Shown here: positions 1 to 64,000 of the stretch, piece after piece | Layout of the letters: each line of letters opens with the position of its first letter | Numbering within the stretch: the stretch's first letter is position 1 | From: Orobanche coerulescens | Taxonomy: Eukaryota; Streptophyta; Magnoliopsida; Lamiales; Orobanchaceae | DNA: 64,000 nt | NCBI GenBank assembly: GCA_033398695.1 | Contig: CM065817.1 | Span: 32,374,231-32,438,230, forward strand | Reading direction: 5' to 3' | Program-made: the position numbers and the translations under genes | The notes under the pieces: model-generated | What the model was told of the DNA's origin: nothing | Databases searched by the model: none | What the model saw: only the letters and a program-made list of their open reading frames with translations

Positions 1-312
1 ATAAGGATTGTAAGAGGTCCTTTTTTTATTTTGAACAAACACGTTTTAAGAATTCATATGTTTTTTCCTTTTTAGTTATCTCAATTTTTTAACAAGGATT
101 TTTTTTTGATAGAGTATTTGGTTCTTCACCATATTAATCAAAAACAAAAAAATTTAATGTAATTGTTGGTTCTCTAAATCATCAAAAGATAACAATTAAA
201 CTTGGTAAGCAAATAGTAGAAAAAAAAATTTAATCGTTATTGAAAAATAGAAGAAAAAATCGTTGCATATTAGTAAAAATAGAAGGAAAAAATGCACACA
301 ACAAAAACCAAA
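1..312. other. AT-rich flank without a gene
   Basis: Very AT-rich sequence with homopolymer A and T runs. I see no open reading frame of interest, RNA gene or terminal repeat. It is the left flank of the Helitron that starts at 313. Confidence 0.5.
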
Positions 313-1050
313 TCTATACTTCTATTAAAAGAGAGTTGTGCCACAGGTCCTTTTGGAAAGTTTTTGCTTTTTTTCTTTTAAAATAAAATGTAGCTAGAGA
401 GCTGTATTCTTAAATTTCACAAAAAAAAAAATTCTAGATATGTATTGTGGGTTATTCCACAACTTACACTCATCTATCAATAAAAAATCTTTCCGTTATT
501 TTTTAGCTTAAAATTTCAAATGTTTTCAATTTTTTAAATCAAGTTTAGTTTTAATGAAAAATATATCAAAATTAATTTTTATTTCACAATTTTGAACTAG
601 ACATCTATATGAATATAATAAATTTGATGGATTTACAATAATGACCGATTGCACAAAAAATTATCTTAGAAAAATATGAATATTTATTTTCAAGAAATTA
701 ATTGATGCAAACTAAAAATATATTAACTCATTTATTGCTTACATAAAAAATAAATTATGATATTCATTTAATTATAATAACTAAAAATAATAAAACATAC
801 ACTCCACATACACACATATATTAAGACTTAATAACACATATAATGGATACTAATTGACTTAACACTCCGCTAATGTGGTACTCTTTCTTGAATTATATTA
901 CACCTTATAATACACTCAATAAGTCTTTTATTAATATTACGCTAATATGATACTCCTGTTGAAAATCATCAAAAATAAATTTAGAGATCGAAAAATTATT
1001 TTCTAATAAGAGAATATTTTATGCGGTGCATTGCACCGGAGAACATCTAG
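313..1050 (+). mobile_element. Non-autonomous Helitron
   Basis: The 5' end begins TCTATACTTCTATTAAAAGA directly after an A (312). The 3' end is CTAG (1047-1050) directly followed by T (1051), which fits insertion between A and T. Eight bases before the CTAG lies a short palindrome, CGGTGCATTGCACCG (1024-1038), the 3' hairpin expected of Helitrons. There are no terminal inverted repeats and no target duplication, also as expected. At 738 bp, with no Rep/helicase reading frame, it must depend on proteins made elsewhere. The interior is AT-rich with two similar phrases about gctaat-tg(g/a)tactc near 860 and 940. The end structures are seen directly; the family assignment rests on known Helitron termini. 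Confidence 0.75.
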
Positions 1051-1093
1051 TAAAAGTTAAGAAGGAGAAAAAAATCAGGTAATAAAAAAAAGT

Positions 1094-1208
1094 GGGAAAT
1101 TATTGCATATTCTAATATGGTCTAAATCGCCACGTGTCAGTTTATGAGTGAAGGGTAAACCATGTCACCCATCCTTCATGGTGTTACGGGTATATGCAAT
1201 AATTTCCC
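1094..1208. mobile_element. Small MITE-like inverted-repeat element
   Basis: A perfect 17-bp inverted repeat, GGGAAATTATTGCATAT at 1094-1110 and its complement at 1192-1208, encloses about 80 bp. The interior includes CCACGTGTCA. I could not recognise a target-site duplication next to the repeats, so the superfamily is open. It is too short to encode anything. Confidence 0.45.
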
Positions 1209-1418
1209 GCAATTGTCCCTATTTTTCGGTTATTTATTACCAAAAATTCATATGTTAGTCGGAGGTCTGGTATTTTTGGCAATACAATGTTGACTTGGAT
1301 GCCATCAGATTTCTATGAATTTGATCAATATCTTAAAATGCCAACTGTTTCCCACATGATGTTTTTCTCTGTCCTACTCACAAAACACTGTAAGTGGGTG
1401 TGATTATACCGGCACTAA

Positions 1419-1720
1419 GACCATGTTCTTTTGGATTTATTTTTCAGTTTTTCAATTTAGTTCAGTTCAGTTCAGTTCAGGTCCATTCAGTTCAGTTCAG
1501 TTCAGTTCAGTTCTTCTTCTTATTATTATTATTATTATTAATCTTAATTATTATTATTGTTATTATTACTAATAATATTACTATTATCGTTGTTGTTGTT
1601 AATTATTATTATTATTATTTACCATTATTATTATTATTTACCCTTAATATATATTTGATTCAGTTGGCCCATTGATTCGATTCGATTCGATTGATTCATT
1701 CAGTCCAAAAGAACAGAGCC
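1419..1720. mobile_element. PIF/Harbinger-type MITE inside 5S sequence
   Basis: Imperfect 17-bp terminal inverted repeats, GACCATGTTCTTTTGGA at 1419-1435 and TCCAAAAGAACAGAGCC at 1704-1720, are flanked by a TAA duplication (1416-1418, 1721-1723), the target typical of PIF/Harbinger. The right end (gattcgattgattcattcag then the repeat) resembles the right end of the Harbinger element at 21741-21761 (gaatcaatcgaatcaa, then gagaacaggccc and TAA), so the two may be related. The interior is almost entirely simple repeats and non-coding. Confidence 0.8.
1447..1645. repeat. TTCAG and TTA/ATT microsatellites
   Basis: About nine TTCAG units up to about 1511 are followed by about 125 bp of imperfect TTA/ATT repeats. 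They fill the interior of the MITE and account for the low-complexity reading frame seen there, which is not a gene. Confidence 0.9.
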
Positions 1721-1820
1721 TAATGCACTGGATTCCATCAGAACTCCGAAATTAAGCGTGCCTTGACGAGAGTAGTATTAGGATGAGTGACCTCTCGGAA
1801 AGTCCTCGTATTGTACACCT

Positions 1821-2544
1821 CAAAAAAGCACTATAAGCCATTGCTAGAAAAGCTGTTACTGTTCCAGGACGATTCGCGCGAGTAGTAGTAGTTGCCGAAG
1901 TGTAGGTGTTAGGTAATTACTAAACTGCAAAATAACTCTAAAAATTGCAAAATAAAATTTTAAAATAAGATAAAAAAACTAAAAATAACTCTAAAATTGC
2001 AAAATAAAAAAAATGGTTCGGATGAGCTTCCATCGGTGTTTTTTATCAAGTTCACTGGGAGCGCGTGGAGGAGGACCTGTCACAAAAGAGTTCCCTGGAA
2101 GGTTGTGATTAGCACTGGGGTGGATGACCGAAAGCCTGAACTCGGACAGTAAAATTGAGTTCGAAGCCCGTACCACTTCGAATTTCATAAAAATTAAGTG
2201 TGGTCCCAGTGAGAGACCAAGCCGCAGCAAATGAGTCGGGCTAAGCTCGAACCTCATATCTCTAAGGTCGGAAAGCCCGAGTAGAACCGAGATATTCATA
2301 GACTAGCCTTTGTCGCTACTCTATTCGGTGAAATAATAATAAAAATATACTGCAAACTATATAAACTCAATCATTTCTCTCTATACAATTACAATCATTT
2401 TGGAATGAGGAATCGGTTTAAGATAGCATAAGATTAAATGGATATATTTTATTTAGAATATCTTTGAAATGTTAATTTAAGTTTTATTACAATATATTTT
2501 TGAGTCATTTTTTTTAGTTTTTTATTAATCATTTGCTTGTAATT
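1821..2544. other. Unassigned sequence
   Basis: The left part is A-rich with repeats of ctaaaa-ttgcaaaataaa. From 2015 to 2300 the base composition is more balanced, with one 102-codon minus-strand frame that matches no family I recognise. No terminal repeats or splice-framed exons were found. The last five bases before the gypsy LTR (GTATA, 2545-2549) are its target duplication. Confidence 0.4.
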
Positions 2545-2549
2545 GTATA

Positions 2550-4760
2550 TGTAACACCCGCTAAATTTAGAAAAAAAATTAATTCTTAATTTATTAATTA
2601 TTATTTTTATAGTAAATATTGAATAATAATTCAATTTAAATTATTAGTTGGGCTTATGATTATTTATTAAGCCCAAATTCATGAATTTCTAATTTAACTA
2701 AACCCAAGTCAGTTAATTATGGAGACCAAATATTATAAGTCCATTAAGTCTAATATTCACAAGCCCAATTGAAATTTATAATCAATCACTATTAATTCCC
2801 AAGCCCAACTCCCATAATTAGTTAAGAGCCCAATAGCCCAACATTCACTCCCCCCACACACACGATCAAAACAGGGAGTTTCTGCATTTCACACGTTCAT
2901 CTTAGTGGGAGGTCATGGACATCATGGAGGAGTAGTTATACATCATGGGAGATTGGTTAATCATCTTCTAGTATAAAAAACACATACAGCCAATTTTCAC
3001 AAGAACTTTCACATCGAGCAAACAGCAGAAATCACACACACACACACGCACCAAAAATACTCAGTTACAGCAAAATTCATTTTTCCTCAGTCGAAGCCTT
3101 AGCCAGAGAAGTTCTTCTATCTCCGCCTGTATCAGTTTTATCTCCATTCCAGAACAACAGATATTTCATACAATTCATTTCCAGATTGCATAGCAAACCT
3201 CTAACACCACCGAGCACAATCCACAGGTAATATTTCCCTCTGCTCAATTCTTTCAATTACACAGCAAACACACAACAAAATATTCTTCTCACCTTTTCTA
3301 CATATCGGCCCTCCGCAATCTTCAAGCATCAAACACGCTTCAGAAAAACAAAGCCAAGCTCGGAAATTGTATAATTTTTCAATCATATTTTCAGAACCAA
3401 GCCAAAAAAAAAAAAAAAACCTTTCGGCCGAAATCAAAAATCCCCAGCCACATCCACCTTCCTCCGCTGATGTCGGCTCAAACCTCCGGCCACTGCAACC
3501 TTGTTCCGCCGTCGGTTCGAACTCACGGCCGATGAGCAAATCCTATCGCCACCGCCCACTTGCTTCCATTTTCAAATCGACCACCACCCAATTTTTGGCG
3601 AGCGTGGTTGGTTCGCCTTCCACCGCCGCATGCCAACAATATGTCCAGATCGAAAACCTTCGACTCCAGCCCTCAGCCGACTGTACCAAATCGCCGCTGT
3701 GAATCGTGACCTCGGCTCGTGTTTGACACTCGTCGCCGCCGATGCCCCGACCATCAATTATACACGCTACCGAATAGAGTTTCCACGTGTGAGGAGAGCA
3801 AGAAGTCGGGGGTGAATACAGAAAGGCAGGAGACGATGTGTTCTACCCGTGGAATTAAGGGCTTTGGTTACCTTGACATTTCATTCCATTTTGGGCCAAT
3901 CCTTTCGAGGCCCAATTTCGTTTAACCCAGCCATTCCATTATATTCAGACCAACAATGTTTGACAATGGCCTGATCCGCCTTTACTCCCTTTCAACCCAT
4001 ATATTTTCATTTTAAATTCAATTACTTCAAATTATTTATTATCTTATTAATAAAATATTATATCAATAAAAATTAAGATATTCGTCTCTTTAATTGTAGG
4101 CTACGAGAATCAAGGGCTCGAGTAAAACACGCTCATAAATATTTCAAGCATTTTGGATTCAAAGTCATCTCAATTTCAGGTGGGAATTATTACTTGTCAA
4201 TTTTAATTGCTTTATTTGGACTGTATAGGTGATATGTTATATTTACGATTAACATGCAGTCACATGTTTTTCGTACCAAGTATCAGTTTATGATTAACAT
4301 GCAGTCACATGTTTTTCATACCAAGTATCAGTATATGTTTACATGCAGTCACATGTTTACATGCTCAAATTGATATAACAAATATTTATGCTACGCCTCC
4401 GTTATGTATTGTGATTATTGTTGACTTGTGATGTTCCCACGAGCGATAGAAAGCTCACCCCATTTTTATGTAAAATTTTCAGGTTAATTCGGAATGGAGA
4501 GGACGGGTTGTCGAGTAGGCCGACATATGATTAATATTATAATTATTTCTTTTAATTCCGCTCAAGTTACTCTGAAACAATTAATTTATTAGTAATTATT
4601 TTCCGCTGTCATATTCTACGATCGTATTGGAAATTTGAAATCCTTTTAAGTTCCGCCAATATTTTAGAAAATGTATGTTTCATAACGACTTGAAATTTCT
4701 ACAAGTTTCTTATGTTTTAAAAATACTCGGAAAATACCATTAGAAAATTGGGTCGTTACA
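2550..4760 (+). repeat. 5' LTR of gypsy element 1
   Basis: Starts TGTAACACCCGC and ends GGTCGTTACA (TG...CA). Its partner is at 10230-12438 and a third copy at 37180-39381. A TATA-like box (GTATAAAAAA) lies near 2972, followed by a CA microsatellite near 3031. Between about 4254 and 4365 a unit of about 45 bp carrying ATGCAGTCACATG is repeated about three times. The open frames between 3200 and 3925 recur in all LTR copies but look like chance frames. Confidence 0.92.
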
Positions 4761-4763
4761 GTA

Positions 4764-4775
4764 TGGTATCAGAGA
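4764..4775 (+). promoter_or_regulatory. Primer binding site (initiator Met tRNA)
   Basis: TGGTATCAGAGA three bases after the 5' LTR matches the 3' end of plant initiator-Met tRNA (usual site TGGTATCAGAGC) except at its last base. Confidence 0.85.
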
Positions 4776-4979
4776 GAAATCCGGTCTACTTTCCTGGTAT
4801 GCCGGAAGATTTTTAAAGTTAAAATATTTTTCTTCTTCAAGGAATATCATATGTTCGACTGCCGCTACTTCGCTACTCCATTCCAAGGTAAACAGCTTAA
4901 AGTCATGTTTATATCATACATTTAGACTAATATCGTAAAACTTAATAATTTTACGCAAATATGCATGTATCCTGTTAGT

Positions 4980-5516
4980 ATGGCCGGTTTCACAGTAACT
5001 CCACGTAAGAGGACCGAGGCGGGATCCAGCTCGCGCCCCCTAGCACATAGAGACTCTTGGGGAAATCCAGGACTGCCCGAGAATGCCCCGTACTACGTGG
5101 TCGAGAGGATTCAAAAATGATTCATGTCCGGGAAGACGGGAGATCCGGTCGAAAAAGTCGAGCACTTGATCATCACTCTGCCGAATGACTGGAGTTTCAC
5201 CATATACCGTCTGTGGCACGAGGCGAACCGCAGGACCCCAGAGGAAAGAATAGTCGTAGATGACTTTCAGTATGCTGCTGGAAGAATTCTCGACTTGTTA
5301 TCGAGGGGTGAGATCCGCAGGATATATGAGATGCATGATACCCCATCACAACCGATGGAGGAATTTGAGGAGGATTCCGAGGAGGATCCAGAAGAAGAGG
5401 AGGACCCAGAGCTCGAACCGATGGTTGACTCGGATGACGTGGATATCATCTCCTGGACTGAGTCCCCACCTCCTGTTCCTATTATTGAGATCCTTAGCAG
5501 TGACGACGAAGATTAA
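4980..5516 (+). pseudogene. Accessory acidic ORF upstream of gag
   Basis: One frame runs from the ATG at 4980 to the stop at 5516 (178 codons), broken only by a TGA after about 46 codons; the ATG at 5124 follows it. It sits between the primer site and gag, where gypsy elements normally have no gene. The N-terminal part is basic (TPRKRTEAGSSSRP), the middle has no recognised fold, and the C-terminal third is strongly acidic (runs of E/D). The end, PIIEILSSDDED, is a hydrophobic patch followed by Ser and acidic residues, the form of a SUMO-interaction motif. A possible intron precedes it (CAAG/GTAAAC donor at 4887, TTAG acceptor at 4978). The function is unknown and the motif reading is inference. 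Confidence 0.55.
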
Positions 5517-5750
5517 TTTTGTTATATCGTGATTTTAATATTTTAGTAGTAACTATTAGTCTCAACTTCCATTTTAGTATTTTATGTTGACTATCAAAAG
5601 TTATCATTAATAGAATATTTGATTTCTCGTATTAATCAATTCCAAGATGTAATGAATTATTTTATCTTATGCCACGCGTATAAATATCTTTATCTCTACC
5701 TCATTTCTCGCACTCAAGAACTTACAAGAACAACGATTCGTGGGCAGGAT

Positions 5751-6690
5751 ATGGCTCCCCGCGAAACTACCCCGAATGCCGAGTCTCGAAACCAAGCCCA
5801 AGGCACACTTAATACATCTGCAAGTGGGAGTGATGCCCCTAATCAGCAGCAACTGCTCTGAGGTCTAACCACTCTTCTCCAAGGAGCGACTATAACACCT
5901 CCAGCCACTCAAGGGCAAGTTCAGGCCAGAGTAATAAATCAGTTCAACAAGTTCAAACCTCTAACGTTCCTCGGGAGGGAAGGGCCAGCTGCCATCGAGG
6001 AATGGCTATTGAACTTGGAGAGTATTTTCGATTACATGGCCTGCACGGATGAGCAGAAGGTTTCATGCGCAGTCTTCCAACTCAAGGAGGACGCCAGGAC
6101 TTGGTGGAACGGATCCTGGAGACTCCGAACTGAAGAGGAACGTAGAACACTGTCTTGGGAAGGATTTAAAGAAACTGTGATGGACAAGTATTATCCACAG
6201 TCGTATAAGGCCAAAATGCAGAAGGAGTTCCTAGATCTAACTCAAGGAGGCATGACGGTCACGGAATACGAAAGGAAGTTCAATCACATGTGCCGATTCG
6301 CACCATTCATGGTTGCGAATGATGACATGAAGGCACAAAAGTTTTGTGATGGACTTCAAGACAGAATCCGGCATCATCTGGCTAGCCATGGAAAGATGTC
6401 GTATAAGGAAGCCGTGTCCAGAGCCGAAGATATATCAGCTAGCTTGGATATAGAAAGGGCTAGGGCTCTGCCAGTTGTCAATACGAACAAAAGAAAGTGG
6501 CAAGGACTGAATAATAATACTAGCAACAAGAAGGGTAGTAAAGAAGGACCACCGGGTCAAAGACACAGTACGACTACCCAACCTGCTCGAAATGTGGGAA
6601 GAGGCACAAAGGAGTTTGCATGCTAGGATAGAATCGATGCTACCGATGCCATGAACAAGGACACATGGTCTCTCAGTGCCCACAGAAGAA
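5751..6690 (+). pseudogene. Gag of gypsy element 1
   Basis: Capsid/nucleocapsid gene. Start chosen at ATG 5751 (MAPRET), the first ATG of the frame after the accessory ORF. The retrotransposon gag core lies at about 5990-6450 (EEWLLNLESIFDYM, ARTWWNGSW, YYPQSYKAKMQKEF, YERKFNHMC). A CCHC zinc knuckle, CYRCHEQGHMVSQC, lies at about 6638-6680. There is a TGA at 5859 and a TAG at 6629, and the frame changes between about 6560 and 6600, just before a CSKCGKRH segment. The pol frame starts there. Protein from this copy would be truncated. Confidence 0.88.
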
Positions 6691-7390
6691 TAATGGCCCA
6701 GACAGAAGGGTCCAGAATAAAGGTTCCGGGGGAAAGGCTCCTATGTACAGCCTATCGGAAATTGACAAGGAGAAACTCGGAACGATGTCAGGTATGTTAT
6801 CTGTCGCTGGAATTCCTGCTTTGGTGTTATTTGATACTGGCGCATCCCATTCATTTATCTCTAAGAAGTTGTTTAGCATGACTGAATTTAGAAGTAGAAA
6901 ATCTTCTCAAAGCCTTGAAGTTAGTATACCAGCAGGAGAAATAATTTCTGTTGATGATATAGCTAACAGTATAACCATAGAGATAAAGGAATGTTTATAT
7001 CTAGCCGATCTATACATATTAGACATGAATAACTTAGACGTAGTCTTGGGTATGGATTAGTTGGATAAGTATGATGCCGTTTTGCAATGCGCGAGGAGGA
7101 ACGTGGTCTTGCATCCAGCAGCTGGAGTAGATGACGTATTTCAAGGGGTTAAGCGTAGCAAAGCCCCTCCAGTGATATCAGCCATGAAAGCAACAAAGAT
7201 ATTGCGTAAGGGCAATTGTCAAGGATATTTAGTGAATATCATGGGGGATTCGAAGTCCGAAGTAACGATCGAAGACGTTCATATCGTTAAGGATTATTCA
7301 GATGTTTTTCCGGAGAACTTATCGGGTGTTCCACCGAATAGACAAGTGGAGTTTACAATTGACTTGGTTCCTGGAGCAGCCCCTATATGA
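6691..7390 (+). pseudogene. Aspartic protease region of gypsy element 1
   Basis: Continues the pol frame. LFDTGASHSFIS at about 6829-6865 is the retroviral-type aspartic protease active site (DTGAS). The region ends LDVVLGMD at a TAG (7058-7060) that interrupts the conserved GMDWLDKY-type segment. The linker toward reverse transcriptase runs on to a TGA at 7388. The catalytic residues are intact; only nonsense changes disable it. Confidence 0.85.
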
Positions 7391-8854
7391 AAGGCCCCAT
7401 ATAGGATGGCGCCAAAAGAACTACAAGAACTGAAGGTGCAGATTCAGGAGTTACTCGATATGGGATATATCTGACCAAGCGTCTCACCTTGGGGAGCACC
7501 GGTGTTATTCGTGAAGAAGAAGGATGGAAGCATGAGAATGTGTATCGATGATCGTGAGTTGAATCGACTCACGATAAAGAACAAGTATCCACTTCCCCGA
7601 ATAGAAGACTTATTTGACCAGCTTGGAGGTTCAGGAGTGTTCTCAAAGATAGATTTGAGGTCAGGATACCATCAACTAAAGATCAAGGACGAGGACATTC
7701 CGAAGACTGCTTTTCGAACAAGATATGGTCACTACGAGTTCGTAGTAATGCCATTTGGGCTAAGTAATGCCCCAGCAGTCTTTATGGACTTGATGAATAG
7801 AGTTTTCCAATCCTACTTGGATCAGTTTGTCATCATGTTTATAGATGACATACTGATTTATTCGAAAGATGAAGCAGAACATGGGAAGCATCTACAGACG
7901 GTTTTGGAGATACTTCGCAAAGAGAAACTGTATGCGAAGTTTAGCAAGTGCGAATTTTGGCTCAAGAGAGTGGCATTCCTTGGACATGTTGTTACTGCGC
8001 AAGGAATTGAAGTCGATCCGTCTAAGATAGAGGCTATCAACGATTGGAAAACACCAACTAACGCGAATGAAGTTCGTAGTTTCTTGGGGTTAGCAGGATA
8101 TTATAGGAGGTTTATTGAAGGATTTTCTAAGATGGCCGCACCGATGACTCGACTAACGAGGAAAGGAGAACAGTTCTTGTGGAAAGAGAAGTGCGAACAA
8201 GGTTTTCAAGAACTTAAGCGGAGACTAACCTCAGCTTCAGTTTTGACGATTCTATATCCGTCTAGAGAATTCGTGATCTATAGTGATGTATCCAAGCAAG
8301 GATTAGGATGTGTTCTAATGCAGAAAGGTAAGGTCATCGCTTATGCGTCAAGGCAATTAAAGCCACATGAGTTAAATTATCCGACGCATGATTTAGAACT
8401 AGCCGCGGTAGTTCACGCCTTGAAGATATGGCGACATTACCTCTACGGAGGTAAATGTGAGATCTATACCGACCACAAAAGCTTAAAGTATCTATTCACT
8501 CAGAAGGAACTTAATATGAGACAAAGAAGATGGTTGGAGTTAGTGAAGGACTACGATTGTACAATTCACTATCATCCAGAGAAGGCGAACGTGGTCGCAG
8601 ATGCTTTAAGTCGCAAGGTCAGAGGAGAATTGAATTGCATTTTGACTAAGGAAGACAAATTGGTCAGTGAATTTTCAAAGATAAACCTAGAAGTGGCTAC
8701 ACCGTTAAAGCCGGTGGAAGCAATTTTAATGACGTTGTCAGTTCAACCGACCTTGAGAGAGAGGATCAAGGAAGGTCAGGGTCAAGACAATTTCTTGACC
8801 AAAATGAAGGAGCGTGTTATAGCTGGAGAGGATAAAGGATTTAGTATATCATAA
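7391..8854 (+). pseudogene. Reverse transcriptase and RNase H of gypsy element 1
   Basis: After a TGA at 7472 the frame is open from 7475 to 8854. Visible reverse transcriptase motifs are [44 protein letters not shown] and the catalytic FIDDILIYS (Y/FxDD type). RNase H follows, with the segment [49 protein letters not shown] and NVVADALSR carrying the acidic residues. The frame ends at a TAA (8852) early in the linker to integrase and is in phase with the next segment, so it is one interrupted polyprotein. Apart from the stops it is well preserved. Confidence 0.92.
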
Positions 8855-10234
8855 GATGGTACGATATACTACAAGGAAAGGATTTGTGTGCCCGACAATA
8901 CGGATTTGAAGAAGGCGATTTTGGAAGAAGCACACAACACACCATATACTGCTCATCCTGGTAGTACAAAGATGTACCAAGATTTGAAAAGCAAATTTTG
9001 GTGGGAAGGTTTGAAGAGAAACGTGGCTGAATTCGTCAGGAGATGTATTATTTATCAGCAGGTGAAAGCCGAACATCAATGCCCATTTGGTTTGTTAAAA
9101 TCACTCCACATTCCAGAGTGGAAATGGGAACACATCACTATGGACTTTGTGGTGAGCTTACCTCGATCGGAAAGAGGAAATCAGGCGATTTGGGTTGTGG
9201 TTGATCGCCTCACTAAGTCGGCTCATTTCATCCCAGTGAAGATGAACTTCACAATGTATCAGTATGCGCAATTGTATATTAAGGAGATCATAAGGCTGCA
9301 CGGAGTACCAGTGTCTATAGTTTCGGATAGAGATACTCGCTTCACGTCACGTTTTTGGGAAAGTTTGCACGAAGCATTGGGAACTAAATTAAATTTTAGT
9401 ACAACCTATCACCCACAAACTAACGGTCAATCAGAAAGGACGATACAAATACTTGAAGACATGTTGAGAGCTTGTGTGCTGGACATGGGTAATTGTTGGG
9501 AACAGTTACTACCTTTGCTAGAATTCGCATACAATAATAGTTTTCAAGCAATGATCGGAATGGCCCCGCACGAGGCACTTTATGGGAGAAAGTGCATATC
9601 GCCGGTTTATTGGGATGAAGTAGGTGAAAGAAAAATTTTGGGTCCCGAAATAATCGAGAAGACCGTGGGTGTAGTAGAAAAGATTCGTGAAAGGATTAAG
9701 ACAGCGCAAGATCGCCAAAAGTCTTATGCCGACAAGCGAAGGAAGGACCTTGAGTTTAATGTTGGCGAAAAGGTCTTCCTAAATGTAGCCCCGACTAAAG
9801 GAGTCATTCGATTTGGATCGAGGAACAAGCTGAGACCAAGATACGTCGGACCATTTGAGATCCTCAACCGGATTGGAGATTTGGCATACCGTTTAGCATT
9901 ACCACCGGAATTTTCAGCAGTACATAATGTTTTTCACGTCTCACAGTTGAGAAAATACGTTCACGATCCTAGTCACGTGATCAACAATTCAACGGTCGAA
10001 GTGAACAAAGATCTCACCTACGTCGAACAACCAGTTGCGATAATCGACAAAAAGATTATTCCATTAAGGAATAAAGAGAGAGTACTCGTCAAGGTTCAAT
10101 GGCGAAATCACACCAAAGATGAAGCTACTTGGGAGCGTGAAGAGGAAATTCGAACTCGTTATCCCGATTTCCTTATTCACGGTAAGTATACTATTTTCGA
10201 GGACGAAAATTTTTCAAACAGGGGTAGGATGTAA
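8855..10234 (+). pseudogene. Integrase with chromodomain-like end, gypsy element 1
   Basis: In phase with the upstream RT frame. The HHCC zinc finger starts at HNTPYTAHPGSTKMY, but its C-terminal half reads CIIYQQ, so the second cysteine has become tyrosine. The catalytic core shows MDFVVSLP, VVDRLTKSAHF, SIVSDRDTRFTS and YHPQTNGQSERTIQ (DDE residues present). The C-terminal part has the GPFEIL, AYRLALPP and VFHVSQLRKYV signature and ends with a chromodomain-like stretch (LVKVQWRNHTKDEATWE) that in relatives directs insertion to heterochromatin. The loss of the zinc ligand probably inactivates this copy independently of the stops. Confidence 0.9.
10220..10229 (+). promoter_or_regulatory. Polypurine tract of gypsy element 1
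   Basis: AGGGGTAGGA directly before the 3' LTR start TGTAACACCC, the expected plus-strand priming site. The same tract precedes the copy at 37180. Confidence 0.75.
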
Positions 10235-12438
10235 CACCCGCTAAATTTAGAAAAAAATTAATTCTTAATTTATTAATTATTATTTTTATAGTAAATATTG
10301 AATAATAATTCAATTTAAATTATTAGTTGGGCTTATGATTATTTATTAAGCCCAAATTCATGAATTTCTAATTTAACTAAACCCAAGTTAGTTAATTATG
10401 GAGACCAAATATTATAAGTCCATTAAGTCTAATATTCACAAGCCCAATTGAAATTTATAATCAATCACTATTAATTCCCAAGCCCAACTCCCATAATTAG
10501 TTAAGAGCCCAATAGCCCAACATTCACTCCCCCCACACACACGATCAAAACAGGGAGTTTCTGCATTTCACACGTTCATCTTAGTGGGAGGTCATGGACA
10601 TCATGGAGGAGTAGTTATACATCATGGGAGATTGGTTAATCATCTTCTTGTATAAAAACCCACATACAGCCAATTTTCACAAGAACTTTCACATCGAGCA
10701 AACAACAGAAATCACACACACACACACACGCACCAAAAATACTCAGTTACAGCAAAATTCATTATTCCTCAGTCGAAGCCTTCGCCAGAGAAGTTCTTCT
10801 ATCTCCGCCTGTATCAGTTTTATCTCCATTCCAGAACAACAGATATTTCATACAATTCATTTCCAGATTTCATAGCAAACCTCTAACACCACCGAGCACA
10901 ATCCACAGGTAATATTTCCCTCTGCTCAATTCTTTCAATTACACAGCAAACACACACCAAAATATCCTTCTCACCTTTTCTACATATCGGCCCTCCGCAA
11001 TCTTCAAGCATCAAACACGCTTCAGAAAAACAAAGCCAAGCTCGGAAATTGTATAATTTTTCAATCATGTTTTCAGAACCAAGCCAAAAAAAAAAAAACT
11101 TTCGGCCGAAATCAAATATCCCCAGCCACATCCACCTTCCTCCGCTGATGTCGGCTCAAACCTCCGGCCACTGCAACCTTGTTCCGCCGTCGGTTCGAAC
11201 TCACGGCCGATGAACAAATCCTGTCGCCACCGCCCACTTGCTTCCATTTTCAAATCGACCGCCACCCAATTTCTGGCGAGCGTGGTTGGTTCGCCTTCCA
11301 CCGCCGCATGCCAACAATACGTCCAGATCGAAAACCTTCGACTCCAGCCCTCAGCCGACTGTACCAAATCGCCGCTGTCAATCGTGCCCTCGGCTCGTGT
11401 TTGACACTCGTCGCCGCCGATGCCCCGACCATCAATTATACACGCTGCCGAATAGAGTTTCCGCGAGTGAGGAGAGCAAGAAGTCGGGGGTGAATACAGA
11501 AAGGCAGGCAACGATGTGTTCTACCCGTGGAATTAAGGGCTTTGGTTACCTTGACATTTCATTCCTTTTTGGGCCAATCCTTTCGAGGCCCAATTTTGTT
11601 TAACCCAGCCATTCCATTATATTCAGACCAACAATGTTTGACAATGGCCTGATCCGCCTTTACTCCCTTTCAACCCATATATTTTCATTTTAAATTCAAT
11701 TACTTCAAATTATTTATGATCTTATTGATAAAATATTATATCAATAAAAATTAAGACATTCGCCTCTTTAATTGTAGGCTACGAGAATCAAGGGCTCGAG
11801 TAAAACACGCTCATAAACATTTCAAGCATTTTGCATTCAGAGTCATCTCAATTTCAGGTGGTAATTATTACTTGTCAATTTTAATTGCTTTATTTGGACT
11901 GTATAGGTGATATGTTATATTTACGATTAACATGCAATCACATGTTTGTCGTACCAAGTATCAGTTTATGATTAACATGCAGTCACATGTTTTTCATACC
12001 AAGTATCAGTATATGTTTACATGCAGTCACATGTTTACATGCTCAAGTTGATATAACAAATATCCATGCTATGCCTCCGTTATGTATTGTGATTATTGTT
12101 GACTTGTGATGTTCCCACGAGCGATAGAAAGCTCACCCCATTTTTATGTAAAATTTTCAGGTTAATTCCGAATGGAGAGGACGGGTTGTCGAGCAGGCCG
12201 ACATATGATTAATGTTATAATTATTTCTTTTAATTCCGCTCAAGTTACTCTGAAACAATTAATTTATTAGTAATTATTTTCCGCTGTCATATTCTACGAT
12301 CGTATTGGAGATTTGAAATCCTTTTAAGTTCCGCCAATATTTTAGAAAATGTATGTTTCGTAACGACTTGAAATTTCTACAAATTTCTTATGTTTTAAAA
12401 ATACTTCGAAAATACCATTAGAAAATCGGGTCGTTACA
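10230..12438 (+). repeat. 3' LTR of gypsy element 1
   Basis: Starts TGTAACACCC and ends GGTCGTTACA, closely similar to 2550-4760 with scattered substitutions and small indels (for example CACACA length and the A-run near 11084). No primer site follows, as expected for a 3' LTR. Confidence 0.92.
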
Positions 12439-12443
12439 ATATA

Positions 12444-12757
12444 AATAGAGATGAAAATTAGAAAACAAAACTGATTCCCCAAATCCCCATCTCATAACCC
12501 CCCACCCACCCCATCAAAAACCCAGGGGTTCGAGGTCTGGATTTCGGAAATAAAATTTCAAAACCAAACACCATATATGGGTTTGAAATGAGCCAAACCC
12601 ATACCTGATTCCAGAACACCTCCAACCAAACGACCCTTTATTGATCTCAATAATATTTTACTAGTATTTCACTATTATGTGGGCCAACGTTTGACCAGGG
12701 ATGGTCGAAAGCTGATCTCTCTATAAAACTGAGTGTTGAGAAAAAAAGAAGGGACAC
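12444..12757. other. Former insertion-site flank of gypsy element 1
   Basis: About 315 bp with no gene. It contains a perfect 10-bp-stem hairpin, TATGGGTTTG...CAAACCCATA (12577-12604), and poly-C/A stretches. The same sequence follows the LTR copy at 39381, so it was duplicated together with the LTR. Confidence 0.6.
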
Positions 12758-12811
12758 GATCCTCTGCAGTGCACTAGTATTCAAGAACACTTGTGTCTTG
12801 TTTTTGTTATT

Positions 12812-13238
12812 ATTTTTTTTTTGATAACTAGGTAATCGCAGTTTAGCCGGATTAATCCTAGTCCCTCAATGAACCCATTTTTAACCCATTGAGAGAAGTA
12901 AATCGCGAGTCGCTCGAGCAATTCCAGAGTTCCCAATGCCTTTTCTGTACACTTCTGCGCACAAGGAGAAGCCCTTAACTAATTAACAGCGCCTCAGGTT
13001 CCCAGCACAGTTCTCGGTAGAACAGCCACTGATTGGTAAGCACCTCCGAGTTCCCAGCAAGGAAATACTCCCACACTGCCGCTTGACGCGAGATTAAACA
13101 TTGATTAGTGGTCGCTCGAGCTAGCCCCGTGGAGCTAGAGGATCATTAAGAAAAAAAACCTCCTCTTTCACCTCCTTGGTGGGAATTGAACCCAAGACCT
13201 CCCAAATGAGTGTCTTTAAGGCTAGTAGGCAAGGTAAT
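12812..13238 (-). mobile_element. Antisense tRNA-type SINE-like unit (copy A)
   Basis: On the minus strand there is a B-box-like GGTTCAATTCC (complement of 13182-13192) near the 5' end, a body of about 350 bp and an A-rich 3' end (T-run at 12811-12822 on the plus strand) after CTAGTTATC. This is the layout of a tRNA-derived SINE. The A box is not clear here. The same unit recurs in blocks B and C. Confidence 0.5.
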
Positions 13239-14042
13239 GTTTTTTTCACCATACACATCAGCGCCACATCAGCTTTCTCTCTCCTCTCACTTCCCTTCAC
13301 CACTCTTCACCTTTTAGTGGACAAGAGGACCTCTCACTTCACCTTTCATTAAATACCCACTTTATAAAAATATACCCCACCAAATACCCCACACACACTC
13401 ACACACAATATAAAAAATAATAAATGGGGCCCGATTTCCTTGTTTACCGTTCGGTTGTCAGACCACCAATTGTGATCTTAAAATTTGTGCATGGCGCGTG
13501 AATTGGGGTAGAGGGCAAGGGGATAATTGGTGAAAGTGGGCCCGTTTGGTGAGGGAATCCCTCCCTTGTCTACTAGCCTAAGGGTAGGTGTCCTATCACT
13601 GGACCACCAACCAATTCCCTTGTTATATTCTTTTTATTTGTACTGTTCCCGGATCATATGTATCTTAAACCCAATAGGTCTTTGCTTCATGATCATGAAT
13701 GATATATTTTTATCTAAAAAATAAAAAAAAAATTATAAAATTTCACATAAAATATTTATAATGTTGAAGTTATAAAATATCCATCGAATATGATGCAGCA
13801 AAAATTACAAAAAATATTTGAAAAACAATATTTTACTAATATTATTAATAAAATTAATTAAATAAAAATATTAATTTCAATATTACTCTTAAAATGGAGA
13901 TGTTGTCACCACACCTGGTGACGAAAGCTTTTCTGTCATTACAGCTCGTGACGAAAATAAATTTAGTCACAATAAGTGGGTGCTCGTTATAAAAAATTTA
14001 TCACGAATATACGAAATGTTGTCAGCAAAGAGTCCATTTGTC

Positions 14043-14124
14043 TAATAGTCTGGGCAAGTGGTGGTTAGGGTCTGCGTCCTGCAGGTGGTTGAGTCTAAGT
14101 TGAAATTCGCCGTTCAAAAAAAAA
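14043..14124 (+). mobile_element. Short tRNA-like SINE insertion with target duplication
   Basis: About 70 bp of tRNA-like sequence (GTCTGGGCAAGTGGTGGTTAG as an A-box-like start, GGTGGTTGAGTC as a degenerate B-box) followed by a run of A. It is flanked by a perfect 14-bp direct repeat, AGAGTCCATTTGTC, at 14029-14042 and 14125-14138. Block B has the empty site with one copy of the repeat (17256-17269); block C has the filled site. This is a clean poly(A) retroposition event. Confidence 0.8.
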
Positions 14125-15368
14125 AGAGTCCATTTGTCACCATAAAGTTTATTTATGTTATCTATCGTGACAAACTATTTCGTCACCTGATAAAACTTCC
14201 CATGACAAAGTGTTTTATCGTTGTAGAATTAAAAGTTCGTCATCAGATTTTTATTTTCGTCACCGTAATCCTTTCTCGATCACTGTTTATATGACAAAAT
14301 ATTTCGTCCTCTAAGTTGAATTATACGTGATGAAATTACTATTATTATTAGTACTAATATTATTATTATTATTATTCTGATATTATTATCAACATGACCA
14401 AATAATTATTTTTACATTTACTATTATTACTATTATTATTATTATATCAATTATATTTAATCATGTATTTTAATTTAACTAACTATAATTAAATTTAATT
14501 AACCATAATTAAGAATTCCCCTTCCTCACCGATCGATCCCTTCCACAATTCTTACTTCATCAAACTCATTGATGTATATTCTAAATACAATCCTAGTTCA
14601 ATTAAAATACTCCAAATATATATCTATAAATATACTAATACATAGTAGTATAGTACCAGAATCCTTTACAAATAAGTTCAGCATCCCGGAAAAAAAATAC
14701 AATACGTAATACACATACATCCAGTTCCTTCAAAACACCAAAATACTGCTTTTTCTGCCGATCCACATGAGTCAGCTCCAGCCGCAAATCTGCAACTCTC
14801 CACACCATACTGCAATTTCCTCATCTTCCTCTCTCCCCAGCAAGTAAACTCTATCCCCTTTTATTTTTCTCCCGCAAATTTCAATCGTAGCACAAACACA
14901 GAATCCTTCAACACCAAAATCCAAAACCGAAATCTGAACTTACAACCCAGAACTGCGAGCTGTCCTGGCTTGATTTGAAGAATTAAACCCGAAATCGGTA
15001 ATCGACCCGAATTATAAGCCCGAATCACCTTCAACCCCATCCCGATCGGGAAAAAAAACTTACTTATCAGCCCTCCGACCCTAGAGCCAATTTGCAGCCC
15101 CGAATGGAGTCCTCCCGCACCTCCATTTTAAGCCTGAACCGAGCGAGAAGCATCTCCTTGCACTTGCCGTCGCCTCTTACTGGAGGAAAAGCCCTAATCT
15201 GGCCGCGACATGCCGCGAGGTGTAGTGTGTGTGTGTGTGTTCCAAACCCGAGCGTTGGTGTGTGTGGGTGTGTTTCAGATCGCGCGTGTGTGCGAGTTTC
15301 TGGGTTAGGCATGTAAAACTAAAACTAAAATAATTTATGGGATAAAAATTAAATAATATAATGCATTT

Positions 15369-15522
15369 GCCTGACTTCAGAAGATGGACTCCACCACAAG
15401 GAATGTATGAGCAATTCAATTACCGACATTCTTCTTGTCGAAATGTAATTGAGAGGGTTTTTGCGGTTCCCAAAAATAGGTGGAAGGTTCTAAAATCGAT
15501 GCCGCAAATGGACGACGCTAAT
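15369..15522 (+). pseudogene. Harbinger transposase 3' fragment (block A)
   Basis: Encodes LPDFRRWTPPQGMYEQF...NVIERVF...PQMDDAN, identical in reading to residues encoded at 21098-21250. It carries the last catalytic Glu region (NVIERVF) of the DDE domain only. It is cut on the left by the internal deletion and on the right by an LTR starting TGTAATACCC at 15523, which extends an artificial reading frame to 15570. Confidence 0.85.
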
Positions 15523-15987
15523 TGTAATACCCGGATTTTCAGTATAAATTTTTCGCGTTATTTTATCTGAGATATACTGTATAGTTTGGTATCTATACAG
15601 TATGGATAAAATAAATTGAGAACCGAGACAGTTATACTGGTGTGATTATCGTTTTTGATTGACAGATATATTCAGGATATGTTGTATCAGGTTAAAAAGA
15701 TTTGGATATCACGTATACCGTATGAGAATATCTTTGGATTCAGTATGTGTATTCAGTATGCCGTATGTTTGTATTTTGTACGTCGAGACGTCGGACAGGA
15801 ACAGTTAGTTTTTTGGCTAAGTATAAAAGCCATTACGTACGTTAAGCCTTGGAGCTTACGTACGTAAAATGTGTTAGCTTACGTACGTTATATAGTGTAC
15901 ATAACGTACGTAACAAGAGGAATCGGACAGTGGGGCCCGTGATCGGCAGCTTTCGGCGCAGATGTGGACAGGTGAGTCAACGGACAG
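15523..15987 (+). repeat. 5' fragment of an LTR with a TTACGTACGTAA array
   Basis: Begins TGTAATACCCGG, typical of a gypsy LTR start, immediately after the interrupted transposase. It runs 465 bp until block B begins, with no matching 3' end nearby, so it is truncated. A TATA-like GTATAAAAG lies at 15821-15829, and the palindrome array directly follows it. There is no coding capacity. Confidence 0.7.
15833..15913. repeat. Four ACGTACGT palindromes at exact 23-bp steps
   Basis: ACGTACGT starts at 15835, 15858, 15881 and 15904, each inside a TTACGTACGTAA-like 12-mer. The spacing is 23 bp three times, while the bases between the sites differ, so this is not a simple recent tandem repeat. Confidence 0.9.
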
Positions 15988-16040
15988 GATCATCTGCAGT
16001 GCACTAGTATTCCAGAACACTTGTGTCTTGTTTTTGTTAT

Positions 16041-16468
16041 TTTTTTTTTTTGATAACTAGGTAATCGCAGTTTAGCCGGATTAATCCTAGTCCCTCAATG
16101 AACCCACTTTTAACCCATTGAGAGAAGTAAATCGCGAGTCGCTCGAGCAATTCCAGGGTTCCCAATGCCTTTTCTGTACACTTCTGCGCACAAGGAGAAG
16201 CCCTTAACTAATTAACAGCGCCTCAGGTTCCCAGCACAGTTCTCGGGAGAACAGCCACTGATTGGTCAGCACCTCCGAGTTCCCAGCAAGGAAATACTCC
16301 CACACTGCCGCTTGACGCGAGATTAAACATTGATTAGCGGTCGCTCGAGTTAGCCCCGGGGAGCTAGAGGATCATAAAGAAAAAAACCTCCTCTTTCACC
16401 TCCTTGGTGGGAATTGAACCCAAGACCTCCCAAATGAGTGTCTTTAAGGCTAGTAGGCAAGGTAATGT
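16041..16468 (-). mobile_element. Antisense SINE-like unit (block B)
   Basis: Same unit as 12812-13238: T-run on the plus strand at 16041-16051, and GGAATTGAACC (the B-box complement) inside. Confidence 0.5.
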
Positions 16469-18722
16469 TTTTTTCACCATACACATCAGCGCCACATCAG
16501 CTTTCTCTCTCCTCTCACTTCCCTTCACCACTCTTCACCTTTTAGTGGACAAGGGGGCCTCTCACTTCACCTTTCATTAAATACCCACTTTATAAAAATA
16601 TACCCCACCAAATACCCCACACACACTCACACACGAAATAAAAAATAATAAATGGAGCCCGATTTCCTTGTTTACCGTTCGGTTGTCAGACCACCAATTG
16701 TGATCTTAAAATTTGTGCATGGCGCGTGAATTGGGGTAGAGGGCAAGGGGATAATTGGTGAAAGTGGGCCCGTTTGGTGAGGGAATTCCTCCCTTGCCTA
16801 CTAGCATAAGGGTAGGTGTCCTATCACTGGACCACCAACCAATTCCCTTGTTATCTTCTTTTTATTTGTACTGTTCCCGGATCATATGTATCTTAAACCC
16901 AATAGGTCTTTGCTTCATGATCATGAATGATATATTTTTATCTAAAAACTAAAAAAAAATTATAAAATTTCACATAAAATATTTATAATGTTGAAGTTAT
17001 AAAATATCCATCGAATATGATGCAGCAAAAATTACAAAAAATATTTGACAAACAATATTTTACTAATATTATTAATAAAATTAATTAAATAAAAATATTA
17101 ATTTCAATATTACTCTTAAAATGGAGATGTTGTCACCACACCTGGTGACGAAAGCTTTTCTGTCATTACAGCTCGTGACGAAAATAAATTTAGTCACAAT
17201 AAGTGGGTGCTCGTTATAAAAAATTTATCACGAATATACGAAATGTTGTTAGCAAAGAGTCCATTTGTCACCATAAAGTTTATTTATGTTATCTATAGTG
17301 ACAAACTATTTCGTCACCTGATAAAACTTCCCATGACAAAGTGTTTTATCGTTGTAGAATTAAAAGTTCGTCATCAGATTTTTATTTTCGTCACCGTAAT
17401 CCGTTCTCGATCACTGTTTATATGACAAAATATTTCGTCCTCTAAGTTGAATTATACGTGATGAAATTACTATTATTATTAGTACTAATATTATTATTAT
17501 TATTATTATTATTATTAGTATTCTGATATTATTATCAACATGACCAAATAATTATTTTTACATTTATATTATTACTATTATTATTATTATATCAATTATA
17601 TTTAATCATATATTTTAATTTAACTAACTATGATTAAATTTAATTAACCATAATTAAGAATTCCCCTTCCTCACCGATCGATCCTTTCCACAATTCTTAC
17701 TTCATCAAACTCCTTGATGTATATTCTAAATACAATCCTAGTTCAATTAAAATACTCCAAATATATATCTATAAATATACAAATACATAGTAGTATAGTA
17801 CCAGAATCCTTTACAAATAAGTTCAGCATCCAGGAAAAAAAATACAATACGTAATACACAATACATCCAGTTCCTTCAAAACACCAAAATACTGCTTTTT
17901 CTGCCGATCCACATGAGTCAGCTCCAGCCGCAAATCTGCAACTCTCCACACCATACTGCAATTTCCTCATCTTCCTCTCTCCCCAGCAAGTAAACTCTAT
18001 CCCCTTTTATTTTTCTCCCGCAAATTTCAATCGTAGCACAAACACAGAATCCTTCAACACCAAAATCCAAAACCGAAATCTGAACTTACAACCCATAACT
18101 GCGAGCTGTCCTGGCTTGATTTGAAGAATCAAACCCGAAATCGGTAATCGACCCGAATTATAAGCCTGAATCACCTTCAACCCCATCCCGATCGGGGAAA
18201 AAAAACTTACTTATCAGACCTCCGACCCTAGAACCAATTTGCAGCCCCGAATGGAGTCCACCCGCACCTCTATTTTATGCCTGAACCGAGCGAGAAGCAT
18301 CTCCTTGCACTCGCCGTCGCCTCTTACTGGAGGAAAAGCCCTAATCTGGCCGCGACATGCCGCGAGGTGTAGTGTGTGTGTGTTCCAAACCCGAGCGTTG
18401 GTGTGTGTGGGTGTGTTTCAGATCGCGCGTGTGTGCGAGTTTCTGGGTTAGGCATGTAAAACTAAAACTAAAATAATTTATGGGATAAAAATTAAATAAT
18501 ACAATGCATTTATTTCCCAGCTGATTGCAGAGATGCGTAGGTCTCTTAGATGAACAAACTGTGATTTTTTTCTTATTTACACTTCTAAGCATATCTCTAT
18601 TAGATTATATTTTGACATAACTGTTATTTACCGGAGGTAATGTTTTGACATAACTGTAAAGATACAAATTTAGATTATGAACTTTTGATTGTTTATCCTC
18701 CTTTAGAAATTTCTAGTATGCA

Positions 18723-19958
18723 ATGAGTAAGGAAAGGGCGTCTTTCACCTTGGATGTTGTTACCATACTTATGGGAATCTTGCCCGAACATGTCTCCCGC
18801 GGGTGGGAAAATTGATTGGGAACGTTTTGCTACAACATTAAACTCCCGAACAGGAAAGTATTATACATCAATTTCTGTTAAGAATTGGTTCACCAATATG
18901 AAAGAAAGACACGGGGCTTGGAATGAACTAAAGAAATGGACTGGTATCAGATGGAGCGAAAATGGTTGTCCTGTTGTTGATGTGGAAGGTGAAAAATGGA
19001 AGGATTTTGTTAAGGTACTTGTTAACTAATCGTAACACTCAATAGTAACTTATTTATTTTCATTCATGCTCTTCCTTTTTATTTTGTATAATATATACAT
19101 TTATGGTATATCAAAGTTTGTATGAAAACTTATTACCGGAGCTTTTAAGATTTTCAAAGCATGAATTAGTAAAATACCTCCTGTGTATCAATTAATAATA
19201 TTAGTAAAATTAGTTAGGGTTGCAAAGTTAGTTTTATGAAAACTTTTTTTTTTTAATTTTCAAAGTTATCAAAGTTAGTTTTATGAAAACTTATTTTATG
19301 AAAACATTATCAAAGTTAGTTTAATTTTATGAAAACTTATTTTTTTTGCAACATTATCTTATTGCAGCGCAAACAAATCCGTAGCAAATGTGTTTCTTAA
19401 GACTCCATTACAGAATGAGGCTGAATGGGATAAAATTTTGGGTAGGTGGTTACGCAAAGGGTGATAGATCTTATACCCCCAGCATCTGCCGCCAAACAGA
19501 AGGAAGTTGAAACTATTCATGTTGAAGGTTCTACTGACTCTCAAGACGCTCCACTTGATGGTATTCATGATATTGAAAGCCACAATAATGAAAGCAAGTC
19601 TTCACAGTCTCCCACTGTCGCTATTGATACTAAAAAGCGTAAAAGCGGTGATATGCATAGCATGCCCTCTAAAAAAAGCACAAGGGATCGGGATATCGAT
19701 ACATGTCTTGATATTCTGAGGAAATCCTCTATGAGTCGATCTTCTAAACCTATAAATAAATTTGATGAAGTTTATGAGATCTTGGACTTCATGGGGATTG
19801 CCCCAAAGTATGGGGATGAATTCGTTGTGTGTATTCTTGATAGATTTCGCAATACTCCGGGTGCCATCGATCTTTTCATCTCTTTGCGTAATGACAAGGG
19901 CAGACGTCATTTCTTGAAGAAGTATTGTGTACTTTCAGATGATGATAAAATTGTGTGA
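18723..19958 (+). pseudogene. Harbinger ORF1, Myb/SANT-like DNA-binding protein (block B)
   Basis: Exon 1 starts at ATG 18723 (MSKERASF). The conserved part GKIDWERFATTLN...VKNWFTNMKERHGAWNELKKWTG...EKWKDFVK is a Myb/SANT-like (L10-interacting-MYB type) domain, found in ORF1 of PIF/Harbinger and in domesticated plant relatives. Compared with block C, two C residues are missing just before GCGGGTGGG (about 18792), which shifts the frame. A second exon region follows TTGCAG at about 19369: LKTPLQNEAEWDKILG, then, in another frame, a serine/lysine-rich stretch (KKRKSGD, 19446-19958) ending LSDDDKIV. In this family ORF1 is needed with the transposase for movement. Confidence 0.75.
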
Positions 19959-20153
19959 CGTTATGGTGAATTACTTTTTAGTTAGATCTTTTAATTATTT
20001 TATATTGATGAGAATTTTATATGTGGAACTTATTTTGGAACTTATTATGAAACCTATGTGGTTTGTTGTTGTAATATGATTGGATTAAGTATTCTCGTAT
20101 TTTATATGTTTGTCTCAATCAAATATCATTAAATGTATATGTGCCTATGTAGA

Positions 20154-21514
20154 ATGGATGAAGATTTGGTGCAACAAAGTTTGAGACGTATAGCATTGCA
20201 TGAGCTGAGGAGATTGACAACCCAAGTGGAACGGATGCCTTTGCATTCAGGGGGAACCGGGGCATCATTTCATACATAGGATGTTGACAGGCCATCATAA
20301 CTTGTGTAAAGAACAACTTCGGCTAAGTAGAGAAATATTTATAAGTTTGGCTAATTTTCTTAGAGCACAACAACTGCTAGTAGATGGTAGATATATACGC
20401 ATTGAAGAGCAACTTGGGTTAGGGTTGTACATGCTGGCCAAACCTGCTTCTGTTCGTGATACTGCTGAAAGATTTCAACACTCAATATCAACTATTTCGA
20501 AGTATTTCAAAAAGGTATTACAAGCATTGGAGACATTGTCAACTCAAATAATTTGACCATATCAAAGTTCGTATGAAACACCTCCTGAAATTCAAAGCAA
20601 CACCAAATACTGGCCTTTCTTTAAGGTACTTATCCTGACGATGACATAATCTTACAACATGTATAGTTCTAATGTAATGACGATATACTTTTGTTTTTAG
20701 GATTGTGTTGGTGCCATAGATGGAACCCTTATACAATCAGTTGTTGCAAATGATGTATGCAGGGCATTTAGAGATCGGCACGGGGACAAAACACGGAATG
20801 TTATGGTCATGTGTTCACTCAACATGTTGGTTACTCATATTAATGTGGGCTATGAAGGGAGTGCACATGATACAAACGTATGGAGGCGAAGCTTAGGAGA
20901 TGCTAGAATGGGATTCCCTCATCCACCATCTGGTACTAGATAACTTACATTGCCATGAATAATATGGGAACATATATTACTTTAGCAAACTAACATTATG
21001 ATTGTTGTACAGGAAAATACTATGTAGTTGATTCAGCGTATCCTAATACACTCGGGTACTTGAGTCCATATCTAGGACCTGGGATGAGGTACCATTTGCC
21101 TGACTTCAGAAGATGGACTCCACCACAAGGAATGTATGAGCAATTCAATTACCGACATTCTTCTTGTCGAAATGTAATTGAGAGGGTTTTTGCGGTTCCC
21201 AAAAATAGGTGGAAGGTTCTAAAATCGATGCCGCAAATGGACGACGCTAATCAGTTGAAAATTATTGTCGCTTGTTTTACTCTACACAATTTTATTCGTT
21301 TACATGATCTAGGGGTTCATTTCACGCACCAAATTGAAGTCATGGAACCAAGAGCTGATCATAATATGTACGATGATAACAAAAAAAATCTATGGATAGT
21401 GTAAGACAGAAAATAACTGATGAAATATGGGAGTCAATGCAGAATAATCCCGAGGTGATGGAGCAAATTTATGGACGAGAAGAAGACGAAGAATTAACCG
21501 ACTATGAAGACTAG
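20154..21514 (+). pseudogene. PIF/Harbinger transposase (HARBI1/DDE_4 family)
   Basis: Three exon-like parts: 20154-20625, 20701-20932 and 21013-21514, joined by introns with GT...AG ends (20626-20700, 20933-21012). Start chosen at ATG 20154 (MDEDLVQQS). Exon 1 holds the helix-turn-helix-like region (SREIFISLANFL, ASVRDTAERFQHSISTISKYF). Exon 2 has AIDGT (first catalytic Asp) and GSAHDTNVW (second). Exon 3 has VDSAYP, the NVIERVF segment (catalytic Glu) and CFTLHNFIR. Damage: a frameshift at about 20278, a TGA near 20557 in place of an Arg codon, and a frameshift in the A-run near 21388. Otherwise the conserved residues are in place and the family length is normal. Confidence 0.88.
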
Positions 21515-21740
21515 CTAATGTTCAATAGTACTATTATCAAAACGTGTATTACAAAATATGATCATTTCAACAATGACAAGTATTATTGTGGTTATTATTA
21601 TTAGTATTATTGTTGTCATCTATTAAAAAGTATGTATTTTGTACAATGACAAGTATTATTGTGGTTATTATTAATTATTATTGTTTTATTGTCAGATAAA
21701 TAAATTAGAACCGAATCAATTAAACCGAATCAATCGAATC

Positions 21741-21761
21741 AAGCCCAGGGAGAACAGGCCC
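21741..21761 (+). repeat. Right terminal repeat of the Harbinger element
   Basis: AAGCCCAGGGAGAACAGGCCC followed by TAA (21762-21764). Read inward it is GGGCCTGTTCTCCCTGGG, the form of Harbinger ends. It resembles the MITE end at 1704-1720. Confidence 0.7.
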
Positions 21762-21764
21762 TAA

Positions 21765-22027
21765 GTGCTGAAACGAATTGTGCTACCCCCCCCCCCCCCT
21801 TCACACCCGCCGTCTCCCCCTCCGCTTTAATTTTCTTTTCCCTTTTTATCCTTTGTTTTATTTTTTATTATTTTTTTTATCAATCTTGTTTTATTTTATC
21901 TTAATATATTTAACATTAATATTATATTTTATTATTTAAAATTAATAGTTTCTCATATTTTATATATTATTTTAAAATATATTGTTTGAAAATAAGATAA
22001 ACAAAAAATATAATATAAAAATACGTT
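21765..22027. other. Low-complexity spacer
   Basis: A 14-C run at 21786-21799, then T-rich and AT-rich sequence. No gene or terminal repeat recognised. Confidence 0.5.
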
Positions 22028-22036
22028 ATAAAAAAA

Positions 22037-22722
22037 GTGGTAATACTCTATTGTGCCCTTTTGAACAAAGTAGAATTCTTTCCTGCCCCAAGTTCAATAC
22101 CAACTCTTTTTATACCCAAATTATCAGATTTGACCTTTACTAGAAGACATTCGAGTCACCTATTCGAGTAACACCTTCGAGTCACCTACTCGATTAACCT
22201 AAAACACATTCGAATCACCTACTCGAGTCATTTAAATTGCATTCGAGTCACCTATTCGAGTCACTTAATTACATCAAAGTCACCTAATATACATTTGAGT
22301 CACCTATTCGAGCCACTCGAATAAGTTTCGAGTCACTCGAATAGGTCACTCGAATTTACTCGAGTGACTCGAATGTATATAAGCCACTCGAATAGGTTTC
22401 GAGTCACTCGAATAGGTGACTCGAATGTATATGAGCCACTCGAATAGGTTTCGAGTAACTCGAATAGGTGACTCAAATATATATATGAGTCACTCGAATA
22501 GGTTTCGAGTCACTCAAATAGGTGACTCGAATGCAATTTCGATGACTCGAATAGGTGACTCGAATGTATTTTGTGTTAATCGAGTAGGTGAGTCGAATGT
22601 GTTACTCGAATATCTTCGAGCAAAGGTCAAATCTGGTAATTTGGATATCAAAAGAGTTGTTGTTAAACTTGGGGTAGAAAAGAATTCTGTTAAATTTAAA
22701 AGGGTAATACAAATTTTTTTCC
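22037..22722. mobile_element. Long foldback (Mutator-like) element with CGAGTCACC arrays
   Basis: The two halves are inverted copies. Left-arm segments GAATTCTTTCCTGCCCCAAG, AAATTATCAGATTTGACCTT and CACCTACTCGATTAAC recur reverse-complemented on the right (about 22550-22690). Each arm is built of repeats of TTCGAGTCACCTATTCGAG. A 9-bp duplication, ATAAAAAAA, flanks it (22028-22036, 22723-22731), the size typical of Mutator-like elements, though its low complexity weakens the evidence. It encodes no transposase. It explains the odd repetitive N-terminal part of a long frame starting at 22416. Confidence 0.65.
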
Positions 22723-22731
22723 ATAAAAAAA

Positions 22732-23210
22732 TATATGGTCTTGAATTCTGTGTTGGCGACAAGGTATTCTTGAAGGTATCTCCTACCAAGAGAATTGTTC
22801 ATTTTGGTCCAAGGAGCAAGTTGAGGCCGAGATATATTGGACCGTTAGAAATTCTTGAACGAATTGGAGAGTTAGCTTACCGTTTGGCTTTACCCACAGA
22901 ACTTTCGGCCGTGCACAAAGTTTGTCACGTATCGTTGCTGAGGAAGTATGTGCACGATCCCGGCCACAGCATCAACTATACCGTCGTGGAGGTGAACAAA
23001 GATCTTACTTATGAAGAACAGCCAGAAGTTATTCTCGACCGATTAGTCCGGCAGTTGAGGAACAAAGAGAAGGTATTTGTCAAAATCCAATGGCGTAACT
23101 ACAGTAAAGATGAAGCCACTTGGGGGCGCGAAGAAGAACTTCAAGCTCGTTATCCGAATTTCTTCAATCGAGGTATGTCATTTATTTTCGAGGACGAAAA
23201 TTTTTCTTAG
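22732..23210 (+). pseudogene. Integrase C-terminus and chromodomain-like end of gypsy element 2
   Basis: From LEFCVGDKVFLKVSPTK onward it matches the end of gypsy element 1 integrase (GPLEILERIGELAYRLALP, VCHVSLLRKYVHDP, VEVNKDLTYEEQ, FVKIQWRNYSKDEATW) but is clearly a different, diverged copy. All upstream gag-pol is missing: the left edge is the foldback element. The frame is open to the stop at 23210, followed by the purine tract AGAAGGGTAGGA and an LTR at 23221. Confidence 0.85.
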
Positions 23211-23460
23211 AAGGGTAGGATGTAATATCCTCCATTTTCATAATATAATATTATTATTTATAATAATATTAATATTGTATTTTCATTTCATTTAATCTCA
23301 TTTAGAGGATCGTGAATATTTATTTCGACGTACCACAAGTTCTAACCCGAGTTATTTTATCAGTTATTTTCAGGTAGTCATTATGTAATAGTGTTATTAT
23401 TCATTTAAGTATAATACTAACACTACTATTATTAATATTATCATTATTAATATTAATAAT

Positions 23461-23690
23461 TGTTTGAGGAGAAAAGTAAAGACAGCAAGCAATTGTATTG
23501 ATAACAATGAATAGAGGGGCCTTTATATAGGCTTTACAAAGAGAGTCTTTCCATACATAGGATTCCTAGTTAAGGTAAGACATCTAACAGTATCCAACTA
23601 CTTATGGAAGAGTCTAGAACCTACCATAACTCTTATCCCCCTACAACTAGTATTAGGTAAGACACCAATACGGGAAGGATTTCCCTAACA
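23461..23690 (-). repeat. 3' LTR of the copia element
   Basis: 230 bp, ending TTCCCTAACA on the plus strand. Next to it on the element strand is ACGGGGAG, the purine tract (23691-23698 on the plus strand). Confidence 0.9.
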
Positions 23691-24180
23691 CTCCCCGTGT
23701 CGAACGCTAATACTAACATGGTGCACAATGTGTTGCCTCGGTAAAAACCTTTCCAAGTCAAATAAAACCCCGTGGGAAAACAAAGACTTTGGTGAGGAAA
23801 AGAGCGCAACGCACCAACTACAAATGTCGAATCATGTGAAGTATACTCCCCGAGGTATACATGACTCATTCCATCGAGCCATCTTTAGTTGAGCTCGGAT
23901 AATCGATACATTCCGATGCTCCTCACATGTTTCTCAAATGTAGATTTCGGCAGAGACTTAGTGAACAAGTCTGCGATATTCTCATCGGAACTCACTTGTT
24001 TCACTTCGATATTGACAATTTCTGCTGCCGATTATAGAAGAACTTCGGCGCAATATGCTTGGTATTGTCACCCTTTATGAAACCTAACTTCATCCGCTCA
24101 ATGCATGCCGCATTGTCCTCAAAGATGCAAGTAGGAGTTCTTTGTAGTGGGATCTAATCCACACGTTCCTCGTATATGGT

Positions 24181-24700
24181 CTATGATCGATCGAGCCAAA
24201 TGCACTCCCTTACGGATTCGTGCAATGCAATTATCTCTGCATGGTTCGAGGAAGTAGCAACTAGGGTCCGCTTGGTAGATCGCCAAGATATCGCCGTATT
24301 CCCAATGGTGAACACATAACCAGTTTGGGAACGTCCTTTATGCGGTCGGAGAGATAACCGCATCAAGAAATCCAACTAACGTGTCGTTAGGATTCTCTGC
24401 ATAAGGGGTAAGCTTGCTCGCATTAGCACTTCCGTAGTCAAGCTACCATGCTTAGCTGCAATATCGAGGAAGATCGACGGTCGGTATGCATCGTCTTCAC
24501 CTCAACAATTCCTTTCGAATATCACTCTCTTTTGCGTAGGGAAAGAACAATCCAAGGTCACCGGAGCCTTTCAAGTATCGAAAGATGTGTTTTACTCCAT
24601 TCCAATGCCTTATCGTGGGAGCAGAGCTAAATCTCGCTAATGATTCACAGAGAATGCGATGTCCTGACGAGTACATTGAGCGATACAACAACGCACCGAT
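24181..24700 (-). pseudogene. Copia RNase H remnant
   Basis: Minus-strand pieces FSSAPTIRHWNGVKHIFRYLKG (24497-24691) and PHKGRSQTGYVFTIG...AISWRSTKRTLVATSSNHAEIIAL (24181-24375) are the copia RT-RNase H connection and RNase H domain. The junction between them is out of frame and part of RNase H is missing. Confidence 0.85.
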
Positions 24701-24877
24701 TGCGCTAAGATACGGTGTTTCGCTCCAAGGACCTCTTCATCCTCCTCTTTAGGACGAAACGGATCCTTGTTCATTTCGACTTCGACCAATCATGGGGGTA
24801 GCAAGAGGATGTGCCTTGTCCATGCTAAATCGCTTTGAGCATTTTATGGACATAGGCGGTGATGAATGAGTATACCA

Positions 24878-25567
24878 TCATCTCGATGTTCTAGCTCTAA
24901 GCCCAAGCAATCGAGTCCTCCCTGCATCTTTCATCTCGAATTCGGATTTAAGGTAGCGGGCCGTTTCATTGACTTCATCTATGGTACCGATGACATTCAT
25001 GTCATCTACATAGATTGCTACAATCACGAATCCAGCATCTGGTCTTTTCACGAATATGCATGGACAGATGTCACTGTTCTTGTATCCCTTCCCAACCAAG
25101 TATTCACTTAGGCGGTTGTACCACATCCTTCCGGATTGTTTCAAGCCATACAGTGAACGACGCAATTTCACAGCGTACGCGCTCCGTGGTTTAGAGCTAC
25201 TTGATTTGGGCCATGAAATCCCTTCGGGGACTTTCATATAGATATCCGTATCTAGATCCCCATAAAGATACGCTGTAACCACATCCATAAGCCGCATGTT
25301 CAGATTTTCTGACAATACCAAACTGACTAAGTAGCGGAAAGTGATGATGTCCATAACGGGAGAATACGTCTCCTCGTAGTCAATGCCAGGGCGCTGCGAG
25401 AAGCCTTGGGCAACTAGTCTCACTTTGTAACGCATGACCTCATCCTTATCATTGCATTTACGAACAAAGACCCATTTATGTCCAACTGGTTTAACGCCCA
25501 CGGGTATTGGCTCGATACGGCCAAATACCTCACGTTTAGCCATTGAGTCTAGTTCACCGCATTGCAT
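24878..25567 (-). pseudogene. Copia reverse transcriptase
   Basis: A 229-codon open piece with VGHKWVFVRKCN, YKVRLVAQGFSQRPGIDY, TYSPVMDIITFRYL, LYGLKQSGRMWY and the catalytic YVDD at about residue 186. It covers most of the RT domain and ends by frameshift after EFEMKDAG. The conserved residues are intact, but upstream and downstream frames are broken. Confidence 0.9.
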
Positions 25568-26187
25568 CTTTCCATTTCGCCAATCGGCTCGTTGTTGACA
25601 CTCGGCAAAGCGAGCGGCTCGGCGTCGTCGTCTTCAATAATTTCTTGAGCGACGGAGTAGGCAAAAGCATCGTCGACTAGCGTGGGCGACTGTCGATATG
25701 CGTATTCACTCGTACATTGCTTCGAGTTTTCTTTATTTTCTGACATCAACAAAGTTTCCGACGCGTCCGTCGATTGTTCCTTTGTTGATTCGAGGACATA
25801 TCCGTAGTCAGAGATAATCTCGTGTGACGGAGTCACTGTGTCGATGATGAGAGGATTTTGTGCCTCCGTTCCTCTTCTCTTTCGAGGTTCGGTATCCTTT
25901 CTACCCCCTCTTTCGAGCGGGGATAAGAGCAGCCAAGCGGCCGTCCCACCACTAAGGTTGACGCCGGTGGCATCATTCCTTTGGGCGGCTGAACCTTGCC
26001 CTATGACTGGGACTTCCAACCTTGCAGGAACATTCGCAGCGGGAATGGTAGATCTTGTCACTTTCGCAGTATCGGTAAAGCTATCGGGCATCGAATCCGC
26101 AACTTTCAAGATCGAGAATACGTTGCACTTCGCTCGGATTGAGCTGTGCGGGGATCTTGATGAGGCAAGGAGGGAGCACACTGACAA
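25549..26187 (-). pseudogene. Copia integrase-RT linker
   Basis: A 212-codon frame rich in Ser, Pro, Glu and Asp (for example EIIEDDDAEPLALPSV). This is the variable linker between integrase and RT in copia polyproteins. No fold is recognised. It overlaps the RT frame by frameshift. Confidence 0.55.
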
Positions 26188-26226
26188 TTTCTAGCGTTCA
26201 ATGGAATCGTTCGATTCCTCTCTCCC

Positions 26227-27060
26227 CTAACGACGGAAGTTTGTCTCATCAAAGTGACAATCTGCAAATCTTGCGGTGAATGAGATCTCTGTCAAAGGTT
26301 CCAAATAGCGGATAATTTTAGGCGATTCATAGCCAACATATATACCTAATCGTCTTTGCGGACCCATTTTAGTACGTGGAGGCGTAATCGGCACATATAC
26401 CGCACAACCAAAAATGCGTAAGTGTGAAATATCGTGCTCATATCCAGCTACCAACCGGTACGCACTAAACGGTTGATTGGCGGTGGTCGAAGCGAATAAG
26501 TATAGCCGCATGCAAAATTGCATAACCCCATGCGTAAATCGGCAAGTTGGTGCGCAATACCAATGCTCGGGCGATAAGTCAGAATCGCTTAATCATAGCC
26601 TCGGCAAGGCCATTCTGCGAATGAACGTGGGGACGGGATGTTCAACATCAATCCCAATCGACATGCAATAGTCGTCAAAAGACTTTGACGTAAACTCTCG
26701 GATTGTCCAATCTTAATGACGAGATTGGGAAGTCGGGGTGGTTAGCCCGTAACTTGATGATTTGTGCTAGGAGTTTAGCAAATGCGGCGTTTCTTGTGGA
26801 TAGCAGAGCGACGTGTGACCATCGCGTCGATGCATCAACCGTAACCATAAAATATCTAAATGGTCCGCACTCTGGTTGAATAGGTCCACATATGTCCCCT
26901 TGAATTCTTTGTAAGAAGCGAATATTTTGTGTTGAGTCTTTAGCAAAGGACGGGAGGGTATCAACTTTGCTAGTGAACAGGCTTTACAAAACGATTTATG
27001 GGCATTAGAAATTGCCACGGAAGCCTCGGATTTACGAGAGATGCACCGTCAACCTTATTA
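26227..27060 (-). pseudogene. Copia integrase remnant
   Basis: Minus-strand pieces: SFCKACSLAKL (end of the HHCC finger, about 26960-26990), the catalytic-core segment around DASTRWSHVALLS-type residues near 26810-26860, PHVHSQNGLAEAMI near 26575-26640, and the post-core region FGCAVYVPITPPRTKMGPQRR...YVGYESP (26227-26523). Several frameshifts separate them. The GLAE segment still carries the last catalytic Glu. Confidence 0.82.
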
Positions 27061-27419
27061 GGGCGTGCGATCTTTAGTCCGGTGATACGGTATCAAGCTC
27101 ACTCACATCAATGCCGATATCGAGTGGTGCTTCCAATCGTTTCTGGACTTGAAAACGGATGACCATGTGAGTTTTTCAAAATGCGAATCATCATGTCGCG
27201 TCGGGGTGACCGAGTCGGTCATGCCATAGTTGGTATGCTTCGAATCACACATTTCGTGACTCACAAAGATAGATTCAATAACCCTTATTGTAGTCCGGTA
27301 TAAACCACTACTTAGACTCATAAGTTTCTCGAGAACGCGGCGTCTTCCGCATTCCGCCGCAGTAACACACAAAAATTCTGCTCCATTCTCACAATGCGTA
27401 TCAAGGTGATAACTTGGCA

Positions 27420-28490
27420 CGGATGTCCCTAAAACTTAGCAAGGTTCGGTTTGCTCTTGGGGCATAGAGAGCATTTGTGACATTAATATGCGTACTGTTA
27501 GGTAGCAAGAAATGAGCAGTCCCTCCCTTGAATTACTTGGGAGGAACCAATCATTGTTGTCACCGAGGATATGTATGGCACAATATCCTTGAATAATTGC
27601 CTATTCCGAAGAATAGTGTGGGTTGTTCCACTATCGAAGGCACTGAATTACGCCACGAGACATCTACAATAAGACATGAAACTCAATTAGTCTTATGTTT
27701 AGAGACATAGCGAAAACTCATTTACATCGAGTTTGGGGAAATTCGACCAAGTTGGTTAGGATCAAAGTTAGCACAATCGCTGGAAATAATTTCCGCGCAG
27801 CTTGACCTTTGTTCACTAAAACAGCAATAACTTCTTCGTTAAGAAGGCTATGGACGAACGGTCAGTTGTTCTGAAAACTAGACTTCCGTATCTTTCTATC
27901 CATAGGTCGTGGACTTTCTGGATCATTAAACTCAGATCTCAGTGGTCGTTTTAATTTGCTGTTTTGGTATTTCCCTATTGTTGAGTGAAAGAGCAAGGTT
28001 TAAACCTTTTTCAAAGGCATTATTTTTGATACAATACTATGGAAATATGGCCATAGGAGCGTTTAGATACTTTAAAACGCGTCTTGGTTTACGATTTATA
28101 TCTCTACTAATGATCCTTTCGGTAACTCCAACTTGGTAGACTTGCAGAGAAAGTAGGAATGTCGGTACAGCTAAGGCTGTTTAAAAACCACTGATTCCGT
28201 TTGAACTCTCAAAGCATAAACAAATACCAAGGAGGATGCGCCTAGTCTTGATCAAAAGTTTTGATGAAATCTTACCAATGTATCAAATTTTTATTTTAAC
28301 CAAGCAATTCGTTGCTAGCAATTATTTTGTGATAAACCAAACATGCTTTCGAAGGGAAAAATAAAATTCATCTTTGCACAATCACAGCAATTAAAAGAAT
28401 TTTATTCATCATAGCCAACTTTATTACATTCATGAAAATCCAAAGTAGTTCTCGGAAACTAGAAACAAGACAAAACATAACCAAAGCGTA
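27420..28490 (-). pseudogene. Copia protease region and long gag-pol spacer
   Basis: FDSGTTHTILRN on the minus strand at about 27610-27645 is the aspartic protease active site (DSGTT). Between it and the end of gag (28494) lie about 750 bp with no coding signal in any frame, unlike the compact gag-pol of most copia elements. The spacer could be a lost intron-like region, an insertion or decay; I saw no terminal repeats in it. Confidence 0.6.
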
Positions 28491-28493
28491 AAA

Positions 28494-29571
28494 CTAGTCA
28501 AAGTCGGCAACATCCATATGTTGGTCTTTGTCCGCAATGGTGAGAGGAGGGATCTCAGTCCGGATCTCAATATGGTTCACCTCCGTATTCTCATTGTCTA
28601 CTTCCATGTAATTCGACTCTTGAGCCAAATATTGTTTATAGTGCTTGTAGTAAGCTTGGATGTTCTTTGGCGCTTTGCAATTGCGGTAAGTATGCTTCTT
28701 CGATCCGCAAGTATAGCAATTCCGGCCTTCCTTTGGAGTGGTTCCATTCCCGGCGGCAGGAGGCGGCCCACGTGGTTGGGTTCCACTAGGTCCCGTGGCC
28801 GAGCCACCTTGCCTCTTCCACACGTTGGAACGACGACCTCGTCTTTTCCCTTGCTTGCTCGAGTCATGCATCCGTGGTGCTTGCAAAAACTGAGTAGCGT
28901 TGCCTTTTCTATTTTGTCGTGGTGCTTTCCTGTGGGTAGCCTGATTCACTTCCGGAATCGGCTTTGTACCAGCTGGGCGTGCATTGCTATTGAGAATAAT
29001 CTCATGGTGCCTTTCTTTTTTCGCGAGGTGGGAGATAAGGTCACTAAAGTTCTTAATTCTCCCTTCCTCATAGGCAACGCGCAGCTGATGAGCAATTACA
29101 CTTGCTCCCACGGGAAACGTGTTAAGAGTCTTCTCGATCAAATCTTGATCGACTTCTTGACACCACAAAAACCAAGATCAGCGCGAAGATCGAGGATGGC
29201 TTGATTATAGGCTTCCACATTCGCATAATCCAAAATCGGATTTGCTCCCACTGAAGTTGCAATTCGGGGAAGCACTGATCATGCACATTATTAAATCGTT
29301 GTTCGAGTGTGTCCCATAGTTCTTTAGGGGTTTGTAAGTTCATATAACACTTTTTCAACAACGGATGTATATGTCTACGCAAGTACATCAGTGCATTAGC
29401 CTTGGTTTCCTCGCTCGGTTCTTGAGCGGTAGGCTCGTTAGAGGGAAAGATGGTGGTAGTAAATCTCTTACCGACGAACGCCAAGCGAACGTCTGAGACC
29501 CACCTATGATACTCCTTACCAGCATGGTCAAGGATGTCGAACTCCGGATGAACATTGGAGCTTTGTGCCAT
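28494..29571 (-). pseudogene. Copia gag
   Basis: Start MAQSSNVHPEFDILD at 29571. The first part (EYHRWVSDVRLAF, LRRHIHPLLKKCYM, ELWDTLEQRFNN) is a copia-type gag (UBN2-like) domain. A frameshift at about 29150-29210 is followed by an open segment with basic linkers and one CCHC knuckle, CYTCGSKKHTYRNC, near residues 150-165 of the second frame (about 28680-28720). It ends shortly after an acidic tail. It would form the capsid and bind RNA if intact. Confidence 0.87.
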
Positions 29572-30114
29572 CTACAAGATATAAACAAGAGGAAGTTAGT
29601 CTTGTTGGATTTTCAGTGACAATGTAAACGGTCACAATCGATGCTTTTAAAAGCGTGTAACATAACCGTTACTCGATTTACTTCCCTTAATTGTTGTTTA
29701 GTAAAGTCGACAAAAAACGGCGATATCAGATCGCACCCAGATACGTGGTGTATGCAAACAACCACAAGTATCGACTTTTCAACAATTCCGTGATTCCCCC
29801 AGGACCGTCACACAGTTTTCTTCGACACGCAGAGATACCGACTTCTCTCGCGGTCTCATCCACCGCAAAGTAGCGTGGGAGATAAGGAACCCAAAACCCG
29901 TGTCCCCAAAATAAAGATTCCCAAAAAGGAGAGAATTGAAAAGGGACAAGTCAGATAGTTACCTCGATTATAAAATTAGGTACGTGCTGAATCTGTCTTG
30001 TGCTTCGATCTACCGGTTGGTACTCGATGCGACGACGTGAAACCGGAGGCGCAATTTTGACGGCTTCCGAAGATAAGTTGATGTTCGGGTTTTGGTCCGA
30101 TAGTCGGGTCGGAC

Positions 30115-30715
30115 TTACTGGAGCCGGCCGGCGGCGGCTCGCCGCCGGGCGGCGGGGTGGCGCGGTGCGCGGCGCGCGGGCGGCGGCGGCGGTCTTGGCG
30201 GCGGTTGGTGGCGGCGATCCGCTGCTGGCCGTGGCGGTCCGGCGACTGAGGCGGTCCGGTGGCGGTGGTCCGGTTGCGGATGCGCTGGACGTTCGGCGGC
30301 GGAGCTACTGGGACGGCGGCGGAGCAGCGCTGCGGTGCAACTCGGGTCCGGCGGCGGAGCAGGCGGCGAGCCGCGGGCGTGAGCTTCTGGGGTCCGGCGG
30401 CGGAGCAGGGCGGCGGAGCTGGGCGGCGGAGCTTCTGGGGTCCGGCGGCGGAGCTGGGCGGCGGAGCAACTGGGGTCCGGCGGCGGAGCTGGCAGCGGCG
30501 GAGCTTCTGGGGTCCGGCGGCGGAGCTGGGCGGCGGAGCTTCTGGGGTCCGGCGGCGGAGCTGGGCGGCGGAGCAACTGGGGTCCGGTGGGAGCTGACGG
30601 CGGCTGCGGGGCGGAGCGGCCGAGCGATTTCTGGCGGCGTTGCCGGCGGTCGGAGGCTGACGGCGGCGGTCCGGCGGCGGAGCTCGGCGGTAGGCTGTTG
30701 GCCGATTTTTTTTCG
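30115..30715. repeat. GC-rich tandem repeats in the copia leader
   Basis: Extremely GC-rich (CGG/GGC) block in the untranslated leader between primer site and gag. From about 30385 to 30590 a unit with GGGTCCGGCGGCGGAGCT is repeated about five times at 30-60 bp steps. Long frames on both strands here are compositional artefacts (Gly/Ala/Arg-rich or Pro/Ala/Ser-rich), not genes. The runs of GG on the plus strand could form G-quadruplexes; the element's RNA would carry the C-rich complement. Confidence 0.85.
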
Positions 30716-30719
30716 TTCG

Positions 30720-30737
30720 AGCTACGTGCTGATAACG
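30720..30737 (-). promoter_or_regulatory. Putative primer binding site of the copia element
   Basis: Directly inside the 5' LTR on the minus strand: CGTTATCAGCACGTAGC. It lacks the TGG start of an ordinary site for a tRNA 3' end, so priming may use an internal tRNA fragment or differ from standard. The role is inferred from position only. Confidence 0.45.
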
Positions 30738-30968
30738 TGTTTGAGGAGAAAAGTAAAGACAGCAAGCAATTGTATTGATAACAATGAATAGAGGGGCCTT
30801 TATATAGGCTTTACAAAGAGAGTCTTTCCATACATAGGATTCCTAGTTAAGGTAAGACATCTAACAGTATCCAACTACTTATGGAAGAGTCTAGAACCTA
30901 CCATAACTCTTATCCCCCTACAACTAGTATTAGGTAAGACACCAATACGGGAAGGATTTCCCGGAACA
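30738..30968 (-). repeat. 5' LTR of the copia element
   Basis: 231 bp, almost identical to 23461-23690, with the AACA terminus reading CCCGGAACA instead of CCCTAACA. Confidence 0.9.
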
Positions 30969-33711
30969 ATAATATTATTATTACTATTTTTATTAGTACA
31001 AATATATTATTATCATCATTATCATTTTTCCGATATTATTATCAATATTACCAAATTATTATTTTTACATTTACTATTATTATTATATCAATTATATTTA
31101 ACCATGTGTTTTAATTTAACTAACTATGATTAAACTTAATTAACCATAATTAAGAACTCTCCTTCCTCATGGATCAATCCCCTCACCACAATTCCTCACT
31201 TCACCAAACTCCTCCATGTTTATCCTAACACAATCCTACTATCAACCAAAATACTCAAAAATCTATATCTATAAATATACTAATTCTGCAGCGCAAAATC
31301 CTTTCAAATCGGCATTCATCAGCTAAGAAAAAAAGAGAAGATATCCAGAATTTATCACGGCAGAAACCAAAAAAATTTACAAAACAAGAGGAAGTCTGCA
31401 CTTTTCTTCACGGCAGAGAGGAATAGCTTCGACTCACCCATCCGATTTCAGTTCAAGTTTCATCCCGTACAGCAGGTAAACCATTAAAACCCAACCTTCT
31501 AAATAATGCCAATACTCGTAATCCAATTTCGGTATCTTTTCTTCATCTTCTTGCTATTGTTATTACCATGATAAATTAACCTAGCCGAGGTAGATTACCT
31601 GAATTTGTCAACCAGCCCTAAACTCACTGTCAAATGAAACTTTAAATCCTCTTTCCATTTGTTCTGCAAGTTATAGATACAACAACACCAGAACTTCGAC
31701 ATCAAATCTATAAATTGAATTTCAAATTCGATGACCCAGACTTGCTGTTCGTCGAGCCATAAACCACATCTTTGAAAATTTCAATTCCAAATCGGGCCAA
31801 GCCCAACTGCAACCGAATCAAATCGAACTCAGACCCGACATACCTTTTCAATTCGAGTTCGTCTGACTCAGAATCCCAAATCCGGTCCGAGCCTGAATCC
31901 AGAAATTTCCGACCTTCAAACCTCTCAACCCGTCTTCAATCTTCAATTTCTGGTTGATTTGGATTTCAGAGCCCAGTACCCATTTCGGCAGAACCCCATT
32001 CCAAACAACCCAATCCAATCCTGGGAACATGTAGCCCGAAATCAGATTTAGAAACCATAAATCCGAGAACAGAGTCGGAGCCCTCACCTGCGACTCGCCG
32101 GAATCATTACCGCCGCAAGTCGCACAGCCGCCCTAGGACCGCCACTGCTTCTTCTTATTCTGGAGTGTCGCCGGTCACGTGCTGTGTGTGTGTGTGTATG
32201 TGTGTGATGAGGAAGTCCGGACCTGATCTTGTTATGGCCCGTTTAACCCGCCCTGCTATGGCCCAGCCTGCGGCCCACACCGGCCCGCACTGCGGCACCG
32301 ACACGCAACACAGCTCCCTTGCACTTCAGAATTATGGCCGTTGGGAATTAGTCTGTCAATTTATTTTTTTAAGAGAAAAAGAATGTATTTGTGGACCCAC
32401 GAGAGAAATCCAAAATAATTAAATCTTCTGCACATGCAATTTGGAAAAGGGCTATTGTGTTGTCCTCACAATGCCGTTGGGGAAGTAGAATGGGATTATG
32501 TGAGGAGCTGACATTGGAGTCATTTGATTTTGAATCCTTTTTTTTTTATTCTAATATATTTCAATTCCTATAAATACCACCTTAATTCATCCATAAGGGA
32601 TTTATACCCGGCTTTTCATATGGTTATTCAATTTAATCCCAGATTTCTAGTTACTTCGATTTTTACCCAGTCAGTTTTCAATTATTTTTCAATCGACCCC
32701 AACAGCTCTTAATATTCAATTCCAGTCTTATTTTGACCATACCAATATTAATGTTGACTCTTCAATTAATATTAATAATCAGTTTCAATTATATGCATCA
32801 TATTTTATTTCTAGTCATTATATCATAATATTTTATGATGATTATAATTATTATTATATGTAGATATTAACAAGGAATTGCGGGCTTAGGACCGTGAGTC
32901 GATCATCTTCATATTCAAGTCCAAGCAGTATCATTTTATTCAGGAGGTGAATTTTTACTATCGCTTTAATTGCTTTATTTGGACTCCTATGTGATATTCT
33001 ATTTATGTTTTTTTTAAATTGATGATACATGTTATAAATCAGGCTCACATGTGTACGTGTAAAGAGGCTATCTTAAGATATATATTGTGTAGGGATACCT
33101 GCACAACCTCAATATTCACATGCGTGCTCGATTCATGTTATATGTGATATTGTGTGTATGTATTAAAGTTGAGGAAAATATTATTGATAGAATAATTATT
33201 TAACTGCTTTCCATGATATTGTATATTATTGTGATACGTGTGATTTCCACGAGCTGAAGAAAGCTCACCCCCACCTATATTGATCCCGTAGGTTAAACCG
33301 AGTCAGATGGAGGAAGGAGCGAGCCGAGAGCGCATACAATGATATTTTCTTAAAACAGTGCTTTTTATTTATGTCTCATGTTTTGAAATAATTTTGGGAA
33401 AACTCCTGATTAGAAATAATAATTTATAAATTTTTTTTCGCCGCAATTATTATCTCTTATCTATGACATGTCGTTGCCTTAGTCAGTGTAGCGATTCGAC
33501 TTTGTAGGCGAGAATTTTAATATCCTCAAAGAAATTTATTTTTCGTCAAAATTCACCTTTTCACTTATTTTCCCCTAAAATTATCCCTAGAAAGTCGGAG
33601 CGTTACATAAAGAAACTTTAGCTTCAATGTTTGATCGCGTGAAGCTGAAGAAATGAACTTTACCGTCATTTATGTGAAGGTAAAGAAAACACTGAACAAA
33701 TAACCTAATTA

Positions 33712-34822
33712 CTTTAGCTTCACATGGGTGAAGCTAAAGCGAACGAGAGGAATACTATTTTTTAAGCTTTGGCGTCACATATGTGTCGCCAAAGATTGCC
33801 AGCAATTTTAAATAATATATCTTTGGCGTCACATATGTGTCGCTAAAGATTGTCCAGTAATTTTAAATAATATATCTTTGGCATCACATATGTGTCGCCA
33901 AAGTATGTCCAGCAAATTTAAATAACATATTTTTGGCGTCACTTGTTGCGACGCCAAAGTTTTAACATCCAATTATTTTAATCTTATTTTTCCAGCCATA
34001 TTAGACGTAAAGTTCGTCGTTTAAAATAAAAAAATGAAATTAGCCAAAAAGAGCTTTTGGCTAATTTCAGGTATGTATATATATATATATATTAATTAAT
34101 TTAATCAGAAATATATTTTAAGTCTAATATTTTGTTGTAATTAGAAAATATATGCCAAAAACTACACTTCTAATTATATTAAAAAATAAACTATATTATA
34201 CTAATAAAATATTTATTTAATTAAAAAATAAATATCGTCATTTTGGTAAAATTGATTTTAAAAAGAGATAAATCACATTATGTTATGTTCCAACAATATT
34301 AATATTGTAATTCACTTATATTTAAATAAATAAAAATCCTGCAAAACAAAGAAAAAAAACAAAAACATTAATAAGTTAGTATAAACAAAAAATAATATTC
34401 GTAAAACTATTAACAAAACTAAAAGTAATTTAGAAATTATCTTGAATATTTAGAGATGAAAGTTGAAGAAAATGAGATGAAATGTGGATTAGAATTTTGG
34501 AATGAATGAAGGTTTGTAGTGATGTTGTATTTATAATATATTCTGAAACCTAATAGCTTCACATATGTGAAGTCAAAGTATCTCAGTAAATTCAAAATTC
34601 CCCCGCGTCCACGCCAAAAATTTCAAACTTCCGCCAAAAGTTTTTGAAAATTTTCGTATTGGCGTCACATATGTGACGCCTTTAGGCTAATGATTTTGTC
34701 CTGCACATTAGCTCCACACATGTGAAGCTAAAACTTGTCAATTACCATATCCGGGTACGCCACCTACCACCTGCACAATTATTCTGAACTTATTATTTGG
34801 CTTCACATATGTAAAGCCAATA
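33712..34822. repeat. CACATATGTG hairpin repeats of the CACTA element
   Basis: Nine or so hairpins of the form (T)TTGGCGTCACATATGTG(T)CGCCAAA or AGCTTCACATATGTGAAGCT. Four are in tandem at 54-55-bp steps (start 33767, 33821, 33876, 33931). Others are at 33712, 34555, 34658, 34707 and 34797. Placement before a CACTA transposase suggests subterminal binding sites for its TNPA-like protein. Confidence 0.75.
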
Positions 34823-35366
34823 TTTGAGTAAATATTTTATAAAGCTGATACATCGTTTGACAGAGAAACTATCACGCACAAAATTACACAGAAGCTCATA
34901 CATCATTTTTTTTTCTGAATTTTTTTTCCAAAATATGTATTCAAGGATATATTTAGCATTTTGAAGCAATATTTGTCGAGATTATAAGGTATGTAGAAAC
35001 AGTTAAAATTTAATTTGCATATTAATTTTGTATGCAATATTATTATACTTATTTTTCTTGTTGTTAATACGAAATAGAATTATCTTTTTAATTGATAATT
35101 TAGTTATAGTTTTATATTAAATTAAAATTTAGTTTGATGAAAGTTAGTTGATAATTCAAAATAAAATATTATATTTTCATAAGGTACGGATACGAATTTT
35201 CTATTCAATTTTAAGTTAGTTGATTATACTTATTTTCTTGTTGATTATAAATGTTATATTAAATCCGAAAATATAATTTATGTTTTAGTTGATAATAAAT
35301 TATTTGGAATGCAATAAAAATATTTTTATATTTTGTAGTTATTTATTTTGTATGCATTGATTAAAA

Positions 35367-36560
35367 ATGTCAACTTTTAGAGACTGGATGCACGAAAAAT
35401 GTCGTGGTCCCGACGGTATGATTACTAGGGAATTTATTGATGGTGTTAATATATTTCTGGATTTTGGATTCACTCGTGTAGTAGTTGGTAGTAAGATATT
35501 ATGTCCGTGCAAAAAGTGCAAGAATTAGCGTGAACGTGATCGCAATACAATCATGCAACATTTATATCAGTGTGGATTGGCACCAGATTATCGTGTTTGG
35601 GTATGCCATGGTGAAGATTATCAAAATTACGGGATCAATGATTACAATATAGAAGGATCATCTTCTACACCTGCAGAAAATTATTTTACATCACAAAGAG
35701 ATATGGTCATGGATAGTTTTCCTCAATTTTGCAATTACAATGATAATGACCCGACAGAGCCAAATTGTGAAGCAAAATTATTTCATGATCTGTTAGAGTA
35801 TACCGATTGTCCTTTGTATGAGTTGCATAATAAGTCGTTGCAGTGGGTTACGGAGGTAATGAATTTCAAGACGACGTATAATGCATCACAAAAAGCAACG
35901 GATTATTTCGTCAAATGCAACAAAGGCATGGCACCGGAGCAATATTAGAGTCAAATCCCCGATAATTAATCTGAAGTAAAAAATATCATGTCTAAACTTG
36001 GTCTCCAAGTGATCAAGTATGATATTTGTAGCAACAATTATTTTCTGTACTATGGGAAAAGTGAGAGTTTCAAATTTTGTCCTAATTGTCCAGCGCCACG
36101 GTATGAGGAAGGTAAATCGAGTGCACAAAAGAAATTGTGGTATTTCGAATCACTGATAGGTTGAAGCGGATGTATATGTCGCGCAAAACTGCTGAACACA
36201 TGACGTGGCACACAAAGTGCCATGATGAGTCAGAAAGAGTAATTCATCCTACTGGCGCTGAAGCTTGGTGAAACTTTGATCGTACGCATCCTTCGTTTGC
36301 TGCAGATACTCGAAATGTCAGGCTTGGTCTTTGTACTGATGGTTTTAATCCGTTTCGAGAAACAGGTGCCCAATACTCTTGTTAGCCGGTCTTCGTAACT
36401 CCGTATAATTTACCACCAACTTTATGCATGCGTCAGGAGTTTATTTTCTTAAGTCTTACTATATATATCCCTAAAGGGCCGAGGATGAACATAGATGTGA
36501 TGCTTCGACCCTTGATCGATAAGCTAAAAAGTTTGTGGACAGATGGTGCTACAACATGGG
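35367..36560 (+). pseudogene. CACTA TNPD-type transposase, 5' part
   Basis: ATG 35367 opens MSTFRDWMHEK, followed by the transposase-associated domain (REFIDGVNIFLDF, ILCPCKKCKN with its cysteine cluster). A TAG at about 35526 is in frame with the following open part 35553-35948 (DLLEYTDCPLYELHNKSL). Further on, in shifted frames, are MSKLGLQVIKYDICSNN, YYGKSESFKFCPNCPAPRY (CxxC zinc pair), and MTWHTKCHDE- and RLGLCTDGFNPF-type segments typical of Transposase_21. Many stops follow. The catalytic part beyond is missing. Confidence 0.82.
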
Positions 36561-36567
36561 ATTGTGT

Positions 36568-37179
36568 AAGTAGGTGAAAGAAAAATTTTGGGTCCCGAAA
36601 TAATCGAGAAGACCGTGGGTGTAGTAGAAAAGATTCGTGAAAGGATTAAGACAGCGCAAGATCGCCAAAAGTCTTATGCCGACAAGCGAAGGAAGGACCT
36701 TGAGTTTAATGTTGGCGAAAAGGTCTTCCTAAAGGTAACCCCGACTAAAGGAGTCATTCGATTTGGATCGAGGAACAAGCTGAGACCAAGATACGTCGGA
36801 CCATTTGAGATCCTCAACCGGATTGGAGATTTGGCATACCGTTTAGCATTACCACCGGAATTTTCAGCAGTACATAATGTTTTTCACGTCTCCCAGTTGA
36901 GAAAATACGTTCACGATCCTAGTCACGTGATCAACAATTCAACGGTCGAAGTGAACAAAGATCTCACCTACGTCGAACAACCAGTTGCGATAATCGACAA
37001 AAAGATTATTCCATTAAGGAATAAAGAGAGAGTACTCGTCAAGGTTCAATGGCGCAATCACACCAAAGATGAAGCTACTTGGGAGCGTGAAGAGGAAATT
37101 CGAACTCGTTATCCCGATTTCCTTATTCACGGTAAGTATACTATTTTCGAGGACGAAAATTTTTCCAACAGGGGTAGGA
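36568..37179 (+). pseudogene. Gypsy element 1 integrase end, duplicated fragment
   Basis: Nearly identical to 9618-10229, including the frame ending FEDENFSNRGRM, with few changes (KVTPTKG here, NVAPTKG there). It begins abruptly inside integrase at the CACTA junction. It is part of the duplicated segment, not a separate retrotransposon insertion. Confidence 0.9.
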
Positions 37180-39381
37180 TGTAACACCCGCTAAATTTAG
37201 AAAAAAATTAATTCTTAATTTATTAATTATTATTTTTATAGTAAATATTGAATAATAATTCAATTTAAATTATTAGTTGGGCTTATGATTATTTATTAAG
37301 CCCAAATTCATGAATTTCTAATTTAACTAAACTCAAGTCAGTTAATTATCGAGACCAAATATTATAAGTCCATTAAGTCTAATATTCACAAGCCCAATTG
37401 AAATTTATAATCAATCACTATTAATTCCCAAGCCCAACTCCCATAATTAGTTAAGAGCCAAATAGCCCAACATGCACTCCCCCCACACACACGATCAAAA
37501 CAGGGAGTTTCTGCATTTCACACGTTCATCTTAGTGGGAGGTCATGGACATCATGGAGGAGTAGTTATACATCATGGGAGATTAGTTAATCATCTTCTTG
37601 TTTAAAAACCCACATACAGCCAATTTTCACAAGAACTTTCACATCGACCAAACAACAGAAATCACACACACACACGCACCAAAAATACTCAGTTACAGCA
37701 AAATTCATTTTTCCTCAGTCGAAGCCTTCGCCAGAGAAGTTCTTCTATCTCACTTTGTATCGCTTTATCTCCATTCCAGAACAACAGATATTTCATACAA
37801 TTCATTTCCAGATTTCATAGCAAACCTCTAACACCACCGAGCACAATCCACAGGTAATATTTCCCTCTGCTCAATTCTTTCAATTACACAGCAAACACAC
37901 ACCAAAATATTCTTCTCACCTTTTCTACATATCGGCCCTCCGCAATCTTCAAGCATCAAACACGCTTCAGAAAAACAAAGCCAAGCTCGGAAATTGTATA
38001 ATTTTTCAATCATGTTTTCAGAACCAAGCAAAAAAAAAAAAACTTTCGGCCGAAATCAAATATCCCCAGCCACATCCACCTTCCTCCGCTGATGTCGGCT
38101 CAAACCTCCGGTCACTGCAACCTTGTTCCGCCGTCGGTTCGAACTCACGGCCGATGAGCAAATCCTGTCGCCACCGCCCACTTGCTTCCATTTTCAAATC
38201 GACCGCCACCCAATTTCTGGCGAGCGTGGTTGGTTCGCCTTCCACCGCCGCATGCCAACAATACGTCCAGATCGAAAACCTTCGACTCCAGCCCTCAGCC
38301 GACTGTACCAAATCGCCGCTGTCAATCGTGACCTCGGCTCGTGTTTGACACTCGTCGCCGCCGATGCCCCGACCATCAATTATACACGCTGCCGAATAGA
38401 GTTTCCGCGAGTGAGGAGAGCAAGAAGTCGGGGGTGAATACAGAAAGGCAGGAGACGATGTGTTCTACCCGTGGAATTAAGGGCTTTGGTTACCTTGACA
38501 TTTCATTCCTTTTTGGCCAATCCTTTCGAGGCCCAATTTTGTTTAACCCAGCCATTCCATTATATTCAGACCAACAATGTTTGACAATGGCCTGATCCGC
38601 CTTTACTCCCTTTCAACCCATATATTTTCATTTTAAATTCAATTACTTCAAATTATTTATGATCTTATTGATAAAATATTATATCAATAAAAATTAAGAC
38701 ATTCGCCTCTTTAATTGTAGGCTACGAGAATCAAGGGCTCGAGTAAAACACGCTCATAAACATTTCAAGCATTTTGCATTCAGAGTCATCTCAATTTCAG
38801 GTGGTAATTATTACTTGTCAATTTTAATTGCTTTATTTGGACTGTATAGGTGATATGTTATATTTACGATTAACATGCAATCACATGTTTGTCGTACCAA
38901 GTATCAGTTTATGATTAACATGCAGTCACATGTTTTTCATACCAAGTATCAGTATATGTTTACATGCAGTCACATGTTTACATGCTCAAGTTGATATAAC
39001 AAATATCCATGCTATGCCTCCGTTATGTATTGTGATTATTGTTGACTTGTGATGTTCCCACGAGCGATAGAAAGCTCACCCCATTTTTATGTAAAATTTT
39101 CAGGTTAATTCGGAATGGAGAGGACGGGTTGTCGAGCAGGCCGACATATGATTAATGTTATAATTATTTCTTTTAATTCCGCTCAAGTTACTCTGAAACA
39201 ATTAATTTATTAGTAATTATTTTCCGCTGTCATATTCTACGATCGTATTGGAGATTTGAAATCCTTTTAAGTTCCGCCAATATTTTAGAAAATGTATGTT
39301 TCGTAACGACTTGAAATTTCTACAAATTTCTTATGTTTTAAAAATACTTCGAAAATACCATTAGAAAATCGGATCGTTACA
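37180..39381 (+). repeat. Third LTR copy of gypsy element 1 family
   Basis: TGTAACACCC to GATCGTTACA, followed by GTATAAATAGAG, the same flank found after 12438. The upstream internal fragment and shared flank show it is the 3' LTR of the duplicated segment. Confidence 0.92.
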
Positions 39382-39698
39382 GTATAAATAGAGATGAAAA
39401 TTAGAAAACAAAACTGATTCCCCAAATCCCCATCTCATAACCCCCCACCCACCCCATCAAAAACCCAGGGGTTCGAGGTCTGGATTTCGGAAATAAAATT
39501 TCAAAACCAAACACCATATATGGGTTTGAAATGAGCCAAACCCATACCTGATTCCAGAACACCTCCAACCAAACGACCCTATATTGATCTCAATAATATT
39601 TTACTAGTATTTCACTATTATGTGGGCCAACGTTTGACCAGGGATGGTCGAAAGCTGATCTCTCTATAAAACTTAGTGTTGAGAAACAAGAAGGGACA

Positions 39699-41286
39699 GA
39701 TCCTCTGCAGTGCGCTAGTATTCCAGAACACTTGTGTCTTGTTTTTGTTATTATTTTTTTTTTTGATAACTAGGTAATCGCAGTTTAGCCGGATTAATCC
39801 TAGTCCCTCAATGAACCCATTTTTAACCCATTGAGAGAAGTAAATCGCGAGTCGCTCGAGCAATTCCAGGGTTCCCAATGCCTTTTCTGTACACTTCGCG
39901 CACGCGAGGCTCTTAACTAATTAATACGCCGAGTTCCAAAGACAGCTTCTGGAGAACAACCACTGATTGGTAAGCACCTCCGAGTTCCCAGCAAGGAAAT
40001 ACTCACACACTGCCGCTTGACGCGAGATTAAACATTGATTAGCGGTCGCTCGAGCTAGCCCCGGGGAGCTAGAGGATCATTAAGAAAAAAAACCTCCTCT
40101 TTCACCTCCTTGGTGGGAATTGAACCCAAGACCTCCCAAAGGAGTGTCTTTAAGGCTAGTAGGCAAGGTAATGTTTTTTTCACCATACACATCAGCGCCA
40201 CATCAGCTTTCTCTCTTCTCTCACTTACCACTCTTCACCTTTTAGTGGACAAGGGGACCTCTCACTTCACCTTTCATTAAATACCCACTTTATAAAAATA
40301 TACCCCACCAAATACCCCACACACACTCACACACAATATAAAAAATAATAAATGGGGCCCAATTTCCTTGTTTACCGTTCGGTTGTCAGACCACCAATTG
40401 TGATCTTAAAATTTGTGCATGGCGCGTGAATTGGGGTAGAGGGCAAGGGGATAATTGGTGAAAGTGGGCCCGTTTGGTGAGGGAATCCCTCCCTTGCCTA
40501 CTAGCCTAAGGGTATGTGTCCTATCACTGGACCACCAACCAATTCCCTTGTTATATTCTTTTTATTTGTACTGTTCCCGGATCATATGTATCTTAAACCC
40601 AATAGGTCTTTGCTTCATGATCATGAATGATATATTTTTATCTAAAAAATAAAAAAAATTATAAAATTTCACATAAAATATTTATAATGTTGAAGTTATA
40701 AAATATCCATCGAATATGATGCAGCAAAAATTACAAAAAATATTTGAAAAACAATATTTTACTAATATTATTAATAAAATTAATTAAATAAAATATTAAT
40801 TTCAATATTACTCTTAAAATGGAGATGTTGTCACCACACCTGGTGACGAAAGCTTTTCTGTCATTACAGCTCGTGACGAAAATAAATTTAGTCACAATAA
40901 GTGGGTGCTCGTTATAAAAAATTTATCACGAATATACGAAATGTTGTCAGCAAAGAGTCCATTTGTCTAATAGTCTGGGCAAGTGGTGGTTAGGGCCTGC
41001 GTCCTGCAGGTGGTTGAGTCTAAGTTGAAATTCGCCGTTCAAAAAAAAAAAAAAGAGTCCATTTGTCACCATAAAGTTTATTTATGTTATCTATAGTGAC
41101 AAACTATTTCGTCACCTGATAAAACTTCCCATGACAAAGTGTTTTATCGTTGTAGAATTAAAAGTTCGTCATCAGATTTTTATTTTCGTCACCGTAATCC
41201 GTTCTCGATCACTGTTTATATGACAAAATATTTCGTCCTCTAAGTTGAATTATACGTGATGAAATTACTATTATTATTAGTACTAA

Positions 41287-41321
<35 letters not shown>

Positions 41322-43132
41322 TGATATTATTATCAACATGACCAAATAATTATTTTTACATTTATATTATTACTATTATTATTATTATATCAATTATATT
41401 TAATCATGTATTTTAATTTAACTAACTATGATTAAATTTAATTAACCATAATTAAGAATTCCCCTTCCTCACCGATCGATCCCTTCCACAATTCTTACTT
41501 CATCAAACTCATTGATGTATATTCTAAATACAATCCTAGTTCAATTAAAATACTCCAAATATATATCTATAAATATACTAATACATAGTAGTATAGTACC
41601 AGAATCCTTTACAAATAAGTTCAGCATCCAGGAAAAAAAAATACAATACGTAATACACATACATCCAGTTCCTTCAAAACACCAAAATACTGCTTTTTCT
41701 GCCGATCCACATGAGTCAGCTCCAGCCGCAAATCTGCAACTCTCCACACCATACTGCAATTTCCTCATCTTCCTCTCTCCCCAGCAAGTAAACTCTATCC
41801 CCTTTTATTTTTCTCCCGCAAATTTCAATCGTAGCACAAACACAGAATCCTTCAACACCAAAATCCAAAACCGAAATCTGAACTTACAACCCATAACTGC
41901 GAGCTGTCCTGGCTTGATTTGAAGAATTAAACCCGAAATCGGTAATCGACCCGAATTATAAGCCCGAATCACCTTCAACCCCATCCCGATCGGGAAAAAA
42001 AACTTACTTATCAGCCCTCCGACCCTAGAGCCAATTTGCAGCCCCGAATGGAGTCCTCCCGCACCTCCATTTTATGCCTGAACCGAGCGAGAAGCATCTC
42101 CTTGCACTTGCCGTCGCCTCTTACTGGAGGAAAAGCCCTAATCTGGCCGCGACATGTCGCGAGGTGTAGTGTGTGTGTGTGTGTGTGTGTGTGTGTTCCA
42201 AACCCGAGCGTTGGTGTGTGTGGGTGTGTTTCAGATCGCGCGTGTGTGCGAGTTTCTGGGTTAGGCATGTAAAACTAAAACTAAAATAATTTATGGGATA
42301 AAAATTAAATAATACAATGCATTTATTTCCCAGCTGATTGCAGAGATGCGTAGGTCTCTTAGATGAACAAACTGTGATTTTTTTCTTATTTACACTTCTA
42401 AGCATATCTCTATTAGATTATATTTTGACATAACTGTTATTTACCGGAGGTAATGTTTTGACATAACTGTAAAGATACAAATTTAGATTATGAACTTTTG
42501 ATTGTTTATCCTCCTTTAGAAATTTCTAGTATGCAATGAGTAAGGAAAGGGCGTCTTTCACCTTGGATGTTGTTACCATACTTATGGGAATCTTGCCCGA
42601 ACATGTCTCCCCCGCGGGTGGGAAAATTGATTGGGAACGTTTTGCTACAACATTAAACTCCCGAACAGGAAAGTATTATACATCAATTTCTGTTAAGAAT
42701 TGGTTCACCAATATGAAAGAAAGACACGGGGCTTGGAATGAACTAAAGAAATGGACTGGTATCAGATGGAGCGAAAATGGTTGTCCTGTTGTTGATGTGG
42801 AAGGTGAAAAATGGAAGGATTTTGTTAAGGTAGTTGTTAACTAATCGTAACACTCAATAGTAACTTATTTATTTTCATTCATGCTCTTCCTTTTTATTTT
42901 GTATAATATATACATTTATGGTATATCAAAGTTTGTATGAAAACTTATTACAGGAGCTTTTAAGATTTTCAAAGCATGAATTAGTAAAATACCTCCTGTG
43001 TATCAATTAATAATATTAGTAAAATTAGTTAGGGTTGCAAAGTTAGTTTTATGAAAACTTTTTTTTTTTAATTTTCAAAGTTATCAAAGTTAGTTTTATG
43101 AAAACTTATTTTATGAAAACATTATCAAAGTT
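39699..43132 (+). mobile_element. Composite block, copy C
   Basis: Same order as blocks A and B: antisense SINE-like unit (39753-40170, with a locally diverged middle), TGACGAAA-rich part with the short SINE (40968-41053; AGAGTCCATTTGTC at 40954-40967 and 41054-41067), LTR-like part (41266-42272, with a longer GT microsatellite at 42170-42195), then Harbinger ORF1. It stops at 43132, where 8 unmatched bases (gttctaaa) lead into a truncated gypsy LTR. Confidence 0.72.
42536..42844 (+). CDS. Harbinger ORF1 first exon, intact frame (block C)
   Basis: 102 codons from ATG 42536 (MSKERASF) to the stop at 42844. It contains the Myb/SANT-like domain GKIDWERFATTLN...KNWFTNMKERHGAWNELKKW...EKWKDFVK with its spaced tryptophans. 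It keeps the two C residues lost in block B, so the frame is whole here. The second exon and the transposase are absent because the block is cut at 43132. It is possibly a short protein by itself but more likely a relic. Confidence 0.6.
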   Translation: MSKERASFTLDVVTILMGILPEHVSPAGGKIDWERFATTLNSRTGKYYTSISVKNWFTNMKERHGAWNELKKWTGIRWSENGCPVVDVEGEKWKDFVKVVVN

Positions 43133-43140
43133 GTTCTAAA

Positions 43141-43556
43141 TTCAACCCTTGAGGATTGTTGTTCTGTGTAACTGACCCCGGCTGGGGATTTTGTTTTTCA
43201 GGTCATGGCAAGGCAAAAGCACGGGAATAGCATGTTGATGTCGAGGAGTCCTAGTGGTACTAGTAGGGGCCCCCGATCTTTCAGTTATTCATGTTATTGT
43301 CCTTTATTTTCTGCTGCAGACTTTCATTTGGATACTCCGTTTCATTCAGTGTTGTGTATTTTATCTTCATATAAAATACACTAGTATTCGGTATTGTCCT
43401 GGTGTGTTGTAACTAAACTCCTCATCGGAGTAATTATTGTTGTAATGTGGTTCGGTACTACATTTATCCTGTGTAATTCATTCATTTTCATTTGCCTGGT
43501 GGGTCCCAGTTGGGGATCTACGGCACTGTAATATCCGCCTAGTTTGGGGTGTTACA
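43141..43556 (+). repeat. Truncated 5' LTR of gypsy element 3
   Basis: 416 bp, the same length as the corresponding 3' LTR end, finishing GGGGTGTTACA. The rest of the LTR was lost at the junction with block C. Confidence 0.9.
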
Positions 43557-43560
43557 GAGT

Positions 43561-43572
43561 TGGTATCGGAGC
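43561..43572 (+). promoter_or_regulatory. Primer binding site of gypsy element 3
   Basis: TGGTATCGGAGC four bases after the LTR matches the initiator-Met tRNA site with one change. Confidence 0.8.
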
Positions 43573-44110
43573 GTGGTTTTGAATACTACCTTCCGAGTCA
43601 TGTCTCATTTGAAATCATCGTCATCAGACTAGTATCATTGGACTTTCGCGTCACGTGTGACCTGTGCAAATGCCGAGCCAATCAGACCGGAAGAACTGTA
43701 AGATTTCTAACGCCATGGTATAATTTCTGGCAATAGTCATTCATTCATCATTCATCATTTAACAATCCTCAAACATCATCATTCATTGCGATTAGGACGA
43801 TCATGTTAACTCATTAATCACTTAATTCATTTCATTACTCAGTTAATAATCAGGACGATCATGTTAATTCATTAATTACTCAATTCATTTCATTACTCAG
43901 TTGTCGATCTGGATGATCATATATTAATCTTGTTAAGTTATTCAAGATAATCATTTCAAGAATTTCATCAGATAATCATGTCACTTCAGCAAATCATTCA
44001 TATAATCACTAAGTTAGAGCATGTATACTCATTTTCATCATCTCATGACGTAATCATAACATGATAATCATGCGGAAAATATAATCATTATGCGACCTTC
44101 CTACTTCAAT

Positions 44111-44881
44111 ATGGAGAGAGCTGTCAGGGGATGCACGGGAAGAGGTCGCGGTGCGGGCCGAAACCCGAGAAATAATCACTCGCTGCCGGGAAATCGTGCC
44201 CAGGACTCGGCTCGATCAGAAGATGTTCGGGTTGATCCACTCACTTTTATGCAGGCCATGATGACCCATGTGCAGTTGCTCAATCATCATTGCGCCACTC
44301 TGGCCGGATTAATCGAGAGAACTCTCCCGTATGAGCCAACTGCTAAGAAAAGTGATAAACAACAACCTTCATCTGTCAGCAAGAAATCAACGAAGCGTAA
44401 TCCATCCGAAGGCGGTCAGTCAACCTTCAAGAAGCCTCGTGTGAGTCCTATCGTTTCTGAGCGACCTCCTACGGCACAAAATCGTGCGGGATCTCAATCC
44501 CGAGCGTCCTGTTCAGCCATCACCTGTTTCAATTGTGGAACGCCAGGTCATTACAGCACAGAGTGTCTAAAACCGTCTATCACATGCTATAATTGTGGGA
44601 ATTTTGGGCATAAGGCCCGTTTTTGCCGAAAGGACTCCAAGTCGGCTCCGGCGGCATCTCAGGCCCCGAAGCAATCAGCGTTTCAGAATCAGACTGCTTT
44701 GTCAACGTCGTTTAAGACAATGGAAGCAAATAGAGTTGGAGCTCGTATTTATCAGACGGGAACGTCCGGTTCGGGGGCCGGCAAGTCCCAGATTCATGTG
44801 ATGAGGAGGATCGACGATCCGGTGGCCCGAATGATTTCAGGTATACTCGTAATTTTATTTCAACCTGTGTGTACCTTTTGA
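44111..44881 (+). pseudogene. Gag of gypsy element 3 with capsid core deleted
   Basis: Start chosen at ATG 44111, because element 4 gag also starts MER...RGRG. After an RG-rich N-terminus (GRGRGAGRNPRNN) it jumps from the FMQAMMTHV region straight to QLLNHHCATLAGLIERTLPYE. In element 4 about 500 bp encoding the gag core lies between. Two CCHC knuckles follow: CFNCGTPGHYSTEC and CYNCGNFGHKARFC (about residues 140-185). A product would bind nucleic acid but lack the capsid assembly domain. Confidence 0.85.
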
Positions 44882-45130
44882 TGCTGGTACACCGCATTCA
44901 TTTATTTTCGAATCATGCTTGAATAGACTTGTTTCGGGATAGTCCTATTGCTTGTGGACCTCATACCATCAGTCTACCTGACGATGGAAGAATTTTCGGA
45001 ATCATACCGAAGTAAGCTTAGTGACCGCGATTGGTTGGTGGACCTAATCGTGGTGAATTTATCTTAGGACGATGTAATTTTCGGTATTAGTTGGTTTAAT
45101 CGCCTTGATACTATCCTCAGTGTTTGTTAG
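44870..45130 (+). pseudogene. Protease remnant of gypsy element 3
   Basis: TFDAGTPHSFIFESCLNRL at about 44876-44930 corresponds to the DTGASHSF active site, with Thr changed to Ala (DAG). Stops follow soon after, and the rest is interrupted before the 56-bp repeats. Confidence 0.7.
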
Positions 45131-45237
45131 CGTTTGGTCGCTATCTTTCCGTCGTTGGTTGTCGAATGTGTGCTTCAGGGAAGTAATCCCCGTTGTTCCA
45201 GTAGAATTATTATTATGGCGGAAGCAGAGAAATTCCG

Positions 45238-45740
45238 CAATCGAGCCATTCAATCATTCATTGCATCATTTTCATCGATTGACCTTTCTAAGGCAATCGA
45301 GTCATTCAATCATTCATTGTATCATTTTCATCGATTGACCTTCCTAAGGCAATCGAGTTATTCAATCATTCATTGCATCATTTTCATCGATTGGCCTTTC
45401 TAAGGCAATCGAGTCATTCAATCATTCATTGTATCATTTTCATCGATTGACCTTCCTAAGGCAATCGAGTTATTCAATCCTTCATTGCATCATTTTCATC
45501 GATTGGCCTTTCTAAGGCAACCGAGCTATTCAATCATTCATTGTATCATTTTCATCGATTGGCCTTTCTAAGGCAATCGAGTTATTCAAACATTCATTGT
45601 ACCATTTTCATCGATTGGCCTTTCTAAGGCAATCGAGATGTTCAATCATTCATTGTATCATTTTTTATCGATTGACCATTCTAGGGTAATCGAAATGTTC
45701 AATCATTTGTGGTATTATTGTCATCGATTGACGATGTATT
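45238..45740. repeat. 56-bp minisatellite inside pol of gypsy element 3
   Basis: Nine units of a CAATCGAG-TATTCAATCATTCATTG-type sequence starting at 45238, 45294, 45350, 45406, 45462, 45518, 45574, 45630 and 45687. Seven of the eight steps are exactly 56 bp and the last is 57 bp. It lies between protease and RT, where element 4 has continuous coding sequence. The unit length is not a multiple of three. Confidence 0.95.
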
Positions 45741-45796
45741 TTCAGACGAGTTATCTGGTTGCCTTCACTTAGAGTAGTGGAATTCAGGAGTGAGTT

Positions 45797-46655
45797 GGAG
45801 CCGGTACGTCCCCTTTATCGAAGGCACCGTATCGGATGGCCCCGACCAGAATGCAAGAGTTGAAGATTCAACTTGAGGAATAGTTCGAGAAAGGTTATCT
45901 CCGACCGATTGCGTCCCCGAGAGGAGCACCAGTGTGATCTGTCAAGGAGAAGGATGGCTCATATCGTGTGTGTATTAATTATCAAGAGTTGAACAGGGTG
46001 ATGATCAAGATTAGTACCCCTTACCCCGTATTGATGATCTTTTAGATCAACTTCAGGGAGCTTCAGTATTTTCCAGGATCGACTTAAGATCTGGATATCA
46101 CCAGTTGCGGATTGAGAGTCGGATATCGCGAGGACGGCATTTCGAACACGTTATGGTCATTATGAGTTCGTAGTTATGCCGTTCGGGCTAACTAATGCAC
46201 CTGATGTATTCATGGAGTTAATGAATCGGGTTTTCATCGACTTTTTAGATCAGTTTGTTGTTGTCTTCATCGATGACATTTTGATTTATTCTCGTAGCCG
46301 AGAGGAACACGAGGTTCATCTTCATTAGGTTCTCGACATGTTGAGACGAGAACAACTTTATGGAAAGTTTTCCAAATGTGAGTTCTGGATGTCCGAAGTG
46401 ACTTTTCTCGGACATGTAATTTCATCAGATGGAGTTCGTGTCGACCCTCAAAAGACGGAGGCTATCCGAGATTGGTTACCTCCGAAGAATGTTAAGGAAA
46501 TCCGAAGTTTTCTCGGATTAGCGGGTTATTATCGGCGGTTTGTGGAAGGATTTTCTAAAATCGCTCAACCCTTGACGAACCTTTTGCGAAAGGATAAGAA
46601 TACACGTGGTCCGACGCGTGTCAACGGAGTTTTGAGGAACTCAAGAGCTAGTTAA
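45797..46655 (+). pseudogene. Reverse transcriptase of gypsy element 3
   Basis: Starts with GTSP...YRMAP-like and GAPV...KEKDGSYRVCINYQELN-like segments in shifting frames, then [21 protein letters not shown], the catalytic [10 protein letters not shown] near 46270, and from 46338 an open piece [15 protein letters not shown]...FLGHVIS...[19 protein letters not shown] stop at about 46326, several upstream stops and a frameshift near 46630 inactivate it. Confidence 0.88.
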
Positions 46656-47110
46656 TGTCAGCACCTGTACTTTCCTTGCCGCAAAGGACGGAGGGATTTG
46701 TGGTTTATAGTGATGCGTCCGGACAGGGTCTCGGATGTGTACTCATGCAGAATGGAAAGGTTATTGCCTATGCCTCACGGCAATTGAGACCTTACGAAGT
46801 TAATTATCCGACCCACGACCTGGAGCTAGCAGCCGTGGTGTTCGCTTTGAAAATTTGGCGTCATTACCTTTATGGCGTTACCTGTCAGATATTCACCGAT
46901 CATAAGAGTTTAAAGTATATATTTACTCAGAAGGAGTTAAATATGCGACAGAGACGGTGGTTAGAATTAATCAAAGATTATGATATCGAGATTCTTTACC
47001 ACCCGGGCAAGGCGAACGTTGTCGACGACGCCTTGAGTCGTAAGTCCGTGCAGGAGCAGATGCTTGCTCGTTTAACAGTTCAGAAGGAGCTTCAGCAGGA
47101 ATTCCTTTGA
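46655..47110 (+). pseudogene. RNase H of gypsy element 3
   Basis: Open for 151 codons: [49 protein letters not shown] and [10 protein letters not shown] contain the RNase H acidic residues. It ends at a TGA where the related frame continues into the integrase linker in the same phase. Confidence 0.9.
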
Positions 47111-48604
47111 CCCGAGATCGAGGTCTGGCTTCAGCGAATTCAGGGACAGCTTTGTATGTTAGAGATTTCATCGTCCCTTGAGGAGAATATCAGGGAAAAT
47201 CAGGGTTCAGACCCAGAATTGTTGCGCATCCGTGAGGATGTGGCTCAGGGGAAAGCCCCTGGATTCGTGGTCCACGAGGATGGACTTTTGAGATTTAAGA
47301 ATCGGTTGTGCGTACCGGCGAATGACGAGTTGAAAAACTCGATTTTGAGAGAAGCTCATGCTACCCCTTATTCTGTTCATCCGGGGTCCAGCAAAATGTA
47401 CAAGGACTTGAAACAAAATTACTGGTGGAGTAATATGAAGCGAGAAGTCGCAGAATTTGTTTCGAGATGCTTAACCTGTCAACAAGTTAAGATTGAACAT
47501 CAGCGACCGGCGGGTATGCTGAAACCTCTCCCTATTCCGGAGTGGAAGTGGGAAGACATTTCTATGGATTTCATCACGAGTTTGCCGACGAGTCGTTGTG
47601 GCATGAATACGATCTGGGTGATTGTGGACCGCTTAACTAAGTCAGCTCATTTCCTTGGGATTAAGGATACGTGGGGTCCCGAGAGACTTGCCCAGCTGTT
47701 CATCAAAGAGATAGTGAGATTGCACGGTACTCCTAAGAGTATCGTTTCTGATTGTGACGGGTGATTCGTGTCTCATTTTGGAAATCAGTTCATCGTGCTT
47801 TGAGAACTCAGCTCAATATCATTACCGTTTTTCATCCTCAGTCCGACGGACAATCAGAGAGGACTTTTCAGACATTGGAGGACATGTTGAGGGCATGCGT
47901 CCTCGATTAGTAGACGATTGGGAAGCCCAATTACTGTTGTTTGAGTCCACGTACAGTTTAGTTGGCATGCTGCGATGAAGGTAGCACCTTACGAGGCCTG
48001 GTACAGTCGTCGTTGTCGATCTCCCTTGTGTTGGGACGACCCATCAGAGTCAATCGACACCGAGCCCGATATACTTATAGCCGCCCGAGAGAAGGTAGCT
48101 TTGATCAAGAGTCGTTTGTTGACAGCTCAGAGTCGACAGAAATCATATGCAGATAATCGTCATCGACCACTAGAGTTCGAGACGAGTGACCACGTTTTGG
48201 TCAAGGTATCCCCGAGTCGAGGTATTTTCCATTTCGGAAAATGGGGGAAGTTGAGTCCGAGATTCATGGGATCGTTTGAGATTTTGGATCGAGTAGGCGA
48301 GTTAGCTTATCAATTGGCTTTACCTCCGGCATTGAGCCGAATTCATAATGTGTTTCACATCTCTCAGTTGCGGAAGTATGTTGCCGACCCGAGTCACATA
48401 CTTCAGTTCGACGAAATCGAGACCGCGGATGATCATTCGTACGAGGAGCGTCCTGTACGAGTGTTGGAGCGGCGAATCAAACAGTTGAGGAACAAGACGA
48501 TCCCTTTGGTCAAGATTCAGTGGTCCAGACACGGAGTCGAAGAGGCCACTTGGGAAACCGAGGAGAGTATACGGGAAAGTTATCCCGCGTTGTTTGACCC
48601 TTAG
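47111..48604 (+). pseudogene. Integrase with chromodomain-like end, gypsy element 3
   Basis: The zinc finger is intact (HATPYSVHPGSSKMY...CLTCQQ). Core: MDFITSLP, VIVDRLTKSAHF, KSIVSDCDG, then a TGA at 47762 and a one-base frameshift near 47782, so the last catalytic segment (FHPQSDGQSERTFQ) is out of frame. From 47975 the frame is open again: APYEAWYSRRCRSPLCWDD, GSFEILDRVGELAYQLALP, VFHISQLRKYVADPSH, and a chromodomain-like KIQWSRHGVEEATWE. It stops at 48604, before the purine tract. Confidence 0.9.
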
Positions 48605-48638
48605 TTTCGGGGACGAAACTCTTTTTAAGGGGGGAGTA

Positions 48639-51249
48639 TGTAATACCCGGTTGTAATTCATTCATTTTCATTCAGTAATTATCAGTCTGTATTTGCCACT
48701 CAGTAATTTTCACTCATTAATAATCACTCATCATTCATGAATCACTCATTTGCGTTCACTGTTGGCATGTTGTAATCGAATATCAGTTACCGATCGTCAT
48801 TTTATCTCCGTTTTTAGATCGAGACGGGAGTATTATCATTTTCATTGTGATTGATAGCCTTGTACTGGGAGTATCATCTTTGGCTCGTGTTAGACTTGTT
48901 CACTTTCACATTCGTATGGTATGTCGGATCATTCATCAGTCGTAGCGAGGAATAGGAGTTATCGGATTTATTCACCTTGGCCAGCATTGAGTTACGGCCG
49001 TAAGGTTCCGGGATACGGCCGTAAGTTCAGCGGGTACGGCCGTAAGGTTGGCCGGTTACGGCCGTACGTGGTCCAGCAGGCTGCCCAGGCTGCCAGGCAT
49101 TTTGGCCGAAGGCGAGTTACGGCCGTAAGGAGGGTTGGATACGGCCGTAAGTGGGGTTCGTAAATTTCAGATGTTGTCGACCAAGGGTGACTTACGACCG
49201 TAAGGGTTGCAGCATACGGCCGTAAGTCGAGGCAGGTACGGCCGTAAGGCTTGGTCGGATACGGCCCGTCTGTGCAGCGGGATGCACAGCCATTTTTGAC
49301 GAAGGCGGGTTACGCCCGTAAGTTTGGCCGGATACGGCCGTATCATCCGAGTTACGGCCGTAAGGTGTGCGGGTACGGCCGTAAGGATGTCGGCGGATGT
49401 TTTTGACGTAGGCGGGTTACGCCCGTAACTCAGAGGCGATTCACCGTAAGTCAGCCGGCGAGCTTCGGACGAAGCCGAGTTACGGCCGTACGAGTTGGCC
49501 AGTTACGGCCATAAGGCCGTTGACTTAGAATGTTACGGCCGTAAGAGGGCCGAGTTACGGCCGTAACTTCCGGCAGTATTTAAGGACTCGGCCGGGACAC
49601 TTTTCCTCATTTTTCTCATTTCCTTCTTCTTGTCCGAGAGAGAGAGCTTGAGGGAGATATTTTGACATCATCAATCACTTGTGTATTCGGATTTCATCAT
49701 CTTATTTTGTTGGGAAGCTTGGATAGTCGATTTAACACGTTTTCATTGGATCGAAGTGGTTGGATCTTCAAGAGGTAATTTCTTCAACACCTTGGATTTC
49801 GATTTTGTGTTGAGATATGATGTTTTGGACGTTATAATCATGTTATATGAAGGGATATGTATATGATTATGAGTTTGTATAAGGATTCATTGGATTATTG
49901 AGGGATTATTCAAGAACACTTTGATTATCGAGTTGAAATTGGGGGTTTTCGATTAATTGTCGTTATAATCACGTTTTTGGACATTCGTTTTGGATTATTA
50001 ATCCTATTGAAGATGTTTTGTTGGTTTGAAACACTTCTTGGGGGATTTTATATTGGTATATTGAGGTTTGATTGTAAACAATCGGAGTTTGGACGTAACG
50101 TGTTTGATTTAATGCCTCAATGGACTTGGTTTAGTCGTATCGACGTGTTGAGTTCATTATATTCATGTTTGTTACGTATGTTGAACGGATTGTTGGTTAT
50201 TGTGTTATTCAAGGTTGTTCGAGCGACCGATATCTCTATTAGGACGTTGTTCGTGGAAGGATAATTGTCACCGGTGTTGTGTAAGTTAATTCTTACTCGG
50301 TTAAAAGTATATTCATCCCTTTTGTTGTTGTTCATTCATAATCATAACTCATTCATCAGTGTATTAACCGTATCAAACTTGTTATTGTCAATTAATCACT
50401 TCAGTCATAAGGAACGACGGTTCCAATCTTTTCATTAAGCTGTCATTTATTTCATTACCATTCCACCTCGGTGAGTCATTATTCATTTTCGATGTCACTT
50501 TTGTTATATCGTGGCATTCCGGGTCATACTGGCGTGCCGGTTGGTATGTGTTGGATTTTCATGTCGGGCACGTTTAAGTCGTGTATTGGTTGTTGGCCTC
50601 ACATTGGACTGTGCACACGAGTCATATTGTCTCGTGAGACTGATTAGGTACAAGACCACACGTGTATTCGATCGATACTCGTTGGTGGCTTGTGCACGGA
50701 CACATTTCCATCCCGGGCGTAGTGTGGTACCACCCTTTGAGCCGTACTGTTAGTTGATTCATATAGCATGTTTGATTGCGTATGTTTCGGCTGTGATATT
50801 TCATAACTTCGGATATAATCATGATTGTGTATTTTCAACCCTTGAGGATTGTTGTTACGTATGGCCCGACCCATTTGGGGATTTTGTTTTTCAGGTCATG
50901 GCAAGGCAAAAGCACGGGAATAGCATGTTGATGTCGAGGAGTCCCAGTGGTACTAGTAGGGGGCCCCGATCTTTCAATTATTCATGTTATTGTCCTTTAT
51001 TTTCCGCTGCAGACTTTCATTTGGATACTCCGTTTCATTCAGTGTTGTGTATTTTATCTTCATATAAAATACACTAGTATTCGGTATTGTCCTGGTGTGT
51101 TGTAACTAAACTCCTCATCGGAGTAATTATTGTTGTAATATGGTTTGGTACTACATTTATCCTGTGTAATTCATTCATTTTCATTTGCCTGGTGGGTCCC
51201 AGTTGGGGATCTACGGCACTGTAATATCCGCCTAGTTTGGGGTGTTACA
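48639..51249 (+). repeat. 3' LTR of gypsy element 3
   Basis: Begins TGTAATACCCGG after the tract AAGGGGGGAGTA and ends GGTGTTACA; 2,611 bp. It holds the TTACGGCCGTAA array (48992-49566), a TATA-like GTATTTAAGG at 49576, and near the end GGCAAGGCAAAAGCACGGGA and GGTGGGTCCCAGT phrases also found in the LTR ending at 56617. Confidence 0.9.
48992..49566. repeat. Array of about 20 TTACGGCCGTAA palindromes
   Basis: Sites start near 48992, 49013, 49034, 49056, 49117, 49139, 49192, 49214, 49236, 49259, 49310, 49332, 49352, 49373, 49417, 49438, 49480, 49503, 49533 and 49555. Most steps are 20-23 bp or about twice that. Some sites are degenerate (TTACGCCCGTAA, TTACGACCGTAA). The last ends about 10 bp before a TATTTAAG box. 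The clustered small frame at 48921-49163 is an artefact of this array. Confidence 0.93.
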
Positions 51250-52479
51250 CATATGATGTTCATGTTGATGAACATATTGAGTTGCACATGTGTATGCATA
51301 ATTGTATTGTTTATGTTTTGTTGATCCTGTGAGATCATGTTATCTATGCTGAGGGCACTGGATTGGATGTCCACTATGTTGGTCCGACGGGATCATCATG
51401 GGGATCTATGCTGAGGGCGTTGGATCGTTGGATTACCCGGTATTGTGTTGATGGAATCATGTGGATTTGCATTGTTGATTTTATCATGTGTTGTTATTGT
51501 GCATATGTATATTATGGGTTTGCCATTAATATACATTGTCGTTATTGATGTGAGCATATTGACGTTGTCATATGAGTATGCATTTGTAGGTCTTGTGTTA
51601 GGACCATGTCCGTGTGTGGTATTGATCTGACCTCGGATTAGGCTGACATGATTGTCGTGGCATTTCATATCTTGTGGTATGTTCCGTATTTCCTTTGGTA
51701 TTCGTCTTTTGATGGACTATCAGTTATCGTCTTGGGATTTGATGATGCTATCCGATGGATCGTATTGGTCAGAACTAGTATACTTCCGTATCGTGAGTTG
51801 GTGATGATAGTTTGAGAATCTTGAGTATTGTTTGAGGTACAATACAGATATTATGTCCGAATTTATTGGTTAATCGAGTACGAGATGTGAAACATGATAA
51901 TGATAATTCTGTTGAGAATTATTTAAGTAAAGTTACTACGATAAGATTACATTGGTCGTATTCTTATTCTGTATTCTCATTGGTATGTAATTATTAATGT
52001 GATGTGACGGTTATCATTGTTGGATATTATGGCTAACCCCGTCGTTGGCTTTCTTTTTAGGTTCTTGGAATATCGAGCTTGTAGCGGTCGTGAAGAGATG
52101 AGCTTCCCGGAGGATACTGGCTAGGTCATGTAATTGTGTATTGAGTTTCCTCATCAGTCGTTGTATTCCGCTGCTAGAATACTTTTAACTGTTGTCTTTT
52201 CCGCTGCGTGAATATTTTTAAATGACCTTTCGTAATCTGGTAACTCAGGTTACTTTGGAAAATCGTTTTCTAAACTATTGAATTTCGGCTATTTGGCCTT
52301 GTCCTTTCAAACGAGATTTTACGACGGTTTCGATAAACAAATTTTATATAGTCTTCAAATGTTTTAAAGATAGTACCGTCGTTGGCCTCTTGGGCGTTTG
52401 TAAATGTTTGCGAAAATTTCTTTTAGCCTCCAGGGCCCACGGCGTTGTAATATTCCCGGTCAGATCTGGGGGTGTTACA
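51250..52479 (+). repeat. 3' part of another gypsy LTR (element 5)
   Basis: Ends GGGGGTGTTACA at 52479 and contains LTR-like phrases (AGATGAGCTTCCCGGAGG, TTCCGCTGC). Its start is missing: it abuts the LTR end of element 3. It is followed not by a primer site but by integrase coding sequence in mid-gene, so it is probably a remnant of an LTR inserted there. No gene seen in it. Confidence 0.6.
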
Positions 52480-53207
52480 ATGTGGTACCCCCAAGAGTAT
52501 TGTATTGGATCGTGACGAGTGATTCGTGTCATATTTCTAGAAAGCAGTTCATCGTGCGATGGGTACGCAGTTGAACTTCAGTACATCATTTCATCCGCAG
52601 ACTGATGGTCAGTCTGAAAGGACTATCTAAACTCTAGAGGATATGTTGAGGGCGTGCGCTCTTGATTGGAAGGACGATTGGGAAGCCCAACTGCCTTTGG
52701 TGGAAATCACTTACAATAATAGTTGGTACGCTTAGATTCAGATGGCACCTTATGAAGCATTGTATGGCTGCCGTTGTAGGTCCCTTTGTGTTGGGACGAC
52801 CTATCTGAATCTCTGGGTACGGAACCTTATATGTTGTTAGCAACCCGTGAGAAGATCGCCCTGGTTAGGAGTCGTTTGTTAATGGCTCAAAGCCGACAGA
52901 AGACTTACGCAGACAACCGTCGATGACCGCTTGAGTTCGAGGTTGGCGACCATGTGCTAATGAAGATGTCTCATACCCGAGCTGTTTTTCATTTTGGGAA
53001 GAGAGACAAACTGAGTCCGAGGTACATTGGGCCGTTTGAGATTTTGGAACGTGTAGGTGATCTAGCCTATCGACTGGCTTTGCCACCGGCGTTAAGTTGA
53101 ATTCACAACGTGTTTCATGTCTCCCAATTGAGGAAGTATGTTGCTGATCCGAGTCATATACTTCAGTTCGATGAGATCGAGATAGTGGAGGATCATTCGT
53201 ACGAGGA
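52480..53207 (+). pseudogene. Integrase C-terminal fragment of a gypsy element
   Basis: Starts inside the core (GTPKSIVLDRDE), then STSFHPQTDGQSERTI, TLEDMLRACALDWKDDWEAQLPLVE, APYEALYGCRCRSPLCWDD, GPFEILERVGDLAYRLALPP, VFHVSQLRKYVADPSH, ending YEERR. At least five stops (for example at the R of DRDxRF and inside the QxxR region). It is closer to elements 3 and 4 than to 1. It is cut at 53208 where the gag-only element begins, sharing GAGCG at the joint. Confidence 0.85.
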
Positions 53208-53218
53208 GCGACGAAGAT

Positions 53219-53833
53219 CCCGATGAAGATTTCATGAATCAAAATAATCTCGCGCTCATGGCCCGGAGTTCATTCGACGATAGCAACGTCGAAAGCCAAG
53301 TAAGTAACTCCTACGACGAACTCTTTGAAGCATTCGAGTTATTACATACGGACTATCAAAATGCTTTAAATGAAATTAAATCCCTCAAGTCTAAATATAA
53401 AACTTTGGAAATTGAAAATTCCAAAATATTTGAAAAAGGGAAATTTGTTGAAATCGATCATTCGAAATGCATTGAAAATGAGACTATTTTAATAAATGAT
53501 CTTTTAAAAGTTCAAGATGAACTAAAAATTTTGACAAAGAAATTCTCGTGCGGCAACGATAAATTTGAACAAATGTTATGTGTTCAAAAATATACTTTAA
53601 ATAAAGAGGGGTTAGGATTCAAATCACGTTCGAAAAATGAATCCGTCAACTTCAAAATACCCCGTTGCGAAAAATATTTGAAAATCGGGCATGACATTTC
53701 AAATTGCAAAAGCCCAAGACGGACGATAAAAATAAAAAAGATTTGGGTTCCTAAAGGAACAATTACTCCAAACATCGTCTACGTTTCAAAACAAAAACCA
53801 ACTATAGGTTGGATCCCCAAAAATAAATTTTAA
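53219..53833 (+). pseudogene. C-terminal half of a SIRE-like Gag (copy 2)
   Basis: Open from the FMNQNNLALMARSSF region to the stop at 53833. A long coiled-coil-like stretch (ALNEIKSLKSKYKTLEIENSK, LLKVQDELKILTKKF) is followed by a second knuckle-like CEKYLKIGHDISNC (first CxxC lost: Tyr for Cys) and a KIWVPKGTI...IGWIPKNKF end. The corresponding Gln codon of copy 1 (61996, there a stop) is CAA here. The N-terminal half and first knuckle are missing. The 599-base frame is otherwise undamaged. Confidence 0.82.
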
Positions 53834-54337
53834 CAATTGATATTTTAAAAAAGGGGAGATAATACTTTCAGGGGGAGTATTTTTTAAAAGGGTATAACTA
53901 AATTCCCTTATTAATGCATAAATTGGTATCATGCATATTTATATTTCATTTGGTATCCTCTATTTTTATATACTTTTTGATGAAGACAAAAAGGGGGAGA
54001 AGGAGATGAATTGATAAAAATGAGAAAGTCGAAAAGAACAAGGAAGCACACAAAAAGGGGAGTTAAAACGAAGGAGTTGAAAAATTGAAAAATGAAAAAT
54101 CAAAGAAGTCGAAAAGAAAAAGAAAAGCATACAAAAAGGAGGAGTTAAAACGAAGGAGTTGAAAAATTGAAAAAGGAAAAACAAAGAAGTCGAAAAAGAA
54201 GAAAAAGAAAAGGATTGGAGAAACTAACGAAACGATCAAAGCCGAAAACTTTGATTCGTATACATATACATATATTTTATTCTTACAGATTTTATCCAAT
54301 TCAAGAGTTGTTTTGTAATCATCAAAAAGGGGGAGAT

Positions 54338-55530
54338 TGTTGGAATATTTATTCCACACATTATTTAATTTGTGTTTTGATGATTAAAGTTGCTAAACAA
54401 CAAAACAACATCGAGGCGAAGCAAAACGACGAAGCAGACGAAGACGCAAAAAGCTGATCATAATGCATGTGTAGCGCAAGCTAAGACATATATGTTAGCA
54501 CACGCTAACGGGAAGTCATCTGCATATCAGCCAAGTTTGAAGTAAGCTGAAGTGAAGTCAGCTGATGATATAGCGCACGTTACACGTTATCATTAACGCA
54601 CGCTATTGAAGTCTTGTTACCGTTGTGAAGGAATCCAAACACAGAATGACATATGCAATGAAGTCAGCATTAGCGCACGCTACAAAGATGGAATAGCGCA
54701 CGCTAAGCAGTTTGAATCAAGTCAATCAGAACGTTGGGAAAAGCAGGTCAAAGTCAGCATATCAAACGGATACTTTGACAAGTCATGCAACGGATATATT
54801 GGATTAGCGCACGCTACAAAGGAAGTGGTAGCACAAGCTAACTGTCAAAGACAGTAGCCACTAGACTGAAACATAAAATGATTAACGTACGCTACATGAA
54901 AGACATTATGCACGCTAAAGCAAAAATGTGCGATAGCGCACGCTAAGAAGGAAGAGCTAGCGCACGCTAGCTAGTCAACTGGCAGCAACGGCTAGTTTGT
55001 GGGAAATGTCTATAAATACCATCCCTATGGTATTGTTTGATTACAACAACTTCAAGCAAACAAGACATACATCTGAGAATCATATACTTACATTGTTGTT
55101 GTAATATTGAGCCTATATTGTTAGTTTGAGTGTTTATACATTCAACATTATACACGAGAGGTAAAAGAAAAGATACAATTAGATTCGGTGTTATTAGGAT
55201 CAAGGATCCGGCATTGTTAGAATCGCAATCGATATCTAAGTGAGGTTTATCTAGTACCCATAGAAATCTAGAGTGGTTGGTTCCTTATCCAATAGAAAAG
55301 GAAAAAATGGTTTTACTCGGACCGATAGAAGACGAGCTTGTAACGGTAATCCCTCGACCGATAGAAGAGAGGCGTAGAGGTTTTGATCTTAATCCTGAGA
55401 AAAAGATACATCGAGAGAGGATGTAGGCTTCGCTAATAGCCGAACCTCTATAAATCCTTGTGTGATTTATTTTCCGCAATTTATCTACGCTTCCGCACAA
55501 ATGGCGCAAATATCCGATTTTATACCAACA
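54338..55530 (+). repeat. 3' LTR of gag-only element copy 2
   Basis: TGTTGGAATATTTATTCC to TATACCAACA, 1,193 bp. Shares long stretches with the LTRs at 59612 and 62739 downstream of the TATA box (TCAAGGATCCGGCATT, TCTAGTACCCATAGAAA). Holds the TAGCGCACGCTA array and TATAAATACC at 55011. Confidence 0.88.
54472..54969. repeat. Array of 12 TAGCGCACGCTA motifs
   Basis: Sites start near 54472, 54496, 54571, 54594, 54671, 54694, 54805, 54829, 54883, 54906, 54934 and 54958. Six of the eleven steps are 23 or 24 bp, giving mostly paired sites. The last lies about 41 bp before the TATA box. Confidence 0.92.
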
Positions 55531-56617
55531 GGACTATCTTCCGCCTACGGAATTGAGGCAAGTTATCTTGCTTGGTTATAATGATCATTGAATTCTTATG
55601 ATGGTTATACGTTTCGTGTATAAGAAACACTTATGAATCTGTGATTCGTAACTTGATATCGTTCTTGATGATGTTTCCAGTTTTCATCGTGGGATTGCAT
55701 TCCCAAGTTCATCACATTTGAATCGTTGATCTCTTTGATCCTTATTTTCACTTCGGTGAGTTTCTTGATCCTTAATCGGATATATGATTTATTGAATTCA
55801 TTGTCTTCGTGACATATCTGGAATCATATCTGCATGCCGATTGGTTATTGTGTAGGATTTTTAGCCAGTCACATATATAGTCATACGTGGATGTTTCTGT
55901 ATTGGACTGTGCACACGAGATGTAGTTCGTGAGGCTAATTAGGTACATTGTCACACGTATATTCTGGATTCCGTATACGGGGTGGACGGACACATTTCCG
56001 GATCGGGCGTACTGTGATGTCCATCTTGAGCCATATTGTTTGGTCGTTCATAGTCCATGTATGATTGGATATGTCTGACGGTTTGTGACTGATTGTTCAT
56101 ATACCCGAGAGGTATGTTCAGTAGTCGGGATATTTCCTTGAGATCTACTATATGTGAATTGTATAATGTCTTGAGAATAATTTATCATGTATATCTGACC
56201 CTGTGCTTGTGGCGAAATACTTGTGTTGTATTTTAGGTTGAGGAAAAGGTAAGGCACGGGAAGAGCATGGTAACGGCGAAGGGTTCGAAGGATACTAGTT
56301 CAGGGCCCCCAAATATTTTATTGTCTGGTTATGCTTGAAAATCGTGTAATGTTATTTTCCGCTTCATTTAAATTATTGACCGATTCTATTGTTATTTGAA
56401 GTATATTCCATCTCCATATGGTTTATACTTGTATTTGGATCCTGTGTATGTTAAGTCCATTGGCCATACTATTTATAAACTCCTAATTGGAGTAATGACT
56501 ATTTATTGTGGTTCGGTATCACAAGGTAATATATATTCAATCCATATTTTGGTATTGCCTGGTGGGTCCCAGTGTGGGGTCCACGGCACTGTAATAGATG
56601 CCTTTTGGGGTGTTACA
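55531..56617 (+). repeat. 5' LTR of gypsy element 4, 3' part
   Basis: Ends TTTTGGGGTGTTACA and shares GGTGGGTCCCAGT, GGCACTGTAATA and other phrases with the LTR of element 3. The start is lost at the end of the gag-only element (55530). Confidence 0.75.
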
Positions 56618-56622
56618 GAAGA

Positions 56623-56634
56623 TGGTCTCAGAGA
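56623..56634 (+). promoter_or_regulatory. Primer binding site of gypsy element 4
   Basis: TGGTCTCAGAGA shortly after the LTR end, a mutated form of the initiator-Met site TGGTATCAGAGC. Confidence 0.65.
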
Positions 56635-57065
56635 GTCGTTTTCTCTTTAAGAGTCATTGTGAAAAGAACTAGTATCAAGAGACCTTCGTGTCACGCGTGA
56701 CCTGTGCAAGCGCCTGACCCTACGAGCCAAATACGGTATGTACTTTATGAGCCATGATTTAATTACTGGCGTGATATTGATATCGGAATAGATCTCTTTG
56801 TTGATCTTTATATTTCGAGGATCTGTGACAGGATTTATCTAATTGATATTTCGAGAAAAATTCTGGATTGATTATGTGATTGAAATTGTTCGACTCGATG
56901 TCGATATGATATTCTGTGTGGCACTCGTAGTGCCTATAATTCATTATGAACTGTTTTCTTGAATATGTAGTTCCTTTGTGCTATTAACTTAGCATGAATT
57001 TTGATTGGTCATAAAGACGGTCATGAACTGTGCATATGGTTATTATTATTGTCTGATTCTTTCAG

Positions 57066-58250
57066 TATGGAAAGGAATCTGAGAGGCCGTGGCAGAGGGG
57101 GATGAGGCCGCGGAAGGGGCCGAATCCTGAGACGACGAGCCATCACGCGTTCGAATGTGGAGCAGAGTTCCGCAGGCAGTGATTCGCCTCTTAGGGACCA
57201 ATAGCACCACAGTGAACACGAGAATGCGCGCGTCGATCCTTACGTTGTTATGTAGGGCATGATGGCCCAGATGACCCAAATGGGTCAATTGATGGAAGCT
57301 ATGCAGAGAGCTGCTACTGGCCAGCAGCAGGGACCTCATCCACCACCTCCTGTGCACGGTGGACCCGTGAGTCGGATCATTAGCGACATCTCTCGCCAGC
57401 GACCCCTGACTTTTAAAAGCTCATCTGAGCCTGCTGATAATGTTCATTGGATCGAACACTTTGAGAAATTGTTTGAGATGGTGGACTGCCCAGAAGAGAA
57501 TCGCGTCTCCATAGCAGCTTACTATCTTAGCAAGGGGGCCAAAACCCGGTGGCTTTCGGTGAGGCCAGCTGATGGTGTATATACTTGGGAGGAATTTAAA
57601 AACCTCATGTTAGACCACTACTATCCAGGTCCACTCCGTGCGGCCAAGCTGTCAGAATTGCTGAACCCAGACCCGTCTGAAGACTATGATGTACTATCTG
57701 TTGCCGAGAAATTTTAGGCACTCCTTCCTTTCACCTCGTCGATTGTCCGAACGAGGCCAACAAGATCAAATATTTTCTCAAGAGGCTTAAACCCCAAATG
57801 AGAATGCAGTTGTTGAATCACCACTGTATGACCCTACCGGAGTTCATCGAGAAAGCTCTGGAATACGAACTTACTGCGAAGGAGATTTCCAAGAAGCAAC
57901 CACAGTCCTCCAACAAGAGATCCAGGAACCAGACCCAGGATGACAGTAACTGGGGGACATTCAGAAACCCCCAGTCGGTACCGAATTCTTCTGAACAGCC
58001 ACCCATGGCGTCGAAATCGGCCGGATCGCACTCTCGAGCGGTCAGCTCATTTGTTGTGTGCTATAACTATGGGCACCAGGGGCCCATCAGCTCCAAATGC
58101 CCGAAGCTGGCCATCACATGCCATACTTGTGGGAAGAATGGGCAACATGCTTGTTATTGTAGGAATGGACCGGGACGTGCTCCAGTAGCATCTCATGCTC
58201 CAGTTCAGTCTTCTTTTCAGGACCGTGTACCTCCGTCTGCTTCTTATTAG
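57066..58250 (+). pseudogene. Gag of gypsy element 4
   Basis: Start ATG 57066 (MERNLRGRGRGG). Stops interrupt the RG-rich N-terminus. From 57259 it is open through the gag core: VHWIEHFEKLFEMV, AAYYLSKGAKTRW, WEEFKNLMLDHYYP. A TAG at 57715 and a frameshift follow. A second open part (57798-58250) has LLNHHCMTLPEFIEKALEYELTAK, a first knuckle with its second Cys replaced by Tyr (CYNYGHQGPISSKC), and an intact CHTCGKNGQHACYC. Confidence 0.87.
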
Positions 58251-58359
58251 ACTACCGGGGCAAACAGAGGGATGGGCCATGGAAATCAAGATGGTACATC
58301 TGGTACCGGAGCTGCAAAACCCAGAGTCTACAAGATGAAGAAGGCCAACGATCCCAGCT

Positions 58360-58711
58360 CGTCTGTGTTCTTTTTTATACTGGTGCTTCACACTCCTTTT
58401 TATCTGCTTCTTGTTTGAGTCGTTTGCAATTAAATCATTTTACCAATTATGAACCTTATGTAATTGGTCTACCCGATGGTAGAAGAATTTTTGGGAATCG
58501 TGAAGTGCAGAACTGTCCGATTCGCATGAACGACCGTGAGTGGTTGTCAAACTTAATTGTGGTCGATTTACCTAAAGATGATATGATCTTGGGTATCGAT
58601 TGGATGGATCGTGAGGTAGAGTTTAATATTGAGTTAGAGCCAGGTACGTCCCCGCTTTTGAAAACAAAGTATCGTATGGCTCCGACTGAGATGCAGGAGT
58701 TGAAGAACTAG
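58360..58711 (+). pseudogene. Protease of gypsy element 4
   Basis: VFFYTGASHSFLSAS corresponds to the active site; the catalytic Asp of DTGAS is Tyr here (GAT to TAT), so it cannot be catalytic. The remainder, IVVDLPKDDMILGIDWMDREVEFNIEL and YRMAPTEMQELKN, is open up to a TAG at 58709. Confidence 0.82.
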
Positions 58712-59611
58712 CTTAAGGATTTGACTGAGAAGGGCTATATTAGACCTAGTGCGTCCCCATGGGGAGCACCAGTGTTATTTCTACGGAAGAAAGACGGATC
58801 TCTGCATTTGTGTATTGATTACCGTGAGCTGGACAGGGTAACCATCAAGAACAAATATCCGTTGCCTCGCATTGATGATTTATTGGATCAACTTCAGGGA
58901 GATGGTGTGTTTTCTAAGATCGACTTGAGATCCGGATACATCAGTTGAGGATTCGAGAGTCTGAAATTTCGAAGACCATTTTTCGTACTCGCTATGGGCA
59001 TTATGAGTTCGTAGTGCTGCCTTTTGGACTAACTAATGCACCGACAGTATTCATGGAGTTGATGAATTGGGTTTTTATTAATTATCTGGATAGCTTTGTA
59101 GTCGTTTTTATTGACGACATTCTGACTTACTCTCGTGACCATGAAGAGCATGGGCGTAATCTCCATCAGGTTCTCGATGCGTTGAGGCGGGAACAACTTT
59201 ATGGAAAATTTTCCAAATGTGAATTCTGGATGCCTGAGGTTATTTTTCTTGGACATGTGATATCAACCAATGGGGTGAGAGTATACCCACAGAAGGCAGA
59301 AGCTATCCGGGACTGGCTACCTCCAAAGAACGTGAAGGAAGTTTGCAGTTTCCTGGGTCTAGCAGGTTATTTCCGACGGTTCGTGCAAAGTTTTTCCAAG
59401 ATTGCTCAACCGATGACTAAACTGTTGAGGAAGGATAAGAAGTATTCTTGGTCAGAGGCATGTCAGCAAAGTTTTGATGAACTCAAGAGTCGATTGATTT
59501 CAACACCTGTTTTGGTTCTACCAAAAAGAACGGAAGGATTCGTGGTGTATAGTGACACGTCAAGACAGGGCCTGGGATATGTGTTAATGCAGAATGGGAA
59601 GGTGATTTCTT
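58712..59611 (+). pseudogene. Reverse transcriptase and RNase H start of gypsy element 4
   Basis: [36 protein letters not shown] and [10 protein letters not shown] end at a one-base frameshift near 58940. The frame is then open from 58945: [21 protein letters not shown], catalytic [41 protein letters not shown], and RNase [25 protein letters not shown]. It is cut by the gag-only element at 59612. Codons past this point in the same frame are LTR sequence. Confidence 0.9.
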
Positions 59612-60653
59612 TGTTGGAACATTTAGTTCCATACATAAATTAAAAGTGTTTTGATGATTAATGTTGATAAGCAAAACAAAACAACGAAGAGATGAAGCAA
59701 GCATCGAAGGAAAACGAAGTGCAAAATGCTGGAGAAAAACAAAGCTAACGTATGTAACAAGACATTATTAACGTACGTAATATGATGAAGCTAACGCACG
59801 TAATGGATGAGAGATAACGTACGTAACACAGTTCAAACAAGTGAACGTTGGAGGAGTCAAAGTAAGAAAAGCATACAACGGATATATGACATCATCAGTG
59901 ATGAAATGTTAACGTACGTAACGGAGTCTATGCTAACGTACGTAACTCAAAATGACGAAACTCCCCGGACTGAAACTGAAAGAGGCTTACGTACGTAACC
60001 CGTGATGGTTAACGTACGTAACGATGCTTACGTACGTAAAGTGGCGATGATAGCGTACGTAATGAGCAGTCTGGCAGCTAACGGCTAGTTTGATGATGGA
60101 GCCTATAAATACCATGCTTATGGTATTGATCAAATACAACAGCCTTGAGCAAATAGTCTATTCTTGTGATATTATTACACACATTCTTGTTGTTGATATT
60201 GAGCTTAATTGTAAGTGTTTGAGTGAGAATTCACGAAAACATACACGAGTGGTAAAAGAAAAGATACGATTGGATTCAGTGTTATTAGGATCAAGGATCC
60301 GGCATTATTAGAATCACAATCGATATCTAAGTGAGGTTTATCTAGTACCCATAGAAAGCTAGAGCGGTTGATTCCTTGTCCGATAGAAAAGGAAAATGGT
60401 TTAACTTGGACCGACGCAAAGACAAGTACAAGTGGTTTATCACGGACCAATAGAAGACGTGATTGTAACGGTTGTACCTCGACCGATAGAAGAGAGGAGA
60501 AGAGGTTTTTCTTTAGCCTATTGAAAAAGATACCGAGAGAGGACGTAGGCTCGTTTATAGCCGAACCTCTATAAATCCCCGTGCGTCATTTAATTTCCGC
60601 ATTTTAATTTACGCTTCCGCAACACCGCGCAATATCCGAACCCGTACCCAACA
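59612..60653 (+). repeat. 5' LTR of gag-only element copy 1
   Basis: TGTTGGAACATT to GTACCCAACA. TATAAATA box at 60104-60111. By eye it differs from the 3' LTR at roughly twenty positions, many at CpG sites. Confidence 0.92.
59748..60060. repeat. Array of ten ACGTACGT palindromes (5' LTR)
   Basis: Sites start at 59748, 59771, 59794, 59817, 59912, 59936, 59989, 60012, 60030 and 60053: steps 23, 23, 23, 95, 24, 53, 23, 18, 23. Most are TAACGTACGTAA or TTACGTACGTAA. The array ends about 43 bp before the TATA box. Confidence 0.93.
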
Positions 60654-60655
60654 AT

Positions 60656-60667
60656 TGGTATCGGAGC
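60656..60667 (+). promoter_or_regulatory. Primer binding site of gag-only element copy 1
   Basis: TGGTATCGGAGC two bases after the LTR, the initiator-Met type with one change. Confidence 0.8.
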
Positions 60668-60711
60668 GGTACTCCAATACGCGGCTTAACATCCGAGGAG
60701 AAAAAGATCCA

Positions 60712-62253
60712 ATGGCGTTTCAATTTGCTCCAGTCGAAGGCCTTGCTCTCAACCGACCACCATTCTTCGATGGCTCAAATTATTTGACATGGAAGAAAAA
60801 GATGTCGATCTTTATTCGTGCCTACGATATAGAGATTTGGAAGATTATTTGCCTTGTCCCGAAAGTTCCTCTCAAATCCGACGGTACGCTCAAATCTTTC
60901 GAAGAATACGACGATGCCGATTGGAAAAATGACCATCTAAATTGTAAGGCTACTCAACTCTTATTTTGTGCCTTAAATCCGGAAGAAGTCAATCGAATCT
61001 CATCGTGTGAGAGTGCGAAAGAAATATGGAAAATTCTAGAAATCACACACGAAGGGACGACTCAAGTCAAGGAGACGAAAATCAATATGCTTCTCCATGA
61101 CTACGAGTTATTCATGATGAAAGGTGACGAGTCCATCACCAATATGCTCGACCGATTCTCGGTCATCACAAATGGACTTGCGTCATTCGGAAAACCATTA
61201 TCTAGTAGTGAAAAAGTTAAGAAAATTTTACGATCACTACCTAGCGAATGGGACGGCACCGTGACCGCAATTATGGAATCCAAAGATCTCAACACGCTCG
61301 ATTTTAGTGCCCTCGTTGGTTCGCTAATTAATTATGAGATCGTGTTAAAATCACGAAGTGTCAAGCCGAAACCGAAAGAAAAATCACTAGCCATGAAGGC
61401 TAAGATATCGAGAAAGAAGGAAGAAATCCCGGTGGAAGAAAGCGATGAAGAAATGGCATACTATGCCAAAAATATTAATAAATTCCAAACCTTATTAAAC
61501 CGGAGAAAGAAGGATATCTCGAGCGAATCTAAGAAGTTCGACAATTCTTGTCGACTATGTGGAAAACCAGGCCACTTCGCTAAGCATTGCCGAGCCAAAC
61601 CGAAAAAGGAGGTTCTCGTGGCAACATGGAGCGATGAAGACGAAGATGATGATTTTATCAATCAAAATAATCTCGCTCTCATGGCCCGGAGTTCGTTCGA
61701 CGACAGCGACGTCGAAAGCCAAGTAAGTACATCCTCCCGTGACGAAATTTTTGATGCATTTGAGTTATTACATACGGATTTCCAAAATGCTTTATCGGAA
61801 ATAAAATCCCTTAAGTCTAAAATTAAATCTTTGGAAATTGAAAATTCCAAAATTATCGAAAAGGGGAAATTTGTTGAAATCGATCATTCAAAGTGTATTG
61901 AAAATGAAAATATTTTGAAGAATGATCTTTTAAAAGTTCAAGATGAACTAAAATCTTTGGCAAGAAAATTCTCGTGCGGCAACGATAAATTTGAATAAAT
62001 GTTATGTGTTCAAAAATATACTTTAAACAAAGAGGGGTTAGGATTCAAACCACGTTCGAAAAACGAATCCGTTAATTTTAAAATACCCCATTGCGAAAAG
62101 TGTTTAAAAATCGGGCATCATATTTCAAGTTGCAAAAGCCCGAGGCGGACGATAAAAATTAACAAAATTTGGGTTCCTAAAGGAACAATCGTTTCAAATA
62201 TCGTCTACATTTCTAAACAAAAACCAACTATAGGTTGGATCCCCAAAAATTGA
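60712..62253 (+). pseudogene. SIRE-like Gag of the gag-only element, one nonsense change
   Basis: Start chosen at ATG 60712 (MAFQFAPVEG) rather than 60655, which lies in the primer site. Domains: an N-terminal DUF4219-like segment (RPPFFDGSNYLTWKKKM), a UBN2-type gag core (ATQLLFCALNPEEVNRISS, AKEIWKILEITHEG, LPSEWDGTVTAI), a CCHC knuckle CRLCGKPGHFAKHC near 61555-61596, an acidic stretch, a coiled coil (IKSLKSKIKSLEIENSK), a TAA at 61996-61998 in place of a Gln codon, then a second CCHC CEKCLKIGHHISSC and the end IGWIPKN. About 513 codons. Without the stop it would be a full-size Gag. Confidence 0.9.
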
Positions 62254-62738
62254 TTATTGTATTTTACTCAGGGGGAGTATTTTTTTTAGGGGAGATATTA
62301 TTCTCGGGGGAGTTTTTACCCTTTATGCAATTATTCATAAATTATATCATGCATATTTTATATTTTGGTATTATTTTCAATTGATATTTTATCCACTTTT
62401 TGATGAAAACAAAAAGGGGGAGAGAATGGAGAAGGAGAAAAAGAAGTCGAAAATGTGATTAACCTTGAAAGGGGGAGAAAATCGAAAAATGAAAAGGAGA
62501 AGTCGAAAATGACAGAAAAAGAAAAATGCGGAGACGTCGAAAAGACAATGAAAAATTAATGAAATTGGGAAAAGAAAAGGAGAAAAGAAAAGAAGGAGCC
62601 GAAAAAGAAATGGGAGAAGATTCTAACAAAACGGACAAAGTCGAAAACTTTGGTCTGTACACATATACATATATTTGTATTTTGCAGGTAAATCCCATTG
62701 ACGAAGTGTTGTTCTGTAATCATCAAAAAGGGGGAGAT
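62254..62738 (+). other. Purine-rich 3' untranslated region and polypurine tract
   Basis: Non-coding region with several AGGGGGAG-type tracts (for example near 62270, 62308, 62416 and 62470) and long A/G-rich stretches, ending AAAAGGGGGAGAT at the LTR. The matching region of copy 2 (53834-54337) has the same style. The multiple purine tracts may act as extra priming or RNA-export signals; this is inference. Confidence 0.7.
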
Positions 62739-63780
62739 TGTTGGAACATTTAGTTCCATACATAAATTAAAAGTGTTTTGATGATTAATGTAGATAAGCA
62801 AAACAAAACAACGAAGAGACGAAGCAAGCATCGAAGGAAAACAAAGTGCAAAATGCTGGAGAAAAACAAAGCTAACGTACGTAACAAGACATTGTTAACG
62901 TACGTAATATGATGAAGCTAACGTACGTAATGGATGAGAGATAACGTACGTAACACAGTTCAAACAAGTGAACGTTGGAGGAGTCAAAGTCAGAAAAGCA
63001 TACAACGGATATATGACGTCATCAGTGATGAAATGTTAACATACGTAACGGAGTCTATGCTAACGTACGTAACTCAAAATGATGAAACTCCCTGGACTGA
63101 AACTGAAAGAGGCTTACGTACGTAACCCGTGATGGTTAACGTACGTAACGATGCTTACGTACGTAAAGTGGTGATGATAGCGTATGTAATGAGCAGTCTG
63201 GCAGCTAACGGCTAGTTTGATGATGGAGCCTATAAATACCATGCTTATGGTATTGATCAGATACAACAACCTTGAGCAAATAGTCTATTCTTGTGATATT
63301 ATTACACACATTCTTGTTGTTGATATTGAGCTTAATTGTAAGTGTTTGAGTGAGAATTCACGAAAACATACACGAGTGGTAAAAGAAAAGATACGATTGG
63401 ATTCAGTGTTATTAGGATCAAGGATCCGGCATTATTAGAATTACAATCGATATCTAAGTGAGGTTTATCTAGTACCCATAGAAATCTAGAGCGGTTGATT
63501 CCTTGTCCGATAGAAAAGGAAAACAGTTTAACTTGGACCGACGCAAAGACAAGTACAAGTGGTTTATCACGGACCAATAGAAGACGTGATTGTAACGGTT
63601 GTACCTCGACCGATAGAAGAGAGGAGAAGAGGTTTTTCTTTAGCCTATTGAAAAAGATACTGAGAGAGGACGTAGGCTCGTTTATAGCCGAACCTCTATA
63701 AATCCCCGTGCGTCATTTAATTTCCGAATTTTAATTTACGCTTCCGCAACACGGCGCAATATCCGAACCCGTACCCAACA
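62739..63780 (+). repeat. 3' LTR of gag-only element copy 1
   Basis: Same length as the 5' LTR, with the ACGTACGT array at 62875-63187 and TATAAATA near 63231. Followed by the TTCTT duplication. Confidence 0.92.
62875..63187. repeat. Array of ten ACGTACGT palindromes (3' LTR)
   Basis: Same sites as the 5' LTR at the same spacing. Sites 1 and 3, mutated in the 5' LTR, are perfect here. Sites 5 and 10 are mutated here and unmutated there. Confidence 0.92.
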
Positions 63781-63803
63781 TTCTTATGCATCAAGACAGG
63801 TGC

Positions 63804-64000
63804 TGTAATATCGGCATTTTTATTTCCTGGTATTTTCATTTTTGGTGTATTTTTCATTTTTAGCGACTCGCTTGTAACCGTATTAATATTTCGAGAATAT
63901 TTAATACTGGACTTTTTGTCATCCGGGCTTATTTCGGACCTATTATACTCAATTTCGTGTTTATTGCCTTTCCGACGCTTTTCGTTCGATTCTCGTAATC
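63804..64000 (+). repeat. Start of another LTR, cut by the window end
   Basis: TGTAATATCGGC begins inside the RNase H sequence of gypsy element 4 and continues AT-rich to the end of the window. It has the TGTAATA start of gypsy LTRs seen at 15523, 23221 and 48639. Its end and any target duplication lie outside. Confidence 0.55.

Follow-up and report, generated by a model that had tools for sequence, protein, structure and literature searches.

Palindrome arrays shared by Ty3/gypsy and Ty1/copia LTRs as candidate promoter-proximal protein-binding sites

Introduction

The closest described counterparts of the arrays reported here are the RM boxes of Sireviruses, whose many palindromic copies occupy the upper half of an LTR and make up CpG-rich blocks that immediately precede a conserved TATA box (Bousios 2010; PMC2829016). 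That Sireviruses carry such arrays is already known. The RM motif differs between families, with a CGG-CCG core in 12 of the 13 published RMs, and RM boxes are described there as Sirevirus-specific and missing from the classic copia elements compared (PMC2829016). Maize copia LTRs also contain a fast-evolving, palindrome-rich regulatory region, and the same maize palindrome was reported in Helitrons (PMC5311732, PMC10760457). The Tnt1 superfamily, Ty1/copia elements of the Solanaceae, evolves in a modular way, related elements differing chiefly in U3 (PMC1838419). Noncoding arrays of short motifs that change between relatives are likewise known as the targets of VANC proteins in VANDAL elements (PMC5735166, PMC10398659).

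Here we describe arrays of 12-bp palindromes in plant LTRs. Like RM boxes they are often found upstream of TATA boxes, and two of the copia elements concerned, B and C, carry Sirevirus polypurine tract (PPT) repeats and the junction inverted repeat. Unlike RM boxes many of them are located in Ty3/gypsy LTRs, and the CGG-CCG core is absent from B (core ACGTACGT) and C (core GCGCACGC) but present in gypsy element A. As far as its available text extends, the RM description includes neither a 23-bp register with random spacers nor a polarity bias or a code that crosses superfamilies. The maize case, as far as its accessible text goes, concerns copia elements and small RNAs, unlike the gypsy/copia sharing found here, and the accessible text on Tnt1 describes no palindrome code common with gypsy. 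VANC targets differ in having an element-encoded binding protein and non-palindromic motifs of 8-9 bp; they are reported to originate as tandem repeats, against which the spacers argue for the present arrays. What looks new is that gypsy LTRs carry such arrays, together with the shared code, the register and the exchange of cassettes. Literature searches for these 12-mers gave no title about retrotransposon LTRs (judged by title), and for palindromic LTR motifs in Orobanchaceae the paper found concerned horizontal gene transfer.

Results

Arrays in gypsy and copia LTRs of the window

The window is a stretch of 64,000 nucleotides; the 3′ LTR of A, the LTRs of C and D, element B, the arrays, their TATA boxes and the integrase and gag ORFs are on the plus strand. 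Element A belongs to Ty3/gypsy according to its RNase H and integrase domains (PF17917, PF17921 and PF24626, all above cut-off), which are encoded at 46655-48604, before the 3′ LTR. The ORF for the integrase C-terminal (SH3) part with PF24626 spans 47975-48604, and a weak chromodomain match in the integrase ORF (PF00385, 22.0 bits) is under the cut-off of 25.1. The 3′ LTR (TGTAATACCC...GGTGTTACA, 48639-51249) was recognised by its ends and the PPT-like GGGGGGAG; its 3′ end is 95.7% identical to a 5′ LTR remnant at 43141-43556. It contains an array of TTACGGCCGTAA with 18 sites (5-2-5 cluster definition; 48992-49566), in which spacings of 20-23 bp recur, and a TATA-like box, TATTTAA (49577-49583), follows 10 bp past the array. 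The second gypsy LTR, D (15523-15978), is a truncated fragment with a TGTAATACCC start that is 95-98% identical to the L006 LTRs over 462 bp. The sequence scan revealed four sites with a ACGTACGT core, each exactly 23 bp from the next (15833-15913). Because these four sites and their spacings match the promoter-distal head of the longer L006 arrays, the array is a truncated fragment as well.

The LTR of copia element C (TGTTGGAATATT...CCAACA, 54338-55530) was delimited by its ends and is preceded by the PPT AGGGGGAG at 54328. Its array of TAGCGCACGCTA and variants has 11 sites in the motif scan (up to two mismatches; 54472-54969), and a TATA box, TATAAAT (55011-55017), is located 41 bp past it. 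Element B (59612-63780) is a gag-only Sirevirus-like copia element with LTRs that are 97.9% identical. Its gag ORF (60655-61998) matches PF14223 with an E value of 1.7e-32, and the best named matches are from Orobanche gracilis. The insertion adjoins gypsy reverse transcriptase sequence (RT match in 58918-59610) and is flanked by a 5-bp target duplication, TTCTT, at 59607-59611 and 63781-63785. Motif scans with up to two mismatches identified 10 sites of T[AT]ACGTACGTAA in the 5′ LTR (59746-60062) and nine plus a final variant in the 3′ LTR (62873-63187); a TATAAAT box follows each array (60104-60110 and 63231-63237).

Several Sirevirus hallmarks are present in both copia elements. AGGGGGAG is found exactly four times in the internal region of B and three times upstream of C, and the 12-bp inverted repeat TAATCATCAAAA is located at the terminal PPT/LTR junction of both. 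The number of sites upstream of the TATA box, 11 in C and 10 and 9 in B, agrees with the at least eight RM copies of Sireviruses. In B the sequence at the primer-binding site, TATCGGAGC, has one mismatch to that of Sireviruses, TATCAGAGC.

The initial annotation had reported palindromes from four LTR types at these places. All motif positions were found again, but only one of the four sites at 15833-15913 is TTACGTACGTAA (two are TTACGTACGTTA and one is TAACGTACGTAA), and only five sites at 54472-54969 are exact TAGCGCACGCTA, the others being variants. The four types correspond to two gypsy and two copia families; the copia pair is homologous (54979-55517 versus 60071-60639, 77%). The occurrence in both gypsy and copia LTRs holds, since identical 12-mers are found in Ty3/gypsy and Sirevirus-like Ty1/copia LTRs.

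The arrays are a genome-wide feature

In the 3.65-Gb plant genome, probably that of an Orobanche relative, TTACGTACGTAA has 170,680 exact copies and TTACGGCCGTAA 184,551, compared with 255 and 83 for the respective letter-reversed controls. Of 20 sampled 10-kb stretches, 17 contained palindrome arrays, as did two of five hold-out stretches (four arrays). The 20 stretches contained 26 arrays, while each of 20 shuffles gave 0-1 and the letter-reversed stretches one. Matches to TNRCGNNCGYNA numbered 223 in 264 kb (six letter-reversed) and 24 in the 40-kb hold-out (one letter-reversed). Related 5-2-5 palindromes of the window cluster in groups of as many as 18 (at 48992) and seven sites (at 54671), compared with at most three in 30 local Markov-1 shuffles; this test missed the TAACGTACGTAA arrays, as TAACGTACGTAA has one mismatched arm pair, and the short array at 15833. 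It also flagged an unrelated cluster of four sites, TCACATATGTGA, at 34559. The comparison with shuffled sequence, proposed beforehand as a check, places the arrays above chance, and they are confirmed as real and genome-wide.

Sites keep a register while spacers do not

Each site is 12 bp long: a 2-bp centre separates a pair of inverted half-sites of 5 bp, for the most part TTACG, TAACG or TAGCG. Sites in arrays are spaced by 20-24 bp, mostly 23 (62 pairs at 23 bp, 22 at 24 bp); the arrays are genuine and in a fixed register, as first described. Clustered sites with a neighbour at 20-24 bp make up 110 of 143 in the TTA class, 136 of 159 in TAG, 53 of 82 in GC and 63 of 77 in GTGCC. The range of 25-40 bp is nearly empty, with three adjacent distances for TTA, three for GC and none for TAG and GTGCC. 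The GGCC class has a pitch of mostly 21-22 bp, and the ACACG class deviates: 10 of its 33 sites have a neighbour at 20-24 bp, and 18 and 50 bp are preferred.

The spacers of 23-bp pairs (53 unique spacers) show background identity, 27.9% within arrays, 26.5% between loci and 25.7% after shuffling. Because spacers are unrelated even inside one array, and the repeat units are not alike as wholes, the arrays are not minisatellites, and the single minisatellite that the initial annotation had named as a pitfall is ruled out as the present cause of their similarity. The arrays may nevertheless stem from an ancient duplication with spacers that have since drifted. Binding on one face of the helix, also suggested at the outset, is not supported by the main pitch: 23-24 bp equal 2.2 helical turns, and successive sites are therefore not strictly on one face.

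TATA proximity and orientation of the site centre

The three long arrays of the window stop 10-64 bp upstream of a TATA-like box, in agreement with the original description. Of the 26 arrays in the sample, 15 have a TATA-like box within 60 bp of an end (control 12.4%) and 11 do not; this count uses a stricter site definition, under which both B arrays slip just beyond 60 bp. In the hold-out it was one of four.

Genome-wide, TAGCGCACGCTA is found 15-45 bp ahead of TATAAAT 55,009 times and the letter-reversed pattern 0 times. Sites ahead of TATAAAT have a CA centre in 55,009 and a TG centre in 10,923 cases, about 5 to 1, and the CA bias is found in both gypsy and copia arrays. A strict promoter polarity, as the 89 to 7 of the sample had implied, was weakened by this genome count. 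The bias is unneeded for a plain symmetric site and is not predicted by a symmetric homodimer alone.

Related LTRs bear different motif classes

Comparison of flanks and spacers found no LTR similarity between gypsy and copia arrays, which form separate groups. Within each superfamily, however, many array-bearing LTRs are related, so that the statement that common descent is unlikely does not stand as worded. Related LTRs bear different motif classes, via swaps of array blocks or concerted change in place. The mosaic LTR L018 matches L022 over positions 1-469, and from 464 onwards it matches L014 from 128 onwards. Seven of the 10 B sites align without gaps to C and show the same changes at position 11 (7/7), at positions 6 and 10 (6/7 each) and at position 3 (4/7).

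Discussion

Structure and location suggest that the arrays are probably promoter-proximal sites for sequence-specific, probably host, DNA-binding proteins, which most likely activate LTR retrotransposons. Each 12-bp site would be bound by a dimer of a nuclear protein. At a pitch of 23-24 bp (21-22 bp in the GGCC class) bound sites would be in contact, giving doublets or runs which aid transcription start at a TATA box often 10-60 bp downstream; the array would act as an upstream regulatory region. The 12-mers are common to gypsy and copia elements, so the factor is most likely encoded by the host and serves both. Elements switch class by block swaps between LTRs together with concerted in-place change, a turnover that would fit elements following alternative or changing factors, or escaping repression.

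The factor families first proposed, NAC, bZIP or SPL, do not serve as a single factor: GTAC or ACGT cores are confined to the TTA class, so that no single one of them covers all classes. The half-sites TTACGT and TAGCGT resemble NAC consensus sites; no one known family fits all classes. Other points that count against the host-factor reading are the arrays that have no TATA-like box nearby, the deviating spacings of the ACACG class, and the CpGs within sites, which in one LTR pair showed no protection (3 of 40 changed, versus 8 of 83 elsewhere).

An unlikely alternative, foreshadowed by the VANC comparison in the initial annotation, is that some elements encode an anti-silencing protein that binds the arrays, while others ride along by acquiring the motif. 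As in VANDALs, noncoding arrays differ between close relatives, here with class exchange, and AT9TSD1, which is unrelated to VANDALs, also bears VANC6 motifs (PMC5735166). The changing classes uphold that part of the comparison, but a Pfam scan of 20 window ORFs found no added DNA-binding or VANC-like gene in LTR elements; one match resembling Myb/SANT, below cut-off, is located in PIF/Harbinger sequence, and a SpoIIID match is weak and also below cut-off. Moreover, the motifs bound by VANC are short, and VANDALs belong to the DNA transposons. Array descent, in which template switching carried ancestral arrays between gypsy and copia elements with orientation kept, sites being selected while spacers drifted, would explain why both superfamilies show the CA bias and has a parallel in mosaic LTRs such as L018. 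The separate grouping of gypsy and copia arrays by flanks and spacers makes it improbable; it would account for origin and not maintenance, and is compatible with the host-factor reading.

We give similarly little weight to recognition at the RNA level, with U3-containing transcripts forming hairpins that are recognised by, or feed, small-RNA silencing, and palindromy kept for RNA pairing. The palindromes of maize Sireviruses are small-RNA hotspots (PMC5311732, PMC10760457, as far as the accessible text goes), a strand bias would be natural for RNA, and RNA folding beats shuffles with z values of -7.9 (A) and -2.5 (B), although palindromes are bound to fold better. In the commonest copia form, TAACGTACGTAA, one arm pair is mismatched, uniform CA centres lead to two mismatches between paired sites, and the 23-bp register is unexplained by RNA pairing. 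Decay of site CpGs on the transcript strand (C>T 12, G>A 11) is not skewed towards changes that would preserve G-U pairing. Finally, a CGNNCG core might serve a reader of methylated or unmethylated CpG instead of a sequence-specific protein. The TTA, TAG and GC classes and the ACACG consensus do have two CpGs 4 bp apart, but the outer bases are also strongly conserved and GTGCCGCGGCAC lacks the core, which makes this reading very improbable.

Should the host-factor reading hold, the two 12-mers, with over 170,000 exact copies each, would indicate that many LTR retrotransposons of a probably parasitic plant are driven, or restrained, by one or a few proteins. As the sites are short and defined, the binding protein is open to direct pull-down, and array swapping among close LTRs would let promoter competition between transposon families be tested directly. 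A feature reported as Sirevirus-specific now extends to gypsy elements. We tentatively raise the possibility, itself rather doubtful, that the LTR retrotransposons of this genome are a community whose members share one switchable promoter code. In it, two superfamilies would keep promoter-proximal doublets of a few palindrome classes in one register and mostly one orientation, trade them as cassettes, and either compete for a few trans-acting factors or escape them jointly. With so many sites, titration of a host transcription factor is also conceivable. A scan of IMG/VR for the TTACGNNCGTAA doublet gave one contig (L030), bacterial- or phage-looking, which was set aside.

Retrotransposons carrying the palindrome arrays

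The window consists of nested plant retrotransposon DNA, in which four LTR elements or fragments (A to D) carry arrays of 12-bp palindromes (5-bp half-site, 2-bp centre, 5-bp half-site). As the initial annotation had stated, the arrays occur in both gypsy-type (A and D) and copia-type LTRs (B and C). The 3′ LTR of the Ty3/gypsy element A begins at 48639, directly past the integrase ORF; its chromodomain match is below the Pfam cut-off. Between the LTRs of A, almost nine 56-bp tandem units are found at 45237-45732. D is a truncated gypsy LTR fragment, which begins with TGTAATACCC at 15523 and is 95-98% identical to LTRs in L006, a sampled stretch of the same genome. B and C are two copia elements related to each other. 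B is inserted at 59612-63780 with a 5-bp target duplication (TTCTT) and a PBS-like site; its LTRs are 97.9% identical to each other and gag is its sole coding domain. Among named proteins, those most similar to the gag ORF come from Orobanche gracilis (75-85% identical, covering 50-68% of the query) and O. minor (58% identical over 72%). AGGGGGAG tracts are present in B (four) and C (three), and in both a 12-bp inverted repeat spans the PPT/LTR junction. Both features are hallmarks of Sireviruses (PMC2829016).

Two 5.8-kb stretches (9618-15368 and 36568-42324) are 97.8% identical and cover a gypsy element 3′ end and adjoining DNA; thus, the duplication exceeds one element end. PIF/Harbinger-type sequence is present at 18727-21299, 12749-15368 and 39691-43132 beside repeated blocks, with DDE_Tnp_4 above and a Myb/SANT-like match just under the cut-off. 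A 159-bp transposase piece is duplicated at 100% (15364-15522 and 21093-21251), and 22056-22704 is an imperfect inverted repeat (75% over ~650 bp) with many CACTCGAATAGG and ATTCGAGT units.

Abundance of the sites

The clustering noted initially withstood a comparison with shuffled sequence: in the window, the two biggest clusters formed by related 5-2-5 palindromes number 18 and 7 sites, whereas no cluster in 30 local Markov-1 shuffles exceeds 3. An unrelated cluster of 4 palindromes at 34559 likewise exceeds the shuffle maximum. Throughout the genome searched (3.646 Gb), exact TTACGTACGTAA occurs 170,680 times and exact TTACGGCCGTAA 184,551 times, versus 255 and 83 for the letter-reversed controls. 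We sampled 20 stretches of 10 kb at round coordinates; here the top 5-2-5 palindromes after TATATA repeats are TAGCGTGCGCTA/TAGCGCACGCTA (28 and 22), TTACGTACGTAA (21) and TTACGGCCGTAA (12). A single array definition (at least four NNNCGNNCGNNN sites with near-symmetric outer bases) yielded 26 arrays spread over 17 of the 20 stretches; shuffling 20 times never produced more than one array (0 or 1 each time), and the letter-reversed sequence contained one. Additional site classes are GTGCCGCGGCAC and ACACG(NN)CGTGT. A 40-kb hold-out contained 24 sites versus 1 in the control, with 23 bp as the commonest distance, but just two of its five stretches contained arrays.

Other palindromes, TCACATATGTGA, recur at 33666-34814 (5 and 4 sites, ~49 bp or more apart), a region that includes a 55-bp tandem repeat at 33767. 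The transposon-filled samples L005-L029 (240 kb) show no CpG depletion (observed/expected 1.07, TpG 1.07). When the LTRs of B are compared with each other, differences are nevertheless more frequent at CpG columns (11/123) than at other columns (11/919).

Spacing and promoter position

In the 264 kb of the window and the 20 stretches, the members of TNRCGNNCGYNA pairs are most often 23 bp (62) or 24 bp (22) apart. For one contig, 95 forward-strand positions of TTACGTACGTAA were listed; 39 of the distances between neighbours are ≤130 bp, among them 8 of 23 bp and 8 of 24 bp. A neighbour 20-24 bp away is found for 110/143 clustered sites of the TTA class, 136/159 of TAG, 53/82 of GC and 63/77 of GTGCC, and adjacent distances of 25-40 bp are near zero (3, 0, 3 and 0, respectively). 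The ACACG class is an exception (10/33), favouring 18 and 50 bp. The 11-bp spacers of the 23-bp pairs (53 unique spacers from 62 pairs) are 27.9% identical within arrays, 26.5% between loci and 25.7% when shuffled, which confirms that spacers vary; sites and register are thus held, the intervening DNA is not. The proposed binding on one face of the helix does not strictly hold, since a pitch of 23-24 bp corresponds to 2.2 turns. Two GTTACGCGCGTAAC palindromes 23 bp apart on an IMG/VR contig (L030:834-868) look like an unrelated intergenic operator.

As described initially, the arrays of A, B and C in the window end upstream of a TATA-like box, at distances of 10 bp (A), 41 bp (C) and 41 and 64 bp (B). 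Such a box lies ≤60 bp from one of the array ends in 15 of the 26 sampled arrays, compared with 12.4% of 4000 random placements, and in 1 of 4 hold-out arrays. TAGCGCACGCTA followed 15-45 bp on by TATAAAT was found on both strands of the whole genome (27,659 and 27,350 times); the letter-reversed pattern was found 0 times.

Polarity of the site centre

Strands of 27 TTA and TAG arrays were assigned by LTR ends, coding direction, TATA box or homology, and arrays lacking strand markers were excluded. Read towards the promoter, their centres are CA 89, TG 7, TA 99, CG 10 and others 5, a tally that counts LTR pairs of single insertions (L006, L007, B) twice; a smaller tally of 23 arrays gave CA 82 versus TG 5. 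One array of uncertain strand (L017, at 9729) is opposite in direction (TG 2, CA 1). TTA-class sites in unique contexts all have A at position 7 (76/76), the class rule having already put GC, CC and AC centres apart, and position 6 varies in 10/76; position 7 of the TAG class is A 68, G 13 and T 1. Four GGCC arrays (GC 39, CC 5, AC 3) have a constant C at position 7 and a variable position 6. Half-site pairings are uneven, with 47 TTACG-TTACG, 55 TAGCG-TAGCG and 0 TAACG-TAACG among the 159 in a three-by-three table.

Genome-wide, CA exceeds TG ahead of TATAAAT by ~5 to 1 (55,009 vs 10,923, counted as copies, not independent families), which is weaker than in the sampled arrays. Polarity is therefore a bias common to the arrays, not a strict rule, and may reflect inheritance inside families. 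Among the first 100 TG matches listed, most are by eye near-identical ahead of the TATA box and probably represent one LTR family. This family, in which TAGCGTGCGCTA lies near ...GCAGAATATTATAAAT, seems to account for most TG-oriented sites; in some copies the TG site is preceded by a CA site.

Possible function and precedents

Judged from sequence, the arrays are consistent with upstream regulatory sites recognised by a 12-mer-binding protein, a reading that does not depend on polarity. Each 12-mer would be bound by a putative sequence-specific protein, and proteins on sites 23-24 bp apart would contact each other close to the TATA box. Of the two candidates proposed initially, a host-encoded factor is favoured because the arrays are common to two superfamilies; for an element-encoded protein like the VANC anti-silencing proteins of VANDAL elements, no VANC-like ORF was found among 20 window ORFs scanned. 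CpGs in the sites of B changed between its two LTRs at a rate (3/40) similar to that of other CpGs (8/83), giving no sign of protection. The arrays could also act at the RNA level, and their RNA folding does beat shuffles (z −7.9 and −2.5). However, better folding is expected of any palindromes, and the decay of site CpGs is balanced (C>T 12, G>A 11), an argument against RNA pairing being under selection.

Sireviruses have already been described with palindromic arrays ahead of the TATA box (PMC2829016), and in maize there are published links to small RNAs (PMC5311732, PMC10760457). In contrast, titles and abstract beginnings of a literature including few subscription papers report no such arrays in gypsy LTRs, no code shared by gypsy and copia, no 23-bp register with random spacers and no polarity; at this scope, those features look new.

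Class turnover between related LTRs

Register, sharing and turnover are based on ~0.3 Mb. Closely related LTRs bear different site classes: L018 (GTGCC) and L022 (TTA) are 88.7% identical at positions 1-469 and 87.6% from just ahead of the TATA box (864-1380 vs 705-1221), yet their arrays do not match. L014 (GTGCC) is 86.8% and 85.5% identical to L022 on either side of the array, and L018 has a mosaic structure, with a second part that resembles L014. In a tree of 31 LTR starts (300 bp; some overlapping or redundant), TAG, GTGCC and GC arrays lie on short neighbouring branches. Flank grouping linked 21 gypsy arrays in one group, partly via overlapping flanks, which is not a count of independent families. 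For Tnt1, exchange of U3 modules has been published (PMC1838419).

In the copia pair B/C the class changed in place. Seven of ten B sites can be aligned to C without gaps; they differ concordantly at position 11 (7/7), positions 6 and 10 (6/7 each) and position 3 (4/7), and show four further single changes. The other three align with gaps. B/C identity is 82/120 in site columns, 96/197 in spacers and 440/550 downstream.
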